From Sphingomonas sp. LT1P40 (GTDB taxonomy: Bacteria; Pseudomonadota; Alphaproteobacteria; Sphingomonadales; Sphingomonadaceae), in contig NZ_JAXOJT010000001.1 in NCBI RefSeq assembly GCF_036663835.1, positions 1,674,001-1,738,000 of the forward strand: a DNA stretch of 64,000 nucleotides. Direction: 5' to 3'. The notes below the pieces were generated by a model. It saw only the letters and a program-made list of their open reading frames with translations, made no database searches and was not told the origin of the DNA. Below are positions 1-64,000 of the stretch, one piece after another. The position numbers were made by a program, and so were the translations under genes. The stretch's first letter is position 1. Each line of letters starts with the position of its first letter.

Positions 1-260
1 CGCGTGCTGCGGTGCTCAAGGCGCAGCAACTGCTCGATGCCGGGGATGCGAGGGCGGCCGAAGCGGTGTCGGTGGCCAAGGCTATGACCGGGCTTGCCGC
101 GACCCTCGCCGTGCAGGAAGGCGTGCAGATGCATGGCGGCATCGGCATGACCGACGAATATGATATCGGTTTCTACATGAAGCGCGGACGCGTGCTGGCC
201 GAGATGTTCGGCGACAGTAATTTCCACGCCAACGCGCTGGCGACGGCGGCGGGATATTGA
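1..260 (+). CDS. acyl-CoA dehydrogenase, C-terminal fragment (5' end outside window)
   Basis: Only the last ~85 codons are present; the reading frame is open to the window edge. The segment with HGGIGMTDEYD followed by a KRGRV stretch is the C-terminal helical domain of the acyl-CoA dehydrogenase family, which desaturates acyl-CoA at C2-C3 with FAD. It closely resembles the end of the small ACAD encoded at 17798-18868 (LHGGIGMTDEYDAGF), so it is probably the small-subunit type of a heteromeric enzyme. It is followed by an inverted repeat and a thioesterase gene on the same strand. Confidence 0.85.
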   Translation, partial: RAAVLKAQQLLDAGDARAAEAVSVAKAMTGLAATLAVQEGVQMHGGIGMTDEYDIGFYMKRGRVLAEMFGDSNFHANALATAAGY

Positions 261-267
261 CCCTTCT

Positions 268-379
268 AAGCCCCTCCCCTTCAGGGGAGGGGTTGGGGTG
301 GGGCCTATCCTCTTGGCCACTGGTCTCGGTGAGACTGACAAGCCCCACCCCCAACCCCTCCCCTGAAGGGGAGGGGCTT
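268..379. repeat. inverted pair of C/G-rich palindromic repeats
   Basis: Two ~37-bp copies face each other (268-304 and 342-379), nearly perfect reverse complements that differ by one extra C. Each copy contains its own short palindrome with arms CCCCTCCCC and GGGGAGGGG around TTCA/TGAA. The right copy ends immediately before the AAGGAG ribosome binding site of the following thioesterase gene. A related imperfect hairpin lies at 41800-41824. It is probably a family of mobile or structural intergenic repeats. Confidence 0.8.
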
Positions 380-390
380 AAGGAGTGAAA

Positions 391-1278
391 ATGAGCGACG
401 AATACAAACGCGCGGAGACGGCGGCGGGACAGGTCGCGCAACTGATCGACCTGCTCGATGTCGAGCGGATCGATGTCGATCTGTATCGCGGCGCGCGCCA
501 GCCCGAGGGCGTCGGGCGCGTGTTCGGCGGACAGGTGATCGGACAGGCACTGCAGGCCGCGCAACGGTCGGTCGAGGACAAGGCCGCGCACTCGCTCCAT
601 GCCTATTTCATGCGGCCGGGGAACGAGGACCACCCGATCATCTATCGCGTGGTGCGCGATTATGACGGGGGCAGCTTCGCCAACCGCCGCGTGATCGCGC
701 TGCAACAGGGGCAGCCGATCCTCAACATGATCGCGTCGTTCCATCGCACGGAAGAAGGACTGTCGCATCAGGACCCATTGCCCGACGTGCCGATGCCGGA
801 GGATTTGCGTTCTGAACAAGAGATGCGCGACGAAATCCGCGACGAAGTGCCCGAGCGCTTTCGTCCGTTCTTCCTGCGCGCGAGACCGATCGAAATCCGA
901 CCCTGCTCCCCGCGCAACTGGTTCAAGCCAGCCAAGACCGAGCCGCAGCAATATAGCTGGTTCCGCGCCGCCGCGACGCTGCCTGACGATCCCGCGCTGC
1001 ACCGCGCGATCCTGTCCTATGCCAGCGACATGATGCTGCTCGGGACCGCCACGTTGCCGCATGGGGTGAACTGGATGACCGGCAAGCTGCAATCGGCCAG
1101 CCTGGATCATGCGGTGTGGCTGCACGAACCGCTGCGTGCGGACGAATGGCTGCTCTATGCCACCGACAGCCCGTGGGCGGGGCATGCGCGCGGGTTCAAC
1201 CGCGGGCGTATCTTCACCCGCGACGGGCGGCTGGTGGCGAGTGTCGCGCAGGAAGGGCTGATGCGGATTCGAGGGTAA
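391..1278 (+). CDS. tesB: acyl-CoA thioesterase II (TesB family)
   Basis: The 295-residue product has the double hot-dog organisation of TesB: an N-terminal half with GRVFGGQVIGQAL and FMRPGN, and a C-terminal half with SASLDHAVWLH and SPWAGHARGFNRG. It hydrolyses acyl-CoA to free acid and CoA in the cytoplasm. ATG 391 is chosen over the in-frame GTG at 385 because AAGGAG at 380-385 sits five bases before the ATG and overlaps the GTG. It lies downstream of an acyl-CoA dehydrogenase gene, fitting a role in releasing CoA during acyl-CoA catabolism. Its length matches the family. Confidence 0.93.
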   Translation: MSDEYKRAETAAGQVAQLIDLLDVERIDVDLYRGARQPEGVGRVFGGQVIGQALQAAQRSVEDKAAHSLHAYFMRPGNEDHPIIYRVVRDYDGGSFANRRVIALQQGQPILNMIASFHRTEEGLSHQDPLPDVPMPEDLRSEQEMRDEIRDEVPERFRPFFLRARPIEIRPCSPRNWFKPAKTEPQQYSWFRAAATLPDDPALHRAILSYASDMMLLGTATLPHGVNWMTGKLQSASLDHAVWLHEPLRADEWLLYATDSPWAGHARGFNRGRIFTRDGRLVASVAQEGLMRIRG

Positions 1279-1292
1279 CGGGTTCGCGGGTT

Positions 1293-1462
1293 CCAAACCT
1301 TCTCCAGAGGGAGAAGGATACCGCAGCTTGGCAGCTTGCTGCCTAGCGGAGGTTGGATGAGGGGACGCCGCGTTATCGATAGGGTGATCCCCTCACCCAG
1401 CTCCGACTAAGGCCTTGCTTCGCAAGACCCAAGTCTGCGCAACCCTCTCCCGACGGGAGAGG
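1293..1462. repeat. ~170-bp intergenic repeat, copy 1
   Basis: This segment recurs in reverse orientation at 17510-17682 with only a variable patch near the middle. One end is a palindrome around CTTCTCC/GGAGAAG, the other a palindrome around CCTCTCCCG/CGGGAGAGG, and a third palindrome (TTGGCAGC/GCTGCCTA) lies inside. It fills the space between the convergent thioesterase gene and the minus-strand gene ending at 1473, so it could also act as a terminator or RNA-stabilising structure. Confidence 0.85.
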
Positions 1463-1472
1463 AGACAGGCCC

Positions 1473-2192
1473 TTACCGCTTCCGCACCGTATAACTCGAC
1501 GGCAGGAACAGAAACACCTCGGTCGGCCCGCCACGCGCCCATTCGACGGGACGGTCGAGGCCGGTGACATCGACGCCCGAACCAGTCCCGAACTTCGCGG
1601 CGGAAGCGGCGGCATCGGCGGCGATCAAATCGATGATCTGGCCGCGATACTGATCAGGATTGACCACCGACAGCGTCGGCTCACCCGAAATGCTGACCTG
1701 CGTCCGCCCAGCCTTGGCCACCGCTTCGACGAAGCGCGCGACCGTCGCCTTGGCGGTGGCGATATCCATGCCGGGGGTCAGCCGCACCTTGACCAGAAAA
1801 AACGTCTGGTCGGTATCGGGCCGACCGTCACCGGAGAAGCGCAGATTACCATATTCAGCGAGCGTCAGCGGCGTCAGGACATACTCGCCGATCGCCAGTT
1901 CGACTCCGGCCTTTGCCGCGCCGGCGATCATGTTGGCGATGGTCGCACGCAGATCGGCCTTGCGCGCCGTCGCGTCACGCGCGTCGCCGACCACGCGCAC
2001 CGGCTGGACCGCGAAATCTGCGGTGCGTTTCAGGTTGATGATCGGGCGCGACGCCGCGATCACCCCGTTGCTGTAGCTGCCGTCCCCGCCGAAACCGCGC
2101 CGTTGCGCGGTGACGATCACTTCCTGCGCCAGCGCCGGCATCGCCAACGACAGCATCGTTCCGCCGATCAGCACTTTGGACAATAATCGCAT
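1473..2192 (-). CDS. exported protein of unknown function, tandem paralogue B
   Basis: I do not recognise this 239-residue family. A signal peptide (MRLLSKVLIGGTMLSLAMPALAQ) predicts export. The mature part has a mixed alpha/beta pattern and ends with a GLDRPVEWARGGPTEVFLFLP stretch. It is clearly paralogous to the gene just upstream (2209-2958): both share RTADFAVQ, LSVVNP.QYRG.IIDL and the C-terminal LDRPV.W...G.TEV. ATG 2192 follows GGGGAGGG with good spacing; a longer start would overlap the upstream gene. The two form an operon with a 16-bp gap. A SIMPL-like fold is a guess only. Confidence 0.8.
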   Translation of the reverse strand: MRLLSKVLIGGTMLSLAMPALAQEVIVTAQRRGFGGDGSYSNGVIAASRPIINLKRTADFAVQPVRVVGDARDATARKADLRATIANMIAGAAKAGVELAIGEYVLTPLTLAEYGNLRFSGDGRPDTDQTFFLVKVRLTPGMDIATAKATVARFVEAVAKAGRTQVSISGEPTLSVVNPDQYRGQIIDLIAADAAASAAKFGTGSGVDVTGLDRPVEWARGGPTEVFLFLPSSYTVRKR

Positions 2193-2208
2193 TGTCACCC
2201 TCCCCGGA

Positions 2209-2958
2209 TCAATCACGCGGCCGCACCTTTGCGTCCGACGGCAGGAACAAAAGCACCTCGGTCAGGCCGGCGCGTTTCCACTGGACGGGGCGATCCAGCC
2301 CCCCGACCTCGACGCCATAGCCGGTGCCAAAACGTCCGCTGGTCGCCAGCGTGTCCTTTGCTACCAGATCGATGATGCTACCGCGATATTGCTCGGGATT
2401 GACCACGCTCAGCGTGAGTTCGCTATAGGCCTTCATCTCGGCACGACCGACCGCTGGGACCGCTTTGATAAAGGTGTCGATCCGGGCGAGCGCCGCCTTG
2501 GCGTCGATGCCCGCTGCCAGCGGGACTTTGACCAGAAACTTGACCGCCTCACCGTCGACATCGCCTTCGTCGATTTCGTCGATCTTGAGGTTTTTATAGT
2601 TGCCGGCGGTGAGCGGCTCGACGACGATCTCGCCGCTGGCCAGTTGGACGCCCGATTTGGCGGACAGGTCGATCGCCTTGCGCATCATCGACTGAATCTC
2701 GCCATGCGCGGCGTCTTCGTCGATCGTGTCGCTTACCACGACGACCTGTTGCACCGCGAAGTCGGCGGTGCGGCGCAGCATCTGCGCGGCGGCGGGGGTG
2801 GAGACCACGATCTCGCGGACGCTGACGGGATCGCCATCGGGACTCAGGCGCCGCATCGCGGTGACGATGATCTCGCCATCACCACCATCCTGCGCGACGA
2901 CGGGCATCGAGGTGGCCAGAACCGCGCATGCCGCCGCGCCGATGATCCAGTTGCGCAT
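2209..2958 (-). CDS. exported protein of unknown function, tandem paralogue A
   Basis: The 249-residue protein starts with a typical signal peptide ending in VVAQDGG, so it is probably periplasmic or outer-membrane attached. It shares several blocks with its downstream neighbour (RTADFAVQQV, LSVVNPEQYRGSIIDL, GLDRPVQWKRAGLTEVLLFLP), indicating local duplication. The N-terminal EIIVTAMRR resembles the start of a TonB-dependent receptor plug, but no plug or barrel follows. No catalytic motif is evident. Both genes are read toward the repeat at 1293-1462. Confidence 0.8.
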   Translation of the reverse strand: MRNWIIGAAACAVLATSMPVVAQDGGDGEIIVTAMRRLSPDGDPVSVREIVVSTPAAAQMLRRTADFAVQQVVVVSDTIDEDAAHGEIQSMMRKAIDLSAKSGVQLASGEIVVEPLTAGNYKNLKIDEIDEGDVDGEAVKFLVKVPLAAGIDAKAALARIDTFIKAVPAVGRAEMKAYSELTLSVVNPEQYRGSIIDLVAKDTLATSGRFGTGYGVEVGGLDRPVQWKRAGLTEVLLFLPSDAKVRPRD

Positions 2959-3009
2959 GCCTGCCCTCCCCTGCTTTCGCAGCGAAAATGCGGGGCTTTG
3001 GCGCGGCTG

Positions 3010-3810
3010 TCAAACAGCGGTTTTGCCGTATTCCTGACGGGTGACCGGATGGCTGGACGACAGGCCGCCATCGACCGCCAGCGCCTGTCCGTTGACGTAA
3101 CTTGCGTCGTCGGACGCGAGGAACAGGGCGGCGCGCGCCAGTTCCTCCGCCTGTGCCCCGCGTCGCAACGGGTTGAGGCGGCCGACGCGGTCCATCTTCC
3201 CCGCCTCACGCGCATAGTCGAAGGTCGGTTTGGTCATGCCGGTTTCGGTCAGGCCAGGGCAGAGCGCGTTGACGCGGACGTTCGACCCGGCAAGCTGCTG
3301 TGCGGCAACGGCGGCGAGGTTGATGACGCCAGCTTTCGACGCCGAATAGGCCGGGCTGCCCGCGCCGGAACGGATGCCCGCGACGCTGGCGGTCAGGACA
3401 ATCGCGCCGCCGCCACGCTCCGCGATTTTCGGCGCGCCGTGTTTGATCGCGAGCAATGGGCCGATCAGGTTTACGCGAAGCACCTCGGCGATCAATTCGG
3501 GCGAGGTGTCGAAGATATTGGCCATGCCGCCGGAAATCCCGGCATTGGCGAACAGGATGTCGAGGCCGCCATATTCCGCCACCGCAAGATCGATGGTGGC
3601 AATCACGTCGGCTTCACTGCCGGCATCCATGCGGATCGCCTTTGCCGTGCCGCCCGCATCGGCGATCAACCGCACGGTTTCGTCCGCGCCGTCGCTCTTG
3701 TCGGCGACGATCACCCGGCCCCCTTCGGCGGCGAACAGTATTGCGGCGGCGCGGCCGATGCCGGAGCCTGCACCGGTGACGATGATCGATTTGTCGATGA
3801 AGCGCGCCAT
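3010..3810 (-). CDS. short-chain dehydrogenase/reductase
   Basis: A 266-residue classical SDR. Near the N-terminus is the cofactor motif TGAGSGIGRA, followed by NAG at ~92, the catalytic Ser in the VLTASVAG strand, and YSASK as the Tyr/Lys pair. VADKSDG after beta-2 places an Asp that favours NAD(H) over NADP(H). It oxidises or reduces a hydroxyl/keto group, probably on an acyl-CoA intermediate given its neighbours. The start overlaps the upstream SDR stop as TGATG, so the two are translationally coupled. Last gene of the 8001->3010 operon. Confidence 0.93.
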   Translation of the reverse strand: MARFIDKSIIVTGAGSGIGRAAAILFAAEGGRVIVADKSDGADETVRLIADAGGTAKAIRMDAGSEADVIATIDLAVAEYGGLDILFANAGISGGMANIFDTSPELIAEVLRVNLIGPLLAIKHGAPKIAERGGGAIVLTASVAGIRSGAGSPAYSASKAGVINLAAVAAQQLAGSNVRVNALCPGLTETGMTKPTFDYAREAGKMDRVGRLNPLRRGAQAEELARAALFLASDDASYVNGQALAVDGGLSSSHPVTRQEYGKTAV

Positions 3811-4574
3811 CAGATCGTCACCCCGCCATCGACGACCATCGCCTGTCCGGTCATGTATGCCCCCGCCGGGGATGCGAGGTACACGACCGCCCCGGCGATA
3901 TCCTCGGCCTCACCCAGACGGCGCAGCGGTGTGCCCTTGTTCACTCGCGCCTCCGCCTCCGGATTTTCCCACAGCGCACGTGCGAAATCGGTCTTGATCA
4001 GGCCCGGCGCGATGCAGTTCACCCGGACATTGTCGGGGCCGTATTCGACTGCGTAATTGCGGGCGAGCTGGAAGTCCGCCGCCTTCGATACGTTATACGC
4101 GCCGATCACCGGCGACCCGCGCAGGCCGCCGATCGAGGAGATGATGATGATCGCGCCATCGCGCCGCTCGCGCATTTCCGGCGCGGTCATCTGAATCAGC
4201 CAATGGTTGGAGACGATATTGTTGTCGAGGATCTTGCGGAACTGGTCATCGGCGATGTCGGCCAGCGGCCCGTAATAGGGGTTGGACGCGGCGTTGCAGA
4301 CGAGGATGTCGATGCGCCCGAACCCGGCGCGGGTTTCGTTGACGAGCTTCTGGAGCGCCGCCTTGTCCGAAATGCTGGCCGCGACGGCGATCGCGGTGCC
4401 CTCGCCATGTTTCGCGTTGATCGCGGCAGCGACCTCGTCGCACGCATCCTGCTTTCGGCTTGAAATGACGACCTTCGCGCCATGATCCGCCAGTGCCTCG
4501 GCGGACGCCTTGCCGATCCCGCGCGAGGAGCCGGTGACGATGGCGACCTTGCCGGTCAGGTCGAACAATTTCAT
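3810..4574 (-). CDS. short-chain dehydrogenase/reductase
   Basis: A 254-residue SDR with TGSSRGIGKA as the nucleotide motif, CNAASNPYYG in the NNAG position, SSIGG holding the catalytic Ser and YNVSKAA holding Tyr and Lys. ISSRKQ after beta-2 has Arg/Lys residues compatible with NADP(H). The sequence resembles bacterial enzymes related to DHRS4 and SDR family oxidoreductases found beside acyl-CoA dehydrogenases. It lies 3 bp after the phosphotransferase stop and overlaps the next SDR by one base. With two SDRs in the operon, one may act at C3 and one at another hydroxyl. Confidence 0.93.
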   Translation of the reverse strand: MKLFDLTGKVAIVTGSSRGIGKASAEALADHGAKVVISSRKQDACDEVAAAINAKHGEGTAIAVAASISDKAALQKLVNETRAGFGRIDILVCNAASNPYYGPLADIADDQFRKILDNNIVSNHWLIQMTAPEMRERRDGAIIIISSIGGLRGSPVIGAYNVSKAADFQLARNYAVEYGPDNVRVNCIAPGLIKTDFARALWENPEAEARVNKGTPLRRLGEAEDIAGAVVYLASPAGAYMTGQAMVVDGGVTI

Positions 4575-4577
4575 GTC

Positions 4578-5624
4578 TTACGCCCCCGCCTTCACCGCAA
4601 ACGCCCACGCACTCGCCGCCAGCCCCGGCACCCGCGCCGCCGTCTCCTCAGCATGGGCGTTGCTGGCGTTGCCATCCAGCATGCGGCGCTTGATCCCCTG
4701 GACGATGCTCATCAGGCGGAACTGGCCGAAGGCGAAATACCAGTTGAGGTCGGGTATGCCGTCGCGCCCCGTCGCCGCGCAGTAACGCTCGACCATCTGC
4801 TCGACAGTTGGAATGCCCGTCTTGGGCCCGGTAATCCCTTCAATAGCCGACGCGCCATTGGCGGGGATCATCCAGTTGGTCAGGAGGTAGCTGAAATCCG
4901 CCATCGGATCGCCCAGCGTGGACAATTCCCAGTCGAGCACCGCTTTCACGCGCGGCGCATCGACGTCGAAGATCATGTTGTCGATGCGATAGTCGCCATG
5001 GACGATGCTGGTGCGCGTTTGCGGCGGCAATGTGCGCGGCAGCCATTCGATCAGCCGCTCGACATCGGGCAAATCGTCGGTCTGGGCGAGGCGGTACTGC
5101 TTGGTCCAGCGCCCCACCTGCCGCTCGAAATAGCTGCCGGGCTTGCCGTATTCCGCCAGCCCTGCTGCTGCGAAATCGGTGTTATGCAGTTCGGCCAGCC
5201 GGTCGCACATTTCGAAATAGATCGCGCTGCGCTGTTCCGGCGTCTTGTCAGGCAAGGCGCCGTCCCAGTAATTGACGCCTTCGACCCGCTCCATGATGTA
5301 GAAAGCGGAGCCGATGACGGCGTCGTCCTCGCACAGGCCATAGGGACGTGCGACGGGGAAGCCCGTGGGATGCAGCCCCGCGATCAGCCGATATTCGCGG
5401 TCCACCGCATGGGCCGAGGGCAGGATCGGCCCAAAGGGCTTGCGGCGCAGCACATAGGAACCGCTGGCGGCGTCGATGCGATAGGTGGGGTTCGATTGGC
5501 CGCCCGGAAACTTGGCGTAAGTCAAAGGCCCGACGAATCCCGCGACATTCGCCGCCATCCACGCGGTAAGCCGCCCGGTGTCGAGGTCGGTCACCGCCTC
5601 CATCGCACCCGCTTTCACGCTCAT
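4578..5624 (-). CDS. APH-family phosphotransferase (ACAD10/11 kinase-domain type)
   Basis: A 348-residue kinase-like protein. It shows a Gly-rich FPGGQSNPTYR loop, the Lys of YVLRRKP, the Brenner-type catalytic loop HGDYRIDN and the metal-binding LDWELSTLGDP motif. In animals the same domain is fused N-terminally to ACAD10/ACAD11; in Pseudomonas the stand-alone LvaA phosphorylates 4-hydroxyacyl-CoA. Here it is encoded two genes downstream of an ACAD11-like dehydrogenase, supporting a 4-hydroxyacyl-CoA kinase role rather than drug resistance. It overlaps the upstream alcohol dehydrogenase by 4 bp (ATGA). The substrate is inferred. Confidence 0.9.
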   Translation of the reverse strand: MSVKAGAMEAVTDLDTGRLTAWMAANVAGFVGPLTYAKFPGGQSNPTYRIDAASGSYVLRRKPFGPILPSAHAVDREYRLIAGLHPTGFPVARPYGLCEDDAVIGSAFYIMERVEGVNYWDGALPDKTPEQRSAIYFEMCDRLAELHNTDFAAAGLAEYGKPGSYFERQVGRWTKQYRLAQTDDLPDVERLIEWLPRTLPPQTRTSIVHGDYRIDNMIFDVDAPRVKAVLDWELSTLGDPMADFSYLLTNWMIPANGASAIEGITGPKTGIPTVEQMVERYCAATGRDGIPDLNWYFAFGQFRLMSIVQGIKRRMLDGNASNAHAEETAARVPGLAASAWAFAVKAGA

Positions 5625-6706
5625 GCGAACTCGATCACGGATCGCACGGCATCGCCCTTGCGCAGATTGTCGAACGCATGGTTGATATCCTCCAGACGAA
5701 TGCGCTCGGCGACCATGGTGTCGAGGTCGAGCACGCCATCCAGATACATCTGGACGAGACGCGGCAGGTCGATCGGGAACTGCATCGATCCGGCCAGCGA
5801 CCCTTGCAATTTCTTGCCCGACAGGAAGGTCGGCCCGGGGATGCTGACCGACTGCCCCGGCGCGATCATGCCCAGGATCGTCGCGGTGCCGCCCCGGCGC
5901 AGCACGTTCCAGGCCATTTCCGCGCTGCTCGGCCGCCCGACCGCCTCGATCGCGTAATTCACCCCGCCATCGGTCAGCTTCAGCACCTGTTTGACCACAT
6001 CGTCGGCCATCGCGTCATAGTCGTGCGTCGCGCCCAGCTTGCGCGCCAGCGCACGCTTTTCCGGCACCGGGTCGATCGCGACGATCTTGCCCGCGCCCGC
6101 GATCTTCGCGGCGTTGATCGCGGCTAGGCCGATGCCGCCGCAGCCGATTACTGCCACCGTGTCGCCGGGGATCACCTTGCTGTCGCGGAAAATCGACCCG
6201 GCCCCGGTCATCACCGCGCAGCCCAGCAACGCGGCGCGATCAAGCGGCATGTCCCTGCTGATTGCGACGCAGGCATTTTCGTGGACCAGCATCTGCTCGG
6301 CGAAGGCCGACAGGTTCAGGAAATGCGCGACCGGTGTGCCGTCGTTCAGCGACAGCTTCGGCGGCGCATCCTTCGGGCGTTTGGTCGATGAATCCACGCA
6401 CAGCGACGGCCGCCCGGACACGCAAAACTCGCACGATCCACAAAATACGGTGAAGAAGGTGATGACATGGTCGCCCGGTCGCAATTTGGTGACATCGCTC
6501 CCCACCGCCTCGACCACGCCGGCCGCTTCGTGCCCCGGCACGGTCGGCATGACATGCGGATAGGCGCCATCGACGAAGTGCAGGTCCGACCGGCAAACCC
6601 CGCACGCGGCGGTGCGGATCAGCACTTCGCGCGGGCCGGGTTTCGACACCTGGATATCGTGGATTTCGAGGGGCCGATTGGCCTCGAACAGGACTGCCGC
6701 TTTCAA
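5621..6706 (-). CDS. zinc-dependent alcohol dehydrogenase (MDR superfamily)
   Basis: A 361-residue medium-chain dehydrogenase. Catalytic zinc ligands appear as Cys35 (CGVCRSD) and His59 (PGHEAAG); Cys89, Cys92, Cys95 and Cys103 form the structural zinc site. The Rossmann motif VIGCGGIGLAA is followed by an Asp in VAIDP, pointing to NAD. It oxidises an alcohol to an aldehyde or ketone, or the reverse. It sits between the ACAD and kinase genes, so it may handle the 4-hydroxy/4-oxo step or an alcohol feeding into the pathway. A 4-bp overlap with the phosphotransferase gene shows coupling. Confidence 0.93.
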   Translation of the reverse strand: MKAAVLFEANRPLEIHDIQVSKPGPREVLIRTAACGVCRSDLHFVDGAYPHVMPTVPGHEAAGVVEAVGSDVTKLRPGDHVITFFTVFCGSCEFCVSGRPSLCVDSSTKRPKDAPPKLSLNDGTPVAHFLNLSAFAEQMLVHENACVAISRDMPLDRAALLGCAVMTGAGSIFRDSKVIPGDTVAVIGCGGIGLAAINAAKIAGAGKIVAIDPVPEKRALARKLGATHDYDAMADDVVKQVLKLTDGGVNYAIEAVGRPSSAEMAWNVLRRGGTATILGMIAPGQSVSIPGPTFLSGKKLQGSLAGSMQFPIDLPRLVQMYLDGVLDLDTMVAERIRLEDINHAFDNLRKGDAVRSVIEFA

Positions 6707-6717
6707 CTTCCGCTCCC

Positions 6718-8001
6718 TTAACGCGCCGCCGCCATGTCGCCGCTCGACGGACGATCGATCTTATAGTCCCCATATTTGCCGAACTCGTTGCGTGCGACCG
6801 CCCGGTTGTGAACTTCGTCCGGCCCGTCGGCAAAGCGCAACGTGCGCATGCTCGCCCACGCACTCGCCAGCGGCGTATCGCCCGACACACCCGCGCCACC
6901 GAACGCCTGAATCGCGTCGTCCAGGATCTGCAGCGTCATGCGCGGCCCCATCGCCTTTATCATGGCGATTTCGAGCTGGGCCGATTTGTTGCCGGCCTTG
7001 TCCATCATGTCCGCCGCCTTCAGGCACAGCAGCCGCATCATCTCGAGATTGGAGCGCGCCTCCGCCACTCGCTGTTCCCAGATCGAATGGTCGGAAATGC
7101 GCTTGCCGAACGCGACGCGGCTGACCAGCCGCTTGCACATCGCCTCCAGCGCGTTTTCGGCCACCCCGATCGAGCGCATGCAATGGTGGATGCGCCCCGG
7201 CCCTAGCCGCCCCTGCGCGATCTCGAACCCGCGTCCCTCGCCCAGCAGCAGATTCTCCACCGGTACTCGGACATTGTCGAGCACGACCTCGCCATGGCCA
7301 TGCGGCGCGTGATCATACCCGAAAACCGAAAGCATCCGCTCGACCTTCACGCCCGCCGCGTCCATCGGCACCAGAATCTGGCTTTGCTGCGAATGGCGCG
7401 ACGCATCGGGATTGGTCTTGCCCATCACGATCAGCATCTGACAGCGCGGATCGCCCACCCCCGACGACCACCATTTGCGGCCGTTGATGACATATTCGTC
7501 GCCGTCGCGGACCATCGACGTCTGGATGTTGGTCGCGTCGGACGAGGCCACGTCCGGCTCGGTCATCAGAAATGCCGAGCGAATCTCGCCATTCATCAAC
7601 GGGTTGAGCCAGCGGTCCTTCTGCTCGCGCGTGCCGTAACGATGCAGCACCTCCATATTGCCGGTGTCGGGTGCGGAGCAGTTGAACACCTCCGACGCCC
7701 AGCCCGCCTTCCCCATCTCCTCGGCACACAGTGCATATTCGAGGTTGGTGAGTTGCGTCCCCTCGAACTCGAAACTGTCGTCGACATGGCGCTGGCCCGA
7801 ATGCGGCGGCATGAAGAAATTCCACAACCCCTGCGCCTTCGCCACCGGCTTCAATTCCTCGATCACCGGAATCACCTTCCAGCGCTCGCCTTCGCGGACC
7901 TGCGCAACATATTCGGGGGTGCGCGGCGCGATATGCTGGTCGATGAACCCGCGCACGCGATCGCGGAAATAGGTTTCCCGCTCGGTCAGCGTAAAGTCCA
8001 T
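6718..8001 (-). CDS. acyl-CoA dehydrogenase, ACAD10/11-like
   Basis: A 427-residue flavoprotein. It contains the ACAD middle-domain signature [21 protein letters not shown], and the C-terminal [13 protein letters not shown] and [16 protein letters not shown] motifs; the last is typical of the ACAD10/11 branch rather than straight-chain dehydrogenases. In that branch the enzyme can eliminate phosphate from 4-phosphoacyl-CoA. ATG 8001 is preceded by GAGGAGAGG; a longer frame to 8094 runs into the promoter. First gene of a five-gene operon, divergent from the double TetR regulator, with a shared GTATGG motif 41 bp upstream. Confidence 0.93.
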
Positions 8002-8041
8002 ACAACCTCTCCTCAATCTGGCTCGTTTCGACTCGCCTAGA

Positions 8042-8057
8042 CCATACCCAGTTTTCG
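8042..8057 (-). promoter_or_regulatory. candidate operator, site A of GTATGG motif
   Basis: On the minus strand the site reads CGAAAACTGGGTATGG. It lies in the divergent region between the ACAD operon (start 8001) and the tandem TetR gene (start 8159). It matches the consensus nGAnnnTGCGGTATGG seen at four other promoters in the first 26 kb. A transcription-factor site is inferred from position and conservation only. Confidence 0.5.
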
Positions 8058-8158
8058 GTAAAGTGCGTCGACCACCAAATTTCCGCCGCGTCACACTCGC
8101 AAACGCACAATATAGCTTTAGGACTGTTTCTTCGAATCAAAGCTGCTAGTCTGTTCCA

Positions 8159-9403
8159 ATGGAAGCGGAAGAGGCGGTGCCAACCGAGGCGCGCGGGGAA
8201 ACAAAACGGTTCAGGGCCAAGCGCGACGCGATCCTCGCGGCGGCGGCTGACGTCATCAACGAACAAAGCGCCAAGGGTATGACCTTTGCCGATGTGGCGC
8301 AGCGCGTCGGCCTCAATACCACCAGCGTTACCTATTATTTCAAGCGCAAGGAAGACCTTGCCGCCGCCTGTTTCGACGTCACGCTCGACCGGCTCGACGA
8401 GATGCTGGACGCGGCGCACAAGGAGAGGACGCCGGAGGCGCGCGTTGCCCGCTATATCGAAATCAACATGGAGCGGCTGGCGCAGATCCATCGCGGTGAA
8501 GAAAAGGCGTTCGCCATCCTCTCCGACCTGCGCGCCATGGAAGGCGAGATGCGCGCCCGACTGATGCAGCGCTGGCAACAGATTTTCCGCAAGACGCGCG
8601 CTTTGTGGGGCAATGACGGGACGCGGGCCGAGACCGATCTGCGCGGCGGGCGCGCGCATGTGCTGCTGGAGAATACCTTCTGGCTGCCCGCCTGGCTGGT
8701 GCGGTACGAACTCGACGAATATCCGCGCGTCGCGGCCCGGCTGATGGACGTATTCCGCAACGGCATCGCCGCCACGGATTCCGTCTGGCAGCCGCAGATG
8801 CTCGACCTGGTGCATGACGAGGCCGAGCCGGGGCGCGAGGCATTCCTGCTCGCCGCCACCCGCCTGATCAACGAACTCGGCTATCGCGGCGCGTCGGTGC
8901 AGAAGATCGCCAGCGAGTTGAACGTGACCAAGGGCAGCTTCTACCACCATCTCGATGCCAAGGACGAACTGGTGATCGAATGCTATCGCCGCAGCTTCGA
9001 CATCATCGCCGATGCGCAGCGGCTGGCGGAGGAGACCGGCGGCAACCAGTGGCACCGGCTGACCAGCACGATCACGACGCTGCTCGACTTCCAGTTTTCA
9101 CAGCGCGGGCCATTGCTGCGCACGACCGCGCTGTCCGGCCTGCCCCCGCGCGTCCGCACCGCGATGGTCGATCGCTCCAACCGCATCGCGCGCCGCTATG
9201 CGGGCATGCTGTCGGACGGCATCGCCGAGGGATCGATCCGCCCGATCGATCCGCTGGTGGCGAGCCAGACGATGATGGCGATGCAGAACGCCGCGTTCGA
9301 CATGCGCAAATGGGCGGGCACGATGCCGCGCGACCGGGCGATCGCTTTCTACGCGTCGACCGTGGTGTTCGGGTTGTTCGACGATCGGGTGCTGGGGGGC
9401 TAG
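8159..9403 (+). CDS. transcriptional regulator with two TetR domains in tandem
   Basis: The 414-residue protein is about twice the usual TetR length. The first TetR N-terminal domain covers ~20-68 with helix-turn-helix FADVAQRVGLNTTSVTYYF. A ligand-domain-like region follows, then a second TetR HTH at ~227-272 (VQKIASELNVTKGSFYHHL) and a second ligand-domain-like region. Both HTHs look intact. It is divergent from the ACAD/kinase operon, so it is the likely local regulator, perhaps sensing an acyl-CoA. I see no strong ribosome binding site before ATG 8159. It converges with the next gene, leaving 7 bp between stops. Confidence 0.92.
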   Translation: MEAEEAVPTEARGETKRFRAKRDAILAAAADVINEQSAKGMTFADVAQRVGLNTTSVTYYFKRKEDLAAACFDVTLDRLDEMLDAAHKERTPEARVARYIEINMERLAQIHRGEEKAFAILSDLRAMEGEMRARLMQRWQQIFRKTRALWGNDGTRAETDLRGGRAHVLLENTFWLPAWLVRYELDEYPRVAARLMDVFRNGIAATDSVWQPQMLDLVHDEAEPGREAFLLAATRLINELGYRGASVQKIASELNVTKGSFYHHLDAKDELVIECYRRSFDIIADAQRLAEETGGNQWHRLTSTITTLLDFQFSQRGPLLRTTALSGLPPRVRTAMVDRSNRIARRYAGMLSDGIAEGSIRPIDPLVASQTMMAMQNAAFDMRKWAGTMPRDRAIAFYASTVVFGLFDDRVLGG

Positions 9404-9410
9404 CTCCGCC

Positions 9411-12400
9411 CTAACGCAGTGCCAAGGTGCCGCCGCGACAGGTTTCCGATCCCGCAAAACGTTCACCCGAATCAGGGTGCAACACGCTTTCCAGATAGGT
9501 CAATCGCGCGCGCGATTGGCTCGCCATCGGATTGCTGCCGGCGTCCTGGCGCAAACGACCAAGGAGCTGTTGCGCAAGATTGCGCGGCTGATTCCAGTCC
9601 GGTGTCGTGACGCCATCGATTGGATCGGCCTTTGCAGCATCGGCCATCAACGCAATGAGCCGGTGCCGGGGAAATGCGTCGCCCAGCCGCCCCGACAGGC
9701 CAGTCCGGAAGAGGCGCTGCAATTGCGTGAACTGGTCTGCCCGGCCTAGTATCCGGCTCGCCAGCGGATTGCCCCGTGCGAATGCCAGTGTGCGGTCGCC
9801 GATCCCGTCAGCAATTACGGGAAACTCCCACGGCCCAACAGGCTCCACCCCGGCGCACGCCTCATCGTCGCATGGTTGTTCGCGCTCAAAGGCGATTTGC
9901 AGCATGAACCGCACAAAATGATCGCTGGAAGATCCCGCTGCCGATCGCGCAATGCTGGCGACGGTCATCGGATAGTCCTTCTCGCGCACACCGCTCCAGA
10001 TTGCATAGGGCTGCGATTGATAGCGTGCGGTGTTGACCGGCGCAGCCTTTACGCAATTCAGAAACGCTTGCTGTCCTTCTGCAACTTGCGGTCGGCATTC
10101 CTTGATCCGCGCAACGAGCGACATGTCGAACCGTTGGGGGTCATGCGCGAAAATCGATGATACGGCGTCGCGCTCACGCCAGCGGTCCGCGAATGCCGTG
10201 TTGACGGCCAGGGCAAAGGGCGGTCCGCGATCATCCGCGAACATGCCGAGCGCATCGTCATCACCCGTGGCGGCGTTATAGACCGCCAGTTGGGTCGCAA
10301 CGATCATCGACCACAAACTGCGTTCCGGCCATTCTCCGGTGGCGGCATCGACGAAGCGGTCCAATTCCATCATTTCACAGCCCAGCGCCGAGTCTACCAG
10401 GGCCGGATGGATGTGAACGCGTAGGATGCTGGGCATGAGCGGCCCCGACGTCATGGTCACGGTGGTCGGGCGCGCGTCCGCCGCATAGGCGAGCGCCTGC
10501 TGTACCATCTCACCGTCGAACTGCCCTACCGGTATTGCCTTACCGTTCTGGCGGAGGAAGATGTCGAACATCGGACCCTTGCTCGTCCATGTGATATCAT
10601 CGACATTGATCTTACCATCACCTTGCGGATCGGTCCCGATCAGCACGCCACCCACGCGCACGGATCCGCGCAGGCGACTGAAGCTTCTGGACGCTGAGCC
10701 GGCACTTGCGGATCGTGTGCTTTTGCTCGCATCGCCGCCGCCGCCGATCCCGCCGCCGCCGCCACCGCCACCGCCTGCAGCAGCCTGCGCGATCGAAGGC
10801 GGCACGGGGACGCTAGACCCGTAGGATTTCGTTAGCGCACGACCCAATGGCGACTCGTTCAAGGCTTGGGCACGCCCGGGAAACAGGTCCTCATAGGAGC
10901 CGACTGATCCTTCGATTGCGCTGCGCAGGCTCTCGCTGCTGGAAACCATCGGACGCAGGTCTTCTACGGCGCGCGCCACCCGCGCCGTCGCCTGGGGCGG
11001 ATCGCTGCGCTGCAATGTCGGGTGAAGATCGGCAGCAGTACTCGCGACGCGCTGTGCGTTGGCGTCCCCGTTCCTCAACAATGTGCGTGCCAGATCGGCT
11101 TCGCTTTGCATGAAGAATGCCGGAACCCGCGCGCCCTTTCGCACGCGGTCGATCGACGACGCGTAGTTCGTGCCGGCTTCGATATCGTTGAGGAAATCGG
11201 CGAGTTTGGATTGAAGCATCCGCGACGCGGCATCCTTGATCGCGCCCTTGGCCTCGCTTCCCATCCGGTCGATGCGCGCACGGTCAGCGGGATCAGGCAA
11301 GGCGCCGTCGATCGAGGCCGAAAGCGCTTCATCGAGGACGCCACCGAACATATCTCCAAGCGAAGCCGGTTGCCGAAATGACGCAAGCCCGGCCTCAAGA
11401 CGCGCGCGAAACACGGGCGATGCATCCGCTTTCGCACGAATCCATTTCTCGATCCGGTTGACTGCCGTCTCGCCGCTATTGCTCTCGACCGACCGTCGCG
11501 CAACGAAGTCCCGAAATTCGCCATATTGCTGGCGAGCGGTTTCGGGCAGTGCGGTATCGCTCGCAAATGACATGCCGCGCATCGCAGATGCCCGCCCCGA
11601 TGCGTTCTGCGCAAAATCGCGCAGAATCGTATCGCGGATGACGATCTCCTCGATCAATCGGTCCGCAGCTTGCAACCCCGCGGGTCGCACCGCCATCTCG
11701 GGATGGACGCGCGTAACTGACGAGCGCCAGTCCGGCGACGAAACCAGAGCGCGTGCGAATTGCCGGGCTGCAACATGATATGAACCGCTGGCACCCGCCT
11801 CTTCCTCGGCGGACACAACCGGCGGGCGGGCGGCGACCTGCTTTGCGACTTGCTTCAGGCTGTTCTGCGCATCCTGTTGCGTGCGAAACACCTGGATGTC
11901 GTTGATCGATCCCAACGCGGGGATAATGCCCTGATTGGCCAGTACCGGCGCGGTCACCCCCAGAACGAGGAAGCACGCGACCGCCGTCCCACCCCGTTTC
12001 AGCAGCTTGCTTGTCGAAGTGATCGTATTTTGCGCGCCCTTGCTGAACAATCCAAGGCGAAGCGCGCCCCAGAAGCCACCGGTCGCGGGTTCCTCCACCC
12101 GGACCTGGGTAAGGTCGATGCGTCGATCGACGTCCAGAAACGTATATTGCGTGACCATCGTGTCGCGCATGTCGAGCAATTGCTTCAGTTTGCCCTGACT
12201 TTCTGCATCAGGCATTTCGGCGAGTTGCGCCGCAACCCCGTCACAGGTCGAAATATTCTGCTCGATCTGCTGCATCTGCTCGGTCGGCGGAAGATCGAGA
12301 TAGGCAGCATCATCCGCGAGAATTGTGTCGATCTGCCGCTTCCGCTCGCTGTCCAGCGAATCGGCGAGATTCGACCGTCGCATCCGCCACGCCATCCAGA

Positions 12401-12749
12401 AAATGGCAAGCAACGCCGTCCACAGCGCAAAGCCGCCGACAATGCTTTGCGCAGGGCCAATAATCTCGTTCACGCGCAGGACGAACCCATAGGTCGCATT
12501 CAACAGCGACGCGCCGAATACCGGCGCGATCAGCGTGAGCAAGCTCAACAAAACAAAAGCGATTACAAATACAAATAGCGCTATTTTCAGAAAATCCTCA
12601 ACGGTCCTGAGTGCAGTTACAGTGCCTGCCCGGGCGTATTTGCGAAGTGTTCCGTCGGACTGCCATCGCTTCTCAGACGCGGGAATGATCAGGAACCGGA
12701 GTGCGGCGTAAATCGCGCCGATCAATAGCACCACAAACCAGAGTTTCAT
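9411..12749 (-). CDS. large membrane-anchored protein of unknown function
   Basis: I do not recognise this 1112-residue protein. Four hydrophobic segments (about 3-23, 53-80, 102-122 and 254-272) are followed by ~840 residues that are probably periplasmic, with helical, Ala/Arg-rich stretches. Near residue ~695 a run of Gly separates this part from a C-terminal region containing GKINVDDITWTS, a Cys pair in CDDEACAG and one more Cys near the end. ATG 12749 (MKLWFVV) is preferred because it begins directly with a membrane helix; ATG 12782 is also in frame. It is alone between convergent and same-strand neighbours; no partner gene is evident. Confidence 0.85.
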   Translation of the reverse strand: MKLWFVVLLIGAIYAALRFLIIPASEKRWQSDGTLRKYARAGTVTALRTVEDFLKIALFVFVIAFVLLSLLTLIAPVFGASLLNATYGFVLRVNEIIGPAQSIVGGFALWTALLAIFWMAWRMRRSNLADSLDSERKRQIDTILADDAAYLDLPPTEQMQQIEQNISTCDGVAAQLAEMPDAESQGKLKQLLDMRDTMVTQYTFLDVDRRIDLTQVRVEEPATGGFWGALRLGLFSKGAQNTITSTSKLLKRGGTAVACFLVLGVTAPVLANQGIIPALGSINDIQVFRTQQDAQNSLKQVAKQVAARPPVVSAEEEAGASGSYHVAARQFARALVSSPDWRSSVTRVHPEMAVRPAGLQAADRLIEEIVIRDTILRDFAQNASGRASAMRGMSFASDTALPETARQQYGEFRDFVARRSVESNSGETAVNRIEKWIRAKADASPVFRARLEAGLASFRQPASLGDMFGGVLDEALSASIDGALPDPADRARIDRMGSEAKGAIKDAASRMLQSKLADFLNDIEAGTNYASSIDRVRKGARVPAFFMQSEADLARTLLRNGDANAQRVASTAADLHPTLQRSDPPQATARVARAVEDLRPMVSSSESLRSAIEGSVGSYEDLFPGRAQALNESPLGRALTKSYGSSVPVPPSIAQAAAGGGGGGGGGIGGGGDASKSTRSASAGSASRSFSRLRGSVRVGGVLIGTDPQGDGKINVDDITWTSKGPMFDIFLRQNGKAIPVGQFDGEMVQQALAYAADARPTTVTMTSGPLMPSILRVHIHPALVDSALGCEMMELDRFVDAATGEWPERSLWSMIVATQLAVYNAATGDDDALGMFADDRGPPFALAVNTAFADRWRERDAVSSIFAHDPQRFDMSLVARIKECRPQVAEGQQAFLNCVKAAPVNTARYQSQPYAIWSGVREKDYPMTVASIARSAAGSSSDHFVRFMLQIAFEREQPCDDEACAGVEPVGPWEFPVIADGIGDRTLAFARGNPLASRILGRADQFTQLQRLFRTGLSGRLGDAFPRHRLIALMADAAKADPIDGVTTPDWNQPRNLAQQLLGRLRQDAGSNPMASQSRARLTYLESVLHPDSGERFAGSETCRGGTLALR

Positions 12750-12838
12750 GCCTGCCCCCGCAACACTACTACCGGGGTACATTACCGGCTGTTTCCGCTG
12801 TTACAAGCGCACCAATTTATCCAATTCGGTCCGGCTGC

Positions 12839-14182
12839 TCATGTCGCAGCCTGTCGCTTCAACCACACTCCCGCGCGCCAGTAATGGAACAGCGCCCAAG
12901 GCGTTGCCGCGGCGAAGGTCAGCATCGCCATCCGCAACGCCTCGGCATCGCCATAGGTCGGCTTCAGCGCGTCGCTGATGACGCCGATCATCGTCGGGCC
13001 GAGGCCCAGGCCGATCAGGTTGATGACCAGCAACGTCACCGCCGCCCACAGCGCGCGCATGCGCAAGGGTGCCAGCCCCTGAATCAGCGCAAAGGTCGGG
13101 CCGAGATACGAGTTCACCAGCAATAGCGAGAACCAGTAGATCGGCACCGCCACCCACGGATCGGACGAGGCGAAGAACAGGAAGGAGAGCGGGAGTCCCA
13201 CGCCCTTCATCGCCAGTACCAGCCATGCCTGACTGTGCAGCCCCCACCGCTCCGCCGCCTTGTTCGCCAGCCATCCGCCCATCACCGCCGATATCGTGCC
13301 GCAAATCGCGCCCACCGGGGCGACGATCGACGCGAGCTGAAGCTTGTCCATCCCGAGCGTGCGGATCAGGAAGCTGGGACCGAACGCGGTGTGGCCATAG
13401 CCGATCAGCGAGGTGATGGTGACGCCCATCACCAGATGCAGCGCGGCGCGATTGGCAAACAGCGTGCGGAAACCGGTGCCGAAGCTCGGCATGTCGCCAT
13501 GCGTGTGCGTCTGCGTCTGCGTCTGCGTCTGCGACGGATCGGACAGCCCGCGACGCGGTTCGATCACAAACATCTTGATGATGATAGCGAGCAAGATGCC
13601 GGGGATACCGACCGCAAACATCGCCACACGCCAGCCGAAGAAATGCGCCAGCGTGCCGCCGATCATCGTGCCGCCCGCCGCACCCAGCACCACGCCCAGC
13701 GAATAGATGCCCATCGCCCCTGCGCGCTTTTCCGGCGGATAGAGATCGGCGATGATCGAATGGCTAGGCGGGCTCGATCCCGCCTCCCCGATCCCCACGC
13801 CGATCCGCGCGAGCAACAATTGCACGAAATTCTGTGCCAGCCCGCACACGGCGGTCATCGCGCTCCACAGGGTAAGTGCGATGGCGATGATGTTGACGCG
13901 ATTGCCGCGATCGGCGAGTCGCGCGACCGGCAAGCCCAATGTCGCGTAGAAAATGGCGAAGGCGAAACCCGCGAGCAGGCCCAGCTGCGTGTCGCTCAGC
14001 AGCAATTCGGCCTTGATGTCCTCCTGCAGGATCGCAAGGATCTGCCGGTCCATATAGCTGAAGAAATAGGCGGCGGTGAGCAGGATCAGCGTCGCCGTCC
14101 GGCGCTTCATGGCGATCGCGTCGACCTGTGCGGTGTCGGGAGCAGGCGTTGTCGGCCCATCTATGCCGGAACTGCTCGCCAT
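12839..14182 (-). CDS. MFS transporter, spinster-like family
   Basis: A ~447-residue major facilitator with about 12 membrane helices. Early motifs SYMDRQILAILQEDIK and ARLADRGNRV, and GIGEAGSSPPSHSIIADLYPPEKR, are typical of the spinster-like branch that includes carriers of lipids and organic acids. A central cytoplasmic loop carries an unusual QTQTQTHTHG stretch from a DNA repeat. ATG 14182 is used; GTG 14188 is also possible with GGAG just upstream. Located between a TonB-dependent receptor and a membrane protein, it may carry the same substrate across the inner membrane. The direction of transport is not evident. Confidence 0.9.
   Translation of the reverse strand: MASSSGIDGPTTPAPDTAQVDAIAMKRRTATLILLTAAYFFSYMDRQILAILQEDIKAELLLSDTQLGLLAGFAFAIFYATLGLPVARLADRGNRVNIIAIALTLWSAMTAVCGLAQNFVQLLLARIGVGIGEAGSSPPSHSIIADLYPPEKRAGAMGIYSLGVVLGAAGGTMIGGTLAHFFGWRVAMFAVGIPGILLAIIIKMFVIEPRRGLSDPSQTQTQTQTHTHGDMPSFGTGFRTLFANRAALHLVMGVTITSLIGYGHTAFGPSFLIRTLGMDKLQLASIVAPVGAICGTISAVMGGWLANKAAERWGLHSQAWLVLAMKGVGLPLSFLFFASSDPWVAVPIYWFSLLLVNSYLGPTFALIQGLAPLRMRALWAAVTLLVINLIGLGLGPTMIGVISDALKPTYGDAEALRMAMLTFAAATPWALFHYWRAGVWLKRQAAT
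13501..13533. repeat. hexanucleotide microsatellite inside MFS gene
   Basis: A run of about four to five CTGCGT units, with GTGT-flanking variants, encodes alternating Gln-Thr and His-Thr in the central loop of the transporter. The unit is six bases, so gain or loss changes loop length by two residues without a frameshift. Confidence 0.8.
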
Positions 14183-14201
14183 ACGCACTTCACTCCATCA
14201 C

Positions 14202-14243
14202 AAAAAAAGGAGGCTTCGCCGTGTTGTCGCACGACGAAGCCTC
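14202..14243 (-). terminator. rho-independent terminator of the TonB-dependent receptor gene
   Basis: On the minus strand a stem with arms GAGGCTTCG and CGAAGCCTC (14235-14243 and 14210-14218) is extended by CGTG/CACG after one mismatch and followed by a seven-T tract. It begins 15 bp after the receptor stop codon. Confidence 0.9.
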
Positions 14244-14257
14244 ATTGGACACCAACC

Positions 14258-17212
14258 TCAGAATTTGGCGGCGACGCCAATTTTGAAGTTGCGGCCCAGC
14301 GGATTGCCGACGAACGGCTCGTAGTTGTAATCCTCCCGCGCGAACGGCGGATCCTGATCGAAGATGTTATAGACGCTGCCCGACAGGGTGACGCTGTCGG
14401 TGATGGCGAACTGGATGGTGAAATCGGCGCTGGTATAGCTTTCGATGTTCGCGCCGCCGGTCACGCGCGCGCCGCCCAGTGCCGCGTTCGGGCCATAGAT
14501 GCCCGCCGCCGTCGTATCGGCGCGCTGATCGTACAGCCCGTCGATATAGGTCACGGTCAGCCGCGCATCGACCGGACCGCTGCCCAGCTCCAGATAGCCC
14601 TGCCCCTTCCACTCCGGCACGGGATAGAGCGTGGTCTGGTAATTGAGCAGCCCGACCCCGTCATAGCCCGCCTGAACCAAGGTGCCCGCGACCGAGATAT
14701 CGCCGATGCGGTTCTGAAGCGTATAGGTCACGCTGCCGCCGATGCCGAAACGCGCGGCCCCGCCGAACATCTCGTTGTTACGATAGCCGACCGAGGCGTC
14801 GATGCCCTCGTTGGTGATCGACGCGCCGTTCTGCAACTCGGTGCGCACGCGCGAGATTGCCGTGCGCGTCGTCGCCGCCGTGCAGGGTCCGGTCGAGAAG
14901 GTGAAGCGCGCGGCCAGTGCGGCGTTGGTGGCACAGGTGTTGCCTGCACCCGCCGGGAACAGCGTGTTGACCATTGCGATCAGCGGATCGGTGACGATCA
15001 CATCCTTCAGGTCATAGCGGTAATAATCGAGGCTGGCGGTAAACCCACCGGCGTTCAACAGAATGCCGCCGCCATAGTTGGTCGACGATTCCGGGATCAG
15101 ATTGGGATTGCCGACCACGTCGATCGGGCGGAACGCGGTGTCGATGATCTGCAACGCGACCACGCCGTTGGTCGATACGTTGGCCAGGGTCGGCGCGCGG
15201 AAGGTGGTGCCGTATCCGCCGCGCAGTGCCAGCCAGTCGGTCACCTGCCAGCGTGCGCGAATCTGCGGATCGAAGGTCGAACCGATATTGCCGCCATAAT
15301 CTTCGTAGCGCGCCGCCAGCTGGACGTTCAGCGTGTCGAGGATCGGCAGCTGCATTTCGCCATAGATGGCATAGACGCTGCCCGACAAAGACGAGTTGCG
15401 GTTGGTGCCTAGGAAGCCCAGTGCGCCGGTCGCCGGACGACCGCCCGAGCACGCCGCCGCATTGGTGTTTCCGTTGAGCGGGGATTCGCGGCACGGATTC
15501 TGCGCCAGATTGTTGGCTGCGCCATAGGTCGTGTCGATCGATTCACTGCGATATTGGCCGCCAATGCCGAATTGCACCTCGCCGCCGGGCAGCGAAAAGC
15601 CGGTGCCGCCGCTGATCGATCCTTCGACCACCGTCAGTTCGGTATCGACCTGGGTGAACGACTTGACGAAGAACCAGTCGGTCAGCACGGACGAATTTGC
15701 CGGCCCGTTCCCCTGGCTGTTGGTCGCGCCGGTCGCCGCGTTACGTGTCACCGCATTGCCGAACGGGTTGAACCACATGCACCCGTTCGCACCCGGCGTG
15801 CTGCCGGTGCAATTCGGCCCGCCGAAACCGAGCAGCGCACGCTGCACGCGATCGCCATAGGAATCGGTACCGTCGATGTAGCGATAATAGTTATGATAGG
15901 TGAAATTGAGGTTGTAGTTCAAATTCGCGCTGATCTCGCCGCGCAGTTCGGCGGTCGCGCGGAAGGATTCGCTCTTGCGCATGCCGCGCGACGAGCCCGG
16001 CTCGGTCTCGTCGTTCAGCGTCCCCGGATTGCCGCCAAGCAGGAACGGGCGGAACAACAGGGTCGGGAACAGAACGCCCGCCCCCGCCGGCGTGCCCGCA
16101 TTGGCCGCACGATAGGCGACCAGACCGGGATTCTCGCTCGGCGCGAAAAAGCCGCTGCCGAACAGGGCGGCGAACGGCGCATAGGGCGTCCCCGCCGCCG
16201 CCACCGCCGATGGCGATTGCGTCAACAGATAGGATGGCGAGGTCAGATAGTGCGGCACGGTGGTGCGGCCGTACAGCAACGTCGTCTGGAACGTCATCGA
16301 CGGCGTGATGTCGATCTCGACATCGACGAACGCCTGTCCGCGCTTTTCCAGCTCGACCAGATTGTCATAGACCGAATATTGGTTGGAACAGCGGGCGTCC
16401 GCGCCGACGAACCCGCCCAGCGAGGCGCAGGATGCGTCACCGACCACGCCGGTCACCGGCGATCCCGCCGCGCTCAGGAACAGGAAGTTGGCGGGGTTGC
16501 CGCCGCCGGTCCAGCCGCCCTGCGGATTTTCGGCATAGGGCCGGATCGCCCAGTCGCGTTCCTTCGCCATCAGCTGACCGCGCTTCTGAAAGCCCGCGGC
16601 GAACAGCACACGCAGATTCTCGCCGACATGGCCATAGCTGAGCGACAGATCGACATCGCCATCCGAGCCGTCGATGAACTTGTAGCTGGCCGCACCCTGA
16701 AAGCCGCGCTGATTGGTGCGCGTGATGAAGTTGACCACGCCCGCAATCGCTTCGGAACCATAGGTCGCCGCCGCGCCGTCCTTCAGGATTTCGACGCGTC
16801 CCAGCGCCGCCGATGGCAGCATGTTGATATCGACCGAGGGGACGCCGTTACCCGACGTGGCCAGCCGTTTCGAGTTGAGCAGTACCAAAGTGCGCTGCGG
16901 GCTGAGGCCGCGCAGATTGACCGTGGCAATGCCCTCGGCACCCTGCGACCGGCTGTCGAACTGGTTGGAATCGCCCAGCGACGCGCTCGATGTCGGCAGC
17001 GCCTTGACCAGTTCCAGCGTCGACGGATTGCCCTGTTTCGACAGTTCCTCGGCACCGATCACGTCGACCGGCAGCGCCGCATCCTCGGGCGTGCCCGCGA
17101 TGATCGAACCGGTAATGACGATTTCGCTCTCACCGTCCTGTGCATAAGCCGGCGAGGCCACCCCGATCGCCAGCGCCGAGAATCCGCACGCCACCAATAG
17201 CTGCTTCTTCAT
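14258..17212 (-). CDS. TonB-dependent outer-membrane receptor
   Basis: The 984-residue protein has a signal peptide ending in SPAYAQ, an ESEIVITGS TonB-box-like start, a plug domain (roughly 35-165, with VNLRGLSPQRTLVLLNSKR), and a long 22-strand-type barrel ending in a terminal Phe (KIGVAAKF). Such receptors import large or scarce molecules using TonB energy. Its length and the LSPQRTLVLLN plug style are typical of sphingomonad receptors for organic substrates rather than siderophores. ATG 17212 (MKKQLLV) is chosen because the signal peptide begins there. It sits among acyl-CoA catabolic genes, suggesting it takes up the pathway substrate. Confidence 0.95.
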   Translation of the reverse strand: MKKQLLVACGFSALAIGVASPAYAQDGESEIVITGSIIAGTPEDAALPVDVIGAEELSKQGNPSTLELVKALPTSSASLGDSNQFDSRSQGAEGIATVNLRGLSPQRTLVLLNSKRLATSGNGVPSVDINMLPSAALGRVEILKDGAAATYGSEAIAGVVNFITRTNQRGFQGAASYKFIDGSDGDVDLSLSYGHVGENLRVLFAAGFQKRGQLMAKERDWAIRPYAENPQGGWTGGGNPANFLFLSAAGSPVTGVVGDASCASLGGFVGADARCSNQYSVYDNLVELEKRGQAFVDVEIDITPSMTFQTTLLYGRTTVPHYLTSPSYLLTQSPSAVAAAGTPYAPFAALFGSGFFAPSENPGLVAYRAANAGTPAGAGVLFPTLLFRPFLLGGNPGTLNDETEPGSSRGMRKSESFRATAELRGEISANLNYNLNFTYHNYYRYIDGTDSYGDRVQRALLGFGGPNCTGSTPGANGCMWFNPFGNAVTRNAATGATNSQGNGPANSSVLTDWFFVKSFTQVDTELTVVEGSISGGTGFSLPGGEVQFGIGGQYRSESIDTTYGAANNLAQNPCRESPLNGNTNAAACSGGRPATGALGFLGTNRNSSLSGSVYAIYGEMQLPILDTLNVQLAARYEDYGGNIGSTFDPQIRARWQVTDWLALRGGYGTTFRAPTLANVSTNGVVALQIIDTAFRPIDVVGNPNLIPESSTNYGGGILLNAGGFTASLDYYRYDLKDVIVTDPLIAMVNTLFPAGAGNTCATNAALAARFTFSTGPCTAATTRTAISRVRTELQNGASITNEGIDASVGYRNNEMFGGAARFGIGGSVTYTLQNRIGDISVAGTLVQAGYDGVGLLNYQTTLYPVPEWKGQGYLELGSGPVDARLTVTYIDGLYDQRADTTAAGIYGPNAALGGARVTGGANIESYTSADFTIQFAITDSVTLSGSVYNIFDQDPPFAREDYNYEPFVGNPLGRNFKIGVAAKF

Positions 17213-17250
17213 AGATCCCACTCCCGTTTGGCCGGAACACTCTATCGTTT

Positions 17251-17266
17251 CCATACCGCAAACTCG
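17251..17266 (-). promoter_or_regulatory. candidate operator, site B of GTATGG motif
   Basis: On the minus strand the site reads CGAGTTTGCGGTATGG, ending 38 bp before the receptor start. It lies just downstream of a putative -10 element, so bound protein would block transcription initiation. See the other motif sites at 8042, 20237, 21799 and 26018. Confidence 0.5.
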
Positions 17267-17295
17267 AATAGATCGATTCTCGGGCCATCGGTCAA
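17267..17295 (-). promoter_or_regulatory. candidate promoter of the TonB-dependent receptor gene
   Basis: On the minus strand TTGACC (17295-17290) and TCTATT (17272-17267) are separated by 17 bp, an acceptable housekeeping-sigma promoter. The rest of 17296-17509 shows no gene; it includes a moderately A/T-rich stretch and no further signal I can name. Confidence 0.4.
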
Positions 17296-17509
17296 GTCAA
17301 CAAAACCGTTGCGAATTGCCACCTATCCTCACCTGAGGCATATATGTCACCGGGGGTTGCGGCCATATGGGGGTATGTTGAACGAAGGTTCGAAAATCTG
17401 ATTTGACGACTCGTTGCCGACGGCGGTTTGTGGTGGCCCTCAAAAGAGGAAACCACGGGCGCGCCGTCAGAGCGGACAGGCCGCTAACGACCCGATGGAG
17501 GACTGCATT

Positions 17510-17682
17510 CCCTCTCCCGTCGGGAGAGGGTTGCGCAGACTAGGTTCGCGTTCTTCACGCGGCTCTAGTCGGAGCTGGGTGAGGGGATCACCCCATCGAG
17601 AGCGCGGGGTCCCCTCATCCAACCTCCGCTAGGCAGCAAGCTGCCAAGCTGCGGTATCCTTCTCCCTCTGGAGAAGGTTTGG
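17510..17682. repeat. ~170-bp intergenic repeat, copy 2 (inverted relative to copy 1)
   Basis: The reverse complement of this segment matches 1293-1462 over nearly its whole length, including the bounding palindromes CCTCTCCCG/CGGGAGAGG and CTTCTCC/GGAGAAG. The least conserved part is ~30 bp near the CCTCTCCC end. It lies beyond the 3' end of the ACAD small-subunit gene and upstream of the receptor promoter. Confidence 0.85.
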
Positions 17683-17797
17683 CACGCTCGCATTCCACCA
17701 ATATCCGCCGCTAATTGTGCTTCCGATTTTGCAGGGTTCATCGGTTGCAACAACCTCGCGGACAGATTTGCTAAAGCATGGGGCTAATTACTGGCCT

Positions 17798-18868
17798 TCA
17801 AAACCCGCCCAACCGCGCAAACCGGTCGCGGTGATACGCGGTATTCCCCCATTGCTGCTCCAATACGCGCATCCGTTTCAGGACGAACCCGGCGTCATAT
17901 TCATCGGTCATACCGATGCCGCCGTGGAGCTGGATCAGTTCGCGGCTCATCAGATGGCCGACCTCATTGGCCTTGCCCTTGGCCAGCGATGCGGCCTGGC
18001 GCGTATCCGCTCCGCTGTCGATTGCCGCCAAGCCCACCTCGACGACCGACCGCATTACCTCGATCTCGCTGAACAGGTTCGCCATGCGGTGCTGGATCGC
18101 CTGGAACGTCGCCAGCACCTGTCCGAACTGCACGCGCTGTTTCAGATAGGCCAACGTCGTGTCGAATGACTGTCCGGCCATGCCCAACATTTCCGCTGAG
18201 GTCAGGATCGCGGCGCGGTCGAGCACCTTGTCCAGCAGCGCATCGCCGCCATCCGCCAGCCTGTCCGCCCCCGCGCCGTCGAACGCGACATCGGCATGGC
18301 TGCGGAAATCGACCAGATGGCGGCGCGTTACGGTGACGCCCGCCCCGGCCTCGACCAGATACAGGCCGTCGCTCGCGGCGACCACGAACAGCCCCGCACT
18401 GTCGCCCTCGGCCACGAACGCCTTGGCCCCGGACAGCGTGCCGCCCTCGACCTTCGCGGCGATCCCCGCCGGATCGTGGCGCGGCCCTTCGTCCACCGCC
18501 AGCGTCGCCACCAGTTCACCACTGGCGATACGCGGCAGATACTTCGCCTTCTGCGCGTCGCTCCCGCCCAGCAAAATCGCCGATGCGGCCGCCGCCGACA
18601 CCGCCAGCGGGCTGGCCGTCATCGTCTTGGCCAGCTCCTCGATCACCAGCCCCAGGCTCAGCCAGCCGAAATCGCTGCCGCCATGCGCCTCGGGGATGAT
18701 GATCCCGGTCCAGCCCATTTCGGCCATCGTCGAATATGCGCCCGCGTCGAACCCGGCGGCGGTGTCGGCATCGCGCACCTTGCGCCACGCGTTTACCGGA
18801 CTCTCGTTCGTCGCCCAATCGCGCGCCATGTCGCGCAGCATCGTCTGTTCTTCGGTCAGAACGGCCAT
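17798..18868 (-). CDS. acyl-CoA dehydrogenase, small-subunit type
   Basis: A 356-residue ACAD that is shorter and more divergent than the classic enzymes. It has MGWTGIIIPEAHGGSDFGW in the N-terminal domain, RVQFGQ.LATFQAIQHR in the C-terminal domain and LHGGIGMTDEYDAG near the end. The middle domain lacks the usual MTEP.AGSD motif. This is the pattern of the small subunit of heteromeric ACADs such as pimeloyl-CoA dehydrogenase PimD or steroid ChsE-type enzymes. It is encoded downstream of a matching 403-residue large subunit and probably forms an alpha2beta2 complex with it. ATG 18868 has GAGGGAA upstream. Confidence 0.9.
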   Translation of the reverse strand: MAVLTEEQTMLRDMARDWATNESPVNAWRKVRDADTAAGFDAGAYSTMAEMGWTGIIIPEAHGGSDFGWLSLGLVIEELAKTMTASPLAVSAAAASAILLGGSDAQKAKYLPRIASGELVATLAVDEGPRHDPAGIAAKVEGGTLSGAKAFVAEGDSAGLFVVAASDGLYLVEAGAGVTVTRRHLVDFRSHADVAFDGAGADRLADGGDALLDKVLDRAAILTSAEMLGMAGQSFDTTLAYLKQRVQFGQVLATFQAIQHRMANLFSEIEVMRSVVEVGLAAIDSGADTRQAASLAKGKANEVGHLMSRELIQLHGGIGMTDEYDAGFVLKRMRVLEQQWGNTAYHRDRFARLGGF

Positions 18869-18898
18869 TGTAGATTCCCTCGTCGTCCTCCGCTCCCC

Positions 18899-18981
18899 CG
18901 TCATCCCAGCGAAAGCTGGGATCTCCTACCGCGAGGGAAACGCTCAGTGCCACCAGACCCCAGCTTTCGCTGGGGTGACGG
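18899..18981. repeat. inverted pair of short palindromic repeats
   Basis: Two ~26-bp inverted copies (18899-18924 and 18957-18981), each holding the palindrome CCAGCGAAAGCTGG flanked by GTCA.CC. They lie between the two ACAD genes of one operon and touch the stop codon of the large-subunit gene. They could set relative expression of the two subunits through RNA structure. Confidence 0.8.
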
Positions 18982-20193
18982 CTATTGATGATCCAGCATC
19001 CGCAGTATCTGCTTGGCGATCACGTTGTTCTGGATCTCGGTCGATCCGCCGTAGATTGTCGTCGCCTTGCCGAACAGCCAGCCGCGCACGCCCTGCAACT
19101 CGGCGGCGGAGAAGCCTTCGCCCTCCCAGCCCAGCCCTTGCATCCCCTGAATCTCGATCATCAGCTCGGCGCGTTCCTGCCCCAGCTTGGTGCCGACCGT
19201 TTTCAGGATCGAGGAGACTTCGGACACCCCGCCGACCGCCTTCGATTCCGCCTGAACCCGCATCGCGGTCAACAGGAACGCGCGCCAGTCCATCTCGAAC
19301 TTGGCGATCCGTGCTCGCAAATCCGGATCGGCGATGCGGCCCTCCGCATCCGAACCGACATATTTCTTGGCCATGTCCGACAACGACGGCCCACCCATGC
19401 GGAACGCAGACCCGCCGCCCGACAAATTGGTCCGCTCATGCTGGAGCAGCCTTTTGCCGATCGTCCAGCCCTGCCCCTCCGCGCCGACGCGGTTTTCCTT
19501 GGGCACCTTCACATCGGTGAAGAAGGTTTCGCAGAAGGGCGACATGCCGGAAATCATCTGGATCGGCTTCACCTCGACCCCGGGCGCATCCATGTCCATC
19601 AGCAGGAAGGTGATGCCGCCCTGTTTCTGGGTCTTGTCGGTGCGGACGAGGCAGAAGCATTTGTCGGCCCATTGGCCGCCCGACGTCCACGTCTTCTGGC
19701 CGTTGACGAGATAATGGTCGCCTTTGTCCTCGGCGAAGGTCTGAAGATTGGCGAGGTCGGATCCGGCATTGGGTTCCGAATAGCCTTGGCACCACCGGAC
19801 TTCGGCCCTGGCGATCGCCGGGATATGCTCGCGTTTCTGTTCCTCGCTGCCATATTCCAGCAAGGTCGGGCCGAACATCATCACGCCCATGCCGCCGATC
19901 GGGTTCCATGCGCCGATACGGCCCATTTCTTCCTGCAATATCTTGGCCTCGGCACGGCTCAGCCCGCCGCCGCCATATTCGCGCGGCCAGGTCGGGACGC
20001 CCCAGCCCTTGTCGCCCATCGCGCGCCGCCACGCATCCTGTTCGGGGGACAGCTCGCCCGGCCCCTCGACCGCGGACATCGCATTGTCCTTGCCCTTCAG
20101 CGATGCGGGGAAGTTCTGCGCCAGCCATTCGCGCACTTCGGCGCGAAATGCGTCGATGCCGGTTGCCGCCACGGGTTCAGCCACGGTTGCCAT
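18982..20193 (-). CDS. acyl-CoA dehydrogenase, large-subunit type
   Basis: A 403-residue FAD-dependent ACAD. It contains the WP.EYGG motif, YSEPNAGSDLAN for FAD/substrate binding, NGQKTWTSG, and IYGGSTEIQNNVIAKQIL at the end. The Glu of the usual YEGT position is replaced (YGGST), so the base is probably the Glu of LLQHERT, as in isovaleryl-type and steroid enzymes. This fits the large subunit of PimC/ChsE-like heteromers. AAGGAGAG precedes ATG 20193. It shares an operon with 17798-18868 and has the GTATGG motif 44 bp upstream. Confidence 0.92.
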   Translation of the reverse strand: MATVAEPVAATGIDAFRAEVREWLAQNFPASLKGKDNAMSAVEGPGELSPEQDAWRRAMGDKGWGVPTWPREYGGGGLSRAEAKILQEEMGRIGAWNPIGGMGVMMFGPTLLEYGSEEQKREHIPAIARAEVRWCQGYSEPNAGSDLANLQTFAEDKGDHYLVNGQKTWTSGGQWADKCFCLVRTDKTQKQGGITFLLMDMDAPGVEVKPIQMISGMSPFCETFFTDVKVPKENRVGAEGQGWTIGKRLLQHERTNLSGGGSAFRMGGPSLSDMAKKYVGSDAEGRIADPDLRARIAKFEMDWRAFLLTAMRVQAESKAVGGVSEVSSILKTVGTKLGQERAELMIEIQGMQGLGWEGEGFSAAELQGVRGWLFGKATTIYGGSTEIQNNVIAKQILRMLDHQ

Positions 20194-20236
20194 TTTCTCT
20201 CCTTACCGGAGCGATTGCGCCGCTCCGTCCATATTT

Positions 20237-20252
20237 TGAATGTGCGGTATGG
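20237..20252 (+). promoter_or_regulatory. candidate operator, site D of GTATGG motif
   Basis: The plus strand reads TGAATGTGCGGTATGG. Read with the minus-strand ACAD gene, a TTGACG -35-like hexamer (20267-20262) precedes CCATACCGCA by exactly 9 bp, as at site C. The motif therefore falls in the promoter spacer. Confidence 0.5.
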
Positions 20253-20274
20253 CGGGCGTCGCGTCAATCCGGAT

Positions 20275-21774
20275 TCAGCGGCCGGGGCCGCCCAGCGCCG
20301 CATTGTCCATTTCGCGCGCCTTCGCCTCCGCTTCGCGCGCCCGCAAGGCGGCGACATTTTCCTCATGCTTCGCCTGGGTGATCGGATAGAAAATCAGGAA
20401 CAGCGCGCCGAGCGTCCACAGCCCGATCGACATCGGGATATAGTGGAAGGCTAGGCTCTGGATCATCGCGTCGGTCACCTGGCCCGGTGCAGGCTTGTCG
20501 GGAAAATCGGACCAGACCAACAGCTTGCCCGCGAGGAAGATGCCGACCGCAGTGGAGCATTGCTGCATGAAGCTGGCGGCGGCGAAGAACGTCCCCGCCT
20601 CGTGCCGCCCGGTCTTTAGCGCGCTATCCTCGACCACATCCGCCAGCATCGAAGATGTGTTGATGAGGCTGATTGCGACCATCGCGCCATAGACCGCACC
20701 GATCACGAACAGCGTGGGCACCAGCCGGGGATCGCCCGGCACGAAGAACAGGTCATTCGCCGCCAGGAACAGCGGCGAAAGGCCGATTGCGACGCCCAGC
20801 ACCGCGAAGATCATCGAGCTGGTTCGCTTGCCCACCCAGCGCGACATCACCGGGGCGAGCGGCGCGGCGAGCGTGGCGGCGACCAGGCTGTCGATCGTCA
20901 GGATCGCCATTTGCGCGGCGTTGACCTTGAACAGATAGGTCAGAAAAAACAGCTGCGTCGCGCTGTAAAGGCCGATGGCGGAGTATTTGAGCACGCCGAA
21001 GCCGAAGATCGACAGGAAGGCGCGGTTCTTCAGTGCCCCGCCCATCTCACGCAGATGCGTCATCAGCGGCATCGGTTCGCTGCGCACCACCGCCTGACGC
21101 AGATACGGGATGCGGTTGTGCGTGCCGAGCCCGCAGAGCAGGATTGCTACGACGATGGTCAGCGCACCGGCGATGGCGAACCCGGAATAGCCCGCCGGAT
21201 TGAGCTGGCCGCGCGGATAGGCGGCGGTCGCGGCGAAGAAGGTCAGCAGGCAGATCGTCGTGAAACCGTATGTCCCGGCATAGCCGAACCACCAGCGCAG
21301 CCCGAACAGCTTGGTGCGCTCACCATAATCCTCGGTCATTTCCGGGGTCATCGCCGATGTGTTGATCTCGAACGCGCTAATGCACACGCGCGTCATCGCG
21401 GCGGTGGCGAAGATCCACAGGCCGGTCTGGAGGTCGCTCATTCCGCTGGGCGGAAACCATGCCAGCAAGAAGAAGAAGCCGGTCGGGATCGCCGAGCCAT
21501 AAATGAACGGATGCCGCCGTCCCCAGCGGCTGCGCGTATTGTCCGACCAGCGCCCGATCAGCGGATCGGCAACCGCGTCGATAATCAGCGTGCAGGCGAC
21601 GGCGGTAGCGACGATGGAGGCGGAAATGCCGATGATCTGGCTATAAAAGAATAGCAGATAGCTGGTGAAGGCGGCGTTCTTGACCCCGTTGGCGATGGCT
21701 CCGGCACCATAAGTGACGCGCGTTCCGAACGTGATCGGCGGAATTTCAGCCGCACCATCCGCCACCGTCGCCAT
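20275..21774 (-). CDS. GPH-family cation symporter (MelB-like MFS)
   Basis: A 499-residue carrier of the glycoside-pentoside-hexuronide/cation symporter family. It has an early DAVADPLIGRWSDNTRSRWGRRHPFI block (membrane helix 2 and its loop), the diagnostic feature, then about 12 helices and a charged C-terminal tail. Family members import sugars with Na+ or H+, but sphingomonad members beside lipid catabolic genes are often of unknown substrate. ATG 21774 is preferred over ATG 21780 because GCGGAGG lies six bases upstream. It is followed by the ACAD pair on the same strand, with a motif-bearing promoter between. Confidence 0.9.
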   Translation of the reverse strand: MATVADGAAEIPPITFGTRVTYGAGAIANGVKNAAFTSYLLFFYSQIIGISASIVATAVACTLIIDAVADPLIGRWSDNTRSRWGRRHPFIYGSAIPTGFFFLLAWFPPSGMSDLQTGLWIFATAAMTRVCISAFEINTSAMTPEMTEDYGERTKLFGLRWWFGYAGTYGFTTICLLTFFAATAAYPRGQLNPAGYSGFAIAGALTIVVAILLCGLGTHNRIPYLRQAVVRSEPMPLMTHLREMGGALKNRAFLSIFGFGVLKYSAIGLYSATQLFFLTYLFKVNAAQMAILTIDSLVAATLAAPLAPVMSRWVGKRTSSMIFAVLGVAIGLSPLFLAANDLFFVPGDPRLVPTLFVIGAVYGAMVAISLINTSSMLADVVEDSALKTGRHEAGTFFAAASFMQQCSTAVGIFLAGKLLVWSDFPDKPAPGQVTDAMIQSLAFHYIPMSIGLWTLGALFLIFYPITQAKHEENVAALRAREAEAKAREMDNAALGGPGR

Positions 21775-21798
21775 CCACATCCTCCGCCGCTGATTTTT

Positions 21799-21814
21799 GG
21801 AAGATGCGGTATGG
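21799..21814 (+). promoter_or_regulatory. candidate operator, site C of GTATGG motif
   Basis: The plus strand reads GGAAGATGCGGTATGG, between the divergent MFS genes at 21774 (minus) and 21900 (plus). For the minus-strand gene, TTGACC (21829-21824) precedes CCATACCGCA by 9 bp, the same arrangement as site D. Confidence 0.5.
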
Positions 21815-21899
21815 ATGACGACAGGTCAAGCATCCGGTTGATATTCGTGCCCAACTGGAACATGCCGTCAGCGAAGTTCGGAATCGCCGGGGGGCAGGC

Positions 21900-23120
21900 A
21901 TGACATTCGCACACCGCGCAGTTCCCATAGCGTTAGCTGCGGTTCTGATCGACTCGATCGGTTTCGGCATCGTGCTGCCCGTCCTTCCGACCCTCATTGT
22001 CGAGCTGACCGGACAGAGTGTGGCGGAGGCGACGCGTACCGGCGGATGGCTGTTGATCGTGTTCGCGCTCGCGCATTTCTTTGCCGGGCCGATCCTGGGC
22101 AATCTGGGCGACCGTTATGGCCGCCGCCCGGTGCTGCTTGCGGCGATGCTCATCTTTGCGATCGACTACGCGCTGATGGCGTTCGCGCCGACGATCGCGT
22201 GGCTGTTTGCCGGAAGGCTGATCGCGGGGATTGCGGGGGCGGTCTATGGTCCCGCCAATGCGGTGCTGGCGGACGTCACCCCGCCCGAGAAACGTGGTGC
22301 GACATTCGGGCTGATGGGCGCGGCGTTCGGGATCGGCTTTATCATTGGCCCGGCGATCGGCGGGCTGCTGGCGGATTTCGGGCCGCGCACGCCGTTCATG
22401 GTCGCAGCGGCGCTGGCGGCGGGCAATGCGTTCTGGATTTCGATCTGGTTGCCGGAGACACTGGCATCGGAGAATCGCCGCAAATTCGAGTGGCGCCGCG
22501 CCAATCCGCTGGGTGCGTTCAAGCCGTTGCTGGGACTGAAGGGGGCAATGCCGCTGCTGGTCGTCATGTTCATCTGGCAGCTGGCGCATCAGGTCTATCC
22601 CGCGACCTGGGCCTTCTACGCCGAACTTGCGCATGGCTGGGATAGCAAGGCGATCGGCTGGTCGCTCGCGGCATCGGGCGCCGCCATGGCGCTGTCACAG
22701 ATTTTCCTGACCGGGCGCGCGATTGCCGCCTTGGGGGAGACGCGGACCGTACTGATCGGCCTGATCGTCGGGACGCTGGTCTATTTCGGCTATGCGTTCG
22801 CCACAGAGGGGTGGCAGGTGTACGCGTTGCTGACGATCGGGGCACTTCAGGCGCTCGCCTATCCGTCGATCAATGCGCTGCTTAGCCGGATGGTCGATGC
22901 GTCGAACCAGGGGGCATTGCAGGGCGGCATGGCAAGTCTTGCCAGCATCGCCGCGATTCTGGGGCCGCTCAGCCTGACGCAGACGCTCGCCACGGGCGCG
23001 GAACGCGGGTTTCCGGGTGCGGCGTTCCTGCTGGCGTCGGCGCTGACAAGCGTCGCGGTGGTGATCGTTGTGGTGTTCTTGCTGCGGCATCGCACCGACC
23101 TGCCGGACCCGGTTGCGTGA
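21900..23120 (+). CDS. MFS efflux transporter, TetA/TCR type
   Basis: A 406-residue drug:H+ antiporter-like carrier of the 12-helix DHA1 group. It carries motif A as GNLGDRYGRRPVLL after helix 2, motif C-like GIGFIIGPAIGGLLAD in helix 5, and DSIGFGIVLPVLPTLI in helix 1, as in tetracycline-resistance-like TCR/Tet proteins. The substrate is unknown; export of a toxic intermediate is one possibility. It is divergent from the GPH transporter and followed by a GST gene 50 bp downstream. Confidence 0.9.
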   Translation: MTFAHRAVPIALAAVLIDSIGFGIVLPVLPTLIVELTGQSVAEATRTGGWLLIVFALAHFFAGPILGNLGDRYGRRPVLLAAMLIFAIDYALMAFAPTIAWLFAGRLIAGIAGAVYGPANAVLADVTPPEKRGATFGLMGAAFGIGFIIGPAIGGLLADFGPRTPFMVAAALAAGNAFWISIWLPETLASENRRKFEWRRANPLGAFKPLLGLKGAMPLLVVMFIWQLAHQVYPATWAFYAELAHGWDSKAIGWSLAASGAAMALSQIFLTGRAIAALGETRTVLIGLIVGTLVYFGYAFATEGWQVYALLTIGALQALAYPSINALLSRMVDASNQGALQGGMASLASIAAILGPLSLTQTLATGAERGFPGAAFLLASALTSVAVVIVVVFLLRHRTDLPDPVA

Positions 23121-23169
23121 GCGACGCGCAACCCCATCTGTCGGCTGTAAACCGATGGAGACACCTGCG

Positions 23170-23868
23170 ATGATCGACCTGTTCTACTGGCCCACCCCGA
23201 ACGGCCACAAGATCACGCTGTTTCTGGAAGAGGCCGGCACCCCCTATGCGATCCACCCCGTCAACATCGGGCAGGGCGACCAGTTCAAGCCCGATTTCCT
23301 GAAGATCGGCCCCAACAACCGCATGCCCGCGATTGTCGACACCGCCCCCGCCGATGGCGGCGAGCCGGTCAGCGTGTTCGAGAGCGGCGCGATCCTGATC
23401 TACCTCGCGCTGAAGGAGGGCAAATTCTATGGCGACAGCCCGCGTGAACGCACCGACATATTGCAATGGCTGATGTGGCAGATGGGGGGCTTGGGGCCGA
23501 TGGCCGGGCAGAACCATCATTTTAACCGCTATGCGCCCGAGCCGATTCCCTATGCGCAGAAGCGCTATATCGACGAGACCAACCGGCTGTACGGCGTGCT
23601 CGACCGGCAACTGGCGGGCAGGCCGTTCGTCGCGGGGGAGCATTACTCGATTGCCGACATGGCGATCTATCCGTGGATCGTGCCGTACGAGGCACAGAGC
23701 CAGAATCTGGACGATTTCCCGCATGTGAAGCGCTGGTTCGAGGCGGTCGGTGCGCGCCCGGCGACAGTGCGGGCCTATGCCAAGGGCGAGGAAATCCGGC
23801 CCAGCAATGTGACGATGACGGATGAGCAGAAGAAGATACTGTTCGGACAAACGGCGAAGCGCGATTAG
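23170..23868 (+). CDS. glutathione S-transferase family protein (Ure2p/YghU-like)
   Basis: A 232-residue GST. The N-terminal thioredoxin-like half contains FYWPTPNGHKITLFLEEAG and ends with the SVFESGAILIYLA glutathione-binding loop; the helical half has HHFNRYAPE and FVAGEHYSIADMAIYPW. The TPNGHK start is that of the YfcG/YghU nu-class, which often have disulfide-bond reductase activity. ATG 23170 is chosen because GGAG precedes it by nine bases; ATG 23155 would overlap that site. The role within the catabolic cluster is not evident; detoxification of electrophilic intermediates is plausible. Confidence 0.92.
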   Translation: MIDLFYWPTPNGHKITLFLEEAGTPYAIHPVNIGQGDQFKPDFLKIGPNNRMPAIVDTAPADGGEPVSVFESGAILIYLALKEGKFYGDSPRERTDILQWLMWQMGGLGPMAGQNHHFNRYAPEPIPYAQKRYIDETNRLYGVLDRQLAGRPFVAGEHYSIADMAIYPWIVPYEAQSQNLDDFPHVKRWFEAVGARPATVRAYAKGEEIRPSNVTMTDEQKKILFGQTAKRD

Positions 23869-23903
23869 GGCACAAGCCAGCGGGCACCACGGAGGAACGC
23901 GCA

Positions 23904-24434
23904 ATGCGCAGGCGGAACATGCTGGGAATGACCGGGATCGTATCGGCAACCCTGCTGACAGGTGCCGCCCCGGCGACGGTGCCGCGCCGCGATTTGACCG
24001 CGCGAGTGCGACAGGTGGTCGATCTGTATGGAGCCGCATGGAACGCCGGTGACATGGCCGCGATGGCCGCACTCTACACACCCGATGTCCACTGGGTGAA
24101 TATCGTCGGCATGCACTGGCAGGGCCGTGAGGAAGTCGATTACGCCCACCGCGCATTGTTCGAGAACACCTTCAAAGGCGTCACCCAGACGATGGAGGAA
24201 ATCGAGTCGGTAACGCCGATGCCGGGCGGCGGGGCAATCGCGGTGGTGCGCTGGGCCGTTGCGGAATATCGCACCCCGTCCGGTCAGGTTAGTCCGGCCA
24301 GCCGGACCCGGATGTCGCTGACGCTGTTGCCCAAGGGCGATCGATTGCTGATCGCGCATGGTGCGAATATCCAGATTGTCGAGGGCGCGCAGCGATCGGA
24401 CCCGGTTCGACAACGGCGCGAACGCAAGAAGTAG
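23904..24434 (+). CDS. exported SnoaL/NTF2-like protein
   Basis: A 176-residue protein with a possible signal peptide (MRRRNMLGMTGIVSATLLTGAAPA), possibly Tat-like given the RRRN start. The body is a single NTF2-fold domain of the SgcJ/EcaC or DUF4440 kind: YGAAWNAGDMAAMAALYTPDVHWVNIVG followed by strand-rich sequence and a basic tail. Members range from isomerases to proteins of unknown role. It follows a GST gene by 35 bp and ends two bases before the stop of the convergent DUF2256 gene. Confidence 0.85.
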   Translation: MRRRNMLGMTGIVSATLLTGAAPATVPRRDLTARVRQVVDLYGAAWNAGDMAAMAALYTPDVHWVNIVGMHWQGREEVDYAHRALFENTFKGVTQTMEEIESVTPMPGGGAIAVVRWAVAEYRTPSGQVSPASRTRMSLTLLPKGDRLLIAHGANIQIVEGAQRSDPVRQRRERKK

Positions 24435-24436
24435 CG

Positions 24437-24589
24437 TTACGCAACCGGGGTTGCCGCGCCCTGTGATCGGCAGCGGTCGGAGCAATATTTCACACTGTCC
24501 CAGTCACGCGCCCATTTCTTGCGCCAGGCAAACGGGCGGGCGCAGGCGACGCAGATCTTGGTCGGCAGGGTGAGCTTCTTGTGCGCCAC
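24437..24589 (-). CDS. small zinc-ribbon protein (DUF2256)
   Basis: A 50-residue protein with CVACARPF and [17 protein letters not shown], the two-knuckle zinc-binding pattern of the DUF2256 family. The start is taken as the GTG at 24589, one base after the TGA of the SDR gene, with AGGGGTGAG as its ribosome binding site; this suggests translational coupling. An in-frame ATG farther up (24643) would overlap the SDR gene by ~50 bases and adds unconserved residues. The function of the family is unknown. Confidence 0.8.
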
Positions 24590-24590
24590 C

Positions 24591-25385
24591 TCACCCCTTC
24601 CCCGGCCTTCTCGACAGCCCCACATCCAGATGCGCCCCCGCATCCAGCAACAGCGTCTCGCCGGTAATTACCCGGCTGGCGGGATCGAGTAGGTTGACGA
24701 CCGGCCCGGCGATATCCTCAGCATGCGGGGCCATCGCCATCGGGGTCTGGCTGGCGATGAACGCCTCGAACTTTTCGAATGCTTCCTGTGGCATGCGCTC
24801 GCTGAACCAGCCGGTGCCGACATAGCCGGGGGCGACGGCGTTGACGCGGATCGCCGGGGCCAGCACGCGGGCGAGGCTTTTGGTCATCGTAATCAGCGCG
24901 CCCTTTGACGCGGCATAGGCGACCGACGATCCGTTGCCGAACACGCCCGCGACCGATGCGATGCTGACGACCGCGCTCGCTGGGCCTTCGCGCATCGCGG
25001 GCGCGCAGGCGCGGATCATCTGAAACGGGGCTATGGTGTTGAGGCGGTAGATGTCGATGAAATCATCGGCGTTCAACGCGTCCATATCCTCATGATTGGC
25101 GAACTTGGTCTTGCCCGAATTATTGACCAGCAGGTCGATCCGCCCGAACGCATCGAGCGCGGCGGCGGCCAGTGCGCTGCACTGCGCGTCGTCAGCGATA
25201 TCAGCCTGAACCGCGATTGATCCATTGCCGACCTCCGCCGCCAATGCCTCGGCGGCATCGCGGCTGCTGGCATAGTTGATGACGCAACGCACCCCGCGCG
25301 ACCCCAGTTTCCGCACGACCGCGGCGCCGATCCCGGTGCCGCCGCCGGTGACGATCGCCGTCATTCCGTCCATCGCGTCGCTCAT
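24591..25385 (-). CDS. short-chain dehydrogenase/reductase
   Basis: A 264-residue SDR with [10 protein letters not shown] as cofactor motif, NYASSRD after beta-2, NNSGKT in place of [14 protein letters not shown] with the catalytic Ser, and YAASKGAL with Tyr/Lys. The ASSRD segment favours NADP(H). The start overlaps the upstream GST stop as ATGA, so both are made from one message. Its substrate is probably a hydroxyacyl or ketoacyl derivative, judging from the divergent acyl-CoA ligase. Confidence 0.92.
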
Positions 25386-25996
25386 GCGGCGCTGCTCGGG
25401 CGGGCGGTGACACGGCGGTGCCAGTCGTTCAGGCGCGCCAGCTCCTCGGGCACGCTCAGCCCGATGAAGGTGCCGAAATCGATCGTGGTCAGCAGCAGGA
25501 TATCGGCCATCGTATAATGCTCGCCCACAATGAACGGCGTCTCGCCCAGCGCAGTGTCGCACATCGTCAGCGCGCGCTCCACCAGAACGCGGTTGCTCTC
25601 GCCGAAATCCTTATATTGATGCGGCATCACGCGCGCGGTGAAGGGATGGGTATGGACCCAGATCATGCCGGTCGGCACCATCAGCCGCAACTCGATCCGC
25701 CGGTTCCACATTTCGACGCGGGCGACGTCGATCGGGTCCCGTCCGAACATCGGCGGTTCGGGGTGCAGCGCTTCCAGATAGCGGCAGATCGCAACGCTCT
25801 CGGTCAGCACCGTGCCGCAGTCCAGCTTCAGCGACGGCGTCTGGCCAAGCGGGTTGATTGCGCGATACGCCTCGCTCTTGTGCTCGCCCTTCAGGATCGA
25901 CACGTCCTCGCGCGGCAGGTCGACCCCCTTCTCCGCGGCGAAGATGCGCACGCGGCGCGGATTGGGGGCTGGCATGGTCGAATCGTAGAAGATCAT
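25382..25996 (-). CDS. glutathione S-transferase family protein
   Basis: A 204-residue GST. The N-terminal half has MPAPNPRRVRIFAAEKG and NPLGQTPSLKLDCGTVLTESVAI, which carries the Glu-Ser glutathione contact, and the C-terminal helical half has VGEHYTMADILLL. ATG 25996 follows CAGGAG at good spacing. It is the first gene of a GST-SDR-DUF2256 transcript, divergent from the acyl-CoA ligase, with the GTATGG motif between the two start codons. Confidence 0.92.
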   Translation of the reverse strand: MIFYDSTMPAPNPRRVRIFAAEKGVDLPREDVSILKGEHKSEAYRAINPLGQTPSLKLDCGTVLTESVAICRYLEALHPEPPMFGRDPIDVARVEMWNRRIELRLMVPTGMIWVHTHPFTARVMPHQYKDFGESNRVLVERALTMCDTALGETPFIVGEHYTMADILLLTTIDFGTFIGLSVPEELARLNDWHRRVTARPSSAA

Positions 25997-26017
25997 CGGC
26001 CTCTCCTGATCGTTTTT

Positions 26018-26033
26018 AGAAGATCGCGTATGG
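26018..26033 (+). promoter_or_regulatory. candidate operator, site E of GTATGG motif
   Basis: The plus strand reads AGAAGATCGCGTATGG, preceded by five T as at site C. It lies 22 bp upstream of the GST start and 50 bp upstream of the acyl-CoA ligase start, so it could control both directions. Confidence 0.45.
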
Positions 26034-26082
26034 CAGCGCGCGGCGGTTTCGCCTAGCAGTTCATCCGAATCGAGGAGAGAGG

Positions 26083-27612
26083 ATGCCCACCGCGCGCGAA
26101 ATGCTGGCCGAGCCGTTCGGCACGTTGCCTGACCTGATCGCTGCCCATGCGCGCGAGCGGGGCGACAAGATCGCGCTGATTCATGGCGATAGTGCCCTGA
26201 CCTATGCGGCGCTGAATATGCGGATGGACCGGATTGCCGCCGCGCTGCAACGCGCGGGGACGGTGCAACGACAGGCGGTGGCAATCGTCGGGGGCATGTC
26301 GGTTGATTACGCGGCGGTGTTTCTGGGCGCGATCCGTGCCGGGGCAGTCCCTGCGCCGATCGCGCCATCATCGACCGGCGATCAGATGGCAGCGATGATC
26401 GCGGATTGCGGCGCGAATGTCGTGTTTCTGGATGCCGACGCCGCCGCGACGCTGGGCGACCGGGTGGTGACGGCGCAGCGGGTGATGCTGGACAGCAGCG
26501 GGCTCGACGCCTTTCTGGAGGATGCAGGCACGCCGACGCCGGTTACGATCCAACCCGACGACCCGTTCAATATCATCTATTCCAGCGGCACCACCGGCAC
26601 GCCCAAGGGCATCGTCCAGCCGCACGCGATGCGCTGGGCGCATATCGCGCGCAATGAAGCCGCCGGGTTTGGCGATGCGGTGACGATGGTGGCGACACCG
26701 CTTTACTCCAATACGACATTGGTCAGCTTCATTCCGACGCTGGCCTGGGGTGGCACGGCGGTTCTGCTCGGCAAGTTCGATGCGCGCGGTTTCCTCGAAG
26801 CCGCCGCGAAGCACCGCGCGACTCATGCGATGCTGGTGCCGGTGCAGTATCAACGGATCATGGGCGTGCCGGATTTCAATCGGTTCGACCTGTCGAGCTT
26901 TCGCCTGAAGACCTGTACCAGCGCGCCATTTTCCGCCGCGCTGAAGGCCGATATCGTCGCGCGCTGGCCCGGCTTGCTGGTGGAATATTATGGGATGACC
27001 GAGGGCGGCGGCACCTGTCTGCTTGTCGCCAACCACTATCCGGACAAGCTGCATACGGTGGGCATGCCGGTCCCCGGCCACGACATTCGCCTGATCGACG
27101 ATGACGGGCGCGAAGTGGCTCAGGGCGAGATGGGCGAGGTGGTCGGCCGCAGTCCGGCGATGATGAGCGGCTATCACGGGCGCCAGCAGGCGAGCAGCGA
27201 CGCCGAATGGTTCGATGCCGAGGGCAATCGTTACATTCGCCATGGCGATGTCGGGCGGTTCGACGCGGATGGGTTTCTGACACTGCTGGACCGAAAGAAG
27301 GACCTGATAATCTCGGGCGGGTTCAACATCTATCCCAGCGACCTGGAGGCCGAACTGGCGCAGCACCCGGGCGTGCGCGATTGCGCGGTGATCGGCGTGC
27401 CTTCGGAGCAATGGGGCGAAACGCCGGTGGCCTTCTATGTTCCCGCCGACAGCATTGCGGCGGACGAGATTCTGGGCGCGGTCAACGCCACGTTGGGGCG
27501 GACACAGCGATTGACCGCGTTGCTCCCGATCGACGAATTGCCGCGCAGCGCGATCGGCAAGGTGCTGAAACGCGAACTGCGCGATTTGTACACGGAGGCC
27601 GTAGCGGCATGA
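26083..27612 (+). CDS. AMP-dependent acyl-CoA synthetase/ligase
   Basis: A 509-residue adenylate-forming enzyme that activates a carboxylic acid with ATP and CoA. It shows the phosphate loop IIYSSGTTGTPKGIV, YGMTEGGG (A5), GDVGRFDADGFLTLLDRKKD (A7/A8), and PRSAIGKVLKREL with the catalytic Lys of A10. GAGGAGAGAGG precedes ATG 26083. It probably performs the first step for the substrate taken up by the receptor and transporters of this region. A thioesterase gene follows with an ATGA overlap. Confidence 0.95.
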   Translation: MPTAREMLAEPFGTLPDLIAAHARERGDKIALIHGDSALTYAALNMRMDRIAAALQRAGTVQRQAVAIVGGMSVDYAAVFLGAIRAGAVPAPIAPSSTGDQMAAMIADCGANVVFLDADAAATLGDRVVTAQRVMLDSSGLDAFLEDAGTPTPVTIQPDDPFNIIYSSGTTGTPKGIVQPHAMRWAHIARNEAAGFGDAVTMVATPLYSNTTLVSFIPTLAWGGTAVLLGKFDARGFLEAAAKHRATHAMLVPVQYQRIMGVPDFNRFDLSSFRLKTCTSAPFSAALKADIVARWPGLLVEYYGMTEGGGTCLLVANHYPDKLHTVGMPVPGHDIRLIDDDGREVAQGEMGEVVGRSPAMMSGYHGRQQASSDAEWFDAEGNRYIRHGDVGRFDADGFLTLLDRKKDLIISGGFNIYPSDLEAELAQHPGVRDCAVIGVPSEQWGETPVAFYVPADSIAADEILGAVNATLGRTQRLTALLPIDELPRSAIGKVLKRELRDLYTEAVAA

Positions 27613-28379
27613 CCTCACTTCCTGATCTGCTGGCCCAGGCACAGCGCACAGAGACTGGGTTCACGACCGAGATTCCGGCGAACTGGTTGCAAGGGCGCAC
27701 CGCTTATGGCGGGCTTTCGGCCGCACTGGCGCTGGCGGCGGCGAAGCAGATCGAGCCGGATCTGCCCCCGCTGCGGTCGGCGCAGGTGGCGTTTATCGGC
27801 CCGCTGGCGGGGGCGGTGACAGTGACCGCGACCAAGCTGCGGCGCGGGCGGAATGCCGCGTTCATTCAGGCGGATATTGTGTCGGAGGCGGGCCTCGGCC
27901 TGCGCACGACGTTCGTGTTCATGAACGCGCTGGAATCGGCGATCGACCATGATGCGACCGCAGCCGCACAGCATGCGCCGCCGCCGACGGACGCCGAACT
28001 TTACACCGGCCCGAAGGAATTCTTCACCGGCAATTTCAACTTCTTCGATCTGAAGGACGATGCCCGCCCGACCGAATGGCTGCGCTGGGGGCGGTTGATT
28101 GAGCGCGAGGGGCTGGACCCGGAGGTCGAGATGATGGTGATGGGCGACGCGCTGCCGCCCGCCGCATTCCGGCTGTTCCAGAAAATGACGCCGCTGTCGT
28201 CGCTGACCTGGATCATAAACATCCTCACCCCCGCCGCGACGACGCGTGACGGGTGGTGGCTGCTCAACGCCGCGACCGATAGCGCGCGGAACGGCTATTC
28301 GAGCCAGTCGATGCGAATGTGGAACGCGGACGGCACGCTGGTCGCCGACGGAATGCAGGGCGTCGCGATTTTTGGTTGA
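27609..28379 (+). CDS. acyl-CoA thioesterase, TesB-like double hot-dog
   Basis: A 256-residue protein with the N-terminal hot-dog motif LQGRTAYGGLSAALALAAAKQ and VTATKLRRGRNAAF, and a C-terminal half with LSSLTWIINILTP and WNADGTLVADGMQGVAIFG. It fits the thioesterase-like TesB/ACOT family. The pairing with an acyl-CoA ligase in one transcript (ATGA overlap at 27609-27612) suggests it controls CoA release or proofreads stalled acyl-CoA. Confidence 0.9.
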   Translation: MTSLPDLLAQAQRTETGFTTEIPANWLQGRTAYGGLSAALALAAAKQIEPDLPPLRSAQVAFIGPLAGAVTVTATKLRRGRNAAFIQADIVSEAGLGLRTTFVFMNALESAIDHDATAAAQHAPPPTDAELYTGPKEFFTGNFNFFDLKDDARPTEWLRWGRLIEREGLDPEVEMMVMGDALPPAAFRLFQKMTPLSSLTWIINILTPAATTRDGWWLLNAATDSARNGYSSQSMRMWNADGTLVADGMQGVAIFG

Positions 28380-28511
28380 GGGCGGCGCCGGCCCGCTTTT
28401 TGATACAATTTGCGACACTTTTTCGGTCGGCTGACACAGGGTTGCGACAGGCAACGGTCAGAAGGGCACCACAGCAGCGGCGCTCTTGGCCGCAGCAACG
28501 GGAGCCCGCAC

Positions 28512-29213
28512 ATGAAAAATCTTCTCACTGCCACCGCGATCGGCGCGATGCTGACCGCCGGCGTCGCCATCGCCATGCAGACCGCCCCCGCCACGCCAGC
28601 GAAGCAGCCGGTCAGCAAAGCGACGATGCTCGCCCGTGCCGACGCGCGCTTCGACGCGATGGACACTAACAAGGACGGCCAGCTGAGCGTCGACGAGCGC
28701 AAGGCCGGTATGGAAAAGGCACGCGCCGCGATGGCGGAGCGCAAAGGCGGCGAAATGTCTGACTTCATGCCCGGTCGTCGCGGCGGCGGCGGTATGGGCG
28801 AACGCATGATGGGCCGCGCCGACACCAATGGCGACGGCATGATTAGCAAGGCCGAGAACCGCGCGACGGTCGAGGCGCGTTTTGCCCGGATGGACGCCGA
28901 CAAGGACGGCTCAATCGAAGCCGGCGAAGGCCGCAAGGCTATCGGCAAAAAAAGCTGGGGCAAGCGCGGCGAAGGTCGTGAGGGCAAGCGCGGCATGCGC
29001 GCCGGCCGTGGCCCCGGTGGTGGCGGCATGATGATGGCCGATGCCGACAAGGATGGCGTCATCACCCGCGCCGAGTTCGACGCCCAGTCGGCGCAGCGCT
29101 TCGCCAAGCTCGACGCCAACGCCGACGGTCGCCTGACCGCCGAAGAACTTCGCGCGGGTCGCCCGCAGCGCGGACCCACGCCGTCACCGGCCCCTGCCCC
29201 CCAGGGCGAGTGA
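28512..29213 (+). CDS. exported EF-hand protein with five calcium-binding loops
   Basis: A 233-residue protein with a signal peptide (MKNLLTATAIGAMLTAGVAIAM) and five canonical 12-residue EF-hand loops at about 51-62, 104-115, 128-139, 177-188 and 201-212, each of the form D.[ND].DG.[IL]...E. Basic Gly/Arg/Lys-rich linkers and a Pro-rich tail separate or follow them. It is probably periplasmic and binds Ca2+ or another divalent metal. The stop overlaps a possible GTG start of the response regulator gene, so sensing and signalling may be linked. Confidence 0.93.
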   Translation: MKNLLTATAIGAMLTAGVAIAMQTAPATPAKQPVSKATMLARADARFDAMDTNKDGQLSVDERKAGMEKARAAMAERKGGEMSDFMPGRRGGGGMGERMMGRADTNGDGMISKAENRATVEARFARMDADKDGSIEAGEGRKAIGKKSWGKRGEGREGKRGMRAGRGPGGGGMMMADADKDGVITRAEFDAQSAQRFAKLDANADGRLTAEELRAGRPQRGPTPSPAPAPQGE

Positions 29214-29290
29214 CGGTCATGTCGGGCGGGTTTTACGACCTCCTCCGTGCCCGCCCGGCACTTCCCGCACGCGATGAATCTGCTACGCCC

Positions 29291-30019
29291 ATGGAGATGA
29301 CCGGAGAAACCCCGCATTTGCTGCTCGTCGACGACGAGCGTTCGATCCGCGAACCGCTGGCGCAATATCTGACCAAGCAGGGTTTTCGCGTGACGCAAGT
29401 CGGCGATGCCGAAGCGGCGCGCGCCCGGATTCAGGCCTATGCCATCGACCTGATCGTGCTCGACATCATGATGCCGGGCGAGGACGGGTTGAGTCTCTGC
29501 CGCCATATCCGCGCGACCAGCGAAACCCCCGTCATCCTGCTCACCGCGCGTAGCGAAGAGACCGACCGGATCGTCGGGCTGGAAATGGGCGCCGACGATT
29601 ATGTCGTGAAGCCATTTTCTCCCCGCGAACTGGCCGCCCGGATCAAGGTCGTGCTGCGCCGGATGCAGGCAGGCGGCACGCGGCAGCATGCACCGGAAAG
29701 CGGCAGCTATGCCTTTTCGGGCTGGGTTCTGAAGACCGGCGAGCGTGCGCTGGTGGACCGGGAAGGCGTGTCGGTGCCGCTCTCCACTGGTGAATACAGC
29801 CTTCTCCTTGCGCTGGTGATGCGCCCGCGCGCCGTGCTGACGCGCGACCAGCTGCTGGATTTGACTCAGGGCCGTGAAGCCGCAGCGTTCGACCGTGCGA
29901 TCGACAATCAGGTCAGCCGGTTGCGCAAGAAGATCGAGCCGGATGCCAAGAACCCCACTCTCATCAAGACGGTGTGGGGCGGCGGCTATACGCTGGCGAG
30001 CGACGTGACCCGCCTGTGA
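29291..30019 (+). CDS. OmpR-family response regulator
   Basis: The receiver domain has VDDE near residue 13, phospho-acceptor Asp58 in VLDIMMPGEDG, and the YVVKPF Lys; it is followed by a winged-helix DNA-binding domain ending in TVWGGGYTL. The start is uncertain: ATG 29291 begins just before the receiver domain, while a GTG at 29210 overlapping the EF-hand stop and an ATG at 29219 are in frame and would add ~27 residues of no known domain. The cognate kinase gene starts 5 bp downstream. Confidence 0.92.
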   Translation: MEMTGETPHLLLVDDERSIREPLAQYLTKQGFRVTQVGDAEAARARIQAYAIDLIVLDIMMPGEDGLSLCRHIRATSETPVILLTARSEETDRIVGLEMGADDYVVKPFSPRELAARIKVVLRRMQAGGTRQHAPESGSYAFSGWVLKTGERALVDREGVSVPLSTGEYSLLLALVMRPRAVLTRDQLLDLTQGREAAAFDRAIDNQVSRLRKKIEPDAKNPTLIKTVWGGGYTLASDVTRL

Positions 30020-30023
30020 GCAT

Positions 30024-31391
30024 GTGGCTGTGAGGCGCTTTGCCCCCAAGAGCCTGACCGGCCAGATCGCGCTGCTTGTGGCGCTGGCGCTGTTCGTGGC
30101 GCAGGCGATCAATTTCGGGCTGTTGCTGCGCGAGCGGCGGTCGGTGCGCTATGGCGAGATCACCGCGCCCGCGATCACCCGCGTCGTCGATGCGGCCGAG
30201 CGGCTGCGCGATGGGCGCTTTCGCGATCCCGAGGGGCGCGAGCGTCCGCGCGGACGACTGCGGCTGGAAGCGGCAAATCCGATCGAGGCGGGCCTGAAAC
30301 CGAATGTCGAAGTGGAGGATGGCATCCGCGCCGCGATGCGCGAGGCCAACCTGCCGGTCGGGCGCATCGTCACCGGCATCCGGCCGATCTCCGCCACCGA
30401 TGGCCGGTTCGCGCGGATGAACGCGCTGAAGGCCGAACGGATGAAGCGGCTGGGGGGCGAATTGCTGGTCGCGGTGGAGATACCGGGAAGGGGCTGGCTG
30501 TCGCTCACCTCGGGCTGGCCACGCAATGACGGATCGCTGATCTGGCGACTGATCGCACAGACACTAATCCTGTATGCGGTGGTGCTGATCCCGGTGCTGT
30601 GGGTGGGTCATCGCGTCGCCCGCCCGCTACGAAAACTGGCGGTGGCGGCGCGCGAGTTCAATCCAGGCGGAGCGAACGAGCCGGTCGAGGAACGCGGCCC
30701 CGGCGACGTCCGCGCGGTGATCGCCGCCTACAACACGCTGAGCCAGCGCGTGACCGCGATGCTGGACGAGAAGGACCAGATGCTCGGCGCGATCGGGCAC
30801 GATCTGCGCACCCCGCTGGCCGCGCTTCGCGTGCGGATCGAATCGGTCGAGGACGACGAGGATCGCGCGCGCATGGCGGACACGATCGACGAGATGAACA
30901 GCACGCTCGACGACATTTTGTCGCTAGCCCGGCTGGGCCGCCCGAGCGAGGCACCGACCGAGACCGACGTATCGGCGTTGATCGACGCAGTGGTCGATGA
31001 TTTCCGCGATCTGGGCCATGCCGTGGACTATGAGGACGGCCATCGCATCATCATGCGCATCCGCCCGTCGCTGATGCGGCGCGCGGTGCGCAATCTGATC
31101 GAGAATGCGGTGAAATATGGCGGCGGCGTCGCCGAGGTGCGGCTGTTGCCGTGCACGGACGGCGTGCAGATCGAAGTCGCCGATCGCGGCCCCGGCATCC
31201 CGCCCGAACAGATCGCGGCGGTGTTCGACCCCTTCACCCGACTCGATCCGTCGCGTAATCGCACCACGGGCGGTGTCGGCCTGGGTCTCACGCTGGCCCG
31301 CGCAATCGTGCGCGAGGCGGGCGGCGACATATCGCTGGCGAACCGCGATGGCGGCGGGCTGGCCGCGACGATCACGCTGCCGAAGCGGTGA
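30024..31391 (+). CDS. membrane sensor histidine kinase
   Basis: A 455-residue kinase beginning at GTG 30024. Membrane segments at about 12-34 and 173-195 enclose a ~138-residue periplasmic sensor. A HAMP region follows, then His259 in IGHDLRTPLAALR, an N box (RNLIENAVKYG), G1 (DRGPGIP) and G2 (TGGVGLGLTLA). The EnvZ-like H-box fits pairing with the OmpR-type regulator just upstream. The signal is unknown; the adjacent secreted EF-hand protein makes divalent metal a reasonable guess. Confidence 0.93.
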   Translation: MAVRRFAPKSLTGQIALLVALALFVAQAINFGLLLRERRSVRYGEITAPAITRVVDAAERLRDGRFRDPEGRERPRGRLRLEAANPIEAGLKPNVEVEDGIRAAMREANLPVGRIVTGIRPISATDGRFARMNALKAERMKRLGGELLVAVEIPGRGWLSLTSGWPRNDGSLIWRLIAQTLILYAVVLIPVLWVGHRVARPLRKLAVAAREFNPGGANEPVEERGPGDVRAVIAAYNTLSQRVTAMLDEKDQMLGAIGHDLRTPLAALRVRIESVEDDEDRARMADTIDEMNSTLDDILSLARLGRPSEAPTETDVSALIDAVVDDFRDLGHAVDYEDGHRIIMRIRPSLMRRAVRNLIENAVKYGGGVAEVRLLPCTDGVQIEVADRGPGIPPEQIAAVFDPFTRLDPSRNRTTGGVGLGLTLARAIVREAGGDISLANRDGGGLAATITLPKR

Positions 31392-31422
31392 CAGGGCGAC
31401 GGCAGCGCGCTAAGTTCACGCG

Positions 31423-32049
31423 ATGAGCGAATTACCCTTGGAAACACCGGAAGATCAGGCGGAAGCGGCGGAAAAGCGGGCAACCCGTCGCCGCTGGCTG
31501 ACGATTGGCGAACTGGTCGCCGTGGCTGGGCTGGTGATTGCAGGCCTGACATGGTGGAACAATTATCAGGACCGCCGTGACGCCGCCGCAGACAAGGAAA
31601 CGGCGCGGCTGGCCGAAAAAGCGGAAGCAACGGCGGCGCGCCACCGTGTGACGCTGGTCACCACGGGTGCGGACTCCGACGGGATTGAGTTCAAAGCACA
31701 GGCCGGCTGCGCGCTTCAAACCAGCGACATCGCTTTTCCCAGCGCGCTCGGCGTCGAGCCTAAGAATACCGTCATCACGCACCGCATCGAAGCGGAGTGG
31801 ATCGCGAAAACAATGCTGAAGCTGACCGATGGCGGCGCGGACGCACGAGAAGGTCGTCTACCCGTTTTGATCGATGCGATGTGCACCGATGAGAATGGCA
31901 ACCGCGAGGAAACGGCGATCTATGACTTGTTGTGGCGCACCGAGGCTGGCGGATTGATCGGCGGCAGGTCGTTCAAGTTGCGCGGGCTTGTCCGGCGGCA
32001 ATCGGGCGGCGACCAGCGCCGCCTCGATGCCATGTGGAAGGGGGTTTGA
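31423..32049 (+). CDS. single-pass membrane protein of unknown function
   Basis: A 208-residue protein with an acidic then basic N-terminus, one membrane helix at ~27-45 (IGELVAVAGLVIAGLTWW), a short charged helical linker rich in Ala/Glu/Lys and a C-terminal soluble domain with two Cys (~90 and ~146). The arrangement predicts a cytoplasmic N-terminus and a periplasmic domain. I do not recognise the family. The stop codon lies inside the loop of the terminator hairpin at 32035-32060. Confidence 0.8.
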   Translation: MSELPLETPEDQAEAAEKRATRRRWLTIGELVAVAGLVIAGLTWWNNYQDRRDAAADKETARLAEKAEATAARHRVTLVTTGADSDGIEFKAQAGCALQTSDIAFPSALGVEPKNTVITHRIEAEWIAKTMLKLTDGGADAREGRLPVLIDAMCTDENGNREETAIYDLLWRTEAGGLIGGRSFKLRGLVRRQSGGDQRRLDAMWKGV

Positions 32050-32060
32050 TCCCCCTTCCA
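32035..32060. terminator. bidirectional terminator-like hairpin
   Basis: Perfect 10-bp arms TGGAAGGGGG (32035-32044) and CCCCCTTCCA (32051-32060) around a 6-base loop. It lies between convergent genes and includes the stop of the upstream gene. There is no long T tract on either side. Confidence 0.6.
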
Positions 32061-32065
32061 GCTTA

Positions 32066-32488
32066 TTAGCCGACAATCTCTTCAGGCTTGAAGAAATAGG
32101 CGATCTCGATCGCGGCATTCTCGTCGCTGTCCGAACCATGGACCGAATTGGCCTCGATCGACTCGGCGATTTCCTTGCGGATCGTGCCGGGCTCGGCGTT
32201 CGCCGGGTTGGTCGCGCCCATGATGTCGCGGTTGCGCTGCATGGCGTTCTCGCCTTCCAGCACCTGAACCACGACCGGGCCGGAGATCATGAACTCGACC
32301 AGTTCGCCAAAGAACGGGCGTTCCTTGTGGACGGCATAAAAGCCCTCGGCCTGTTCGCGGCTCATGTGGATACGCTTGGACGCGACGATGCGCAGACCTG
32401 CGTCCTCCAGCATCTTGGTGACCGCGCCGGTCAGGTTGCGGCGGGTTGCATCGGGCTTGATGATCGAAAACGTGCGGGTCGCGGCCAT
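32066..32488 (-). CDS. ndk: nucleoside diphosphate kinase
   Basis: A 140-residue protein matching Ndk over its full length: [17 protein letters not shown] at the start, the substrate-binding [14 protein letters not shown], and the phospho-His in NSVHGSDS. It transfers the gamma phosphate between NTPs and NDPs in the cytoplasm. It is a single gene, convergent with the preceding plus-strand gene and divergent from the next. Confidence 0.98.
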
Positions 32489-32570
32489 GGCCTACGGCTC
32501 CTGTATTTGGTGTTGCGGGAAAGTCGCGGCCCTTTAGTCTGCGCGCCGGGGCGATGCAAGCGGGGGACTT

Positions 32571-33386
32571 GTGACGATAGCGGGACGGATGGCGGCACTG
32601 GGCGCGCGGGTGCGCGGCGGCGAGCGGCGGCAGAAATTCGTGCGCGAGGTGGGCAGCGTCGTGCTGGGCGTGCTGATCGCACTGGGCCTGGGCGCGATCG
32701 CCACCGAAATCGGCTGGTGGGTCGAAGTTCGCGGCGCGCGGCATGCGATGGCGGGCGAACTGGGCGAGCTGATCGGTCAGGGCGAGGAGCGCGTGACGAT
32801 CGACGACTGTGTCGAGCGCCGGCTGGACGAACTGGCCGGGATCGTGCGCAATGCGGAAAAAGCGGGTCGGCTGCCTCCCATTGGCATGATCGGGTCGCCG
32901 CCCCATCGCACCTGGCCGATGGGCGTGTGGCAAAGCACGTTGACCGCGCAGACGGCCGCGCATCTTGATCGCGAACTGCTCGACAATTATTCGACTGCCT
33001 ACGACTTTGCCGCGCGGATAAGCACGATGCAGGAGCGGGAATTGTTGATCTGGACCAGCCTCTACGCACTGTCGGGGCCGGGCCGAACCTTCACTCCCGA
33101 AGAGGCGCGCGAGCTGCGCCAGACGATTTCGGAGGCACGCTTCGCCAACCGCCTCATCGGAATGAGTGGCGTCCGCATGAAACAGGTCACGATCCATTAC
33201 GGACTGGGCTATGACAGGGATGAGGCGGCCCTTTACGGTGCGTCCCCGGCGTCGGATTTCAGCATCTGCAAACCGATAAAGCCCGAAATTCCGGCGGATT
33301 ACGGCGCCGCGCCGCTGATGAATGCGACGCAGAGCGTTCTCAACGATCCGCTCACGCGCTATTTAGGCAGGGCTAAGCGCAAATGA
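32571..33386 (+). CDS. membrane-anchored protein of unknown function, tandem paralogue 1
   Basis: A 271-residue protein starting at GTG 32571. A basic N-terminus (GGERRQKFVREVGSV) leads into one membrane helix (VVLGVLIALGLGAIATEIGWW), then a helical, probably periplasmic domain with one conserved-looking Cys (IDDCVERR). It shares the RRKF.REVGSVVLGVLIAL block and the C(V/L)ERR motif with the next gene and is clearly its paralogue. I do not recognise the family. The end overlaps the next start by 4 bp. Confidence 0.8.
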   Translation: MTIAGRMAALGARVRGGERRQKFVREVGSVVLGVLIALGLGAIATEIGWWVEVRGARHAMAGELGELIGQGEERVTIDDCVERRLDELAGIVRNAEKAGRLPPIGMIGSPPHRTWPMGVWQSTLTAQTAAHLDRELLDNYSTAYDFAARISTMQERELLIWTSLYALSGPGRTFTPEEARELRQTISEARFANRLIGMSGVRMKQVTIHYGLGYDRDEAALYGASPASDFSICKPIKPEIPADYGAAPLMNATQSVLNDPLTRYLGRAKRK

Positions 33387-34135
33387 ACGGCACGAGCCCC
33401 GCACGACGGATCTGGGCCCTGTCGGAACGCCGCCGCAAGTTTGCCCGCGAAGTCGGCAGCGTCGTGCTCGGCGTGCTGATCGCGCTGGCGGCGGCTGAGG
33501 CGGTGGAATGGCTGCGCTGGCAATGGCGTGTCCAACGCAGCTTTGAAGCGGTCAAAGAGGAACTGGCGCAAAGCCGGTCTTATCTGCTGGAGCGACGCAG
33601 TTATCAGCCCTGCCTTGAACGGCGCATCGCGGCGATCGGCGCGATCTTGGCGGACGCGCGCCAAACCGGGCGATTGCCCGCGATCGAAAATGTTGGACGA
33701 CCGGGTATGCGGCCCATCGTGCGCACCGCTTTCGATGTCGCGACTGGCGAAGGCGTATTGCTCCATACGAGCCGCCAAACCGCCGCCGCCTATAGCGACG
33801 TCTACGTTCTGGCCATCGACGCCTACCAGGAACAGATTGCAGCAGAGCAGGAGGCATGGATGGTCCTTGGCCTGCTGAATCAAGACGGAGGCCCCGTGTC
33901 GGACGACCTGCTGGCGACATTGCTGGAGGCATGGGCGCGTGCCAGGGAACGCGGCGATTGGACCGGCCTCATCGCGCAACAGGGGTCCGACGCGATCGGC
34001 GAACTCGGTGTCGGCTATTGGACTGTTAATGGCAGCCTTGCCGAAGCGATAACGGAAGTAGAGGAACTTAATCGCAAGCGTGAAGTGTGCAAACCCATGC
34101 TGGTGGATGGCAAACCGTTCCGGCCAGCGAGATAA
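33383..34135 (+). CDS. membrane-anchored protein of unknown function, tandem paralogue 2
   Basis: A 250-residue paralogue of the preceding protein with the same plan: basic N-terminus (SERRRKFAREVGSVVLGVLIAL), one membrane helix, and a helical domain with PCLERRIAAIGAIL and a C-terminal VCKPM. Beyond the anchor and the CLERR segment the two have diverged strongly. It is translationally coupled to paralogue 1 by ATGA at 33383-33386 and ends three bases from the convergent holC stop. Function unknown. Confidence 0.8.
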   Translation: MNGTSPARRIWALSERRRKFAREVGSVVLGVLIALAAAEAVEWLRWQWRVQRSFEAVKEELAQSRSYLLERRSYQPCLERRIAAIGAILADARQTGRLPAIENVGRPGMRPIVRTAFDVATGEGVLLHTSRQTAAAYSDVYVLAIDAYQEQIAAEQEAWMVLGLLNQDGGPVSDDLLATLLEAWARARERGDWTGLIAQQGSDAIGELGVGYWTVNGSLAEAITEVEELNRKREVCKPMLVDGKPFRPAR

Positions 34136-34138
34136 GTT

Positions 34139-34579
34139 TTACGCCGCCTGCCCCCAGCGGCCATTCTCGTCCTGCTTGAAATAGCGCCGGTCAAGGCCGT
34201 CGCGGTCGGCCAATGCTTTCCACGCCGTCCGCGCCTCGACGATGCGGTCGGCGTCGAAGAAGTGGAAGGCGCGGTCGAAGGTCAATGCCTCTTCCCGCCA
34301 AATGCCGTCGATCAGCGCGACGAAGCGTGCGCCGTTGGCCGCTTCCACCGCCTCGCCGATCAGCACCGGCTGGATCGCGTCGTCACCCGTCCCCGCCTGA
34401 GCGTGCGGCAGGAAGCTTTCGGCCTGCCACGTCCACATCGAATGATCGATCCGCGCGCGCTGCGTCGCGTCGCCCGACACGACCAGCAGCCGCCCGCCGC
34501 TCTCCACCACTTTCACCGCGATGCCGGGCAAGGCGCGCTCGACCGGGGTTATGGTGAGGTGGTAGAAATCGACCTGCAA
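34139..34579 (-). CDS. holC: DNA polymerase III chi subunit
   Basis: A 146-residue protein starting (L/M)QVDFYHLT, the typical start of HolC, with VVSGDATQRARIDHSMWTW and a final RYFKQDENGRWGQ. Chi links the clamp loader to single-strand-binding protein at the replication fork. The start is a TTG at 34579 just after the pepA stop, with GAGGG upstream; no better start exists in frame without overlapping pepA by about 100 bases. The pepA-holC pair is a conserved proteobacterial arrangement. Confidence 0.9.
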   Translation of the reverse strand: MQVDFYHLTITPVERALPGIAVKVVESGGRLLVVSGDATQRARIDHSMWTWQAESFLPHAQAGTGDDAIQPVLIGEAVEAANGARFVALIDGIWREEALTFDRAFHFFDADRIVEARTAWKALADRDGLDRRYFKQDENGRWGQAA

Positions 34580-34581
34580 GC

Positions 34582-36057
34582 TCAGCCCTCGAAATTGTCG
34601 CGGACGAAGCGGTCGAGCAGGCGCACGCCGAAGCCGGTCGCGCCCTTGTCGAACGTGCTGCCGGGCTTGTCTGCCCACACCATGCCCGCGATGTCGAGAT
34701 GCGCCCAGCGCACGCCCGGGTCGATGAAGCGCTGAAGAAACTGTGCCGCCGTGATCGAACCCGCACCGCGCGGCCCGGCATTCTTGACGTCGGCGATTGG
34801 GCTGTCGATCAGCTTGTTATAGGCGTCGCCCAGCGGGAAGCGCCACAACGGGTCGCCGGTGGCGCGGCCCGCCGCAAGCAGTTCTTCGGCGAGGCCATCG
34901 TCATTGGCGAACAGGCCACCATGCTCGCTGCCCAGCGCAATAATCATCGCGCCGGTCAGCGTGGCGAGATCGACGATGGTCTTTGCCTTGAAGGTCTGCT
35001 GCGTCCAGGTCAGCGCGTCACACAACACCAGCCGCCCCTCAGCATCGGTGTTGATGATCTCGATCGTCTGGCCCGACATCGAGGTCACGACGTCGCCCGG
35101 ACGCTGCGCATTGCCGTCAGGCATGTTTTCGACCAGCCCGCACACCCCGACGACGTTCGCCTTCGCCTTGCGCGTCGCCAGCGCCTTCATCGCGCCCGCG
35201 ACTGCGCCCGCGCCGCCCATGTCCCACTTCATGTCTTCCATGCCGGCCGCCGGCTTGATCGAGATGCCGCCGGTGTCGAACGTCACCCCCTTGCCGACGA
35301 ACGCCACATCCACATCCCCGGCACCCTTGCCATTCCAGCGCATTGCCAGGATGCGGCCTTCCTTGACCGAGCCCTGTGCCACGCCGAGCAGCGCGCCCAT
35401 GCCGAGTGCTTCCATCTGGGCCCGGTCGAGCACGGTGATCTCGACACCCAGCTCGGCCAGATGCTGGCAGCGTTCGACGAAGCTTTCGGGATAGATCACG
35501 TTTGGTGGCTCGGACACGAGCGTGCGGGTCAGTTCGAGACCGCCGGTCACCGCCAGCGCCTCGGCCCAAGCCGCTTCGCTGCCTTCCGGCACGTTCACCA
35601 GCACGATTTCGTCGAGCGTCGGCTTCTGCTTCTCGCTCAATTTGGTGCGGTAGAGATCGAAGCGCCAGCCGCGCTGCACCGTCGCCGCCGCGAACCGCGC
35701 CACGGCACGGGGCGAAGGCGCACCGCCGAGGCTGGCGAAATCTACAGCGATCGAGGTGACGCCCGTGGTCAGGAACCGTGCGGTCAGCGCGCCACCCGCG
35801 CGCTCGTAATCCGTCTCGCCACCCGCGCCGACGCCGAGCAGCAGCACGCGGTTCGCACCATCCGCACCGGGGACGAAAATCTCCGCGATCGATCCCGCTT
35901 CACCCTCGAACCGCCCGGCCTTCGCCGCGCCGCGTGCCAGCGCGAGCGTCGCGTCGTCCAGGGTGCCGGCCGGCATGCGGTCCAGCCCGTCCTTTTCGAC
36001 CGGCAGCGCGATGACGGTGGCGTCGGCGGGACGGGCGGCGGCGAATGTTACGTGCAT
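34582..36057 (-). CDS. pepA: leucyl aminopeptidase
   Basis: A 491-residue M17 metallopeptidase. The C-terminal catalytic half contains FVGKGVTFDTGGISIKP, KWDMGGAGAV and the signature NTDAEGRLVLCDAL, providing Lys, Asp and Glu ligands for two metal ions. It removes N-terminal residues from peptides in the cytoplasm. ATG 36057 has AGGAAG upstream; a longer in-frame start lies in the divergent promoter. It is divergent from lptD and followed directly by holC. Confidence 0.97.
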   Translation of the reverse strand: MHVTFAAARPADATVIALPVEKDGLDRMPAGTLDDATLALARGAAKAGRFEGEAGSIAEIFVPGADGANRVLLLGVGAGGETDYERAGGALTARFLTTGVTSIAVDFASLGGAPSPRAVARFAAATVQRGWRFDLYRTKLSEKQKPTLDEIVLVNVPEGSEAAWAEALAVTGGLELTRTLVSEPPNVIYPESFVERCQHLAELGVEITVLDRAQMEALGMGALLGVAQGSVKEGRILAMRWNGKGAGDVDVAFVGKGVTFDTGGISIKPAAGMEDMKWDMGGAGAVAGAMKALATRKAKANVVGVCGLVENMPDGNAQRPGDVVTSMSGQTIEIINTDAEGRLVLCDALTWTQQTFKAKTIVDLATLTGAMIIALGSEHGGLFANDDGLAEELLAAGRATGDPLWRFPLGDAYNKLIDSPIADVKNAGPRGAGSITAAQFLQRFIDPGVRWAHLDIAGMVWADKPGSTFDKGATGFGVRLLDRFVRDNFEG

Positions 36058-36223
36058 GAAACTTCCTGTGGTCGTTTGGGGGCTGATTCCGGCCTCTCTA
36101 GGCCAGTGTAGGACGAACGGCAAAGGCGAGCGATTGCGAAGCCAGACGCGGGGTGCAATAGGGCGAAAGCCGCCCGGTCGCGCGGTCCAAGATTTTCGGC
36201 GTGTATAAGGGGTTGGTACGAAC

Positions 36224-38482
36224 GTGACGCGCAAGGCTCTGCTGCTCGCCGGGATGCTGCCGTTCGCGCTGTGCCTCGCGCCCGCTGCTGCCGCGACCGG
36301 TTCGCAGGATCTGCAGGATCGCCCGGTCGAGGCACCGCCGCCGTCCGAAACGCCGCTGCCCGACGACCCCGACCAGATTCAATTCTCCGCCGATGGCGCA
36401 GAATATGATTCGACCGGCGACGTCGTCACGGTCAACGGCGATGTGCGCATGTTCCGCGACGGCAACCGGCTGCGCGCGGACAAGGTGCTGTGGAACCGCA
36501 AGACCGGTCAGGTGATGGCGACCGGCAATATCGCGGTGACCAATCCCGAAGGCGACACCGCCTATGGCGACAGTATCGAACTGACCGATTCGCTGAAGGA
36601 CGGCGTAATCCAGAACATGCTGGTCGTGCTGGAGCAGGGCGGGCGGCTGGCCGCGGAGAAGGGCACGCGCAGCGAGGACGGTATCATCCGCGTCGATCGC
36701 GCCGCCTATACGCCGTGCGTCGTGGTCGATGCGAGCAACTGCCCCAAGGAGCCGTCGTGGAAGATCACGGCGGTGCGCGTCGTGTACGATCCGGCGAAGA
36801 AGCGCATCCGCTACACCGGCGCGCGGGTATCGTTGTTCGGCTTTGCCACGCTGCCGTTGCCGGTGTTCAGCCATGCGATCGGCAGCGACAATGCCAGCGG
36901 TCTGCTTGCCCCGGCGCTGCGTTACGACGCGGTCAACGGGTTCGAGGTTGCCCTGCCCTATTTCTTCAGCCTCGCCCCCAACCGCGACCTGACGGTCACG
37001 CCGCATATCTTCTCCGGTGCGCTGCCGATGCTTCAGGCGGATTATCGGCATTTGCTGGCAAAGGGGGCGTTCCGCGTCACCGGCTATGGCACGTACAGCC
37101 GCCGTAGCGACGATTTCGTCTCGCCCACCCCTGGCGTATCGAGCGAGACCGCATTTCGCGGCTATATCGACGCCGCCGGACGCTATCAGTTCGACCCCAA
37201 CTGGAGCGCCAGCGCGTCGATCCGGCTGGCCAGCGACCGCACCTTCCTGCGCCGCTACGACATTTCCAGCGACGACCGGCTGCGCAACAATGTCCGGATC
37301 GAGCGGATCGATCAGGATTCCTATTTCTCGATCAACGCATGGGCAGTCCAAACCTTGCGCCCGACCGAGAGCCAGGGGTTGCAGCCGATCGCCTTTCCCG
37401 AGATCGATTACCGGCGGCGCTTCGGGCAGAATCTGGTCGCGGGCGGCCGGTTCGAGCTTCAAGTCAACAGTCTGGCGATCGGTCGCGCGAGCGGGCAGGA
37501 CACGCAGCGCGCGTTTGCCTCGCTGCGCTACGATGTCCGGCGGCTGACATCGTGGGGACAGGAGATCACGCTCACCGCTTATGGTCGCGGCGACCTGTAC
37601 AATACGAACGATACGCTGGCGACCACCGTAGCCAGCTATCGCGGGCTGGAGGGGTTTCAGGCGCGCGCCATCGGCGCGCTCGCGCTCGACATCAAATGGC
37701 CGCTGATCGGCGAGGCGTTCGGCGGGACTCAGCGGATCACGCCGCGTTTCCAGATCGTCGCCGCGCCGCGGGTCGAGAATATCGATGTGCCGAACGAAGA
37801 TGCGCGCTCGGTCGATCTGGAGGATTCAAACCTCTTCGCGCTCAACCGCTTTCCCGGTTACGACCGGTTCGAGGATTCGACGCGGTTCACCTTCGGCATA
37901 GACTACGCGCTGTATTTGCCCGGTTTCTCGATCGAGGCGAATGTCGGGCAGAGCTATCGCCTGAACTCGCGTCCCTCGCTCCTGCCCAACGGCACCGGGT
38001 TGGACGGGCGGCTGTCCGACGTCGTCGGGCGCACCGTTGTGCGTTACGGCGATTTCGTGAGCTTCACGCACCGCTATCGCGTGGACAAGGATAATTTCGC
38101 AATTCGCCGCAACGAGATCGATGCGACGGTCGGGTCGCGCAAGACCTATGCGATGGTCGGCTATCTGCGGCTGAACCGGAATATCGGTTTCGCGCTGGAG
38201 GATTTGCAGGACCGCGAAGAGGCGCGCGTCGGCGGGCGGGTTCAGGTCGCGCGCTTCTGGTCCGTGTTCGGATCGACGGTGATCGATCTGACCGATCAGG
38301 AAGAGGATCCGGCCTCGCTCGCCGACGGCTTCGATCCGATCCGCCACCGGCTGGGCGTGGAATATGAGGATGATTGCCTGCGGCTGGGCCTGACCTGGCG
38401 GCGCGATTATCAGACGACGGGCGATGCGCGGCGCGGTAACAGCTTTCTGTTGACGCTGGCGCTGAAGAATCTCGGTCGCTAG
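36224..38482 (+). CDS. lptD: LPS-assembly outer-membrane protein LptD
   Basis: A 752-residue protein with a signal peptide, an N-terminal OstA/beta-jellyroll domain (~50-160, with VVTVNGDVRMFRDGNRLRADKV and TGNIAVTNPEGD), and a ~550-residue beta-barrel ending in LTLALKNLGR. Two Cys lie after the jellyroll and one near the C-terminus (EDDCLRLGLTW), suitable for the inter-domain disulfide. With LptE it inserts lipopolysaccharide, or glycosphingolipid-containing outer leaflet material in sphingomonads, into the outer membrane. Start is GTG 36224. First gene of lptD-surA-pdxA-rsmA. Confidence 0.95.
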   Translation: MTRKALLLAGMLPFALCLAPAAAATGSQDLQDRPVEAPPPSETPLPDDPDQIQFSADGAEYDSTGDVVTVNGDVRMFRDGNRLRADKVLWNRKTGQVMATGNIAVTNPEGDTAYGDSIELTDSLKDGVIQNMLVVLEQGGRLAAEKGTRSEDGIIRVDRAAYTPCVVVDASNCPKEPSWKITAVRVVYDPAKKRIRYTGARVSLFGFATLPLPVFSHAIGSDNASGLLAPALRYDAVNGFEVALPYFFSLAPNRDLTVTPHIFSGALPMLQADYRHLLAKGAFRVTGYGTYSRRSDDFVSPTPGVSSETAFRGYIDAAGRYQFDPNWSASASIRLASDRTFLRRYDISSDDRLRNNVRIERIDQDSYFSINAWAVQTLRPTESQGLQPIAFPEIDYRRRFGQNLVAGGRFELQVNSLAIGRASGQDTQRAFASLRYDVRRLTSWGQEITLTAYGRGDLYNTNDTLATTVASYRGLEGFQARAIGALALDIKWPLIGEAFGGTQRITPRFQIVAAPRVENIDVPNEDARSVDLEDSNLFALNRFPGYDRFEDSTRFTFGIDYALYLPGFSIEANVGQSYRLNSRPSLLPNGTGLDGRLSDVVGRTVVRYGDFVSFTHRYRVDKDNFAIRRNEIDATVGSRKTYAMVGYLRLNRNIGFALEDLQDREEARVGGRVQVARFWSVFGSTVIDLTDQEEDPASLADGFDPIRHRLGVEYEDDCLRLGLTWRRDYQTTGDARRGNSFLLTLALKNLGR

Positions 38483-38594
38483 CTTGCTCGGGGCTGGCAC
38501 CGCAACAAAACAGACAGTAAGCCCCAGTTCAGGCACAATTGGCGATTAGACGCCGCGATATTCCTTGAGAAAAGTGGTTCAGGTACAGGTGAAG

Positions 38595-39941
38595 ATGACT
38601 TTGAAGGTCGCTAGTTTCTGCCGCGCGGCAGTTTTGATTCTCGGTATCGCAGCAAGCGCGACCCTCGCCGCCCAGACGGTGGGCGACAGCGAGGTTCCGT
38701 CCACCGCGAACCTGAACCTGCCGCAAAATCTCCAGATTTTCGGCAAGGTCGATCCCAATGTCCGCAAGCCCACGGCGATCGTGAACGGCTATGTCGTCAC
38801 GCGCACCGATGTGGAGCACCGGTTCCGCCTGTTCATCGCGCTCAACCAGCTGCGTCTGACCGAGCCGGAGCAGGACCAGTTGCGCCTGCAGGTGCTGCGC
38901 CTGTTGACCGACGAATCGATCCAGATTCAGGAAGCCAAGGCAAACGAGATCACGATTCCGTCGGACCAGATCGATCGCAGCTTTGCCTCGATTTCCGGTC
39001 GATACCAACGCACGCCCGACCAGATGCGCCTGTGGTTGCGCGAAGTCGGCTCGTCCGAACGCTCGTTCAAGCGCCAGATTGAGGGCGAGCTGGCGTGGCA
39101 GCGCCTGATCGCGCGCAAGATCACGCCGTTCACCAATGTCAGCGACGAAGAGGTCAAGGGAATCATCGACCGCCTCGAAGCGTCGAAGGGGACCGAGGAG
39201 TTCCACCTGCGCGAAATCTATCTGTCGGCGACGCCGGAGCGGTCGGGCGAAGTGTTCGCGTCGATGCAGCAGATGATCCAGCAGATGCAGCAGGGTCGCC
39301 CGTTCGAATATTTCGCGCGTTTCTCCGAAGCGACGACGCGCGCGCAGGGCGGCGATCTAGGCTGGGTACGCGCGCCGATGCTGCCGGGTCCGCTCGCCAC
39401 CGCCACCCAGCAGATGCAGGTCGGCCAGGTCGCCGGTCCGATCGAAGTACCGGGCGGCTTCTCGATCCTGTATCTGGTCGACAAGCGCCAGATTCTGACC
39501 GCCGATCCGCGCGACGCCAAGCTTAGCCTGCGTCAGCTGACGGTAAAATTCCCGGCGGGAACAACCCAGGCACAGGCACAGGGCAAGGCGGCGGAATTCG
39601 CCAAGGTCCTGCAATCGACCGCCGGTTGTGGCGCGGTCGGCGAAGCGGCCAAGACACTGGGTGCCGAAGTCGTCGACAACGACGCGGTGCGTGCCCGCGA
39701 TCTGCCTCCGCAGCTTCAGGAGATCGTCCTGAAGCTTCAAATCGGTCAAGCAACGCCGCCGTTCGGATCGCCGCAGGAAGGCGTTCGCTCGCTCGTCCTG
39801 TGTGGTCGTGACGACGCGCAGACAGCCAACCTGCCATCCGCCGAAGATGTTCGCGGTGGGGTCGAGGAACAGCGCACCAATCTTCGCGCCCAGCGGCTGT
39901 TGCGCGACCTGCGCCGCGACGCGATCGTCGAGTATCGGTGA
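38595..39941 (+). CDS. surA: periplasmic chaperone / peptidyl-prolyl isomerase SurA
   Basis: About 448 residues. A signal peptide (ILGIAASATLAAQT) is followed by a SurA N-terminal helical domain (IVNGYVVTRTDVEHRF through the DQMRLWL region), one clear parvulin PPIase domain (EEFHLREIYLS to SILYLVDKR) and a weaker second one. It escorts outer-membrane proteins, including LptD, to the BAM complex. The start is uncertain: ATG 38595, GTG 38589 or TTG 38565. It lies 112 bp after lptD. Confidence 0.93.
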   Translation: MTLKVASFCRAAVLILGIAASATLAAQTVGDSEVPSTANLNLPQNLQIFGKVDPNVRKPTAIVNGYVVTRTDVEHRFRLFIALNQLRLTEPEQDQLRLQVLRLLTDESIQIQEAKANEITIPSDQIDRSFASISGRYQRTPDQMRLWLREVGSSERSFKRQIEGELAWQRLIARKITPFTNVSDEEVKGIIDRLEASKGTEEFHLREIYLSATPERSGEVFASMQQMIQQMQQGRPFEYFARFSEATTRAQGGDLGWVRAPMLPGPLATATQQMQVGQVAGPIEVPGGFSILYLVDKRQILTADPRDAKLSLRQLTVKFPAGTTQAQAQGKAAEFAKVLQSTAGCGAVGEAAKTLGAEVVDNDAVRARDLPPQLQEIVLKLQIGQATPPFGSPQEGVRSLVLCGRDDAQTANLPSAEDVRGGVEEQRTNLRAQRLLRDLRRDAIVEYR

Positions 39942-39951
39942 GGCAGTGACC

Positions 39952-40956
39952 GTGACGACCCGCCCGCTCGCGGTAGCGATGGGCGATCCGGCGGGGATCG
40001 GGCCGGAAATCGTCGCCAAGGCGTGGGCGAACCGCGACCTGCATTCGCTCGAACCCTTTTTCGCGGTCGGCGATCCGCGCGCAGTCGCGGCGGTGTGGGA
40101 CGGCCCGGTCGCGTTGATCGGCAGCCCCGATGAGGCGCGCGCCGCATTCGCAGACGCGCTGCCGATATTGGCCGTCGCCGGATCGGCCGAGATCGTCCCC
40201 GGCACCCCAGACGTGGAGGGCGCGCGATCGGCGCTCAGCAGTCTGGAACTGGCAACCGGCCTAACCCGATCGGGTGCGTCCGGCGGACTGGTCACCGGGC
40301 CGGTGTCGAAGGCGGAGCTGTACCGCATCGGCTTCACCCATCCGGGGCAGACCGAATTCGTTGCGGAACGCTGTGGCATCGCTCGCGAAAATGCGGTGAT
40401 GATGCTGGCCGGACCGACGCTCCGGGTCGTGCCGGTGACGACGCACATCGCCTTCGCTGACGTGGCAGCGGCGCTGTCGATCGAGCTGATCGTCGCCAAA
40501 GCCCGCGTCACCGCGCGCGGCCTGACCCGCAATTTCGGGATCGACGCACCCCGCCTCGCCTTTGCCGGGCTCAATCCGCATGCCGGTGAAGGCGGTGCGA
40601 TCGGGCGCGAGGAAATCGATATCATCGAACCCGCGATCCGCCAGTTGCAGGCGGAGGGGATCGACGCGGTCGGGCCGTTCGCCGCCGACACGATGTTCCA
40701 CGCCCGCGCGCGCGCGACCTATGACGTTGCGATCTGTCTTTATCACGATCAGGCGCTGATCCCGCTCAAGGCGCTGCATTTCGACGAGGGTGTCAACATG
40801 ACGCTGGGGCTGCCGATCGTGCGTACCTCGCCCGATCACGGCACCGCGTTCGGCATCGCCGGACAGGATCGGGCCGAGCCGGGCGCGATGATCGCCGCGA
40901 TCCGCATGGCGGCCCTGTGTGCCGGGCATCGTGCGTCCGGTGCGGGAGCCGAGTGA
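39952..40956 (+). CDS. pdxA: 4-hydroxythreonine-4-phosphate dehydrogenase
   Basis: A 334-residue PdxA with [14 protein letters not shown] at the start, HPGQTEF for the metal-binding His, [15 protein letters not shown], and [14 protein letters not shown]. It catalyses NAD-dependent oxidation in the DXP-dependent pyridoxal phosphate pathway. GTG 39952 is preferred over GTG 39946 because GTGAGG lies eight bases upstream. It is 10 bp after surA and overlaps rsmA as GTGA; the surA-pdxA-rsmA order is widely conserved. Confidence 0.96.
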
Positions 40957-41771
40957 CCGACCTTCCCCCCTTACGCGATGTCATCAAGCGCCACGGACTC
41001 ACTGCCAGCAAGGCGCTGGGCCAGAACTTCCTGTTCGACGGGCAATTGCTTGGGCGCATCGCCCGCGTTCCGGGCGATCTGACGGGACAGGAAGTATTCG
41101 AGGTCGGCCCCGGCCCCGGTGGCCTGACTCGCGCATTGCTTCAGGCGGGGGCGAAGGTAACGGCGGTGGAACGCGACCGCCGCTGCATCCCCGCACTCGC
41201 CGAACTGGGTGAGGCATTTCCGGGCATGCTCAGCGTGATCGAGGGCGATGCGCTGGCGATCGACGCACCGGCGCTGTTTGCGGGGCGACCGCATATCGTT
41301 TCCAACCTGCCCTATAATGTCGGCACCGCGCTGACGGTCGGCTGGCTGTCGGCAGACTGGCAACCATGGTGGGCGAGCCTGACGCTGATGTTCCAGAAGG
41401 AAGTCGCCGAACGCATCGTCGCCGCGACGGGCAGCGATCATTACGGGCGGCTGGCGGTGCTGGCGCAGTGGCGCAGTAGCGCGAAGATCGCGATGCCGGT
41501 GCATCGCAGCGCGTTCACGCCGCCGCCGAAAGTCATGTCGGCGGTGGTGCACATCGTACCGGGTGACGAGCCGGCAGGCGTTCGCGTCGAAACGCTGGCG
41601 CAACTGACCGCCGCCGCATTTGGGCAGCGGCGCAAGATGTTGCGGCAGAGTTTGAAGGCCATGCCGGGGGCGGTCGAAGCGGCGGAGCGCGTGGGAATCG
41701 ATCTGACGCGGCGCGCGGAAACCGTCAGCGTGGACGAGTTTGTGGCGCTGGCACGGATGCTGTCGGTTTAG
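40953..41771 (+). CDS. rsmA: 16S rRNA dimethyladenosine transferase
   Basis: A 272-residue KsgA/RsmA enzyme. It has GQNFLFD, the SAM-binding [15 protein letters not shown], the catalytic SNLPYNVGT motif IV and [12 protein letters not shown]. It dimethylates A1518 and A1519 of 16S rRNA during small-subunit maturation. The start GTG 40953 overlaps the pdxA stop, showing translational coupling. It is the last gene of the envelope/maturation operon and is followed by a hairpin at 41800-41824. Confidence 0.97.
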
Positions 41772-41799
41772 GGGAACGTCGGAACATCGACCGGCGGAA

Positions 41800-41824
41800 C
41801 TCCCCTCCCTGGAAGGGAGAGGAG
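41800..41824. terminator. hairpin between convergent genes
   Basis: Arms CTCCCCTCCCT (41800-41810) and AGGGAGAGGAG (41814-41824) pair over 11 positions with one mismatch and a three-base loop. It sits between the rsmA stop (41771) and the convergent TPR gene stop (41847). It resembles the C/G-rich palindrome family at 268-379. Confidence 0.5.
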
Positions 41825-41846
41825 ACGGCGCACGACCGCTCAGCCG

Positions 41847-42353
41847 TTAGTTCTTCTTCTCAGCCGCCTTGGGCGGTGGCACGACCTGCGCCGTGGCGGT
41901 CACGGGTGGCCCCTTGGCGATTGCCGCCGCCAGCTGCGTCGCATCCGCGCATGTGCCGCACAGCGTCTTCACGCGCGCGAGATTCTCCTTCGCCCGCTCG
42001 ACCGCGCCCTTTTGCACCATCGCCTCGCCCTGTCCGCGCAATGCCGCGACGTCGTTCGGCTCCAGCGTCAGTGCTTCACGGTAAAAGCGGATTGCCTTGC
42101 CCGGCAGGCCCTGCGCCCGCGCAATTTCCGCCAGCACCAGATAGGCTGGACGGTTGCGCGGATCGACCGCCAATGCGCTTTCGATCAAATCGTTCGCACC
42201 GTCGAGATTACCCGCAGCACGCGCCGCCTTGCCCTTGTCCAGCAACGCAATCGACCGCGCATCGACCTGATCGTCGGCGCGTTGGCCGTAAAGCGAGGTC
42301 GAAACGCTAAGCAGCGCCAGCGCGGCGGCAGCGGAGACGAGGGTAATACGCAT
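41847..42353 (-). CDS. exported TPR-repeat protein
   Basis: A 168-residue protein with a signal peptide ([23 protein letters not shown]) and two to three tetratricopeptide repeats: [31 protein letters not shown] and [32 protein letters not shown] short tail contains a Cys pair (LCGTC) and a Pro/Ala/Lys end. It is probably a periplasmic adaptor with no enzymatic role. GAGAGG precedes ATG 42353. It follows the rsmB-like gene by 32 bp. Confidence 0.88.
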
Positions 42354-42385
42354 GAACCTCTCCAGAGTAAGCGCGCCCACCGCTA

Positions 42386-43570
42386 TCACGCACGCACCAG
42401 CCGCGCGACAAAAAAGCCGTCGGTCGAAGCTGCAAGCGGGGTCAGGCGCATGCCCGGTCCATGCGGCGTGCCAAACGGGATCGCAAGCGGGGCGGCAGAC
42501 CAGCCGGGATGGCGCGACAGGAACGCCGCCGCCTGCCCCGCCCCCTCGGCATCCAGCAGCGAGCAGACGACATGCACAACCGCACCGCCCGGCTTCACCA
42601 GCAGCGCCGCGACGTCGAGCAAGCGCGCCTGTGTCTCCGCGAGCTTCTCCAGCCGCGCCGGGGTCAGCCGCCACCGCGCCTCAGGATTACGCCGCCACGT
42701 GCCGGTGCCGGAGCATGGCGCATCGACGAGCACGACATCCGCCGTGCCGATCCAGTCGGCCAGCGGGTCGCGTTCCTTGCCCGGATCGAGCAACCGCGTC
42801 TCGACGATGACCGCCCCGGCGCGGTCGGCGCGTGGGGTGAGGCGGGACAGGCGGCTGCGGTCGGTGTCGGTGGCGAGGATTTCCCCCCGATTTTCCATCG
42901 CCGCTGCCAGCGCCAGCGTCTTGCCGCCACCGCCCGCACACAGATCGACCACGCGCATACTCGGAGCAGCCCCGGCGGCGAGCGCAACGATCTGGCTGCC
43001 CGCGTCCTGCACCTCGACCCAGCCCTCCTGAAAAATCTCGGTGCTTTCGATGGACGTGTCGGGTGGCAGGCGCAGGCCGTTCGGCAGGCCGTCGATCGGC
43101 GTCGCGTCCGGCAGCACCGCGACGATCTGCGCCACATCGGTTTTCAGCGTGTTGACGCGCAAGTCGAGCGGGGCGCGGCCCAGCAATGCCGCCGCCTCCT
43201 GCTTGTCGATGCCCGATGCGGTCAGCGCCTTGAGCAGCCACCCCGGCGCGACACCAGCTTTCGCCTTCGGCTCGTCATCGGTGATGATCGCGGGGCCGTA
43301 GTTCGATCCGTCGAAACTCGGGGCAATGTCGGGCTGTGCCTTTGCCACCGCCAGAATCGCCGCGCGACCGTTGGCCGGTCGCTCACCGCACAGGCGGATC
43401 GCGTCGTAGATCAGCGTTCGGATCGCGCGGCGGTCCTTCGACCCGGCATAGCGGCGCGCGGCAAACCCGCGCGCGATCAGCGTATCCGCCGCCGGCCCGG
43501 AATCGCGGGCGGCGACGATGATCTGGTCGAGCAGCTCGATCGCCGCCTGGGTGCGGGCAGCGGGGGTCAT
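42386..43570 (-). CDS. RsmB/NOP-type rRNA cytosine-C5 methyltransferase
   Basis: A 394-residue protein. The N-terminal third resembles the NusB-like RNA-binding domain of RsmB. The catalytic domain has [19 protein letters not shown] for SAM binding, the [18 protein letters not shown] motif with one key Cys, and [12 protein letters not shown] with the second. It methylates a cytosine in 16S rRNA, C967 if truly RsmB; exact target unproven. The start ATG 43570 has only a weak ribosome binding site, and the MITE-like repeat ends 76 bp upstream. Confidence 0.9.
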
Positions 43571-43646
43571 CGGATTTGATCTGAAAGGGTCATGTCCGCG
43601 CCGCTGTAGAGAAGTGCCGCCCCGCACGATAGCGCCGTCATGCGTT

Positions 43647-43804
43647 TAGGGTCTGTTTGGAAACGCGCCGTCGCGCGTTTCGCCGCACCGGCCCGCTCCC
43701 CCACCCGGCCACCCATCGAGTGTACTGTGTGGGTGGCCGGGTGGGGGAGCGGGCCGGTGCGGCCTCAAAATGCGCTCTTTCGCGCAGTTTCAAACGGACT
43801 CTTA
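43647..43804. repeat. MITE-like 158-bp inverted repeat
   Basis: A perfect 33-bp stem (43683-43715 with 43730-43762) encloses a 14-base loop. Outside it the arms continue imperfectly to ends resembling TAGGGTCTGTTTGG and its complement at the other side. No reading frame of a transposase is inside. The last three bases form the stop codon of the minus-strand gene at 43802, so the element appears to have inserted at, or created, that gene's 3' end. Confidence 0.75.
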
Positions 43805-44608
43805 CCGTCGATCAGGCCCGAACCGGGGCCGGGTCCGTTCGACGATGTCATAGTCGATACGGATCTGAACCCATTCGCCGACGCGGGACTGGCCACCGAC
43901 GCGCGGTGGACGAACCTGGAACTGCCATGCTGCGGCGAGGACGGAGCGCATGATTTTCGACCCCTCGGGATATTCGGCAATGCCATAGCAGTCGTCGACG
44001 CGGAAATTCGCCACGGTGCGGCAGTTAATCAGCCCCCAGCCGGGCCCGGTGGCAGCAGACAGATAGCCGTTCAACTCGCTTGGATACGGTTCCCGGTACC
44101 AGGATGCGGCGTAAAGCGGCTCACCCTTTGGCCCGCGCCCCTCGATCCGGCGCGAGTCCCCCGGCATCGGCCCCGGATTGGGCGGCCCCGCAACTGCGCG
44201 CGGCGCGGTGGATCGGCGTGGCAGGCTCGCGATATCGGGCACGCTGCTCAGCGGCATCTCGAGCAGCGGCTTGGTTGGGACCGGCGGCGGATCGGCGGGA
44301 CGCGGTATAACTTCCGATGGCGCAGGTGGCGCGTCGGCGGGTTTCGGCGCCGTTGCGGTGCGCGCGGTCGGCGCCGCCTTGGTTACTTCCTCCGCTTTCG
44401 GCTCAGGCTCCGGACTGACGCCAAAGGTGCTCAACGGCACCACCTTCTCTTCCTTGCGCAAAATGGTCGGTGCCAGCGTCAGCAACAAAAGCAGCGCGAG
44501 AAGGAACTCGATCACCAGCGCAAGGAAGATCGCAATCGCGCGCGGCCCGAACCGCTCACGAATCCGTTCACGCAGCGACAGGTGCGCAGTGGGGGCGAAT
44601 TCGGACAA
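43802..44608 (-). CDS. TonB-like envelope protein
   Basis: A 268-residue protein with a cytoplasmic basic N-terminus, one membrane helix at ~25-48, a long Pro/Ala/Glu-rich spacer (~55-150) and a compact C-terminal domain with PYPSELNGYLS, two Cys (NCRTV and DDCYG) and AAWQFQVRPPRVGG. The layout and the YPSEL...W.F.PP pattern match energy-transducer TonB proteins, although the C-terminal domain is divergent. It may supply proton-motive force to a receptor. The stop codon lies in the flanking inverted repeat. Confidence 0.7.
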   Translation of the reverse strand: MSEFAPTAHLSLRERIRERFGPRAIAIFLALVIEFLLALLLLLTLAPTILRKEEKVVPLSTFGVSPEPEPKAEEVTKAAPTARTATAPKPADAPPAPSEVIPRPADPPPVPTKPLLEMPLSSVPDIASLPRRSTAPRAVAGPPNPGPMPGDSRRIEGRGPKGEPLYAASWYREPYPSELNGYLSAATGPGWGLINCRTVANFRVDDCYGIAEYPEGSKIMRSVLAAAWQFQVRPPRVGGQSRVGEWVQIRIDYDIVERTRPRFGPDRR

Positions 44609-44716
44609 CGAACCTCGGCATGAACAGGCGCGGGAGAGCGAGTCGCCGAATATGAGCGCAATGCGTCGAAAACAAGGTCGAGGGGCAGGCGCGTGTCGCA
44701 GGCGATCGCGCCAATA

Positions 44717-44726
44717 TGTCTAGACA
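44717..44726. promoter_or_regulatory. perfect palindrome TGTCTAGACA
   Basis: A 10-bp palindrome with A/T-rich flanks (ATA on the left, AATAT on the right), in the 314-bp divergent region between the TonB-like gene and the cold-shock gene, ~36 bp upstream of the putative -35. Possibly a regulator site; no family is implied. The rest of this 314-bp gap holds the promoter and leader listed next. Confidence 0.35.
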
Positions 44727-44761
44727 AATATCCGCGGCAAAAGGCGGCGCGAAACGCGCGC

Positions 44762-44790
44762 TTCACTTTTGCGGCGATCTGCGCTATACA
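44762..44790 (+). promoter_or_regulatory. candidate cold-shock gene promoter
   Basis: TTCACT (44762-44767) and TATACA (44785-44790) are 17 bp apart. This would start the transcript near 44797, giving a leader of ~126 bases before the cold-shock gene. Confidence 0.5.
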
Positions 44791-44796
44791 GTCATC

Positions 44797-44922
44797 GCTG
44801 ACGTCGCCTGCGACGGATATTTGGGCCTCCGGGCTCCTCTTTGTCCCTTTCTTGCCTCACCGAAGCCGGGATGCGCCGCTGTTGGCGCATGCCCGTCATA
44901 CATGGGACAAAGGATACCCATC
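44797..44922 (+). promoter_or_regulatory. structured 5' leader masking the ribosome binding site
   Basis: CTTTGTCCC (44839-44847) is the exact complement of GGGACAAAG (44904-44912), which includes the first half of the AAAGGA ribosome binding site (44909-44914). Between them is an inner stem around ATGCGCC/GGCGCAT (44870-44890). The fold would hide the translation start at one temperature and expose it at another, as in other cold-shock mRNAs. The boundary depends on the inferred transcription start. Confidence 0.5.
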
Positions 44923-45129
44923 ATGATCACCGGAACCGTAAAATTCTTCAATCCTGACAAGGGCTATGGCTTCATCGCACCGGAAGACGGCAGCGGCGAC
45001 GCGTTCGTGCACATCTCGGCTGTCGAGCGTGCGGGCATGAACACCCTCGATAAGGACCAGCGCGTTTCGTACGAGCTGGAAACCGATCGTCGTGGCAAGA
45101 CCTCGGCTGTCAACCTTCAGAGCGCATAA
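44923..45129 (+). CDS. cold-shock protein, CspA family
   Basis: A 68-residue single cold-shock domain with TGTVKFFNPDKGYGFI (RNP1) and DAFVHISAVE (RNP2). It binds single-stranded RNA and acts as an RNA chaperone in the cytoplasm. ATG 44923 has AAAGGA eight bases upstream; an in-frame ATG at 44716 would add 69 unrelated residues and is rejected. It has its own promoter, structured leader and terminator. Confidence 0.97.
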   Translation: MITGTVKFFNPDKGYGFIAPEDGSGDAFVHISAVERAGMNTLDKDQRVSYELETDRRGKTSAVNLQSA

Positions 45130-45145
45130 GCGCTAAAACAGATTG

Positions 45146-45175
45146 GGGGGTGTCCGAAAGGGCGCCCCCTTTTCT
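45146..45175 (+). terminator. rho-independent terminator of cold-shock gene
   Basis: A ten-pair stem with two G-U pairs: GGGGGTGTCC (45146-45155), loop GAAA and GGGCGCCCCC (45160-45169), followed by TTTTCTT. It starts 17 bp after the cold-shock stop codon. Confidence 0.9.
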
Positions 45176-45203
45176 TGCCCCCCTCTTGCGACCGGAGATT
45201 TCC

Positions 45204-45422
45204 ATGTCCAGAGCGATCAATATCAACGCAACACCAGAACATGTGACCGCCACCTGCGCCAAGCGCAACGTGCCGATCAGCGCGATCGAGAGCCTGTCTT
45301 CAGGCGGAACGCGTGTTGTCATGAACAACATGGATGATACGGCGATCATCACCAAGGCCTATGGGTCGAAGGTCATCACCGGTACAGTAACCCGCGCACG
45401 GACCCGTTTGGGTCAGCCGTAA
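45204..45422 (+). CDS. small basic protein of unknown function
   Basis: A 72-residue protein with ATPEHVTATCAKRNVPISAIESLSSGG and a basic C-terminus ending TRARTRLGQP. CGGAGAT lies upstream of ATG 45204. It has a single Cys and no recognised domain; alternating strand-like segments suggest a compact nucleic-acid-binding fold, which is only a guess. It follows the cold-shock gene terminator by 28 bp and precedes another small basic protein, so the trio may respond together. Confidence 0.75.
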   Translation: MSRAININATPEHVTATCAKRNVPISAIESLSSGGTRVVMNNMDDTAIITKAYGSKVITGTVTRARTRLGQP

Positions 45423-45441
45423 GCGGCAGGAGAACGAACAT

Positions 45442-45801
45442 ATGGCAGCGTATAAAGAACCGAGTTTCAACGAACGTACGGCACTCGCCGCAAAAGCTCG
45501 GGAAAAGGCCCTTGCCAAACTAAAGGCGAAACCGCCGATCGACCCCGCTGAAGTGGCCGCACGCGCCGCCCGGGCCGCCGAACGCGAAGCCGCCGCCGCC
45601 GAAAAGCGCGAAGCCGTCAAGCGTGCGCGCGAAGAAGCCGCCGAAGCCAAGCGCATCGCCGCAGAGGAAGCCGCCGAAGCCAAGGCTGCGGCCGAACGCG
45701 CTGCATCGTCGATGCCGGTCATCGACGCCGCTGCGCTGGAATCCGCGCGCAAGGCTGCACGCGACGCGCGTTACGCTGCGCGGAAGAATCGGAAGAAGTA
45801 A
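45442..45801 (+). CDS. small helical Ala/Lys/Glu-rich protein (DUF6481-like)
   Basis: A 119-residue, highly charged protein: after MAAYKEPSFNERTALAAKAREKAL comes a long uninterrupted helix of AREKA, EAAEAK and similar repeats (~40-90), probably coiled-coil, then a basic tail (YAARKNRKK). The start resembles DUF6481 proteins found widely in sphingomonads; function unknown. It is 19 bp after the preceding small gene, probably in the same transcript. Confidence 0.8.
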   Translation: MAAYKEPSFNERTALAAKAREKALAKLKAKPPIDPAEVAARAARAAEREAAAAEKREAVKRAREEAAEAKRIAAEEAAEAKAAAERAASSMPVIDAAALESARKAARDARYAARKNRKK

Positions 45802-45855
45802 TCGTCAGGCCGCTGCGTCGGTTAAGACTATGATGACTTCAGCTTGAACAAACTT

Positions 45856-45936
45856 CGTCACCCCGGGCTTGACCCGGGGTCCCGCTTCTTCGACCGGTGG
45901 TCATTAGCGGGACCCCGGGTCAAGCCCGGGGTGACG
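45856..45936. repeat. perfect 31-bp inverted repeat between convergent genes
   Basis: The arms (45856-45886 and 45906-45936) are exact reverse complements around a 19-base loop; each contains the palindrome-like GGGCTTGACCCGGGG core common in alphaproteobacterial intergenic repeats. It lies between the convergent helical protein gene and guaB, so it can act as a two-way transcription stop. Confidence 0.9.
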
Positions 45937-45982
45937 GGGAAATCGGTGTAATGTTATCGCGCCATAAAGCGCCGCCCTCACC

Positions 45983-47840
<1,858 letters not shown>

Positions 47841-47844
<4 letters not shown>

Positions 47845-48677
47845 GCCCCAGTCCCTGCCCGCGCCAGCAACGCTTTCGCCTGATCGACGTGCATCTCCTC
47901 GATCATTGCGTCCTTATATCGCTCAGCCCCGCCGCTCGCCGCCGCGATCAGCGCGCGCGCCTCCTCCAGTTCCGCCTCGGTCGGATCGAACGCCGCGCGG
48001 GCGATGTCGATCTGGTTCGGGTGGATCAGCGATTTGCCGTCGAAGCCCAGCAAGCGCCCCTCGGCGCATTCCGCCGCGAGTCCCTCGGCATCGTCCAGCC
48101 GATTGAACACCCCGTCCAGCGCCCAGATCTCCCGCCCGCGCGCCGCCAGCACGACCAGCTGCAGCGCCAGCGCCATTTGCGCGCGGCCAGCAGCGGGCGG
48201 CAGCTTCAGCGATGCGGCAAGGTCGTTGGTCCCCACGATCAGTCCCGCCATCTGCGTGCCCCAACCGCTTGATTCCACGCTGGCGATCGTGCCGACATTC
48301 ATCACCCCCGCAGCGGTTTCGATCATCGCCAGAACCGGCTTTCCCGAGCGATAGCCGGCCTTGATCACCGTATCGGCCTTTTCGACCTTTGGGACGATGA
48401 CATGGGTCGCGGCGGATCGCTTTACCGCCTTCAGATCCGCTTTATGGTGATCGCTGTCCTCGGCGTTCACGCGGATGCCGACGGGGCGGTCGCCGAACAT
48501 CCCCGCCGCCGCCTTTGCCGCCTCCCGCGCGGCCTCCTTGTCCTCGGCCTTCACCGCATCCTCCAGATCGAGGATAATCATGTCCGCCGCCAGCCCGCGC
48601 GCCTTTTCGATCGCGCGCGGGTTGGATGCGGGCAGGAACAACGCGGTGCGCGGGGCGGCGTAAATGACTTTGCTCAT
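47841..48677 (-). CDS. CitE-like CoA-ester lyase (HpcH/HpaI family)
   Basis: A 278-residue TIM-barrel enzyme with RTALFLPASNPRAIEKARGLAADMIILDLEDAV, VIVPKVEKADTV, the metal-binding IETAAGVMNVG and GFDGKSLIHPNQI. It matches the citrate lyase beta-like group that includes malyl-CoA, citramalyl-CoA and beta-methylmalyl-CoA lyases or thioesterases. The exact substrate cannot be read from the sequence. It shares a transcript with the small phosphatase downstream. Confidence 0.92.
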
Positions 48678-48723
48678 TCCCGCTCTATGCTAGGATCGGG
48701 CGGATAATTCGAGGGGATATGGC

Positions 48724-49713
48724 ATGGAACTCACGATCGGCGCATTCTTCATCGGGATGCTGCTCGTGCTGATGTACCTGTTCGCCAGCATCAAGATCGT
48801 GCGGCAGGGCTATCACTACACGATCGAGCATTTCGGCCGCTTCACCACCGTCGCGCAGCCGGGGTTCAACCTCTACCCCGCATTCTTCTATCGCGTCGGC
48901 CGCAAGGTGAACATGATGGAGCAGGTGATCGACATTCCGGGTCAGGAAATCATCACCAAGGACAATGCGATGATCTCCACCGACGGGGTGGTGTTCTTCC
49001 AGGTGCTGGATGCCGCCAAGGCCGCTTACGAGGTCAGCGACCTCTATGTGGCGCTGCTTCAGCTGACGACGACGAATTTGCGCACGGTGATGGGCAGCAT
49101 GGACCTCGACGAAACGCTGTCGAAGCGTGATGAGATCAACGCCCGCCTGCTCAATGTGGTAGATCACGCGACGACACCGTGGGGCGTGAAGATCACCCGC
49201 GTCGAGATCAAGGACATCCGCCCGCCCGCCGACATCGTCAACGCGATGGGTCGCCAAATGAAGGCCGAGCGTGAAAAGCGCGCCAACATCCTCGAAGCCG
49301 AGGGTTCGCGCGCATCCGAAATCCTGCGCGCCGAGGGCCAGAAACAGGCCCGCATCCTGGAGGCCGAGGGTCGCAAGGAATCTGCCTTCCGCGACTCCGA
49401 AGCGCGCGAACGCGCCGCCGAGGCCGAAGCCAAGGCGACCGAACTGGTCAGCAACGCGGTCGAGGCCGGATCGGGCCAGGCACTCAATTACTTCATCGCA
49501 CAGAAATATGTCGAAGCGGTCGGCAAATTCGCAACGTCGCCCAATGCCAAGACGATCCTGTTCCCGGTCGAGGCGACGCAGCTGATCGGCACGCTGGGCG
49601 GCATCGGCGAGCTGGCGCGGGAGGCGCTGGGCAACAACCGCACCGATCCCCCCGCCCCAACCAAGCCTGCCCGCGTGCAATCACCCTTCAAGCAGACGCA
49701 GGAGGGCGAATGA
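48724..49713 (+). CDS. SPFH/band 7 membrane protein (QmcA/stomatin-like)
   Basis: A 329-residue protein with an N-terminal membrane helix (GAFFIGMLLVLMYLFASI), an SPFH domain (VRQGYHYTIEHFGRF...QEIITKDNAMISTDGVVFFQVLD...YRV), and a C-terminal Glu/Ala/Arg-rich coiled coil (QMKAEREKRANILEAEGSRA). Such proteins assemble into membrane microdomains and modulate proteases. GAGGGGATATGGC precedes ATG 48724. The adjacent NfeD gene overlaps by 4 bp, a standard pairing for this family. Confidence 0.95.
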   Translation: MELTIGAFFIGMLLVLMYLFASIKIVRQGYHYTIEHFGRFTTVAQPGFNLYPAFFYRVGRKVNMMEQVIDIPGQEIITKDNAMISTDGVVFFQVLDAAKAAYEVSDLYVALLQLTTTNLRTVMGSMDLDETLSKRDEINARLLNVVDHATTPWGVKITRVEIKDIRPPADIVNAMGRQMKAEREKRANILEAEGSRASEILRAEGQKQARILEAEGRKESAFRDSEARERAAEAEAKATELVSNAVEAGSGQALNYFIAQKYVEAVGKFATSPNAKTILFPVEATQLIGTLGGIGELAREALGNNRTDPPAPTKPARVQSPFKQTQEGE

Positions 49714-50165
49714 ACTGGAGCGAACAGGCCGGTTTCATCTGGCTGATCGTCGCGGCGCTGTTCGCGATTTGCGAACTGCTGCTGCCCGGCGTCTATCTCA
49801 CCTTCCTCGCGCTGGGTGCGGCGGCGACCGGCGTGCTGGCGATCTTCTTTCCCGAACTCGGCTCGATCGGCCAGTTCATCAGCTTCGCCGCCTGGTCCAC
49901 GGTGGCGGTCGCGGTCGGAAAACGCTGGTATGGTGCCAACCCCGTGCCGAGCAGCGACCCCGACCTCAACAATCGCGCCGCCCGCATGATCGGGCAGTCT
50001 GTGACGGTGGTCGATGCGATTGCCGACGGCACTGGCCGGGTGCGCGTGGGCGATGGCGAATGGCCAGCGCAGGGACCGGACGTAGCCGCCGGTGAGAAGG
50101 CGCGCATCGTCGAAGTGCGCGGGGGGGTGGTGGTCGTCGAGGTGGTGAAGGCGATAACAGAATGA
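49710..50165 (+). CDS. NfeD-family membrane protein
   Basis: A 151-residue protein with two to three membrane helices (FIWLIVAALFAICELLLPGVYLTFLALGAAATGVLAIFF and the next segment in short form) and a C-terminal OB-fold domain (GQSVTVVDAIADGTGRVRVGDGEWPA). It lacks the N-terminal protease domain of long NfeD, so it is the short type that partners SPFH proteins. It is coupled by ATGA on both sides, to the SPFH gene and to the next gene. Confidence 0.93.
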   Translation: MNWSEQAGFIWLIVAALFAICELLLPGVYLTFLALGAAATGVLAIFFPELGSIGQFISFAAWSTVAVAVGKRWYGANPVPSSDPDLNNRAARMIGQSVTVVDAIADGTGRVRVGDGEWPAQGPDVAAGEKARIVEVRGGVVVVEVVKAITE

Positions 50166-50782
50166 CCTTGTGGGGGCTGTTGCCGATGCTTGCGCTGCTC
50201 GCGCTTGGGCAGCAGCCGCCGACATCTCCCGCTGCTAGTCCCGATAGCGGCTATTTCCCGCCTGATCTTGTCAGCCCGGCATGCGCGCGGGGCAAGGCAA
50301 AGCCCGTCAGTGATTTCAGCAAGTCATGGTATTCGCAGCAGTTGAAGGCAGCGAATGAACCCTCGCTTTTGACGCCCTCGAAATCGGGTGCCGTGACACT
50401 CCGCTTCACTTGGCTGCGTTCATTTCATGCGCCGGTGTTCGTCCGCGTCGAAGGCTGGGGTTCGTCGAAGCAGCGTCTTGTGGCGACTGAATTGGCCGGA
50501 CGGGGAGGCTATTCACCGGGGCCGCTCAGCCGGCGGATCGAACGTAAGCTAACCCGGGCAGAGGTCGCCGCGTTGAGCCAACTCTGGTCGCGTGCGGATC
50601 CTTTCACACACGCGTCACCTCCCTGCATCTCCCAAATGGATGGAGCGCAATGGATCATCGAGACCGGCGGTGCCAACGGATATCGCTTTATTGACAGGCA
50701 GAGCCCCGATGCGGGTCCGGTGCGGGAGGTCGGGCTGGCCCTTCTCACGCTGACCGGATGGGATGTCGGCGCCGTTTATTGA
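50162..50782 (+). CDS. exported protein of unknown function
   Basis: A 206-residue protein beginning with a hydrophobic signal (MTLWGLLPMLALLALGQQ), then a region with two Cys (~41 and ~160), a strand-rich centre and a final LTLTGWDVGAVY. No motif is recognised. The ATGA overlap with the NfeD gene places it in the SPFH-NfeD transcript, which hints at a periplasmic partner, but this is inference from position only. Confidence 0.75.
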   Translation: MTLWGLLPMLALLALGQQPPTSPAASPDSGYFPPDLVSPACARGKAKPVSDFSKSWYSQQLKAANEPSLLTPSKSGAVTLRFTWLRSFHAPVFVRVEGWGSSKQRLVATELAGRGGYSPGPLSRRIERKLTRAEVAALSQLWSRADPFTHASPPCISQMDGAQWIIETGGANGYRFIDRQSPDAGPVREVGLALLTLTGWDVGAVY

Positions 50783-50867
50783 TCCGGCTCGTCAGCGCGG
50801 ATTTGCCGAGTTGAACGCCCTCTCGTAGAGACGGATTGTCATCACCTCCCTGTTGTTCGGAGTTCCC

Positions 50868-52688
50868 ATGCATCCCACCCGCCGCCAGTTTCTCGCCTCC
50901 ACCACCACGCTGGCGACGCTGCCGCTCCTTCCCGGCTGTGCCTTTGGCCAGACCGCGTCGCCCGGCGATGCAGCGGCGGAAAAGCTGCTCGCCGCGTCGG
51001 CCGAACAATTGCTGATCGATGTGCCCGAAAGCGCAACGCAGCTGGGGATCGACAAGGGCGAGCGCGCACATCTACGCTCGGCGCTGGAAAATCGCAGCAT
51101 CGCGGGCAAGGAAAAGGTCGCCGCCGGCCTGCGCGCGCGCGTCGCCGAACTCAAGGCACTTGACCCGAAATCGCTCAGCCCGGTGATGCAAACCAATGTC
51201 GATGCCGTGCGCACCGCGTTCGAGAACGCGATCGACGGCTTTGCTTTCGGTTATGGCGATGTCGCGGTCGGCGGGTGGCGCAACGCACCTTATGTCGTCG
51301 TGCAGAATGTCGGCGGCTATCTCGACACGCCGCGCTTCCTAGATAACGAGCATAAGGTCGAGAAAACCGCCGACGCCGCCAGCTGGCTCACGCGCTTCGA
51401 CGCCTATGCCGGACAGCTGGATGGCGAGACCGAGCGGTTAAAGATCGCTCATGACAAGGGCGTCATCGCCCCCGATTTCCTGCTCGACAAATGCCTGAAG
51501 CAAATCGCGCTGACCCGCGGCAGCGATGCCGGCAAGTGGGAGATCGTCAGCAACTTCACCAACCAATATGTCGTCAGCGGGACCGAAGCGGCGGAGGCGG
51601 CGAAGATCGCGGCGGGCAAGATCGCCCCCGCGCTGGAACGCCAGATCGAGGAGTTGAAGCGCCATCGCGCCAAGGCGACCAGCGACGCGGGCGTGTGGAA
51701 ATTCCCGGATGGCGAGGCCTATTACGCCTGGGCCTTGCACGCAGCGACCACCACGACGCTGACGCCGGATCAGGTCCACAAGACGGGTCTGGAGGAGCTG
51801 AAAATGCTCCAGTCGGAGATGGACGTCATCCTAAAGAAGGAAGGGTTCAGCAAGGGCACCGTCGGCGAGCGCATGACTGCGTTGGGCAAGGACGAGCGCT
51901 ACCTCTATCCGGACAATGATGCGGGCCGCGCCGAAATCCTCGCCTATATGACCAAGACGATTCAGGACATGCGCGCGAAGATGCCACAGGCGTTTCACAC
52001 GCTGGTGAAGGGCAATGTCGAGGTGAAACGCCTGCCACTGGCCGAGGAGCCGGGGGCACCGGGTGCCTATGGCGGCGCGGGGGCGATCGACGGATCGACG
52101 CCGGGCCGGGTGTGGCTGAACCTGCGCACCACGCATCTGCACAGCAAGTTCGGCCTCGCCACCCTCGCCTATCACGAAGGCATCCCCGGCCATGCGTGGC
52201 AGGGCGAATATACGTTCAAGCTCCCGCTGGTCCGCTCGCTGCTCTCGTTCAACGCCTATACCGAGGGCTGGGCGCTCTATGCCGAACAGCTTGGCGCGGA
52301 GCTGGGTGCCTATGCCGAAAGCCCGGTCGGGCGGCTGGGCTATCTCCAGTCCCTCGCCTTCCGCGCGTGCCGACTGGTAGTGGACACCGGGCTGCATTCC
52401 AAGAAATGGACCCGCGCGCAGGCGATCGACTGGTTCGCCACGTCCAACGGATCGTCGGTCGAGGAAGTCAGCGGCGAGGTCGATCGTTACTGCTCATGGC
52501 CGGGTCAGGCGTGCGGCTACAAGCTGGGCCACACCCAGATCAACACGCTGCGCACCAAGACGCAAAAGGCGCTGGGCAGCCGTTACGATTTCAGGGCGTT
52601 CAACGACGCCGTGGTACTGGGCGGCAGCGTCCCGCTGACCGTGCTGGAGCATGTCATCGACCGCCATATCGCGGCGCGGAAGGCGTAA
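50868..52688 (+). CDS. DUF885-family putative metallo-hydrolase, Tat-exported
   Basis: A 606-residue protein. The N-terminus TRRQFLAS followed by a hydrophobic stretch is a Tat signal, with LPGC suggesting possible lipid attachment at Cys24. The C-terminal half has YHEGIPGHAWQGEY, a modified HExxH-type zinc motif, and NAYTEGWALYAEQLG supplying further Glu ligands; this is the DUF885 pattern distantly related to M3/carboxypeptidase Taq-like folds. It probably acts as a periplasmic peptidase or amidase. ATG 50868 follows CGGAG; a TTG at 50853 is less likely. Confidence 0.9.
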   Translation: MHPTRRQFLASTTTLATLPLLPGCAFGQTASPGDAAAEKLLAASAEQLLIDVPESATQLGIDKGERAHLRSALENRSIAGKEKVAAGLRARVAELKALDPKSLSPVMQTNVDAVRTAFENAIDGFAFGYGDVAVGGWRNAPYVVVQNVGGYLDTPRFLDNEHKVEKTADAASWLTRFDAYAGQLDGETERLKIAHDKGVIAPDFLLDKCLKQIALTRGSDAGKWEIVSNFTNQYVVSGTEAAEAAKIAAGKIAPALERQIEELKRHRAKATSDAGVWKFPDGEAYYAWALHAATTTTLTPDQVHKTGLEELKMLQSEMDVILKKEGFSKGTVGERMTALGKDERYLYPDNDAGRAEILAYMTKTIQDMRAKMPQAFHTLVKGNVEVKRLPLAEEPGAPGAYGGAGAIDGSTPGRVWLNLRTTHLHSKFGLATLAYHEGIPGHAWQGEYTFKLPLVRSLLSFNAYTEGWALYAEQLGAELGAYAESPVGRLGYLQSLAFRACRLVVDTGLHSKKWTRAQAIDWFATSNGSSVEEVSGEVDRYCSWPGQACGYKLGHTQINTLRTKTQKALGSRYDFRAFNDAVVLGGSVPLTVLEHVIDRHIAARKA

Positions 52689-52695
52689 TACACCA

Positions 52696-52725
52696 CCGTC
52701 ACCCCCGCCTTCGCGGGGGTGACGG
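52696..52725. terminator. bidirectional hairpin between convergent genes
   Basis: Perfect 13-bp arms CCGTCACCCCCGC (52696-52708) and GCGGGGGTGACGG (52713-52725) with a CTTC loop. It lies between the convergent DUF885 and chrA genes, 8 and 13 bp from their stops. The GTCACCCC core resembles one copy of the repeat at 45856-45936 and so it may belong to that intergenic family. Confidence 0.7.
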
Positions 52726-52737
52726 GGTAGGGTTCGG

Positions 52738-54099
52738 CTACGCCAGCCCCGCCAGCCGCAGTGCCACCCCCGCACCCGCCGCCAGCGCCAGCACCGTGAA
52801 CACCCCAAGCTTCAACCGAAACACCGCGACGATCGCCGCCAGCGTCAGCACCGCCGTCCACGGATCGATGCTCGTCAGCACCGGCAGGTCGAACCGCACC
52901 GGCCCCGCCACCACCGGCACGACTTGCCGGAACACGGCGTGAATCGCGAACCACAAGGCAAGGTTCAGGATCACCCCCACCACCGCCGCCGTGATCGCCG
53001 ACAGCGCGCCCGCCAGCGCTGCATTCCCGCGCATCCGCTCGATGAACGGCGCGCCCAGAAATATCCACAGGAAGCATGGCGCGAACGTCACCCAGGTCGC
53101 CAGCAGCCCGCCCAGCGTCCCCGCCATCAGCGGCGACAGTATCCCCGGATCGCGATACGCGCCGAGAAAGCCGACGAATTGCAGCACCATGATGAGCGGC
53201 CCCGGCGTTGTTTCCGCCATGCCCAGCCCGTCGAGCATCTCGCCCGGTTTCAGCCAGCCATAATTTTCCACCGCCTGCTGCGCGACATAGGCGAGCACGG
53301 CATAGGCCCCGCCGAACGTCACCATCGCCATCTTGGCAAAGAAGATCGCGATCTGGCTGAAGACATGATCGGGGCCGAACGCGATCAGCAATGCGGCGAT
53401 CGGCAACAGCCACAACGCCAGCCACAAACTGACGTCGAACAACACGCCCCGCCAGCGCGGCCGCGCATGATCGGGCAGGTCCGCGCCCAGCAGCGTATCG
53501 GCATCGGCGACGCCCGCCCCGCCGCCACCATGCCCGCCGCCAGCAAAGGCATGGCTTCCGCGACGCCCCGCCAGCCACCCGATCACCGCCGCGCCCAGCA
53601 CGATCACCGGGAACGGTACGTCCAGAAAAAAGATCAGCAGGAACGCCGCCGCCGCGAGCAACTTCGCCGCGTTGGACTTCAGCGCGCGCCCGCCGATGCG
53701 GATCACCGCTTGCAACACGATCGCCAGCACCGCCGCCTTCAGCCCCAGGAACAGGCCCGCGACCACGCCGCTGGTGCCGTACAGAACATAGATCCAGCTC
53801 AGCGCCATGATCGCCACCGCACCGGGCAGGATGAAAAGGCCGCCCGCGATCAGCCCGCCGACGCGCTTGTGCAGCAGCCAGCCGATATAGGTCGCCAGCT
53901 GCTGCGCCTCCGGCCCCGGCAACAGCATGCAGAAATTGAGCGCGTGGAGGAAGCGCTGCTCCCCGATCCAGCGCTTCTCGTCGACCAGGATGCGATGCAT
54001 CACCGCGATCTGTCCGGCCGGGCCGCCGAACGACAGCGCCGCGATCCGCAGCCACACCCGCGTCGCCTCGCCCAGCGAGACCGGTGCCACCGCGCTCAC
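52738..54099 (-). CDS. chrA: chromate transporter ChrA (two-domain)
   Basis: A 453-residue membrane protein made of two homologous halves. Each half starts with an F.(R/K)M...FGG motif (LRIAALSFGGPAGQIAVMHR and FAKMAMVTFGGAYAVLAYV) and has LPGPEAQQLATYIG or TTPGPLIMVLQFVG. This is the CHR long-chain type, which exports chromate using the proton gradient. A His/Gly-rich linker separates the halves. It is co-translated with chrB through an ATGA overlap at 54096-54099. Confidence 0.95.
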   Translation of the reverse strand: MSAVAPVSLGEATRVWLRIAALSFGGPAGQIAVMHRILVDEKRWIGEQRFLHALNFCMLLPGPEAQQLATYIGWLLHKRVGGLIAGGLFILPGAVAIMALSWIYVLYGTSGVVAGLFLGLKAAVLAIVLQAVIRIGGRALKSNAAKLLAAAAFLLIFFLDVPFPVIVLGAAVIGWLAGRRGSHAFAGGGHGGGGAGVADADTLLGADLPDHARPRWRGVLFDVSLWLALWLLPIAALLIAFGPDHVFSQIAIFFAKMAMVTFGGAYAVLAYVAQQAVENYGWLKPGEMLDGLGMAETTPGPLIMVLQFVGFLGAYRDPGILSPLMAGTLGGLLATWVTFAPCFLWIFLGAPFIERMRGNAALAGALSAITAAVVGVILNLALWFAIHAVFRQVVPVVAGPVRFDLPVLTSIDPWTAVLTLAAIVAVFRLKLGVFTVLALAAGAGVALRLAGLA

Positions 54100-54887
54100 G
54101 CCTTGGCTCCGCGCGGCTGGTGCGAGGTCCAGTCATGCTTCTCGTCGCGCGCATCGCGCGCCCAGCGGAACAGCGCGTCATACATCGCCATCCCCGCCTC
54201 CAGCTGCACATGATCGTCGGCATGCAGCCGCGACAGGCCGAGCGATATGGCGAGCAACCCCGCCGCTTCCGGTGCGATATCGGGCCGTGCGGTGTCAGCA
54301 CCCCGCACGATCGGCGCGAGTGCCTCCAGCGCCGCGATCGCGGACAGGCCCAACCCGTCGATCATCGCATCGAAGGTGCAGAGATCGCCTTCATGCGTCC
54401 AGCGCACGCCTTCTCCCACCACGTCGAACGCCGCCGCGCCCGTCTCGGCCGCCACCGCCGCGACTTCGCCGGGCGCGACGAACAGGATCACGGCATGGGG
54501 ATCGACGAAGCGGCGGATCAGCCACGGACAGGCGATACGATCGACCTTCGGACGGCTGCGCGTGACCCACAGGGTCCGGTCCGCGCCGTCGCGCACCAGC
54601 GCCGCCTCCGGCACCAGCGGCAGTCCCGCCGCCGCCCATCCGGCATGTCCCCCCTCCAGTGCCTCGGCAGCGATGCCATCGTACCGCAACCGCGCGGCAG
54701 CGGCGTGCGCCGCCGCGCCGCCAGTCTCGTCGATCACCACCGCGCGCCCTTCGCCGGGCAAACGGCGCGTCGCACCGGGGATGCGCGCGTCGGCACCGGG
54801 CGCGCGCACGTCGATCAGCGACGGCGCGGCGGGCGTGCCAATCAGGCGGGCAAGCGTAGTTGGGGATATGGTGTCTGGTGCAGGCAT
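54096..54887 (-). CDS. chrB: chromate resistance protein ChrB with degenerate rhodanese domain
   Basis: A 263-residue protein. The N-terminal ~115 residues have a rhodanese fold (PSLIDVRAPGADARIPGATR, LEGGHAGWAAAGLPLV), but the active-site Cys is missing: the strand ends in VVIDETGG. The C-terminal half is the ChrB domain (RSRPKVDRIACPWLIRRFVDP, FDVVGEGVRWTHEGDLCTFD), known as a chromate-responsive regulator or accessory protein. AAGGACG precedes ATG 54887. First gene of chrB-chrA. Confidence 0.9.
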   Translation of the reverse strand: MPAPDTISPTTLARLIGTPAAPSLIDVRAPGADARIPGATRRLPGEGRAVVIDETGGAAAHAAAARLRYDGIAAEALEGGHAGWAAAGLPLVPEAALVRDGADRTLWVTRSRPKVDRIACPWLIRRFVDPHAVILFVAPGEVAAVAAETGAAAFDVVGEGVRWTHEGDLCTFDAMIDGLGLSAIAALEALAPIVRGADTARPDIAPEAAGLLAISLGLSRLHADDHVQLEAGMAMYDALFRWARDARDEKHDWTSHQPRGAKA

Positions 54888-54975
54888 GGTGCGTCCTTGA
54901 AGATCGTTCGGACGCGACACTTTGGCTGACGCCTCATGGGGAGATCGCTGGTCCCCATCGGCCGTGAATGGCCGC

Positions 54976-55003
54976 GCCGCCCGCTTGCTGTCAAGCGGGC
55001 GGC
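54976..55003. terminator. strong hairpin after small-gene stop
   Basis: Perfect 12-bp arms GCCGCCCGCTTG (54976-54987) and CAAGCGGGCGGC (54992-55003) with loop CTGT, 10 bp beyond the stop codon of the minus-strand gene at 55014. No T tract follows on that strand, so termination may depend on Rho or the structure may only protect the mRNA end. Confidence 0.55.
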
Positions 55004-55013
55004 ACTAAAAGCC

Positions 55014-55370
55014 TTACTTCTTGCCGAAGAAGCCGGACGCCAGCCCGGTGAGGTCGTTGAGCGGATTGCCGTCACCGTCGCGGTCGAGCATGCCCATGAT
55101 GCCGCCCGCGCCGTCCTGCTGGATCATGCCCGCAAATTTGCCGAGCGAGCCTTCGCCGCCGATCTGCGCGATCAGTTCTTGCACCTTGTCGATCGGCAGG
55201 CCGGTGGCCGCTGCGGTCCCTTCGGCGGTGTCGCCTTGCATCTGATGCTGCTGCGCCAGCGACTGGATCGCCGATTCGACATGCTCGGGCGACAGGCCGA
55301 CCTTCGCCGCCAAGTTGGTGACGGTCGCGTTTCCAGACACTTGACCGAGAATGCTGTCGAGTATGCTCAT
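55014..55370 (-). CDS. small helical protein of unknown function (YidB/DUF937-like)
   Basis: A 118-residue, Ala/Gly/Gln-rich protein: MSILDSILGQVSGN, LAAKVGLSPEHVESAIQSLAQQ, a helical central part, and LDRDGDGNPLNDLTGLASGFFGKK at the end. The pattern of a two-helix N-terminus plus a Gly-rich tail is like the DUF937/YidB family. The DRDGDGNP segment resembles a degenerate calcium-binding loop. Function unknown. The next upstream gene on the same strand starts a new pair. Confidence 0.8.
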   Translation of the reverse strand: MSILDSILGQVSGNATVTNLAAKVGLSPEHVESAIQSLAQQHQMQGDTAEGTAAATGLPIDKVQELIAQIGGEGSLGKFAGMIQQDGAGGIMGMLDRDGDGNPLNDLTGLASGFFGKK

Positions 55371-55406
55371 ATCGCCGTTCCTTCGCTGGAAAGTTCGGCG
55401 ATCAGG

Positions 55407-55724
55407 CTATCCGATGGGATGCTGTACGTCGAGACGCGCGATCACTTGCGCCAGCCCGGCATCGTCGCGGATCGCCGCATCGATCGGGCGCGCGTCGAGC
55501 GTGTCGTCATGCGTGTTGAGGAACGCTGCCACCGCCGCACTGTCGCGCAGCCGCTCCCACGCGATCGTGGCGATGCGTCCCTGTCGCGCAACGGCGTCGG
55601 GCGACAGCCGGGGCGTGTCGAACTTGCGACGGAACTGCCGCGTGCGTGGCTTTTCGGTCTCCGAAACCTCGGCCCCGATGGGCTCGGAGGTACCCGGTAC
55701 TGCGCTGTCGGGCTCGTCGCTCAA
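55407..55724 (-). CDS. small protein with possible MbcA/ParS-type toxin-binding-like segment
   Basis: A 105-residue acidic protein. The segment AFLNTHDDTLDARPIDAAIRDDAGLAQVIARL is loosely reminiscent of the Xre/MbcA/ParS-like antitoxin C-terminal domain, but the match is weak and no toxin gene of that type is adjacent. It overlaps the upstream small gene by 4 bp (ATGA at 55721-55724). Function unknown; the similarity is stated as a possibility only. Confidence 0.7.
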   Translation of the reverse strand: MSDEPDSAVPGTSEPIGAEVSETEKPRTRQFRRKFDTPRLSPDAVARQGRIATIAWERLRDSAAVAAFLNTHDDTLDARPIDAAIRDDAGLAQVIARLDVQHPIG

Positions 55725-55897
55725 GCCGCTGCCACCATCGGCGTGCCGGCCGAACCGAGCGTCACCTGAAGATCGCGGATCCGGCTGGCATAGCCATGCG
55801 CCAGATCGCGGTGCGCGCGGCGCGACGAGACACAGGCGGCCGCATCATAACGCATCAGCGAAACCTGATGGCGGTATAGCAAATAGTTGATGTCCAT
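55721..55897 (-). CDS. small protein of unknown function
   Basis: A 58-residue protein (MDINYLLYRHQVSLMRYDAAAC...). ATG 55897 follows GGGAAG with seven bases of spacing; a TTG two codons upstream is also in frame. One Cys, no membrane segment and no recognised motif. It is translationally coupled to the next gene by ATGA, which supports it as a real gene. Its small size limits any inference. Confidence 0.7.
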   Translation of the reverse strand: MDINYLLYRHQVSLMRYDAAACVSSRRAHRDLAHGYASRIRDLQVTLGSAGTPMVAAA

Positions 55898-56017
55898 CGA
55901 CAATCTTCCCGTATCGTAAGCGGGAGCATGTCGAATCTCTCAGCCACCGGCGCCTACGGAATGGATTGCCGGTCGGTGACTGGCATATAGGGGATCGCGC
56001 CGAAATTGCCAGCCGCG

Positions 56018-56461
56018 TCACGGCAATGGCGCAAGATCGGGCGCAACGAATGCACGTCGCGCGGCGACCGAGAACAGCAACTCACGGCTGTAAAAGCGCA
56101 ACGGCCAGTCCCGCCGCCCGACCTCACCCGCCAGCAACGCATTGACCCGCGCCACCAGCCCGGGCTCCAGCGTTTGCCGTAAAAACCAGCGCACGCCGGC
56201 GACATAGGCATGCGTGATCGTATCGTGATAGCCCTGATTGTCGTCATTCACCCCGCCGACACTCGCATTATAGGCCGAGATGATCCCGCCGATCTGCGCA
56301 TCCACATCGATATCGGGCCGCTCGCTCAGCAGCCACAGGCACGACGCCAGATGCGCCTCATGCGTCCATTCGACGCGCGGTAGGGTGCGCGCGAGCAACC
56401 CCTCGCCGACATGGGCGACGGCGTGGTCGTCGGGGAAGAGGCGGATAGAATGGTCGGTCAT
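56018..56461 (-). CDS. conserved-looking protein of unknown function
   Basis: A 147-residue protein. The strand LPRVEWTHEAHLASCLWLLSERP carries a W-T-H-E-A-H stretch that looks like a metal or substrate site; the rest is helical with DDNQGYHDTITHAY and LPLRFYSRELLFS. His and Asp/Glu are frequent, suggesting metal binding. It is the last gene after pckA on the same strand, 44 bp downstream, so it may share its transcript. Confidence 0.75.
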   Translation of the reverse strand: MTDHSIRLFPDDHAVAHVGEGLLARTLPRVEWTHEAHLASCLWLLSERPDIDVDAQIGGIISAYNASVGGVNDDNQGYHDTITHAYVAGVRWFLRQTLEPGLVARVNALLAGEVGRRDWPLRFYSRELLFSVAARRAFVAPDLAPLP

Positions 56462-56505
56462 CGATCGGGCTTTCTCATGGGAGACCCGATCGATGACCGG
56501 GCAAT

Positions 56506-58119
56506 TCAGGCGGCTATCCTGTTTCTCGGTGCCGCTTGCCGCACACCTTCGTCGACATGCTCGGCGAATTGCGCGAAATTGGCGACGAATTCGTCGACCA
56601 GTTTCGCGGCGGTCACATCATATTCGGCCTTGTTCGCCCAGGCCGCGCGTGGATCGAGCATGTCGGGATCGACGCCCGCCACTTCGACCGGCACCATGAA
56701 CCCGAAATTGGGATCGCGGCGGAATTCGGCATTGTTCAGGCTGCCGTCCAGCGCGGCGTTGAGCAGCGCACGGGTCACGCGGATCGGCATGCGCCTGATC
56801 CCCGGCATCGTCGCCTTGCCCCCGCTCCAACCGGTGTTGACCAGCCAGCAATCCACCCCACCCTTGGCGATGCGCGACTTGAGCAAATTGCCATAGACCG
56901 ACGGGTGGCGCGGCATGAACGGTGCGCCGAAACAGGTCGAGAAAGTCGCCGACGGTTCGGTCACGCCAATCTCGGTCCCGGCGACGCGCGCGGTGTAGCC
57001 CGACAGGAAGTGATACATCGCCTGTTCCGGCGTCAGCTTGGCGATCGGCGGGAGCACGCCATAGGCGTCGGCGGTCAGAAAGATGATGTTGTGCGGTACC
57101 GGGCCAAGATTCTTTTCCGACGTGTTCGGGATGAATTCCAGCGGGTAGGAACCGCGGCTGTTCTCGGCGAGCGTATTGTCGTCGAAATCCAGCTCCCGCG
57201 TAATCTCGTCCATCACGACATTTTCCAGCACCGTGCCGAACCGCTTAGTGGTGGCGAAAATCTCCGGCTCGGCCTCCGCCGACAGGTTGATCATCTTGGC
57301 ATAGCAGCCGCCCTCGAAATTGAAGACCGCGGTGTCCGACCAGCCATGTTCGTCATCGCCGATCAGCGTGCGGCTGGCATCGGCCGACAGCGTGGTCTTG
57401 CCGGTGCCGGACAGGCCGAAGAACACCGCCGTGTCGCCGTTCGGACCGATATTGGCCGAACAGTGCATCGGCATTATGCCGTCGACCGGCAACAGGTAGT
57501 TGAGCAGGCCGAACACACTCTTCTTCATCTCGCCGGCATAGGCGGTGCCGCCGATCAGGATCAGCTTCTCGGTGAAATTGACCGCGATCACCGTCTCGCT
57601 GCGGCAGCCGTGTTTCGCTGGATCGGCGCGGAAGCTGGGCAGGTCGATGATGGTATATTGGTGCTCGAATCCGGCCAGTTCGCTCTCCTCCGGGCGGACG
57701 AGCAAGGTGCGAATGAACTGGCTGTGCCACGCGAATTCGGTGACAACGCGCACATTGACGCGGTGCTCGGGCTGCGACCCGCCGTACAGATCCTGCACGA
57801 ACAGCGTGTCCTTCGTCCCCAGATGCGCGATGAAATCGGCCTTCAGCGCGGCGAAATGATCGGGTGTCATGCCGCGATTGGTATCGCCCCACCATACGCT
57901 GTTCTCGGTTTCGGCATCGCGGACGATGAACTTGTCCTTTGCGCTGCGCCCGGTGTGCTTGCCGGTTTCGACGACCAACGGACCGTCCTTGGCCAGCCGT
58001 CCCTCCCCGCGCTTCAGCGCAAGCTCGACCAGTTGCGCGGGCAACAGGTTCCAGTGAACGGCGGTGTCGTTGGACACGCGCAGCGCGTCGAGGCCGATCG
58101 TCGGCGTGCGGTCAGTCAT
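56506..58119 (-). CDS. pckA: phosphoenolpyruvate carboxykinase (ATP)
   Basis: A 537-residue enzyme with TGRSAKDKF for substrate binding, the kinase-1a P-loop [13 protein letters not shown], the metal-binding [22 protein letters not shown] and the adenine-binding GFMVPVEV region. It converts oxaloacetate and ATP to PEP, the first step of gluconeogenesis. ATG 58119 is preferred: GGGGAG lies six bases upstream; ATG 58125 and 58164 are also in frame. It is divergent from chvI, a conserved alphaproteobacterial arrangement. Confidence 0.97.
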
Positions 58120-58152
58120 TTCCATCTCCCCACCTGCCACACTTCCAAAAAA

Positions 58153-58240
58153 GGTTTGTGACATAGCAATCTCATCTCATGAGTCTCGCATAGGCACCCG
58201 TGAAATGAGGGGTCAATGGCAGTAACCGGTGTCACAAACC
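58153..58240. promoter_or_regulatory. inverted 11-bp repeats in pckA-chvI promoter region
   Basis: GGTTTGTGACA (58153-58163) and its exact complement TGTCACAAACC (58230-58240) face each other 66 bp apart in the 275-bp divergent region. Their placement near both starts suggests binding sites of a common regulator, with ChvI the natural candidate; not demonstrated here. Confidence 0.55.
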
Positions 58241-58394
58241 GCGCTAACCGATTCAATTCCATAGACAACGTTGACGTGTCACGCTCTGGGGCAAGTATTG
58301 ATCGCGCGATGAATTTGACGGGTGCATCCTTGGCCGATTCGCAACGGTCAGCCGCATGGTTGAGCCTTGTCGCGCATTCGGCTAGTCCCGGCCC

Positions 58395-59105
58395 ATGACC
58401 GCAACGATTGCGCTGGTCGATGACGACCGCAACATCCTGACCTCAGTGTCGATCGCGTTGCAGGCGGAGGGCTTCGTCACCCGTGTCTATTCGGATGGCG
58501 AGGCCGCGCTGAAGGCGTTGCTTGACAATGCCCCCGACCTCGCCGTGCTCGACATCAAGATGCCGAAGATGGACGGGCTGGAACTGCTCCGCCGGTTGCG
58601 TGAGAAAAGCGCGATCCCGGTGATCTTCCTGACCAGCAAGGACGACGAGCTGGACGAGGCGCTGGGTCTGGCGATGGGCGCGGACGATTATATCGCCAAG
58701 CCGTTCAGCCAGCGGCTGCTGATCGCGCGCATCCGCGCGATCCTGCGCCGGACTGAAGCGCTGGCCGTGCCCGTTGGCGAAGAATCGGGTGAGGAGCCGC
58801 AGCCTATACTCGAACGTGGTGCGCTGACGATGGACCCGGCGCGGCACAAGGTGACATGGAAAGGCGACAATGTGACGCTGACCGTCACCGAGTTCATGAT
58901 CCTCGAAACGCTCGCCCAGCGCCCCGGCATCGTCAAGACGCGCAACCAGTTGATGGATGCGGCGTATCAGGACGACATTTACGTCGATGACCGCACCATC
59001 GACAGCCATATCAAACGCGTGCGCCGCAAATTCCGGCAGGTCGATCCCGTGTTCGACGCCATCGAGACACTTTATGGCGCCGGATACCGATTCTCCGAAG
59101 AGTGA
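58395..59105 (+). CDS. chvI: ChvI-type response regulator
   Basis: A 236-residue OmpR/PhoB-type regulator: receiver domain with VDDD at 8-11, phospho-acceptor Asp53 ([11 protein letters not shown]), YIAKPF, then a winged helix ending in [10 protein letters not shown]. It matches ChvI, the alphaproteobacterial master regulator of envelope, acid and host-contact responses. The next gene, a ChvG-type kinase, starts inside its last 11 codons, showing tight co-translation. Confidence 0.95.
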
Positions 59106-60645
59106 GCGCGAACTCGCGCTCCGCTGGTCCGCACGGCTCAGCCTCACGCCGCGTATCCTGGCGGTCAACATCTTCGCGCTGGCGATGCTGGCGGGGGGGT
59201 TCTTCTATCTCGACAGTTTTCGCGCGCGGATCGTCGATGACAAGGTCGAACAGGCGGCACGCGAGGCGCGGCTGATCGCGCAGGCGGTGGCAATCACGCC
59301 GCCCGCCGACCGCAACGCCATGGTCTTGCGCATCGCCAGTGAAGCAGGCGTGCGGATACGGCTGTATGACCGCAACGGCCGCCTGACACTCGACACCCGC
59401 GCATTGGGGCTCAACAATGTCGTGTTGCGCGATCCGGACAAGGATCCGTGGAACCAGAGCGCCGCGCGCTTTCTGGACGCCATCATCGATACCGTGGCGG
59501 GTGCCGATCGCGCACCGCAATTCCGCGAGCGTGCGGCGGACAAGGGCCGCGACTGGCCCGATCTGGCGACGACGCTGCGCACCGGCGAAGCGAGCGCCAG
59601 CGTGTGGCGCGCGCCGGATCGCACCCCGGTCATCACCGCTGCTGCGCCCTATGGCCCGGAAGGCGCGGTGTTCACCACCGACAATGCCCGCGACATCACG
59701 CAAACCGTGCGGATCGAACGCTTTCGCCTGAGCGTCGTGCTGGCGGTGGTGATGGGCCTGTCGATCTTCCTTTCGCTATTCCTTGCCCGCACCATCGTCC
59801 GCCCGCTGCGCCGCCTCGCCCGCGCCGCCGTCCGCGTGCGGCTGGGGCGTGCGCGCGAAGTCGTCGTGCCGCGCCTGCCGGAACGGCGCGACGAGATCGG
59901 GCTGCTTGCGCGATCGCTGTCCGACATGAGCCTCGCGCTGCGCGCGCGCATCGACGCGACTGAGGCGTTTGCGGCCGACCTGACGCATGAACTCAAAAAC
60001 CCGCTTGCCTCGCTGCGTTCCGCGGTCGAGAGCCTGACCAGCGTGCGCGATCCCGAATTGCAGGAGCGCCTGCTCGCCATCGTGCGCGACGATGTCCACC
60101 GGCTCGACCGGCTTATCAGCGATATTTCGGAGGCGTCGCGCCTCGACGCGCAGCTCAGCCGCGCGCATTTCGACCCCGTCGATCTGGCGGCGATGCTCGA
60201 CGGGTTGATCGGGCAACGCATCGAACGCGGCGTGGAACGTGGCGTCCGTTTGCGCTTCGACCGCCCGAACGGCGCGATCCCGCGCGTGATGGGCGAAGGT
60301 GCCCGGCTGGAGCGCGTGTTCGAGAATCTAATCGAAAACGCCATCTCCTTTTCCCCCGACGATGGCCTCGTCACCCTCGCGCTCACTACCGATGACGAGA
60401 TGATCGAAATCCGTGTCGAGGATGAAGGGCCGGGCGTGCCGGAAGAAGCGCGCGAAGCGGTGTTCCGCCGCTTCCATTCGGTGCGACCGGAGGGCGAAGC
60501 GTTCGGACGGCATTCGGGGCTGGGGCTTGCCATCGCGCGCACCATCGTCGAAGGCCATCAGGGCATGATCGGCGTCGAATCGCGGGAAGACCGGATGCGC
60601 GGCGCGCGCTTCGTGGTCCACCTTCCGCTGGTTCAGCCAAGCTAA
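59074..60645 (+). CDS. chvG: ChvG-type sensor histidine kinase
   Basis: A 523-residue kinase. Membrane segments at ~28-47 and ~218-240 flank a ~170-residue periplasmic sensor. A HAMP domain follows, then His305 in [14 protein letters not shown], an N box ([12 protein letters not shown]), G1 ([10 protein letters not shown]) and G2 (HSGLGLAIA). The long sensor and [16 protein letters not shown]-box are typical of ChvG/ExoS. ATG 59074 overlaps chvI by 32 bp, the only sensible start in frame. hprK follows 14 bp downstream. Confidence 0.95.
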
Positions 60646-60659
60646 GCCGGAGTATCGCG

Positions 60660-61097
60660 TTGGCTGAAATTTCCTCCGAAACCCTGCATGCATCCTGCGT
60701 TGCGATCGACGGTCGCGCCGTGTTGATCGAGGGGCGATCGGGCGAGGGCAAGTCCGATCTGGCGCTGCGGCTGATCGATCGCGGCGCGGTGCTGGTGTCC
60801 GACGACTACACCATCTGCACACGCTCGAACGGCGTCCTTCACGGCACGCCGCCGATGAATATCGCGGGCAAGATCGAGGTGCGCGGCATCGGCCTGATCG
60901 ACATGCCGCACGAGCCGCGCGCGCCGATCGCGTTGTTCGTCACCATCCTCGAAACCCCGCCGCGCATGCCCGAGGGGCCGCGCAAACGCCGCATCGCGGG
61001 CGTCGATATCCCCGAAGTCGCGCTCGCCGCGCTCGAACCCTCGGCCCCGATCAAGGTCGAACTCGCGCTGCGGCACTTCAACGGGCCTACAGCGTGA
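60660..61097 (+). CDS. hprK: HPr kinase/phosphorylase, short alphaproteobacterial form
   Basis: A 145-residue HprK lacking the N-terminal domain of Gram-positive enzymes, as usual in alphaproteobacteria. It contains the Walker A GRSGEGKSDLA, LVSDDYT and the C-terminal signature VRGIGLIDMP. It phosphorylates HPr on a Ser, linking metabolite levels to PTS signalling. The start is a TTG at 60660 with CCGGAG seven bases upstream. It overlaps rapZ by GTGA. Confidence 0.93.
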   Translation: MAEISSETLHASCVAIDGRAVLIEGRSGEGKSDLALRLIDRGAVLVSDDYTICTRSNGVLHGTPPMNIAGKIEVRGIGLIDMPHEPRAPIALFVTILETPPRMPEGPRKRRIAGVDIPEVALAALEPSAPIKVELALRHFNGPTA

Positions 61098-62008
61098 GCA
61101 AGAGGGCCAAACAAATCCTGCTCGTCACCGGCATGTCCGGCGCGGGCAAGTCCACCGTGTTACGCACGCTGGAGGATCTGGGGTGGGAGGTGGTAGACAA
61201 CCTGCCGCTCCTGTTGCTCAACCGCCTGCTCGACACCGACCCGCCCGAGGGTGACGGCGACGACCGCCCGCTGGCGATCGGCATCGGCACGCGCACCCGC
61301 GCCTTCGACGCCGACAGCATCGTGCGCCGCATCAAGAAACTGCGCGACGACCGCGGTTACGATCTCGGCACGCTATACCTCGATTGCGCCGGTGCCGAAC
61401 TCGAACGCCGCTACAGCGAGACGCGCCGTCGCCACCCGCTGGCGCAGGATCGTCCGGCCGGCGACGGCATCGCGCGCGAACGTGAGCTGCTCGAACCGCT
61501 ACGCCGCTGGGCCAACCGGCTGATCGACACCACGAACCTGTCCGGCAACGAGCTGGCGCAGAAAATTCGCGCGACGTTTTCCGGTCCGGGCCTTGGTGAA
61601 CCCACCCTGTCGGTGATGTCGTTCGGCTTTGCGCGCGGCCTGCCCGCCAATGCCGATCTGGTGTTCGACATGCGTTTCCTGCGCAATCCGCACTGGGTCG
61701 ATTCGCTGCGTCCCGGCACCGGCAAGGACAAGGACGTCGCCGATTATGTCGCCGGCGACCCGGCTTATGCCGATGCAGTCAGACGGATCGAGGAGCTGCT
61801 CGTGACGCTGATCCCGCGTTACCGTGCGGAGGGGAAATCCTATGTTACCATCGCCTTTGGCTGTACCGGGGGGAGACACCGGTCGGTGCATGTCGCCGGG
61901 CGCGTCGCGGCACGGTTGCGCGATGCCGGATTTTCGCCCACGGTGGCGCATCGTGACTTGCAGACCGCGCCGCAGGACTCGCTAGAAGGCCCGCCGGCTG
62001 CAAGATGA
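61094..62008 (+). CDS. rapZ: RNase adapter protein RapZ (YvcJ-like)
   Basis: A 304-residue protein with an N-terminal Walker A (GMSGAGKST) and Walker B-like region in LGWEVVDNLP, and the conserved C-terminal domain (FGFARGLPANADLVFDMRFLRNPHW, AFGCTGGRHRSVHVA). In enterobacteria RapZ guides RNase E to a small RNA controlling cell-envelope precursor synthesis. GTG start at 61094 overlaps hprK. Position between hprK and the EIIA gene is standard. Confidence 0.95.
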   Translation: MSKRAKQILLVTGMSGAGKSTVLRTLEDLGWEVVDNLPLLLLNRLLDTDPPEGDGDDRPLAIGIGTRTRAFDADSIVRRIKKLRDDRGYDLGTLYLDCAGAELERRYSETRRRHPLAQDRPAGDGIARERELLEPLRRWANRLIDTTNLSGNELAQKIRATFSGPGLGEPTLSVMSFGFARGLPANADLVFDMRFLRNPHWVDSLRPGTGKDKDVADYVAGDPAYADAVRRIEELLVTLIPRYRAEGKSYVTIAFGCTGGRHRSVHVAGRVAARLRDAGFSPTVAHRDLQTAPQDSLEGPPAAR

Positions 62009-62030
62009 ACCGCATGGGACAAGTTTTGGA

Positions 62031-62438
62031 ATGATCGGTCTGGTACTCGTGACGCACGGGCGGCTCGCGGAAGAGTTCGTCGTCGCGATGGAGCATGTGG
62101 TCGGCAAGCAGGAGCGCATTGCCACCATCTCGATCGGCCCCGAGGACGATATGGAGGGTCGGCGCGCCGACATCGCCGCAGCCATCGCCGAAGTCGATGC
62201 CGGGCGCGGCGTGATCGTGCTGACCGACCTGTTCGGCGGTACGCCCTCGAACCTCGCCATCTCGCTGATGGACGCGGGCAAGGTCGAGGTGATTGCGGGC
62301 ATTAACCTGCCCATGCTGATCCGGCTGGGCGGCGCACGCAAGACGATGAAGGTCGCCGAAGCCGTCGCCGCTGCGCGCGAGGCGGGCCGTAAATACATCA
62401 CCGTCGCATCCGAAGTTTTGGGGGAGGCCGCCGCTTGA
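62031..62438 (+). CDS. PTS EIIA component, mannose/fructose family
   Basis: A 135-residue EIIA domain: MIGLVLVTHGRLAEEF with His9 as the phosphorylation site, IVLTDLFGGTPSNLA, and a C-terminal helical segment. No EIIB/C/D permease follows, so it belongs to the regulatory branch that signals carbon or nitrogen state rather than transporting sugar. It overlaps the HPr gene by 4 bp. Confidence 0.95.
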   Translation: MIGLVLVTHGRLAEEFVVAMEHVVGKQERIATISIGPEDDMEGRRADIAAAIAEVDAGRGVIVLTDLFGGTPSNLAISLMDAGKVEVIAGINLPMLIRLGGARKTMKVAEAVAAAREAGRKYITVASEVLGEAAA

Positions 62439-62707
62439 GTCGTACCAGTCGCACCGTCCTGATCGGCAACCGCCGCGGCCTGCATGCCCGCGCCAGCGCC
62501 AAATTCGTCACCCTCGCCTCGACTCAGCCGGTCGAACTGACCGTGGAGAAGGACGGTAATTCGGTCACCGGCACGTCGATCATGGGCCTGATGATGCTGG
62601 GCGCGGCGATGGGCGACACGATCACGATCAGCGCGGCAGGCGACGGCGCCGAAGCTGCGGTGCTGACGCTGGTCGAACTGGTCGAGGACCGGTTTGGGGA
62701 GGATTGA
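62435..62707 (+). CDS. ptsH: HPr phosphocarrier protein
   Basis: A 90-residue HPr with the phosphorylation site His17 in NRRGLHARASAKF and Ser48 in VTGTSIMGLMML, the target of HprK. It passes phosphate from enzyme I to EIIA. The start is a TTG at 62435 overlapping the EIIA stop, with GGGGGAGG upstream. Enzyme I is not in the window. Confidence 0.95.
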   Translation: MSRTSRTVLIGNRRGLHARASAKFVTLASTQPVELTVEKDGNSVTGTSIMGLMMLGAAMGDTITISAAGDGAEAAVLTLVELVEDRFGED

Positions 62708-62727
62708 GTCTGCCAACCTTTGTCGCT

Positions 62728-62757
62728 ATGTGTATCAAATGCCAGAAGGATACACAT
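62728..62757. promoter_or_regulatory. candidate VapBC autoregulatory operator
   Basis: A perfect 9-bp inverted repeat, ATGTGTATC (62728-62736) and GATACACAT (62749-62757), with a 12-bp spacer that includes the vapB ribosome binding site AGAAGGA. A TTGAGT...TATGTG pair (62704-62732, 17-bp spacing) could be the promoter. Binding of the VapBC complex here would block transcription. Confidence 0.6.
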
Positions 62758-62758
62758 C

Positions 62759-62953
62759 ATGCGCACCAACATTGTAATCGACGACGAGTTGATGGCCAAG
62801 GCCATGGAGGCTTCCGGCGCTAAAACGAAGCGTGAGGCGGTAGAGGAAGCGCTCCGCACGATGATCCGGTTTCACAATCAGCAGGAAATCAGAAAGTATC
62901 GCGGCAAACTCACATCGTGGGAAGGTGACCTTGAGACGATGCGTCTCGACTGA
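62759..62953 (+). CDS. vapB: VapB-type antitoxin
   Basis: A 64-residue protein: MRTNIVIDDELMAKAMEASG, a ribbon-helix-helix DNA-binding start, KTKREAVEEALRTMI and a toxin-binding tail (YRGKLTSWEGDLETMRLD). It neutralises VapC and represses its own promoter. ATG 62759 follows AGAAGGA; an upstream in-frame start at 62720 would read through the operator. The stop overlaps the vapC start (TGATG). Confidence 0.93.
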   Translation: MRTNIVIDDELMAKAMEASGAKTKREAVEEALRTMIRFHNQQEIRKYRGKLTSWEGDLETMRLD

Positions 62954-63351
62954 TGATCCTTGTCGATTCCAGCATCTGGATTGATTATTTTCGCGGGTCT
63001 GTGACCGCGCATACCGATCAGCTTGATCGCATGCTGGATACGAAGGACCTGGCCGTCGGCGACCTCATCCTGACGGAGGTGCTTCGCGGCTTTACGAGTG
63101 ATCTGGAGTTCGAGAAGGCACGGCGTCTGATGATCCGCCAACCATCGGTGGTGATTGGTGGATCGCAGGTCGCCTTGAAGGCGGCCCAGAACTTCCGCTC
63201 GCTGCGCCGTCGCGGCATCACCATTCGCAAGACCATCGACACGCTGATCGCCACGCGTTGCATCGTCGACAACATCCCACTGCTCTATTCCGACCGCGAC
63301 TTCGATCCGTTCGTCGAACATCTTGGACTCATGCCTTGCCCCGCGAAATAA
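62953..63351 (+). CDS. vapC: VapC-type PIN-domain toxin ribonuclease
   Basis: A 132-residue PIN-domain protein with the acidic metal site formed by Asp5 (LVDSSIWIDYFRG), Glu42 (LTEVLRGF), Asp96 (KTIDTLIA) and Asp114/116 (YSDRDFD). It cleaves RNA when freed from VapB. The pair sits between the HPr gene and an RNA methyltransferase and interrupts an otherwise housekeeping region, suggesting acquisition. Its last bases overlap the following gene. Confidence 0.93.
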   Translation: MILVDSSIWIDYFRGSVTAHTDQLDRMLDTKDLAVGDLILTEVLRGFTSDLEFEKARRLMIRQPSVVIGGSQVALKAAQNFRSLRRRGITIRKTIDTLIATRCIVDNIPLLYSDRDFDPFVEHLGLMPCPAK

Positions 63352-64000
63352 CCGCCTTCTCCAACCCGCTGGTCAAGCGCGTCCGCTCGCTCCGCGACAA
63401 GAAGCATCGCCGCGACGAGGGGCTGTTTCTGGCCGAGGGTCTGCGCATCCTGACCGAGGCGCGCGAGACGGGCATCCTTCCAGACTATCTGTTCTTCGCC
63501 AAAGGGCATGAGACCCACGAACTCGCCGCTGCCCTGATCGCCGAGACCGAGGCAGCGGGGGGTGAGGCGATTGCGACCGATGCCGACATCCTCTCCAAAC
63601 TATCGGGCAAGGACAATCCCGGTGCCGTCGTCGGCGTCTATCGCGAGTTTCCGACCGATCTTGCGCGGCTTGACCGCAGCACCGCGCCGATCTGGCTGGT
63701 CGCGGAGCGGCTGCGCGATCCCGGCAATCTCGGCACCATCCTGCGCACCGCAGATGCCGTTGGCGCGGGCGGGCTGATCCTGATCGACCAGTGCGTCGAT
63801 CCATTCAGCGTCGAGGCTGTGCGCGCCAGCATGGGGGCATTGTTCACCATCCCCATCGCCCGCGCGCCATGGGAGGAATTCCACGACTGGCTCCGCGCCG
63901 GTCCCGGCCAGTTGGTCGGCCTCGCATTGGAAGGCGCCGTGGACTATCGCACGCCTGACTTTGCCGCACCGGTATTCCTGCTCACCGGCAACGAGGCACA
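63336..64000 (+). CDS. TrmH/SpoU-family RNA 2'-O-methyltransferase (3' end outside window)
   Basis: The first ~221 codons. An N-terminal RNA-binding substrate domain (ITAFSNPLVKRVRSLRDKKHRRDEGLFLAEGLRIL) is followed by the SpoU domain with WLVAERLRDPGNLGTILRTADAVGAGGLIL and, at the edge, VFLLTGNEA. It transfers methyl from SAM to ribose of rRNA or tRNA using a knotted fold. The likely start is a TTG at 63336, overlapping vapC by 16 bp; no ATG is available upstream in the frame. Confidence 0.9.
   Translation, partial: MPREITAFSNPLVKRVRSLRDKKHRRDEGLFLAEGLRILTEARETGILPDYLFFAKGHETHELAAALIAETEAAGGEAIATDADILSKLSGKDNPGAVVGVYREFPTDLARLDRSTAPIWLVAERLRDPGNLGTILRTADAVGAGGLILIDQCVDPFSVEAVRASMGALFTIPIARAPWEEFHDWLRAGPGQLVGLALEGAVDYRTPDFAAPVFLLTGNEA

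Follow-up and report, generated by a model that had tools for sequence, protein, structure and literature searches.

The stretch of DNA analysed (the window, 64,000 nucleotides of Sphingomonas sp. LT1P40) carries a gene cluster for the catabolism of fatty-acid-like molecules, which is syntenic in many relatives. The named relatives of its proteins belong mostly to Sphingomonas. The genes of the cluster, the elements in its promoter regions and the promoter-like hexamers are listed below, the five element sites being numbered as in an earlier note on this DNA.

5621-6706, Zn-ADH, after ACAD1
6718..8001 (-), ACAD1, acyl-CoA dehydrogenase, divergent from the regulator gene
8042..8063 (-), 22-bp element, site 1, between ACAD1 and the double-TetR gene
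8159..9403 (+), double-TetR regulator, 414 aa, proposed repressor
14258..17212 (-), TonB-dependent receptor, probable start MKKQLL at 17212 (start chosen by eye)
17251..17272 (-), 22-bp element, site 2 (the weakest), upstream of the TonB-dependent receptor
17798..18904 (-), ACAD2, downstream of ACAD3
18982..20193 (-), ACAD3
20231..20252 (+), 22-bp element, site 3, upstream of ACAD3
20262..20267 (-), -35-like hexamer TTGACG of the ACAD3 promoter, 9 bp from the element
20275..21780 (-), MFS2, GPH-type carrier
21793..21814 (+), 22-bp element, site 4, upstream of the GPH-type carrier (MFS2)
21824..21829 (-), -35-like hexamer TTGACC of the MFS2 promoter, 9 bp from the element
25382..25996 (-), glutathione S-transferase (GST)
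26012..26033 (+), 22-bp element, site 5, between the divergent GST and acyl-CoA ligase genes
26083..27612 (+), acyl-CoA ligase (AMP-binding), divergent from GST

For ACAD3, the best NCBIfam score was that of the pimeloyl-CoA dehydrogenase large subunit, at 287 bits far below the cut-off of 624.

The earlier note had described a 16-bp GTATGG motif common to five promoter regions. The five 16-mers were recovered at 8057-8042 and 17266-17251 on the minus strand and at 20237, 21799 and 26018 on the plus strand. The common motif is real, since the five sites take the five top ranks in the window, but its unit is a single directional element of 22 bp, roughly nTTTnYCGAAnnTnSGGTAYGG, of which the 16-mer covers the right-hand 16 bp. 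The element has a T-rich half, which ends in GAA (CGAA as a rule), and a second half, SGGTAYGG. At site 8042, the other half, CTTTACCG, is located 6 bp away from GGGTATGG, and the halves of this ACAD1/regulator site are near-palindromic. Some of the putative operators are near-palindromic and others lopsided, and they are of graded quality. GAA was present at positions 8-10 in 34 of 34 sites, and position 9 had its mirror match in 6 of the 34. Forward scores exceeded reverse scores by at least 18.9 bits, a gap that is partly built in because the directional matrix picked the sites in one direction.

A first matrix was built from 20 unique ACAD1/double-TetR sites of relatives, with the window excluded. 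Among 127,958 window positions it placed the five sites at ranks 1, 2, 4, 5 and 30, the 21793 site being second and the TonB-receptor site 30th. A broader matrix was composed of the first one and 27 sites at other promoters of relatives, and contained no sequence of the window or of TonB receptors; it is not independent of the first matrix, because the 27 added sites were found by the latter. Here the five sites occupied window ranks 1-5 in the order 8042, 21793, 26012, 20231 and 17251 (30.5, 28.4, 25.8, 24.6 and 20.2 bits), the next position reaching 12.9 bits. The matches of at least 15 bits were exactly these five, versus 0.21 per shuffled window (100 shuffles). In 26 Sphingomonas-type loci, the training loci of the matrix included, 96 matches were obtained versus 1.2 in shuffles.

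Short motifs behaved differently. The hexamer GTATGG alone was not enriched in the window (14 vs. 11.8 +/- 3.9 in shuffles), and GCGGTATGG was not enriched in the 3.47-Mb genome (25 vs. 35 for the reversed control); by count, therefore, the short motif proves nothing, whereas the 22-bp element does. With one mismatch, CGGTATGG was mildly raised (61 vs. 46.4). The pattern TNTNNNGAANNYNSSGTAYGG yielded four exact matches in the own genome, and 13 vs. 11 for the control at a maximum of one mismatch. As this pattern was drawn up with the window sites in view, the four exact matches prove only the absence of further exact ones. Within the genus, 45 of 60 genomes had an exact match, compared with 5 of 60 for the reversed control; beyond it there was no enrichment (6 of 39 genomes, control 9 of 39). 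One-mismatch sites at loci L123 and L125 were weak and were not counted as elements.

Across Sphingomonas, orthologous promoters have kept the element. The ACAD1/double-TetR intergenic region was aligned for 46 loci having both genes at an identity of at least 60%, with some genomes repeated and one locus being that of the window; CTTTACCGAAnnnnSGGTAYGn (ACAD1 strand) was present in all 46. By the first matrix, the ACAD3, carrier and ligase/GST promoters of relatives carry the element as well. The right-hand half was found as CCRTACCS in 22 of 25 Sphingomonas-type ACAD3 upstream regions. No element was present at ACAD3 in L009 and L010, the closest loci in ACAD3 sequence. In both, the carrier has its own site and is followed by ACAD3, so one promoter may serve both genes. 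The ligase/GST site is centred 41-61 bp from the ligase start in those Sphingomonas-type loci that have the element. Seven TonB-receptor promoters were scanned, giving 17.3-21.7 bits in five Sphingomonas, 9.1 bits in L078 and 7.1 bits in Tsuneonella (L017).

The genome-wide weight-matrix scan proposed in the earlier note was performed with a sequence-only model (R1) built from 34 sites of relatives. Its E-values are rough, and it scored 150 of the 1127 candidates from a first look, so that sites of lower rank may have escaped. Seven matches were obtained at E<=10 in the 3.47-Mb genome. Ranks 1-4 were sites of the earlier note, at 8042 (16.0 bits), 26013, 20233 and 21794 (13.9 bits); the TonB-receptor site scored 7.9 bits. 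Ranks 5-7 (C1:241286, C1:672790 and C1:1668120) are located just upstream of acyl-CoA or reductase genes. C1:241286 precedes a MaoC-like hydratase, named by eye and by a partial PaaZ match, which is followed by a thiolase. C1:672790 precedes an MDR-type reductase, and C1:1668120 lies between an acyl-CoA ligase and a hydrolase gene, the latter followed by an enoyl-CoA-hydratase-like start (hydrolase and hydratase-like start named by eye).

Orthologs of these three genes were matched in 56, 51 and 35 of 61 same-genus genomes, and 30 loci each, own genome included, were scanned upstream with a matrix lacking those promoters. At a threshold of at least 10 bits, the element was detected at 23 of 30 hydratase orthologs (coding control 0 of 30), at 29 of 30 orthologs of the ligase outside the cluster (coding control 1 of 30), and at just 7 of 30 reductase orthologs (coding control 0 of 30). 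Seven hydratase loci stayed below 10 bits: in six of them a variant occupies the usual position, and the remaining one (L198) lacks a proper upstream region, its start being 88 bp from the end of a contig. In 27 of 30 loci the ligase region contains a pair of elements spaced by 85-118 bp, the first close to the ligase and the second close to the divergent hydrolase; the weaker member of the pair had scores as low as 2.0 bits. The ligase-region site contains an ATG which, in the own genome, might be the start codon of the divergent hydrolase, and it was considered whether the site is no more than that. This was rejected, since in many relatives the frame from this ATG is short, a long one beginning 28-50 bases downstream.

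The product of 8159-9403 matches TetR_N in two stretches. Its predicted model (pLDDT 87.3, pTM 0.87) has HTH helices at about residues 43-60 and 247-261, and the single chain contains two TetR units, each with its own HTH. According to the model, this one chain would fold as an asymmetric pseudo-dimer. In 44 sequences with identities down to 40%, both units show next to no variation in their recognition helices. An ortholog with 65-89% identity is present in 58 of 60 same-genus genomes. Where relatives bear a database name, it is only TetR/AcrR, TetR or AcrR family regulator. The best structural match of the predicted fold was Mce3R, over residues 14-405 at 13-14% sequence identity; in a sequence search of PDB chains, Mce3R was not among the best 60 of 63 matches. 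The nearest single-unit folds, matched to the C-terminal half, include AibR, Bacillus FadR, PfmR and KstR2, which are ordinary single-unit TetR proteins acting as homodimers.

From sequence comparison, it is very probable that a single transcriptional repressor uses the five sites as operators, the double-TetR protein (8159-9403) being the most likely candidate. The proposal of the earlier note that this protein is the regulator is favoured by the comparative evidence, binding being predicted. The same evidence favours one regulator for the whole region, but its sites extend to genes outside the window.

Repression is suggested by the protein family and by the overlap of the element with promoter-like boxes. 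The two TTGAC -35 hexamers described at 20237 and 21799 were found as TTGACG and TTGACC, exactly 9 bp from CCATACCGCA. The corresponding arrangement TTGACN-N9-CCRTACCS is present in 18 of 25 Sphingomonas-type ACAD3 upstream regions; with this arrangement the element occupies both spacer and -10 region, as expected of a repressor site. The ACAD3 -10 was placed by distance only. The element thus overlaps the promoter spacer, as had been stated, but does not merely fill it, since it reaches the -10 region too. At MFS2, the hexamer spacing is the same in L009 and L010 and one base longer in L014. The reported proximity to gene starts was also found: gaps between the element and the nearest likely start (chosen by eye) are 12-49 bp, and the 26018 site lies between GST and the ligase start at 26083. 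An activator, or a regulator with a dual role at some of these promoters, would account for the varying position of the element relative to promoter-like boxes and for its direction, which is that of the gene at ACAD1 and the receptor and opposite at ACAD3 and the carrier. It is nevertheless unlikely, because an activator would hardly bind where the element lies at ACAD3 and the carrier, after the -35-like hexamer and ahead of the start, and the solved double-TetR relative Mce3R is a repressor.

The assignment of the sites to the double-TetR protein was examined by co-occurrence. Forty-two genomes of other genera hold ACAD3 loci, 31 with a full-length double-TetR protein (34-51% identity) and 11 without. 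Of the 54 loci, seven (L029, L030, L047, L056, L060, L067 and L076) were left out as unclassified, and five of those counted are second loci of an already counted genome. The loci around ACAD3 were scanned at a threshold of 15 bits. Where the genome has the protein, 18 of 36 loci contained matches (25 in total, 2.4 expected) and the other half had none; where it lacks the protein, the count was 0 of 11 loci (0.65 expected). The chance of 0 of 11 is 0.002 if the loci are taken as independent, which they are not, being related by descent. With a stricter core pattern, seven matches were found in the 36 loci versus 0.2 in shuffles, and none in the 11.

It is quite improbable, on balance, that a different transcription factor encoded elsewhere owns the operators and that the double-TetR protein is only a neighbour. 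A strict link between protein and site is challenged chiefly by genome G007, in which no double-TetR protein was found and elements are retained at the MaoC-like hydratase (16.5 bits) and ACAD3 (20.9 bits), in an assembly that is 84% complete and consists of 610 contigs. The window's own genome (G000) has other TetR-like proteins, with three matches of which the double-TetR protein itself is one. In most loci of other genera the element does not adjoin the regulator; within 400 bp upstream of the regulator, nothing above 6 bits was found in 20 of 25 loci, the best being 14.5 bits (L036). Against these points stand the co-occurrence given above, the near invariance of both HTHs, and the most conserved copy of the element, which adjoins the double-TetR gene in Sphingomonas. 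Furthermore, the complete genome G055 lacks both the double-TetR protein and the element at its ligase ortholog (best score -1.1, compared with 7.7-19.1 in seven other diverged ligase orthologs).

It is very improbable that the block represents a promoter read by a specific sigma factor and not an operator. Such a reading agrees with the overlap with promoter-like boxes and with the constant spacing of TTGAC at ACAD3 and the carrier. A promoter of this kind would, however, be expected to have one fixed direction relative to the gene, whereas the block occurs in both directions. A chance resemblance between short GTATGG motifs, in a genome rich in GC, fits the lack of enrichment of GTATGG and GCGGTATGG but can be practically dismissed in view of ranks 1-5 with a foreign-trained matrix and the excess of matches over shuffles in the Sphingomonas-type loci.

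The element, its conservation and asymmetry, the regulon, the co-occurrence and the predicted fold were computed here, and binding of the double-TetR protein is strongly indicated by them. In the proposed mechanism of repression by this protein, the single chain with its two different TetR units would fold as a pseudo-dimer and read the lopsided 22-bp operator. The bound repressor would cover promoter elements of the ACAD1, ACAD3, carrier, receptor and ligase/GST genes and block RNA polymerase, and acyl-CoA or a related pathway intermediate would probably release it. For acyl-CoA as the ligand there is a hint by analogy in the target genes and in the AibR- and FadR-like folds, whose PDB titles name isovaleryl-CoA (AibR) and stearoyl-CoA (FadR). 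Autoregulation is uncertain, because the element in the regulator's own region is centred 84-141 bp from the regulator start and is closer to the divergent ACAD1.

A wider proposal is put forward tentatively. A Sphingomonadales-wide family of single-chain double-TetR repressors might be a general regulator of acyl-CoA catabolism replacing FadR/PsrA, with a directional operator used both ways and paired at the ligase promoter. If this is true, double-TetR proteins are a mainstream design in a proteobacterial order and no longer a mycobacterial oddity. For a widespread family of sphingomonad regulators, the results predict an operator and a regulon, and the latter would tell which Sphingomonas genes for acyl-CoA breakdown belong together. 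Several operators of graded quality in an environmental genus would also allow a direct test of how a site is divided between the two different HTHs of a single chain.

Among known systems, EdcR of Caenibius tardaugens is likewise a TetR-type regulator at a catabolic cluster of a sphingomonad. It is described as an estrogen-dependent repressor with one HTH domain and one TetR_C_11 domain, and its proposed operator overlaps -10 boxes and is a palindrome of different sequence, TnnCnnTACnAnTnGTAnnGnnA (PMC8700777). By eye, none of the five window elements has TAC and GTA five bases apart as in TnnCnnTACnAnTnGTAnnGnnA. FadP, PsrA and LiuQ are TetR-type regulators of fatty acid and branched-chain metabolism in Proteobacteria, for which control of acyl-CoA catabolism was derived from comparative genomics; the text on these regulators names no double-TetR protein, and describes FadP and LiuQ as unique to betaproteobacteria among the regulators studied (PMC5343134). 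Double-TetR repressors as such are already known, and were described as infrequent, with 204 predicted in Actinomycetes (PMC11667970). In the open-licence literature on double-TetR proteins and Sphingomonas acyl-CoA regulons, no sphingomonad member and no report of this operator was found; one match to 'double TetR' referred to a fluorescent focus label and not to a member of the protein family.

The closest known system is Mce3R (Rv1963c, PDB 9b7y) of the pathogen Mycobacterium tuberculosis, which binds an asymmetric 25-bp operator and whose DNA complex was called the first structure of a double-TetR repressor (PMC11667970). The targets differ, being ACADs, ligases, a hydratase/thiolase operon and transporters of Sphingomonas in the present case, and the halves of the ACAD1/regulator site are near-palindromic here. 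The likeness consists in the double-TetR fold, and would extend to an asymmetric operator (about 25 bp for Mce3R) if the double-TetR protein binds the 22-bp element.

In other genera, the GTATGG end of the 22-bp element was replaced by GTATCC, GTATGA or GTATGC (loci L022, L024, L036, L073, L075, L077, L082 and L088). The sequences of these variant ends suggest drift of the predicted operator alongside a more distant double TetR protein.

In the Sphingomonas sp. LT1P40 genome, an SDR gene is preceded at a distance of 26-46 bp by a candidate site with one mismatch to the element (L123, G000:C1:10070), and this site may be a further member of the element set. It was absent from the own-genome match list of the sequence-only model R1. 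A separate TetR-like gene lies beside the site, as does one of AMP-binding-like type; these gene names were assigned by eye.

Within the window, the TonB receptor gene is separated from ACAD2 by a gap of about 500 bp (17270-17797), in which CTCTCCC/GGGAGAG-like palindromic stretches were seen by visual inspection. Outside the operator finding, an open frame of 1123 aa (9411-12782) adjoins the double-TetR gene; a Pfam search of this frame gave no match.

Element pairs spaced 85-118 bp apart were present in the upstream regions of acyl-CoA ligase orthologs (27 of the 30 loci L217-L246), with the GGTATGG type on the divergent hydrolase side and the GGTTTGG type on the ligase side. This two-element layout recalls the paired sites of Mce3R, the double-TetR repressor of Mycobacterium tuberculosis.
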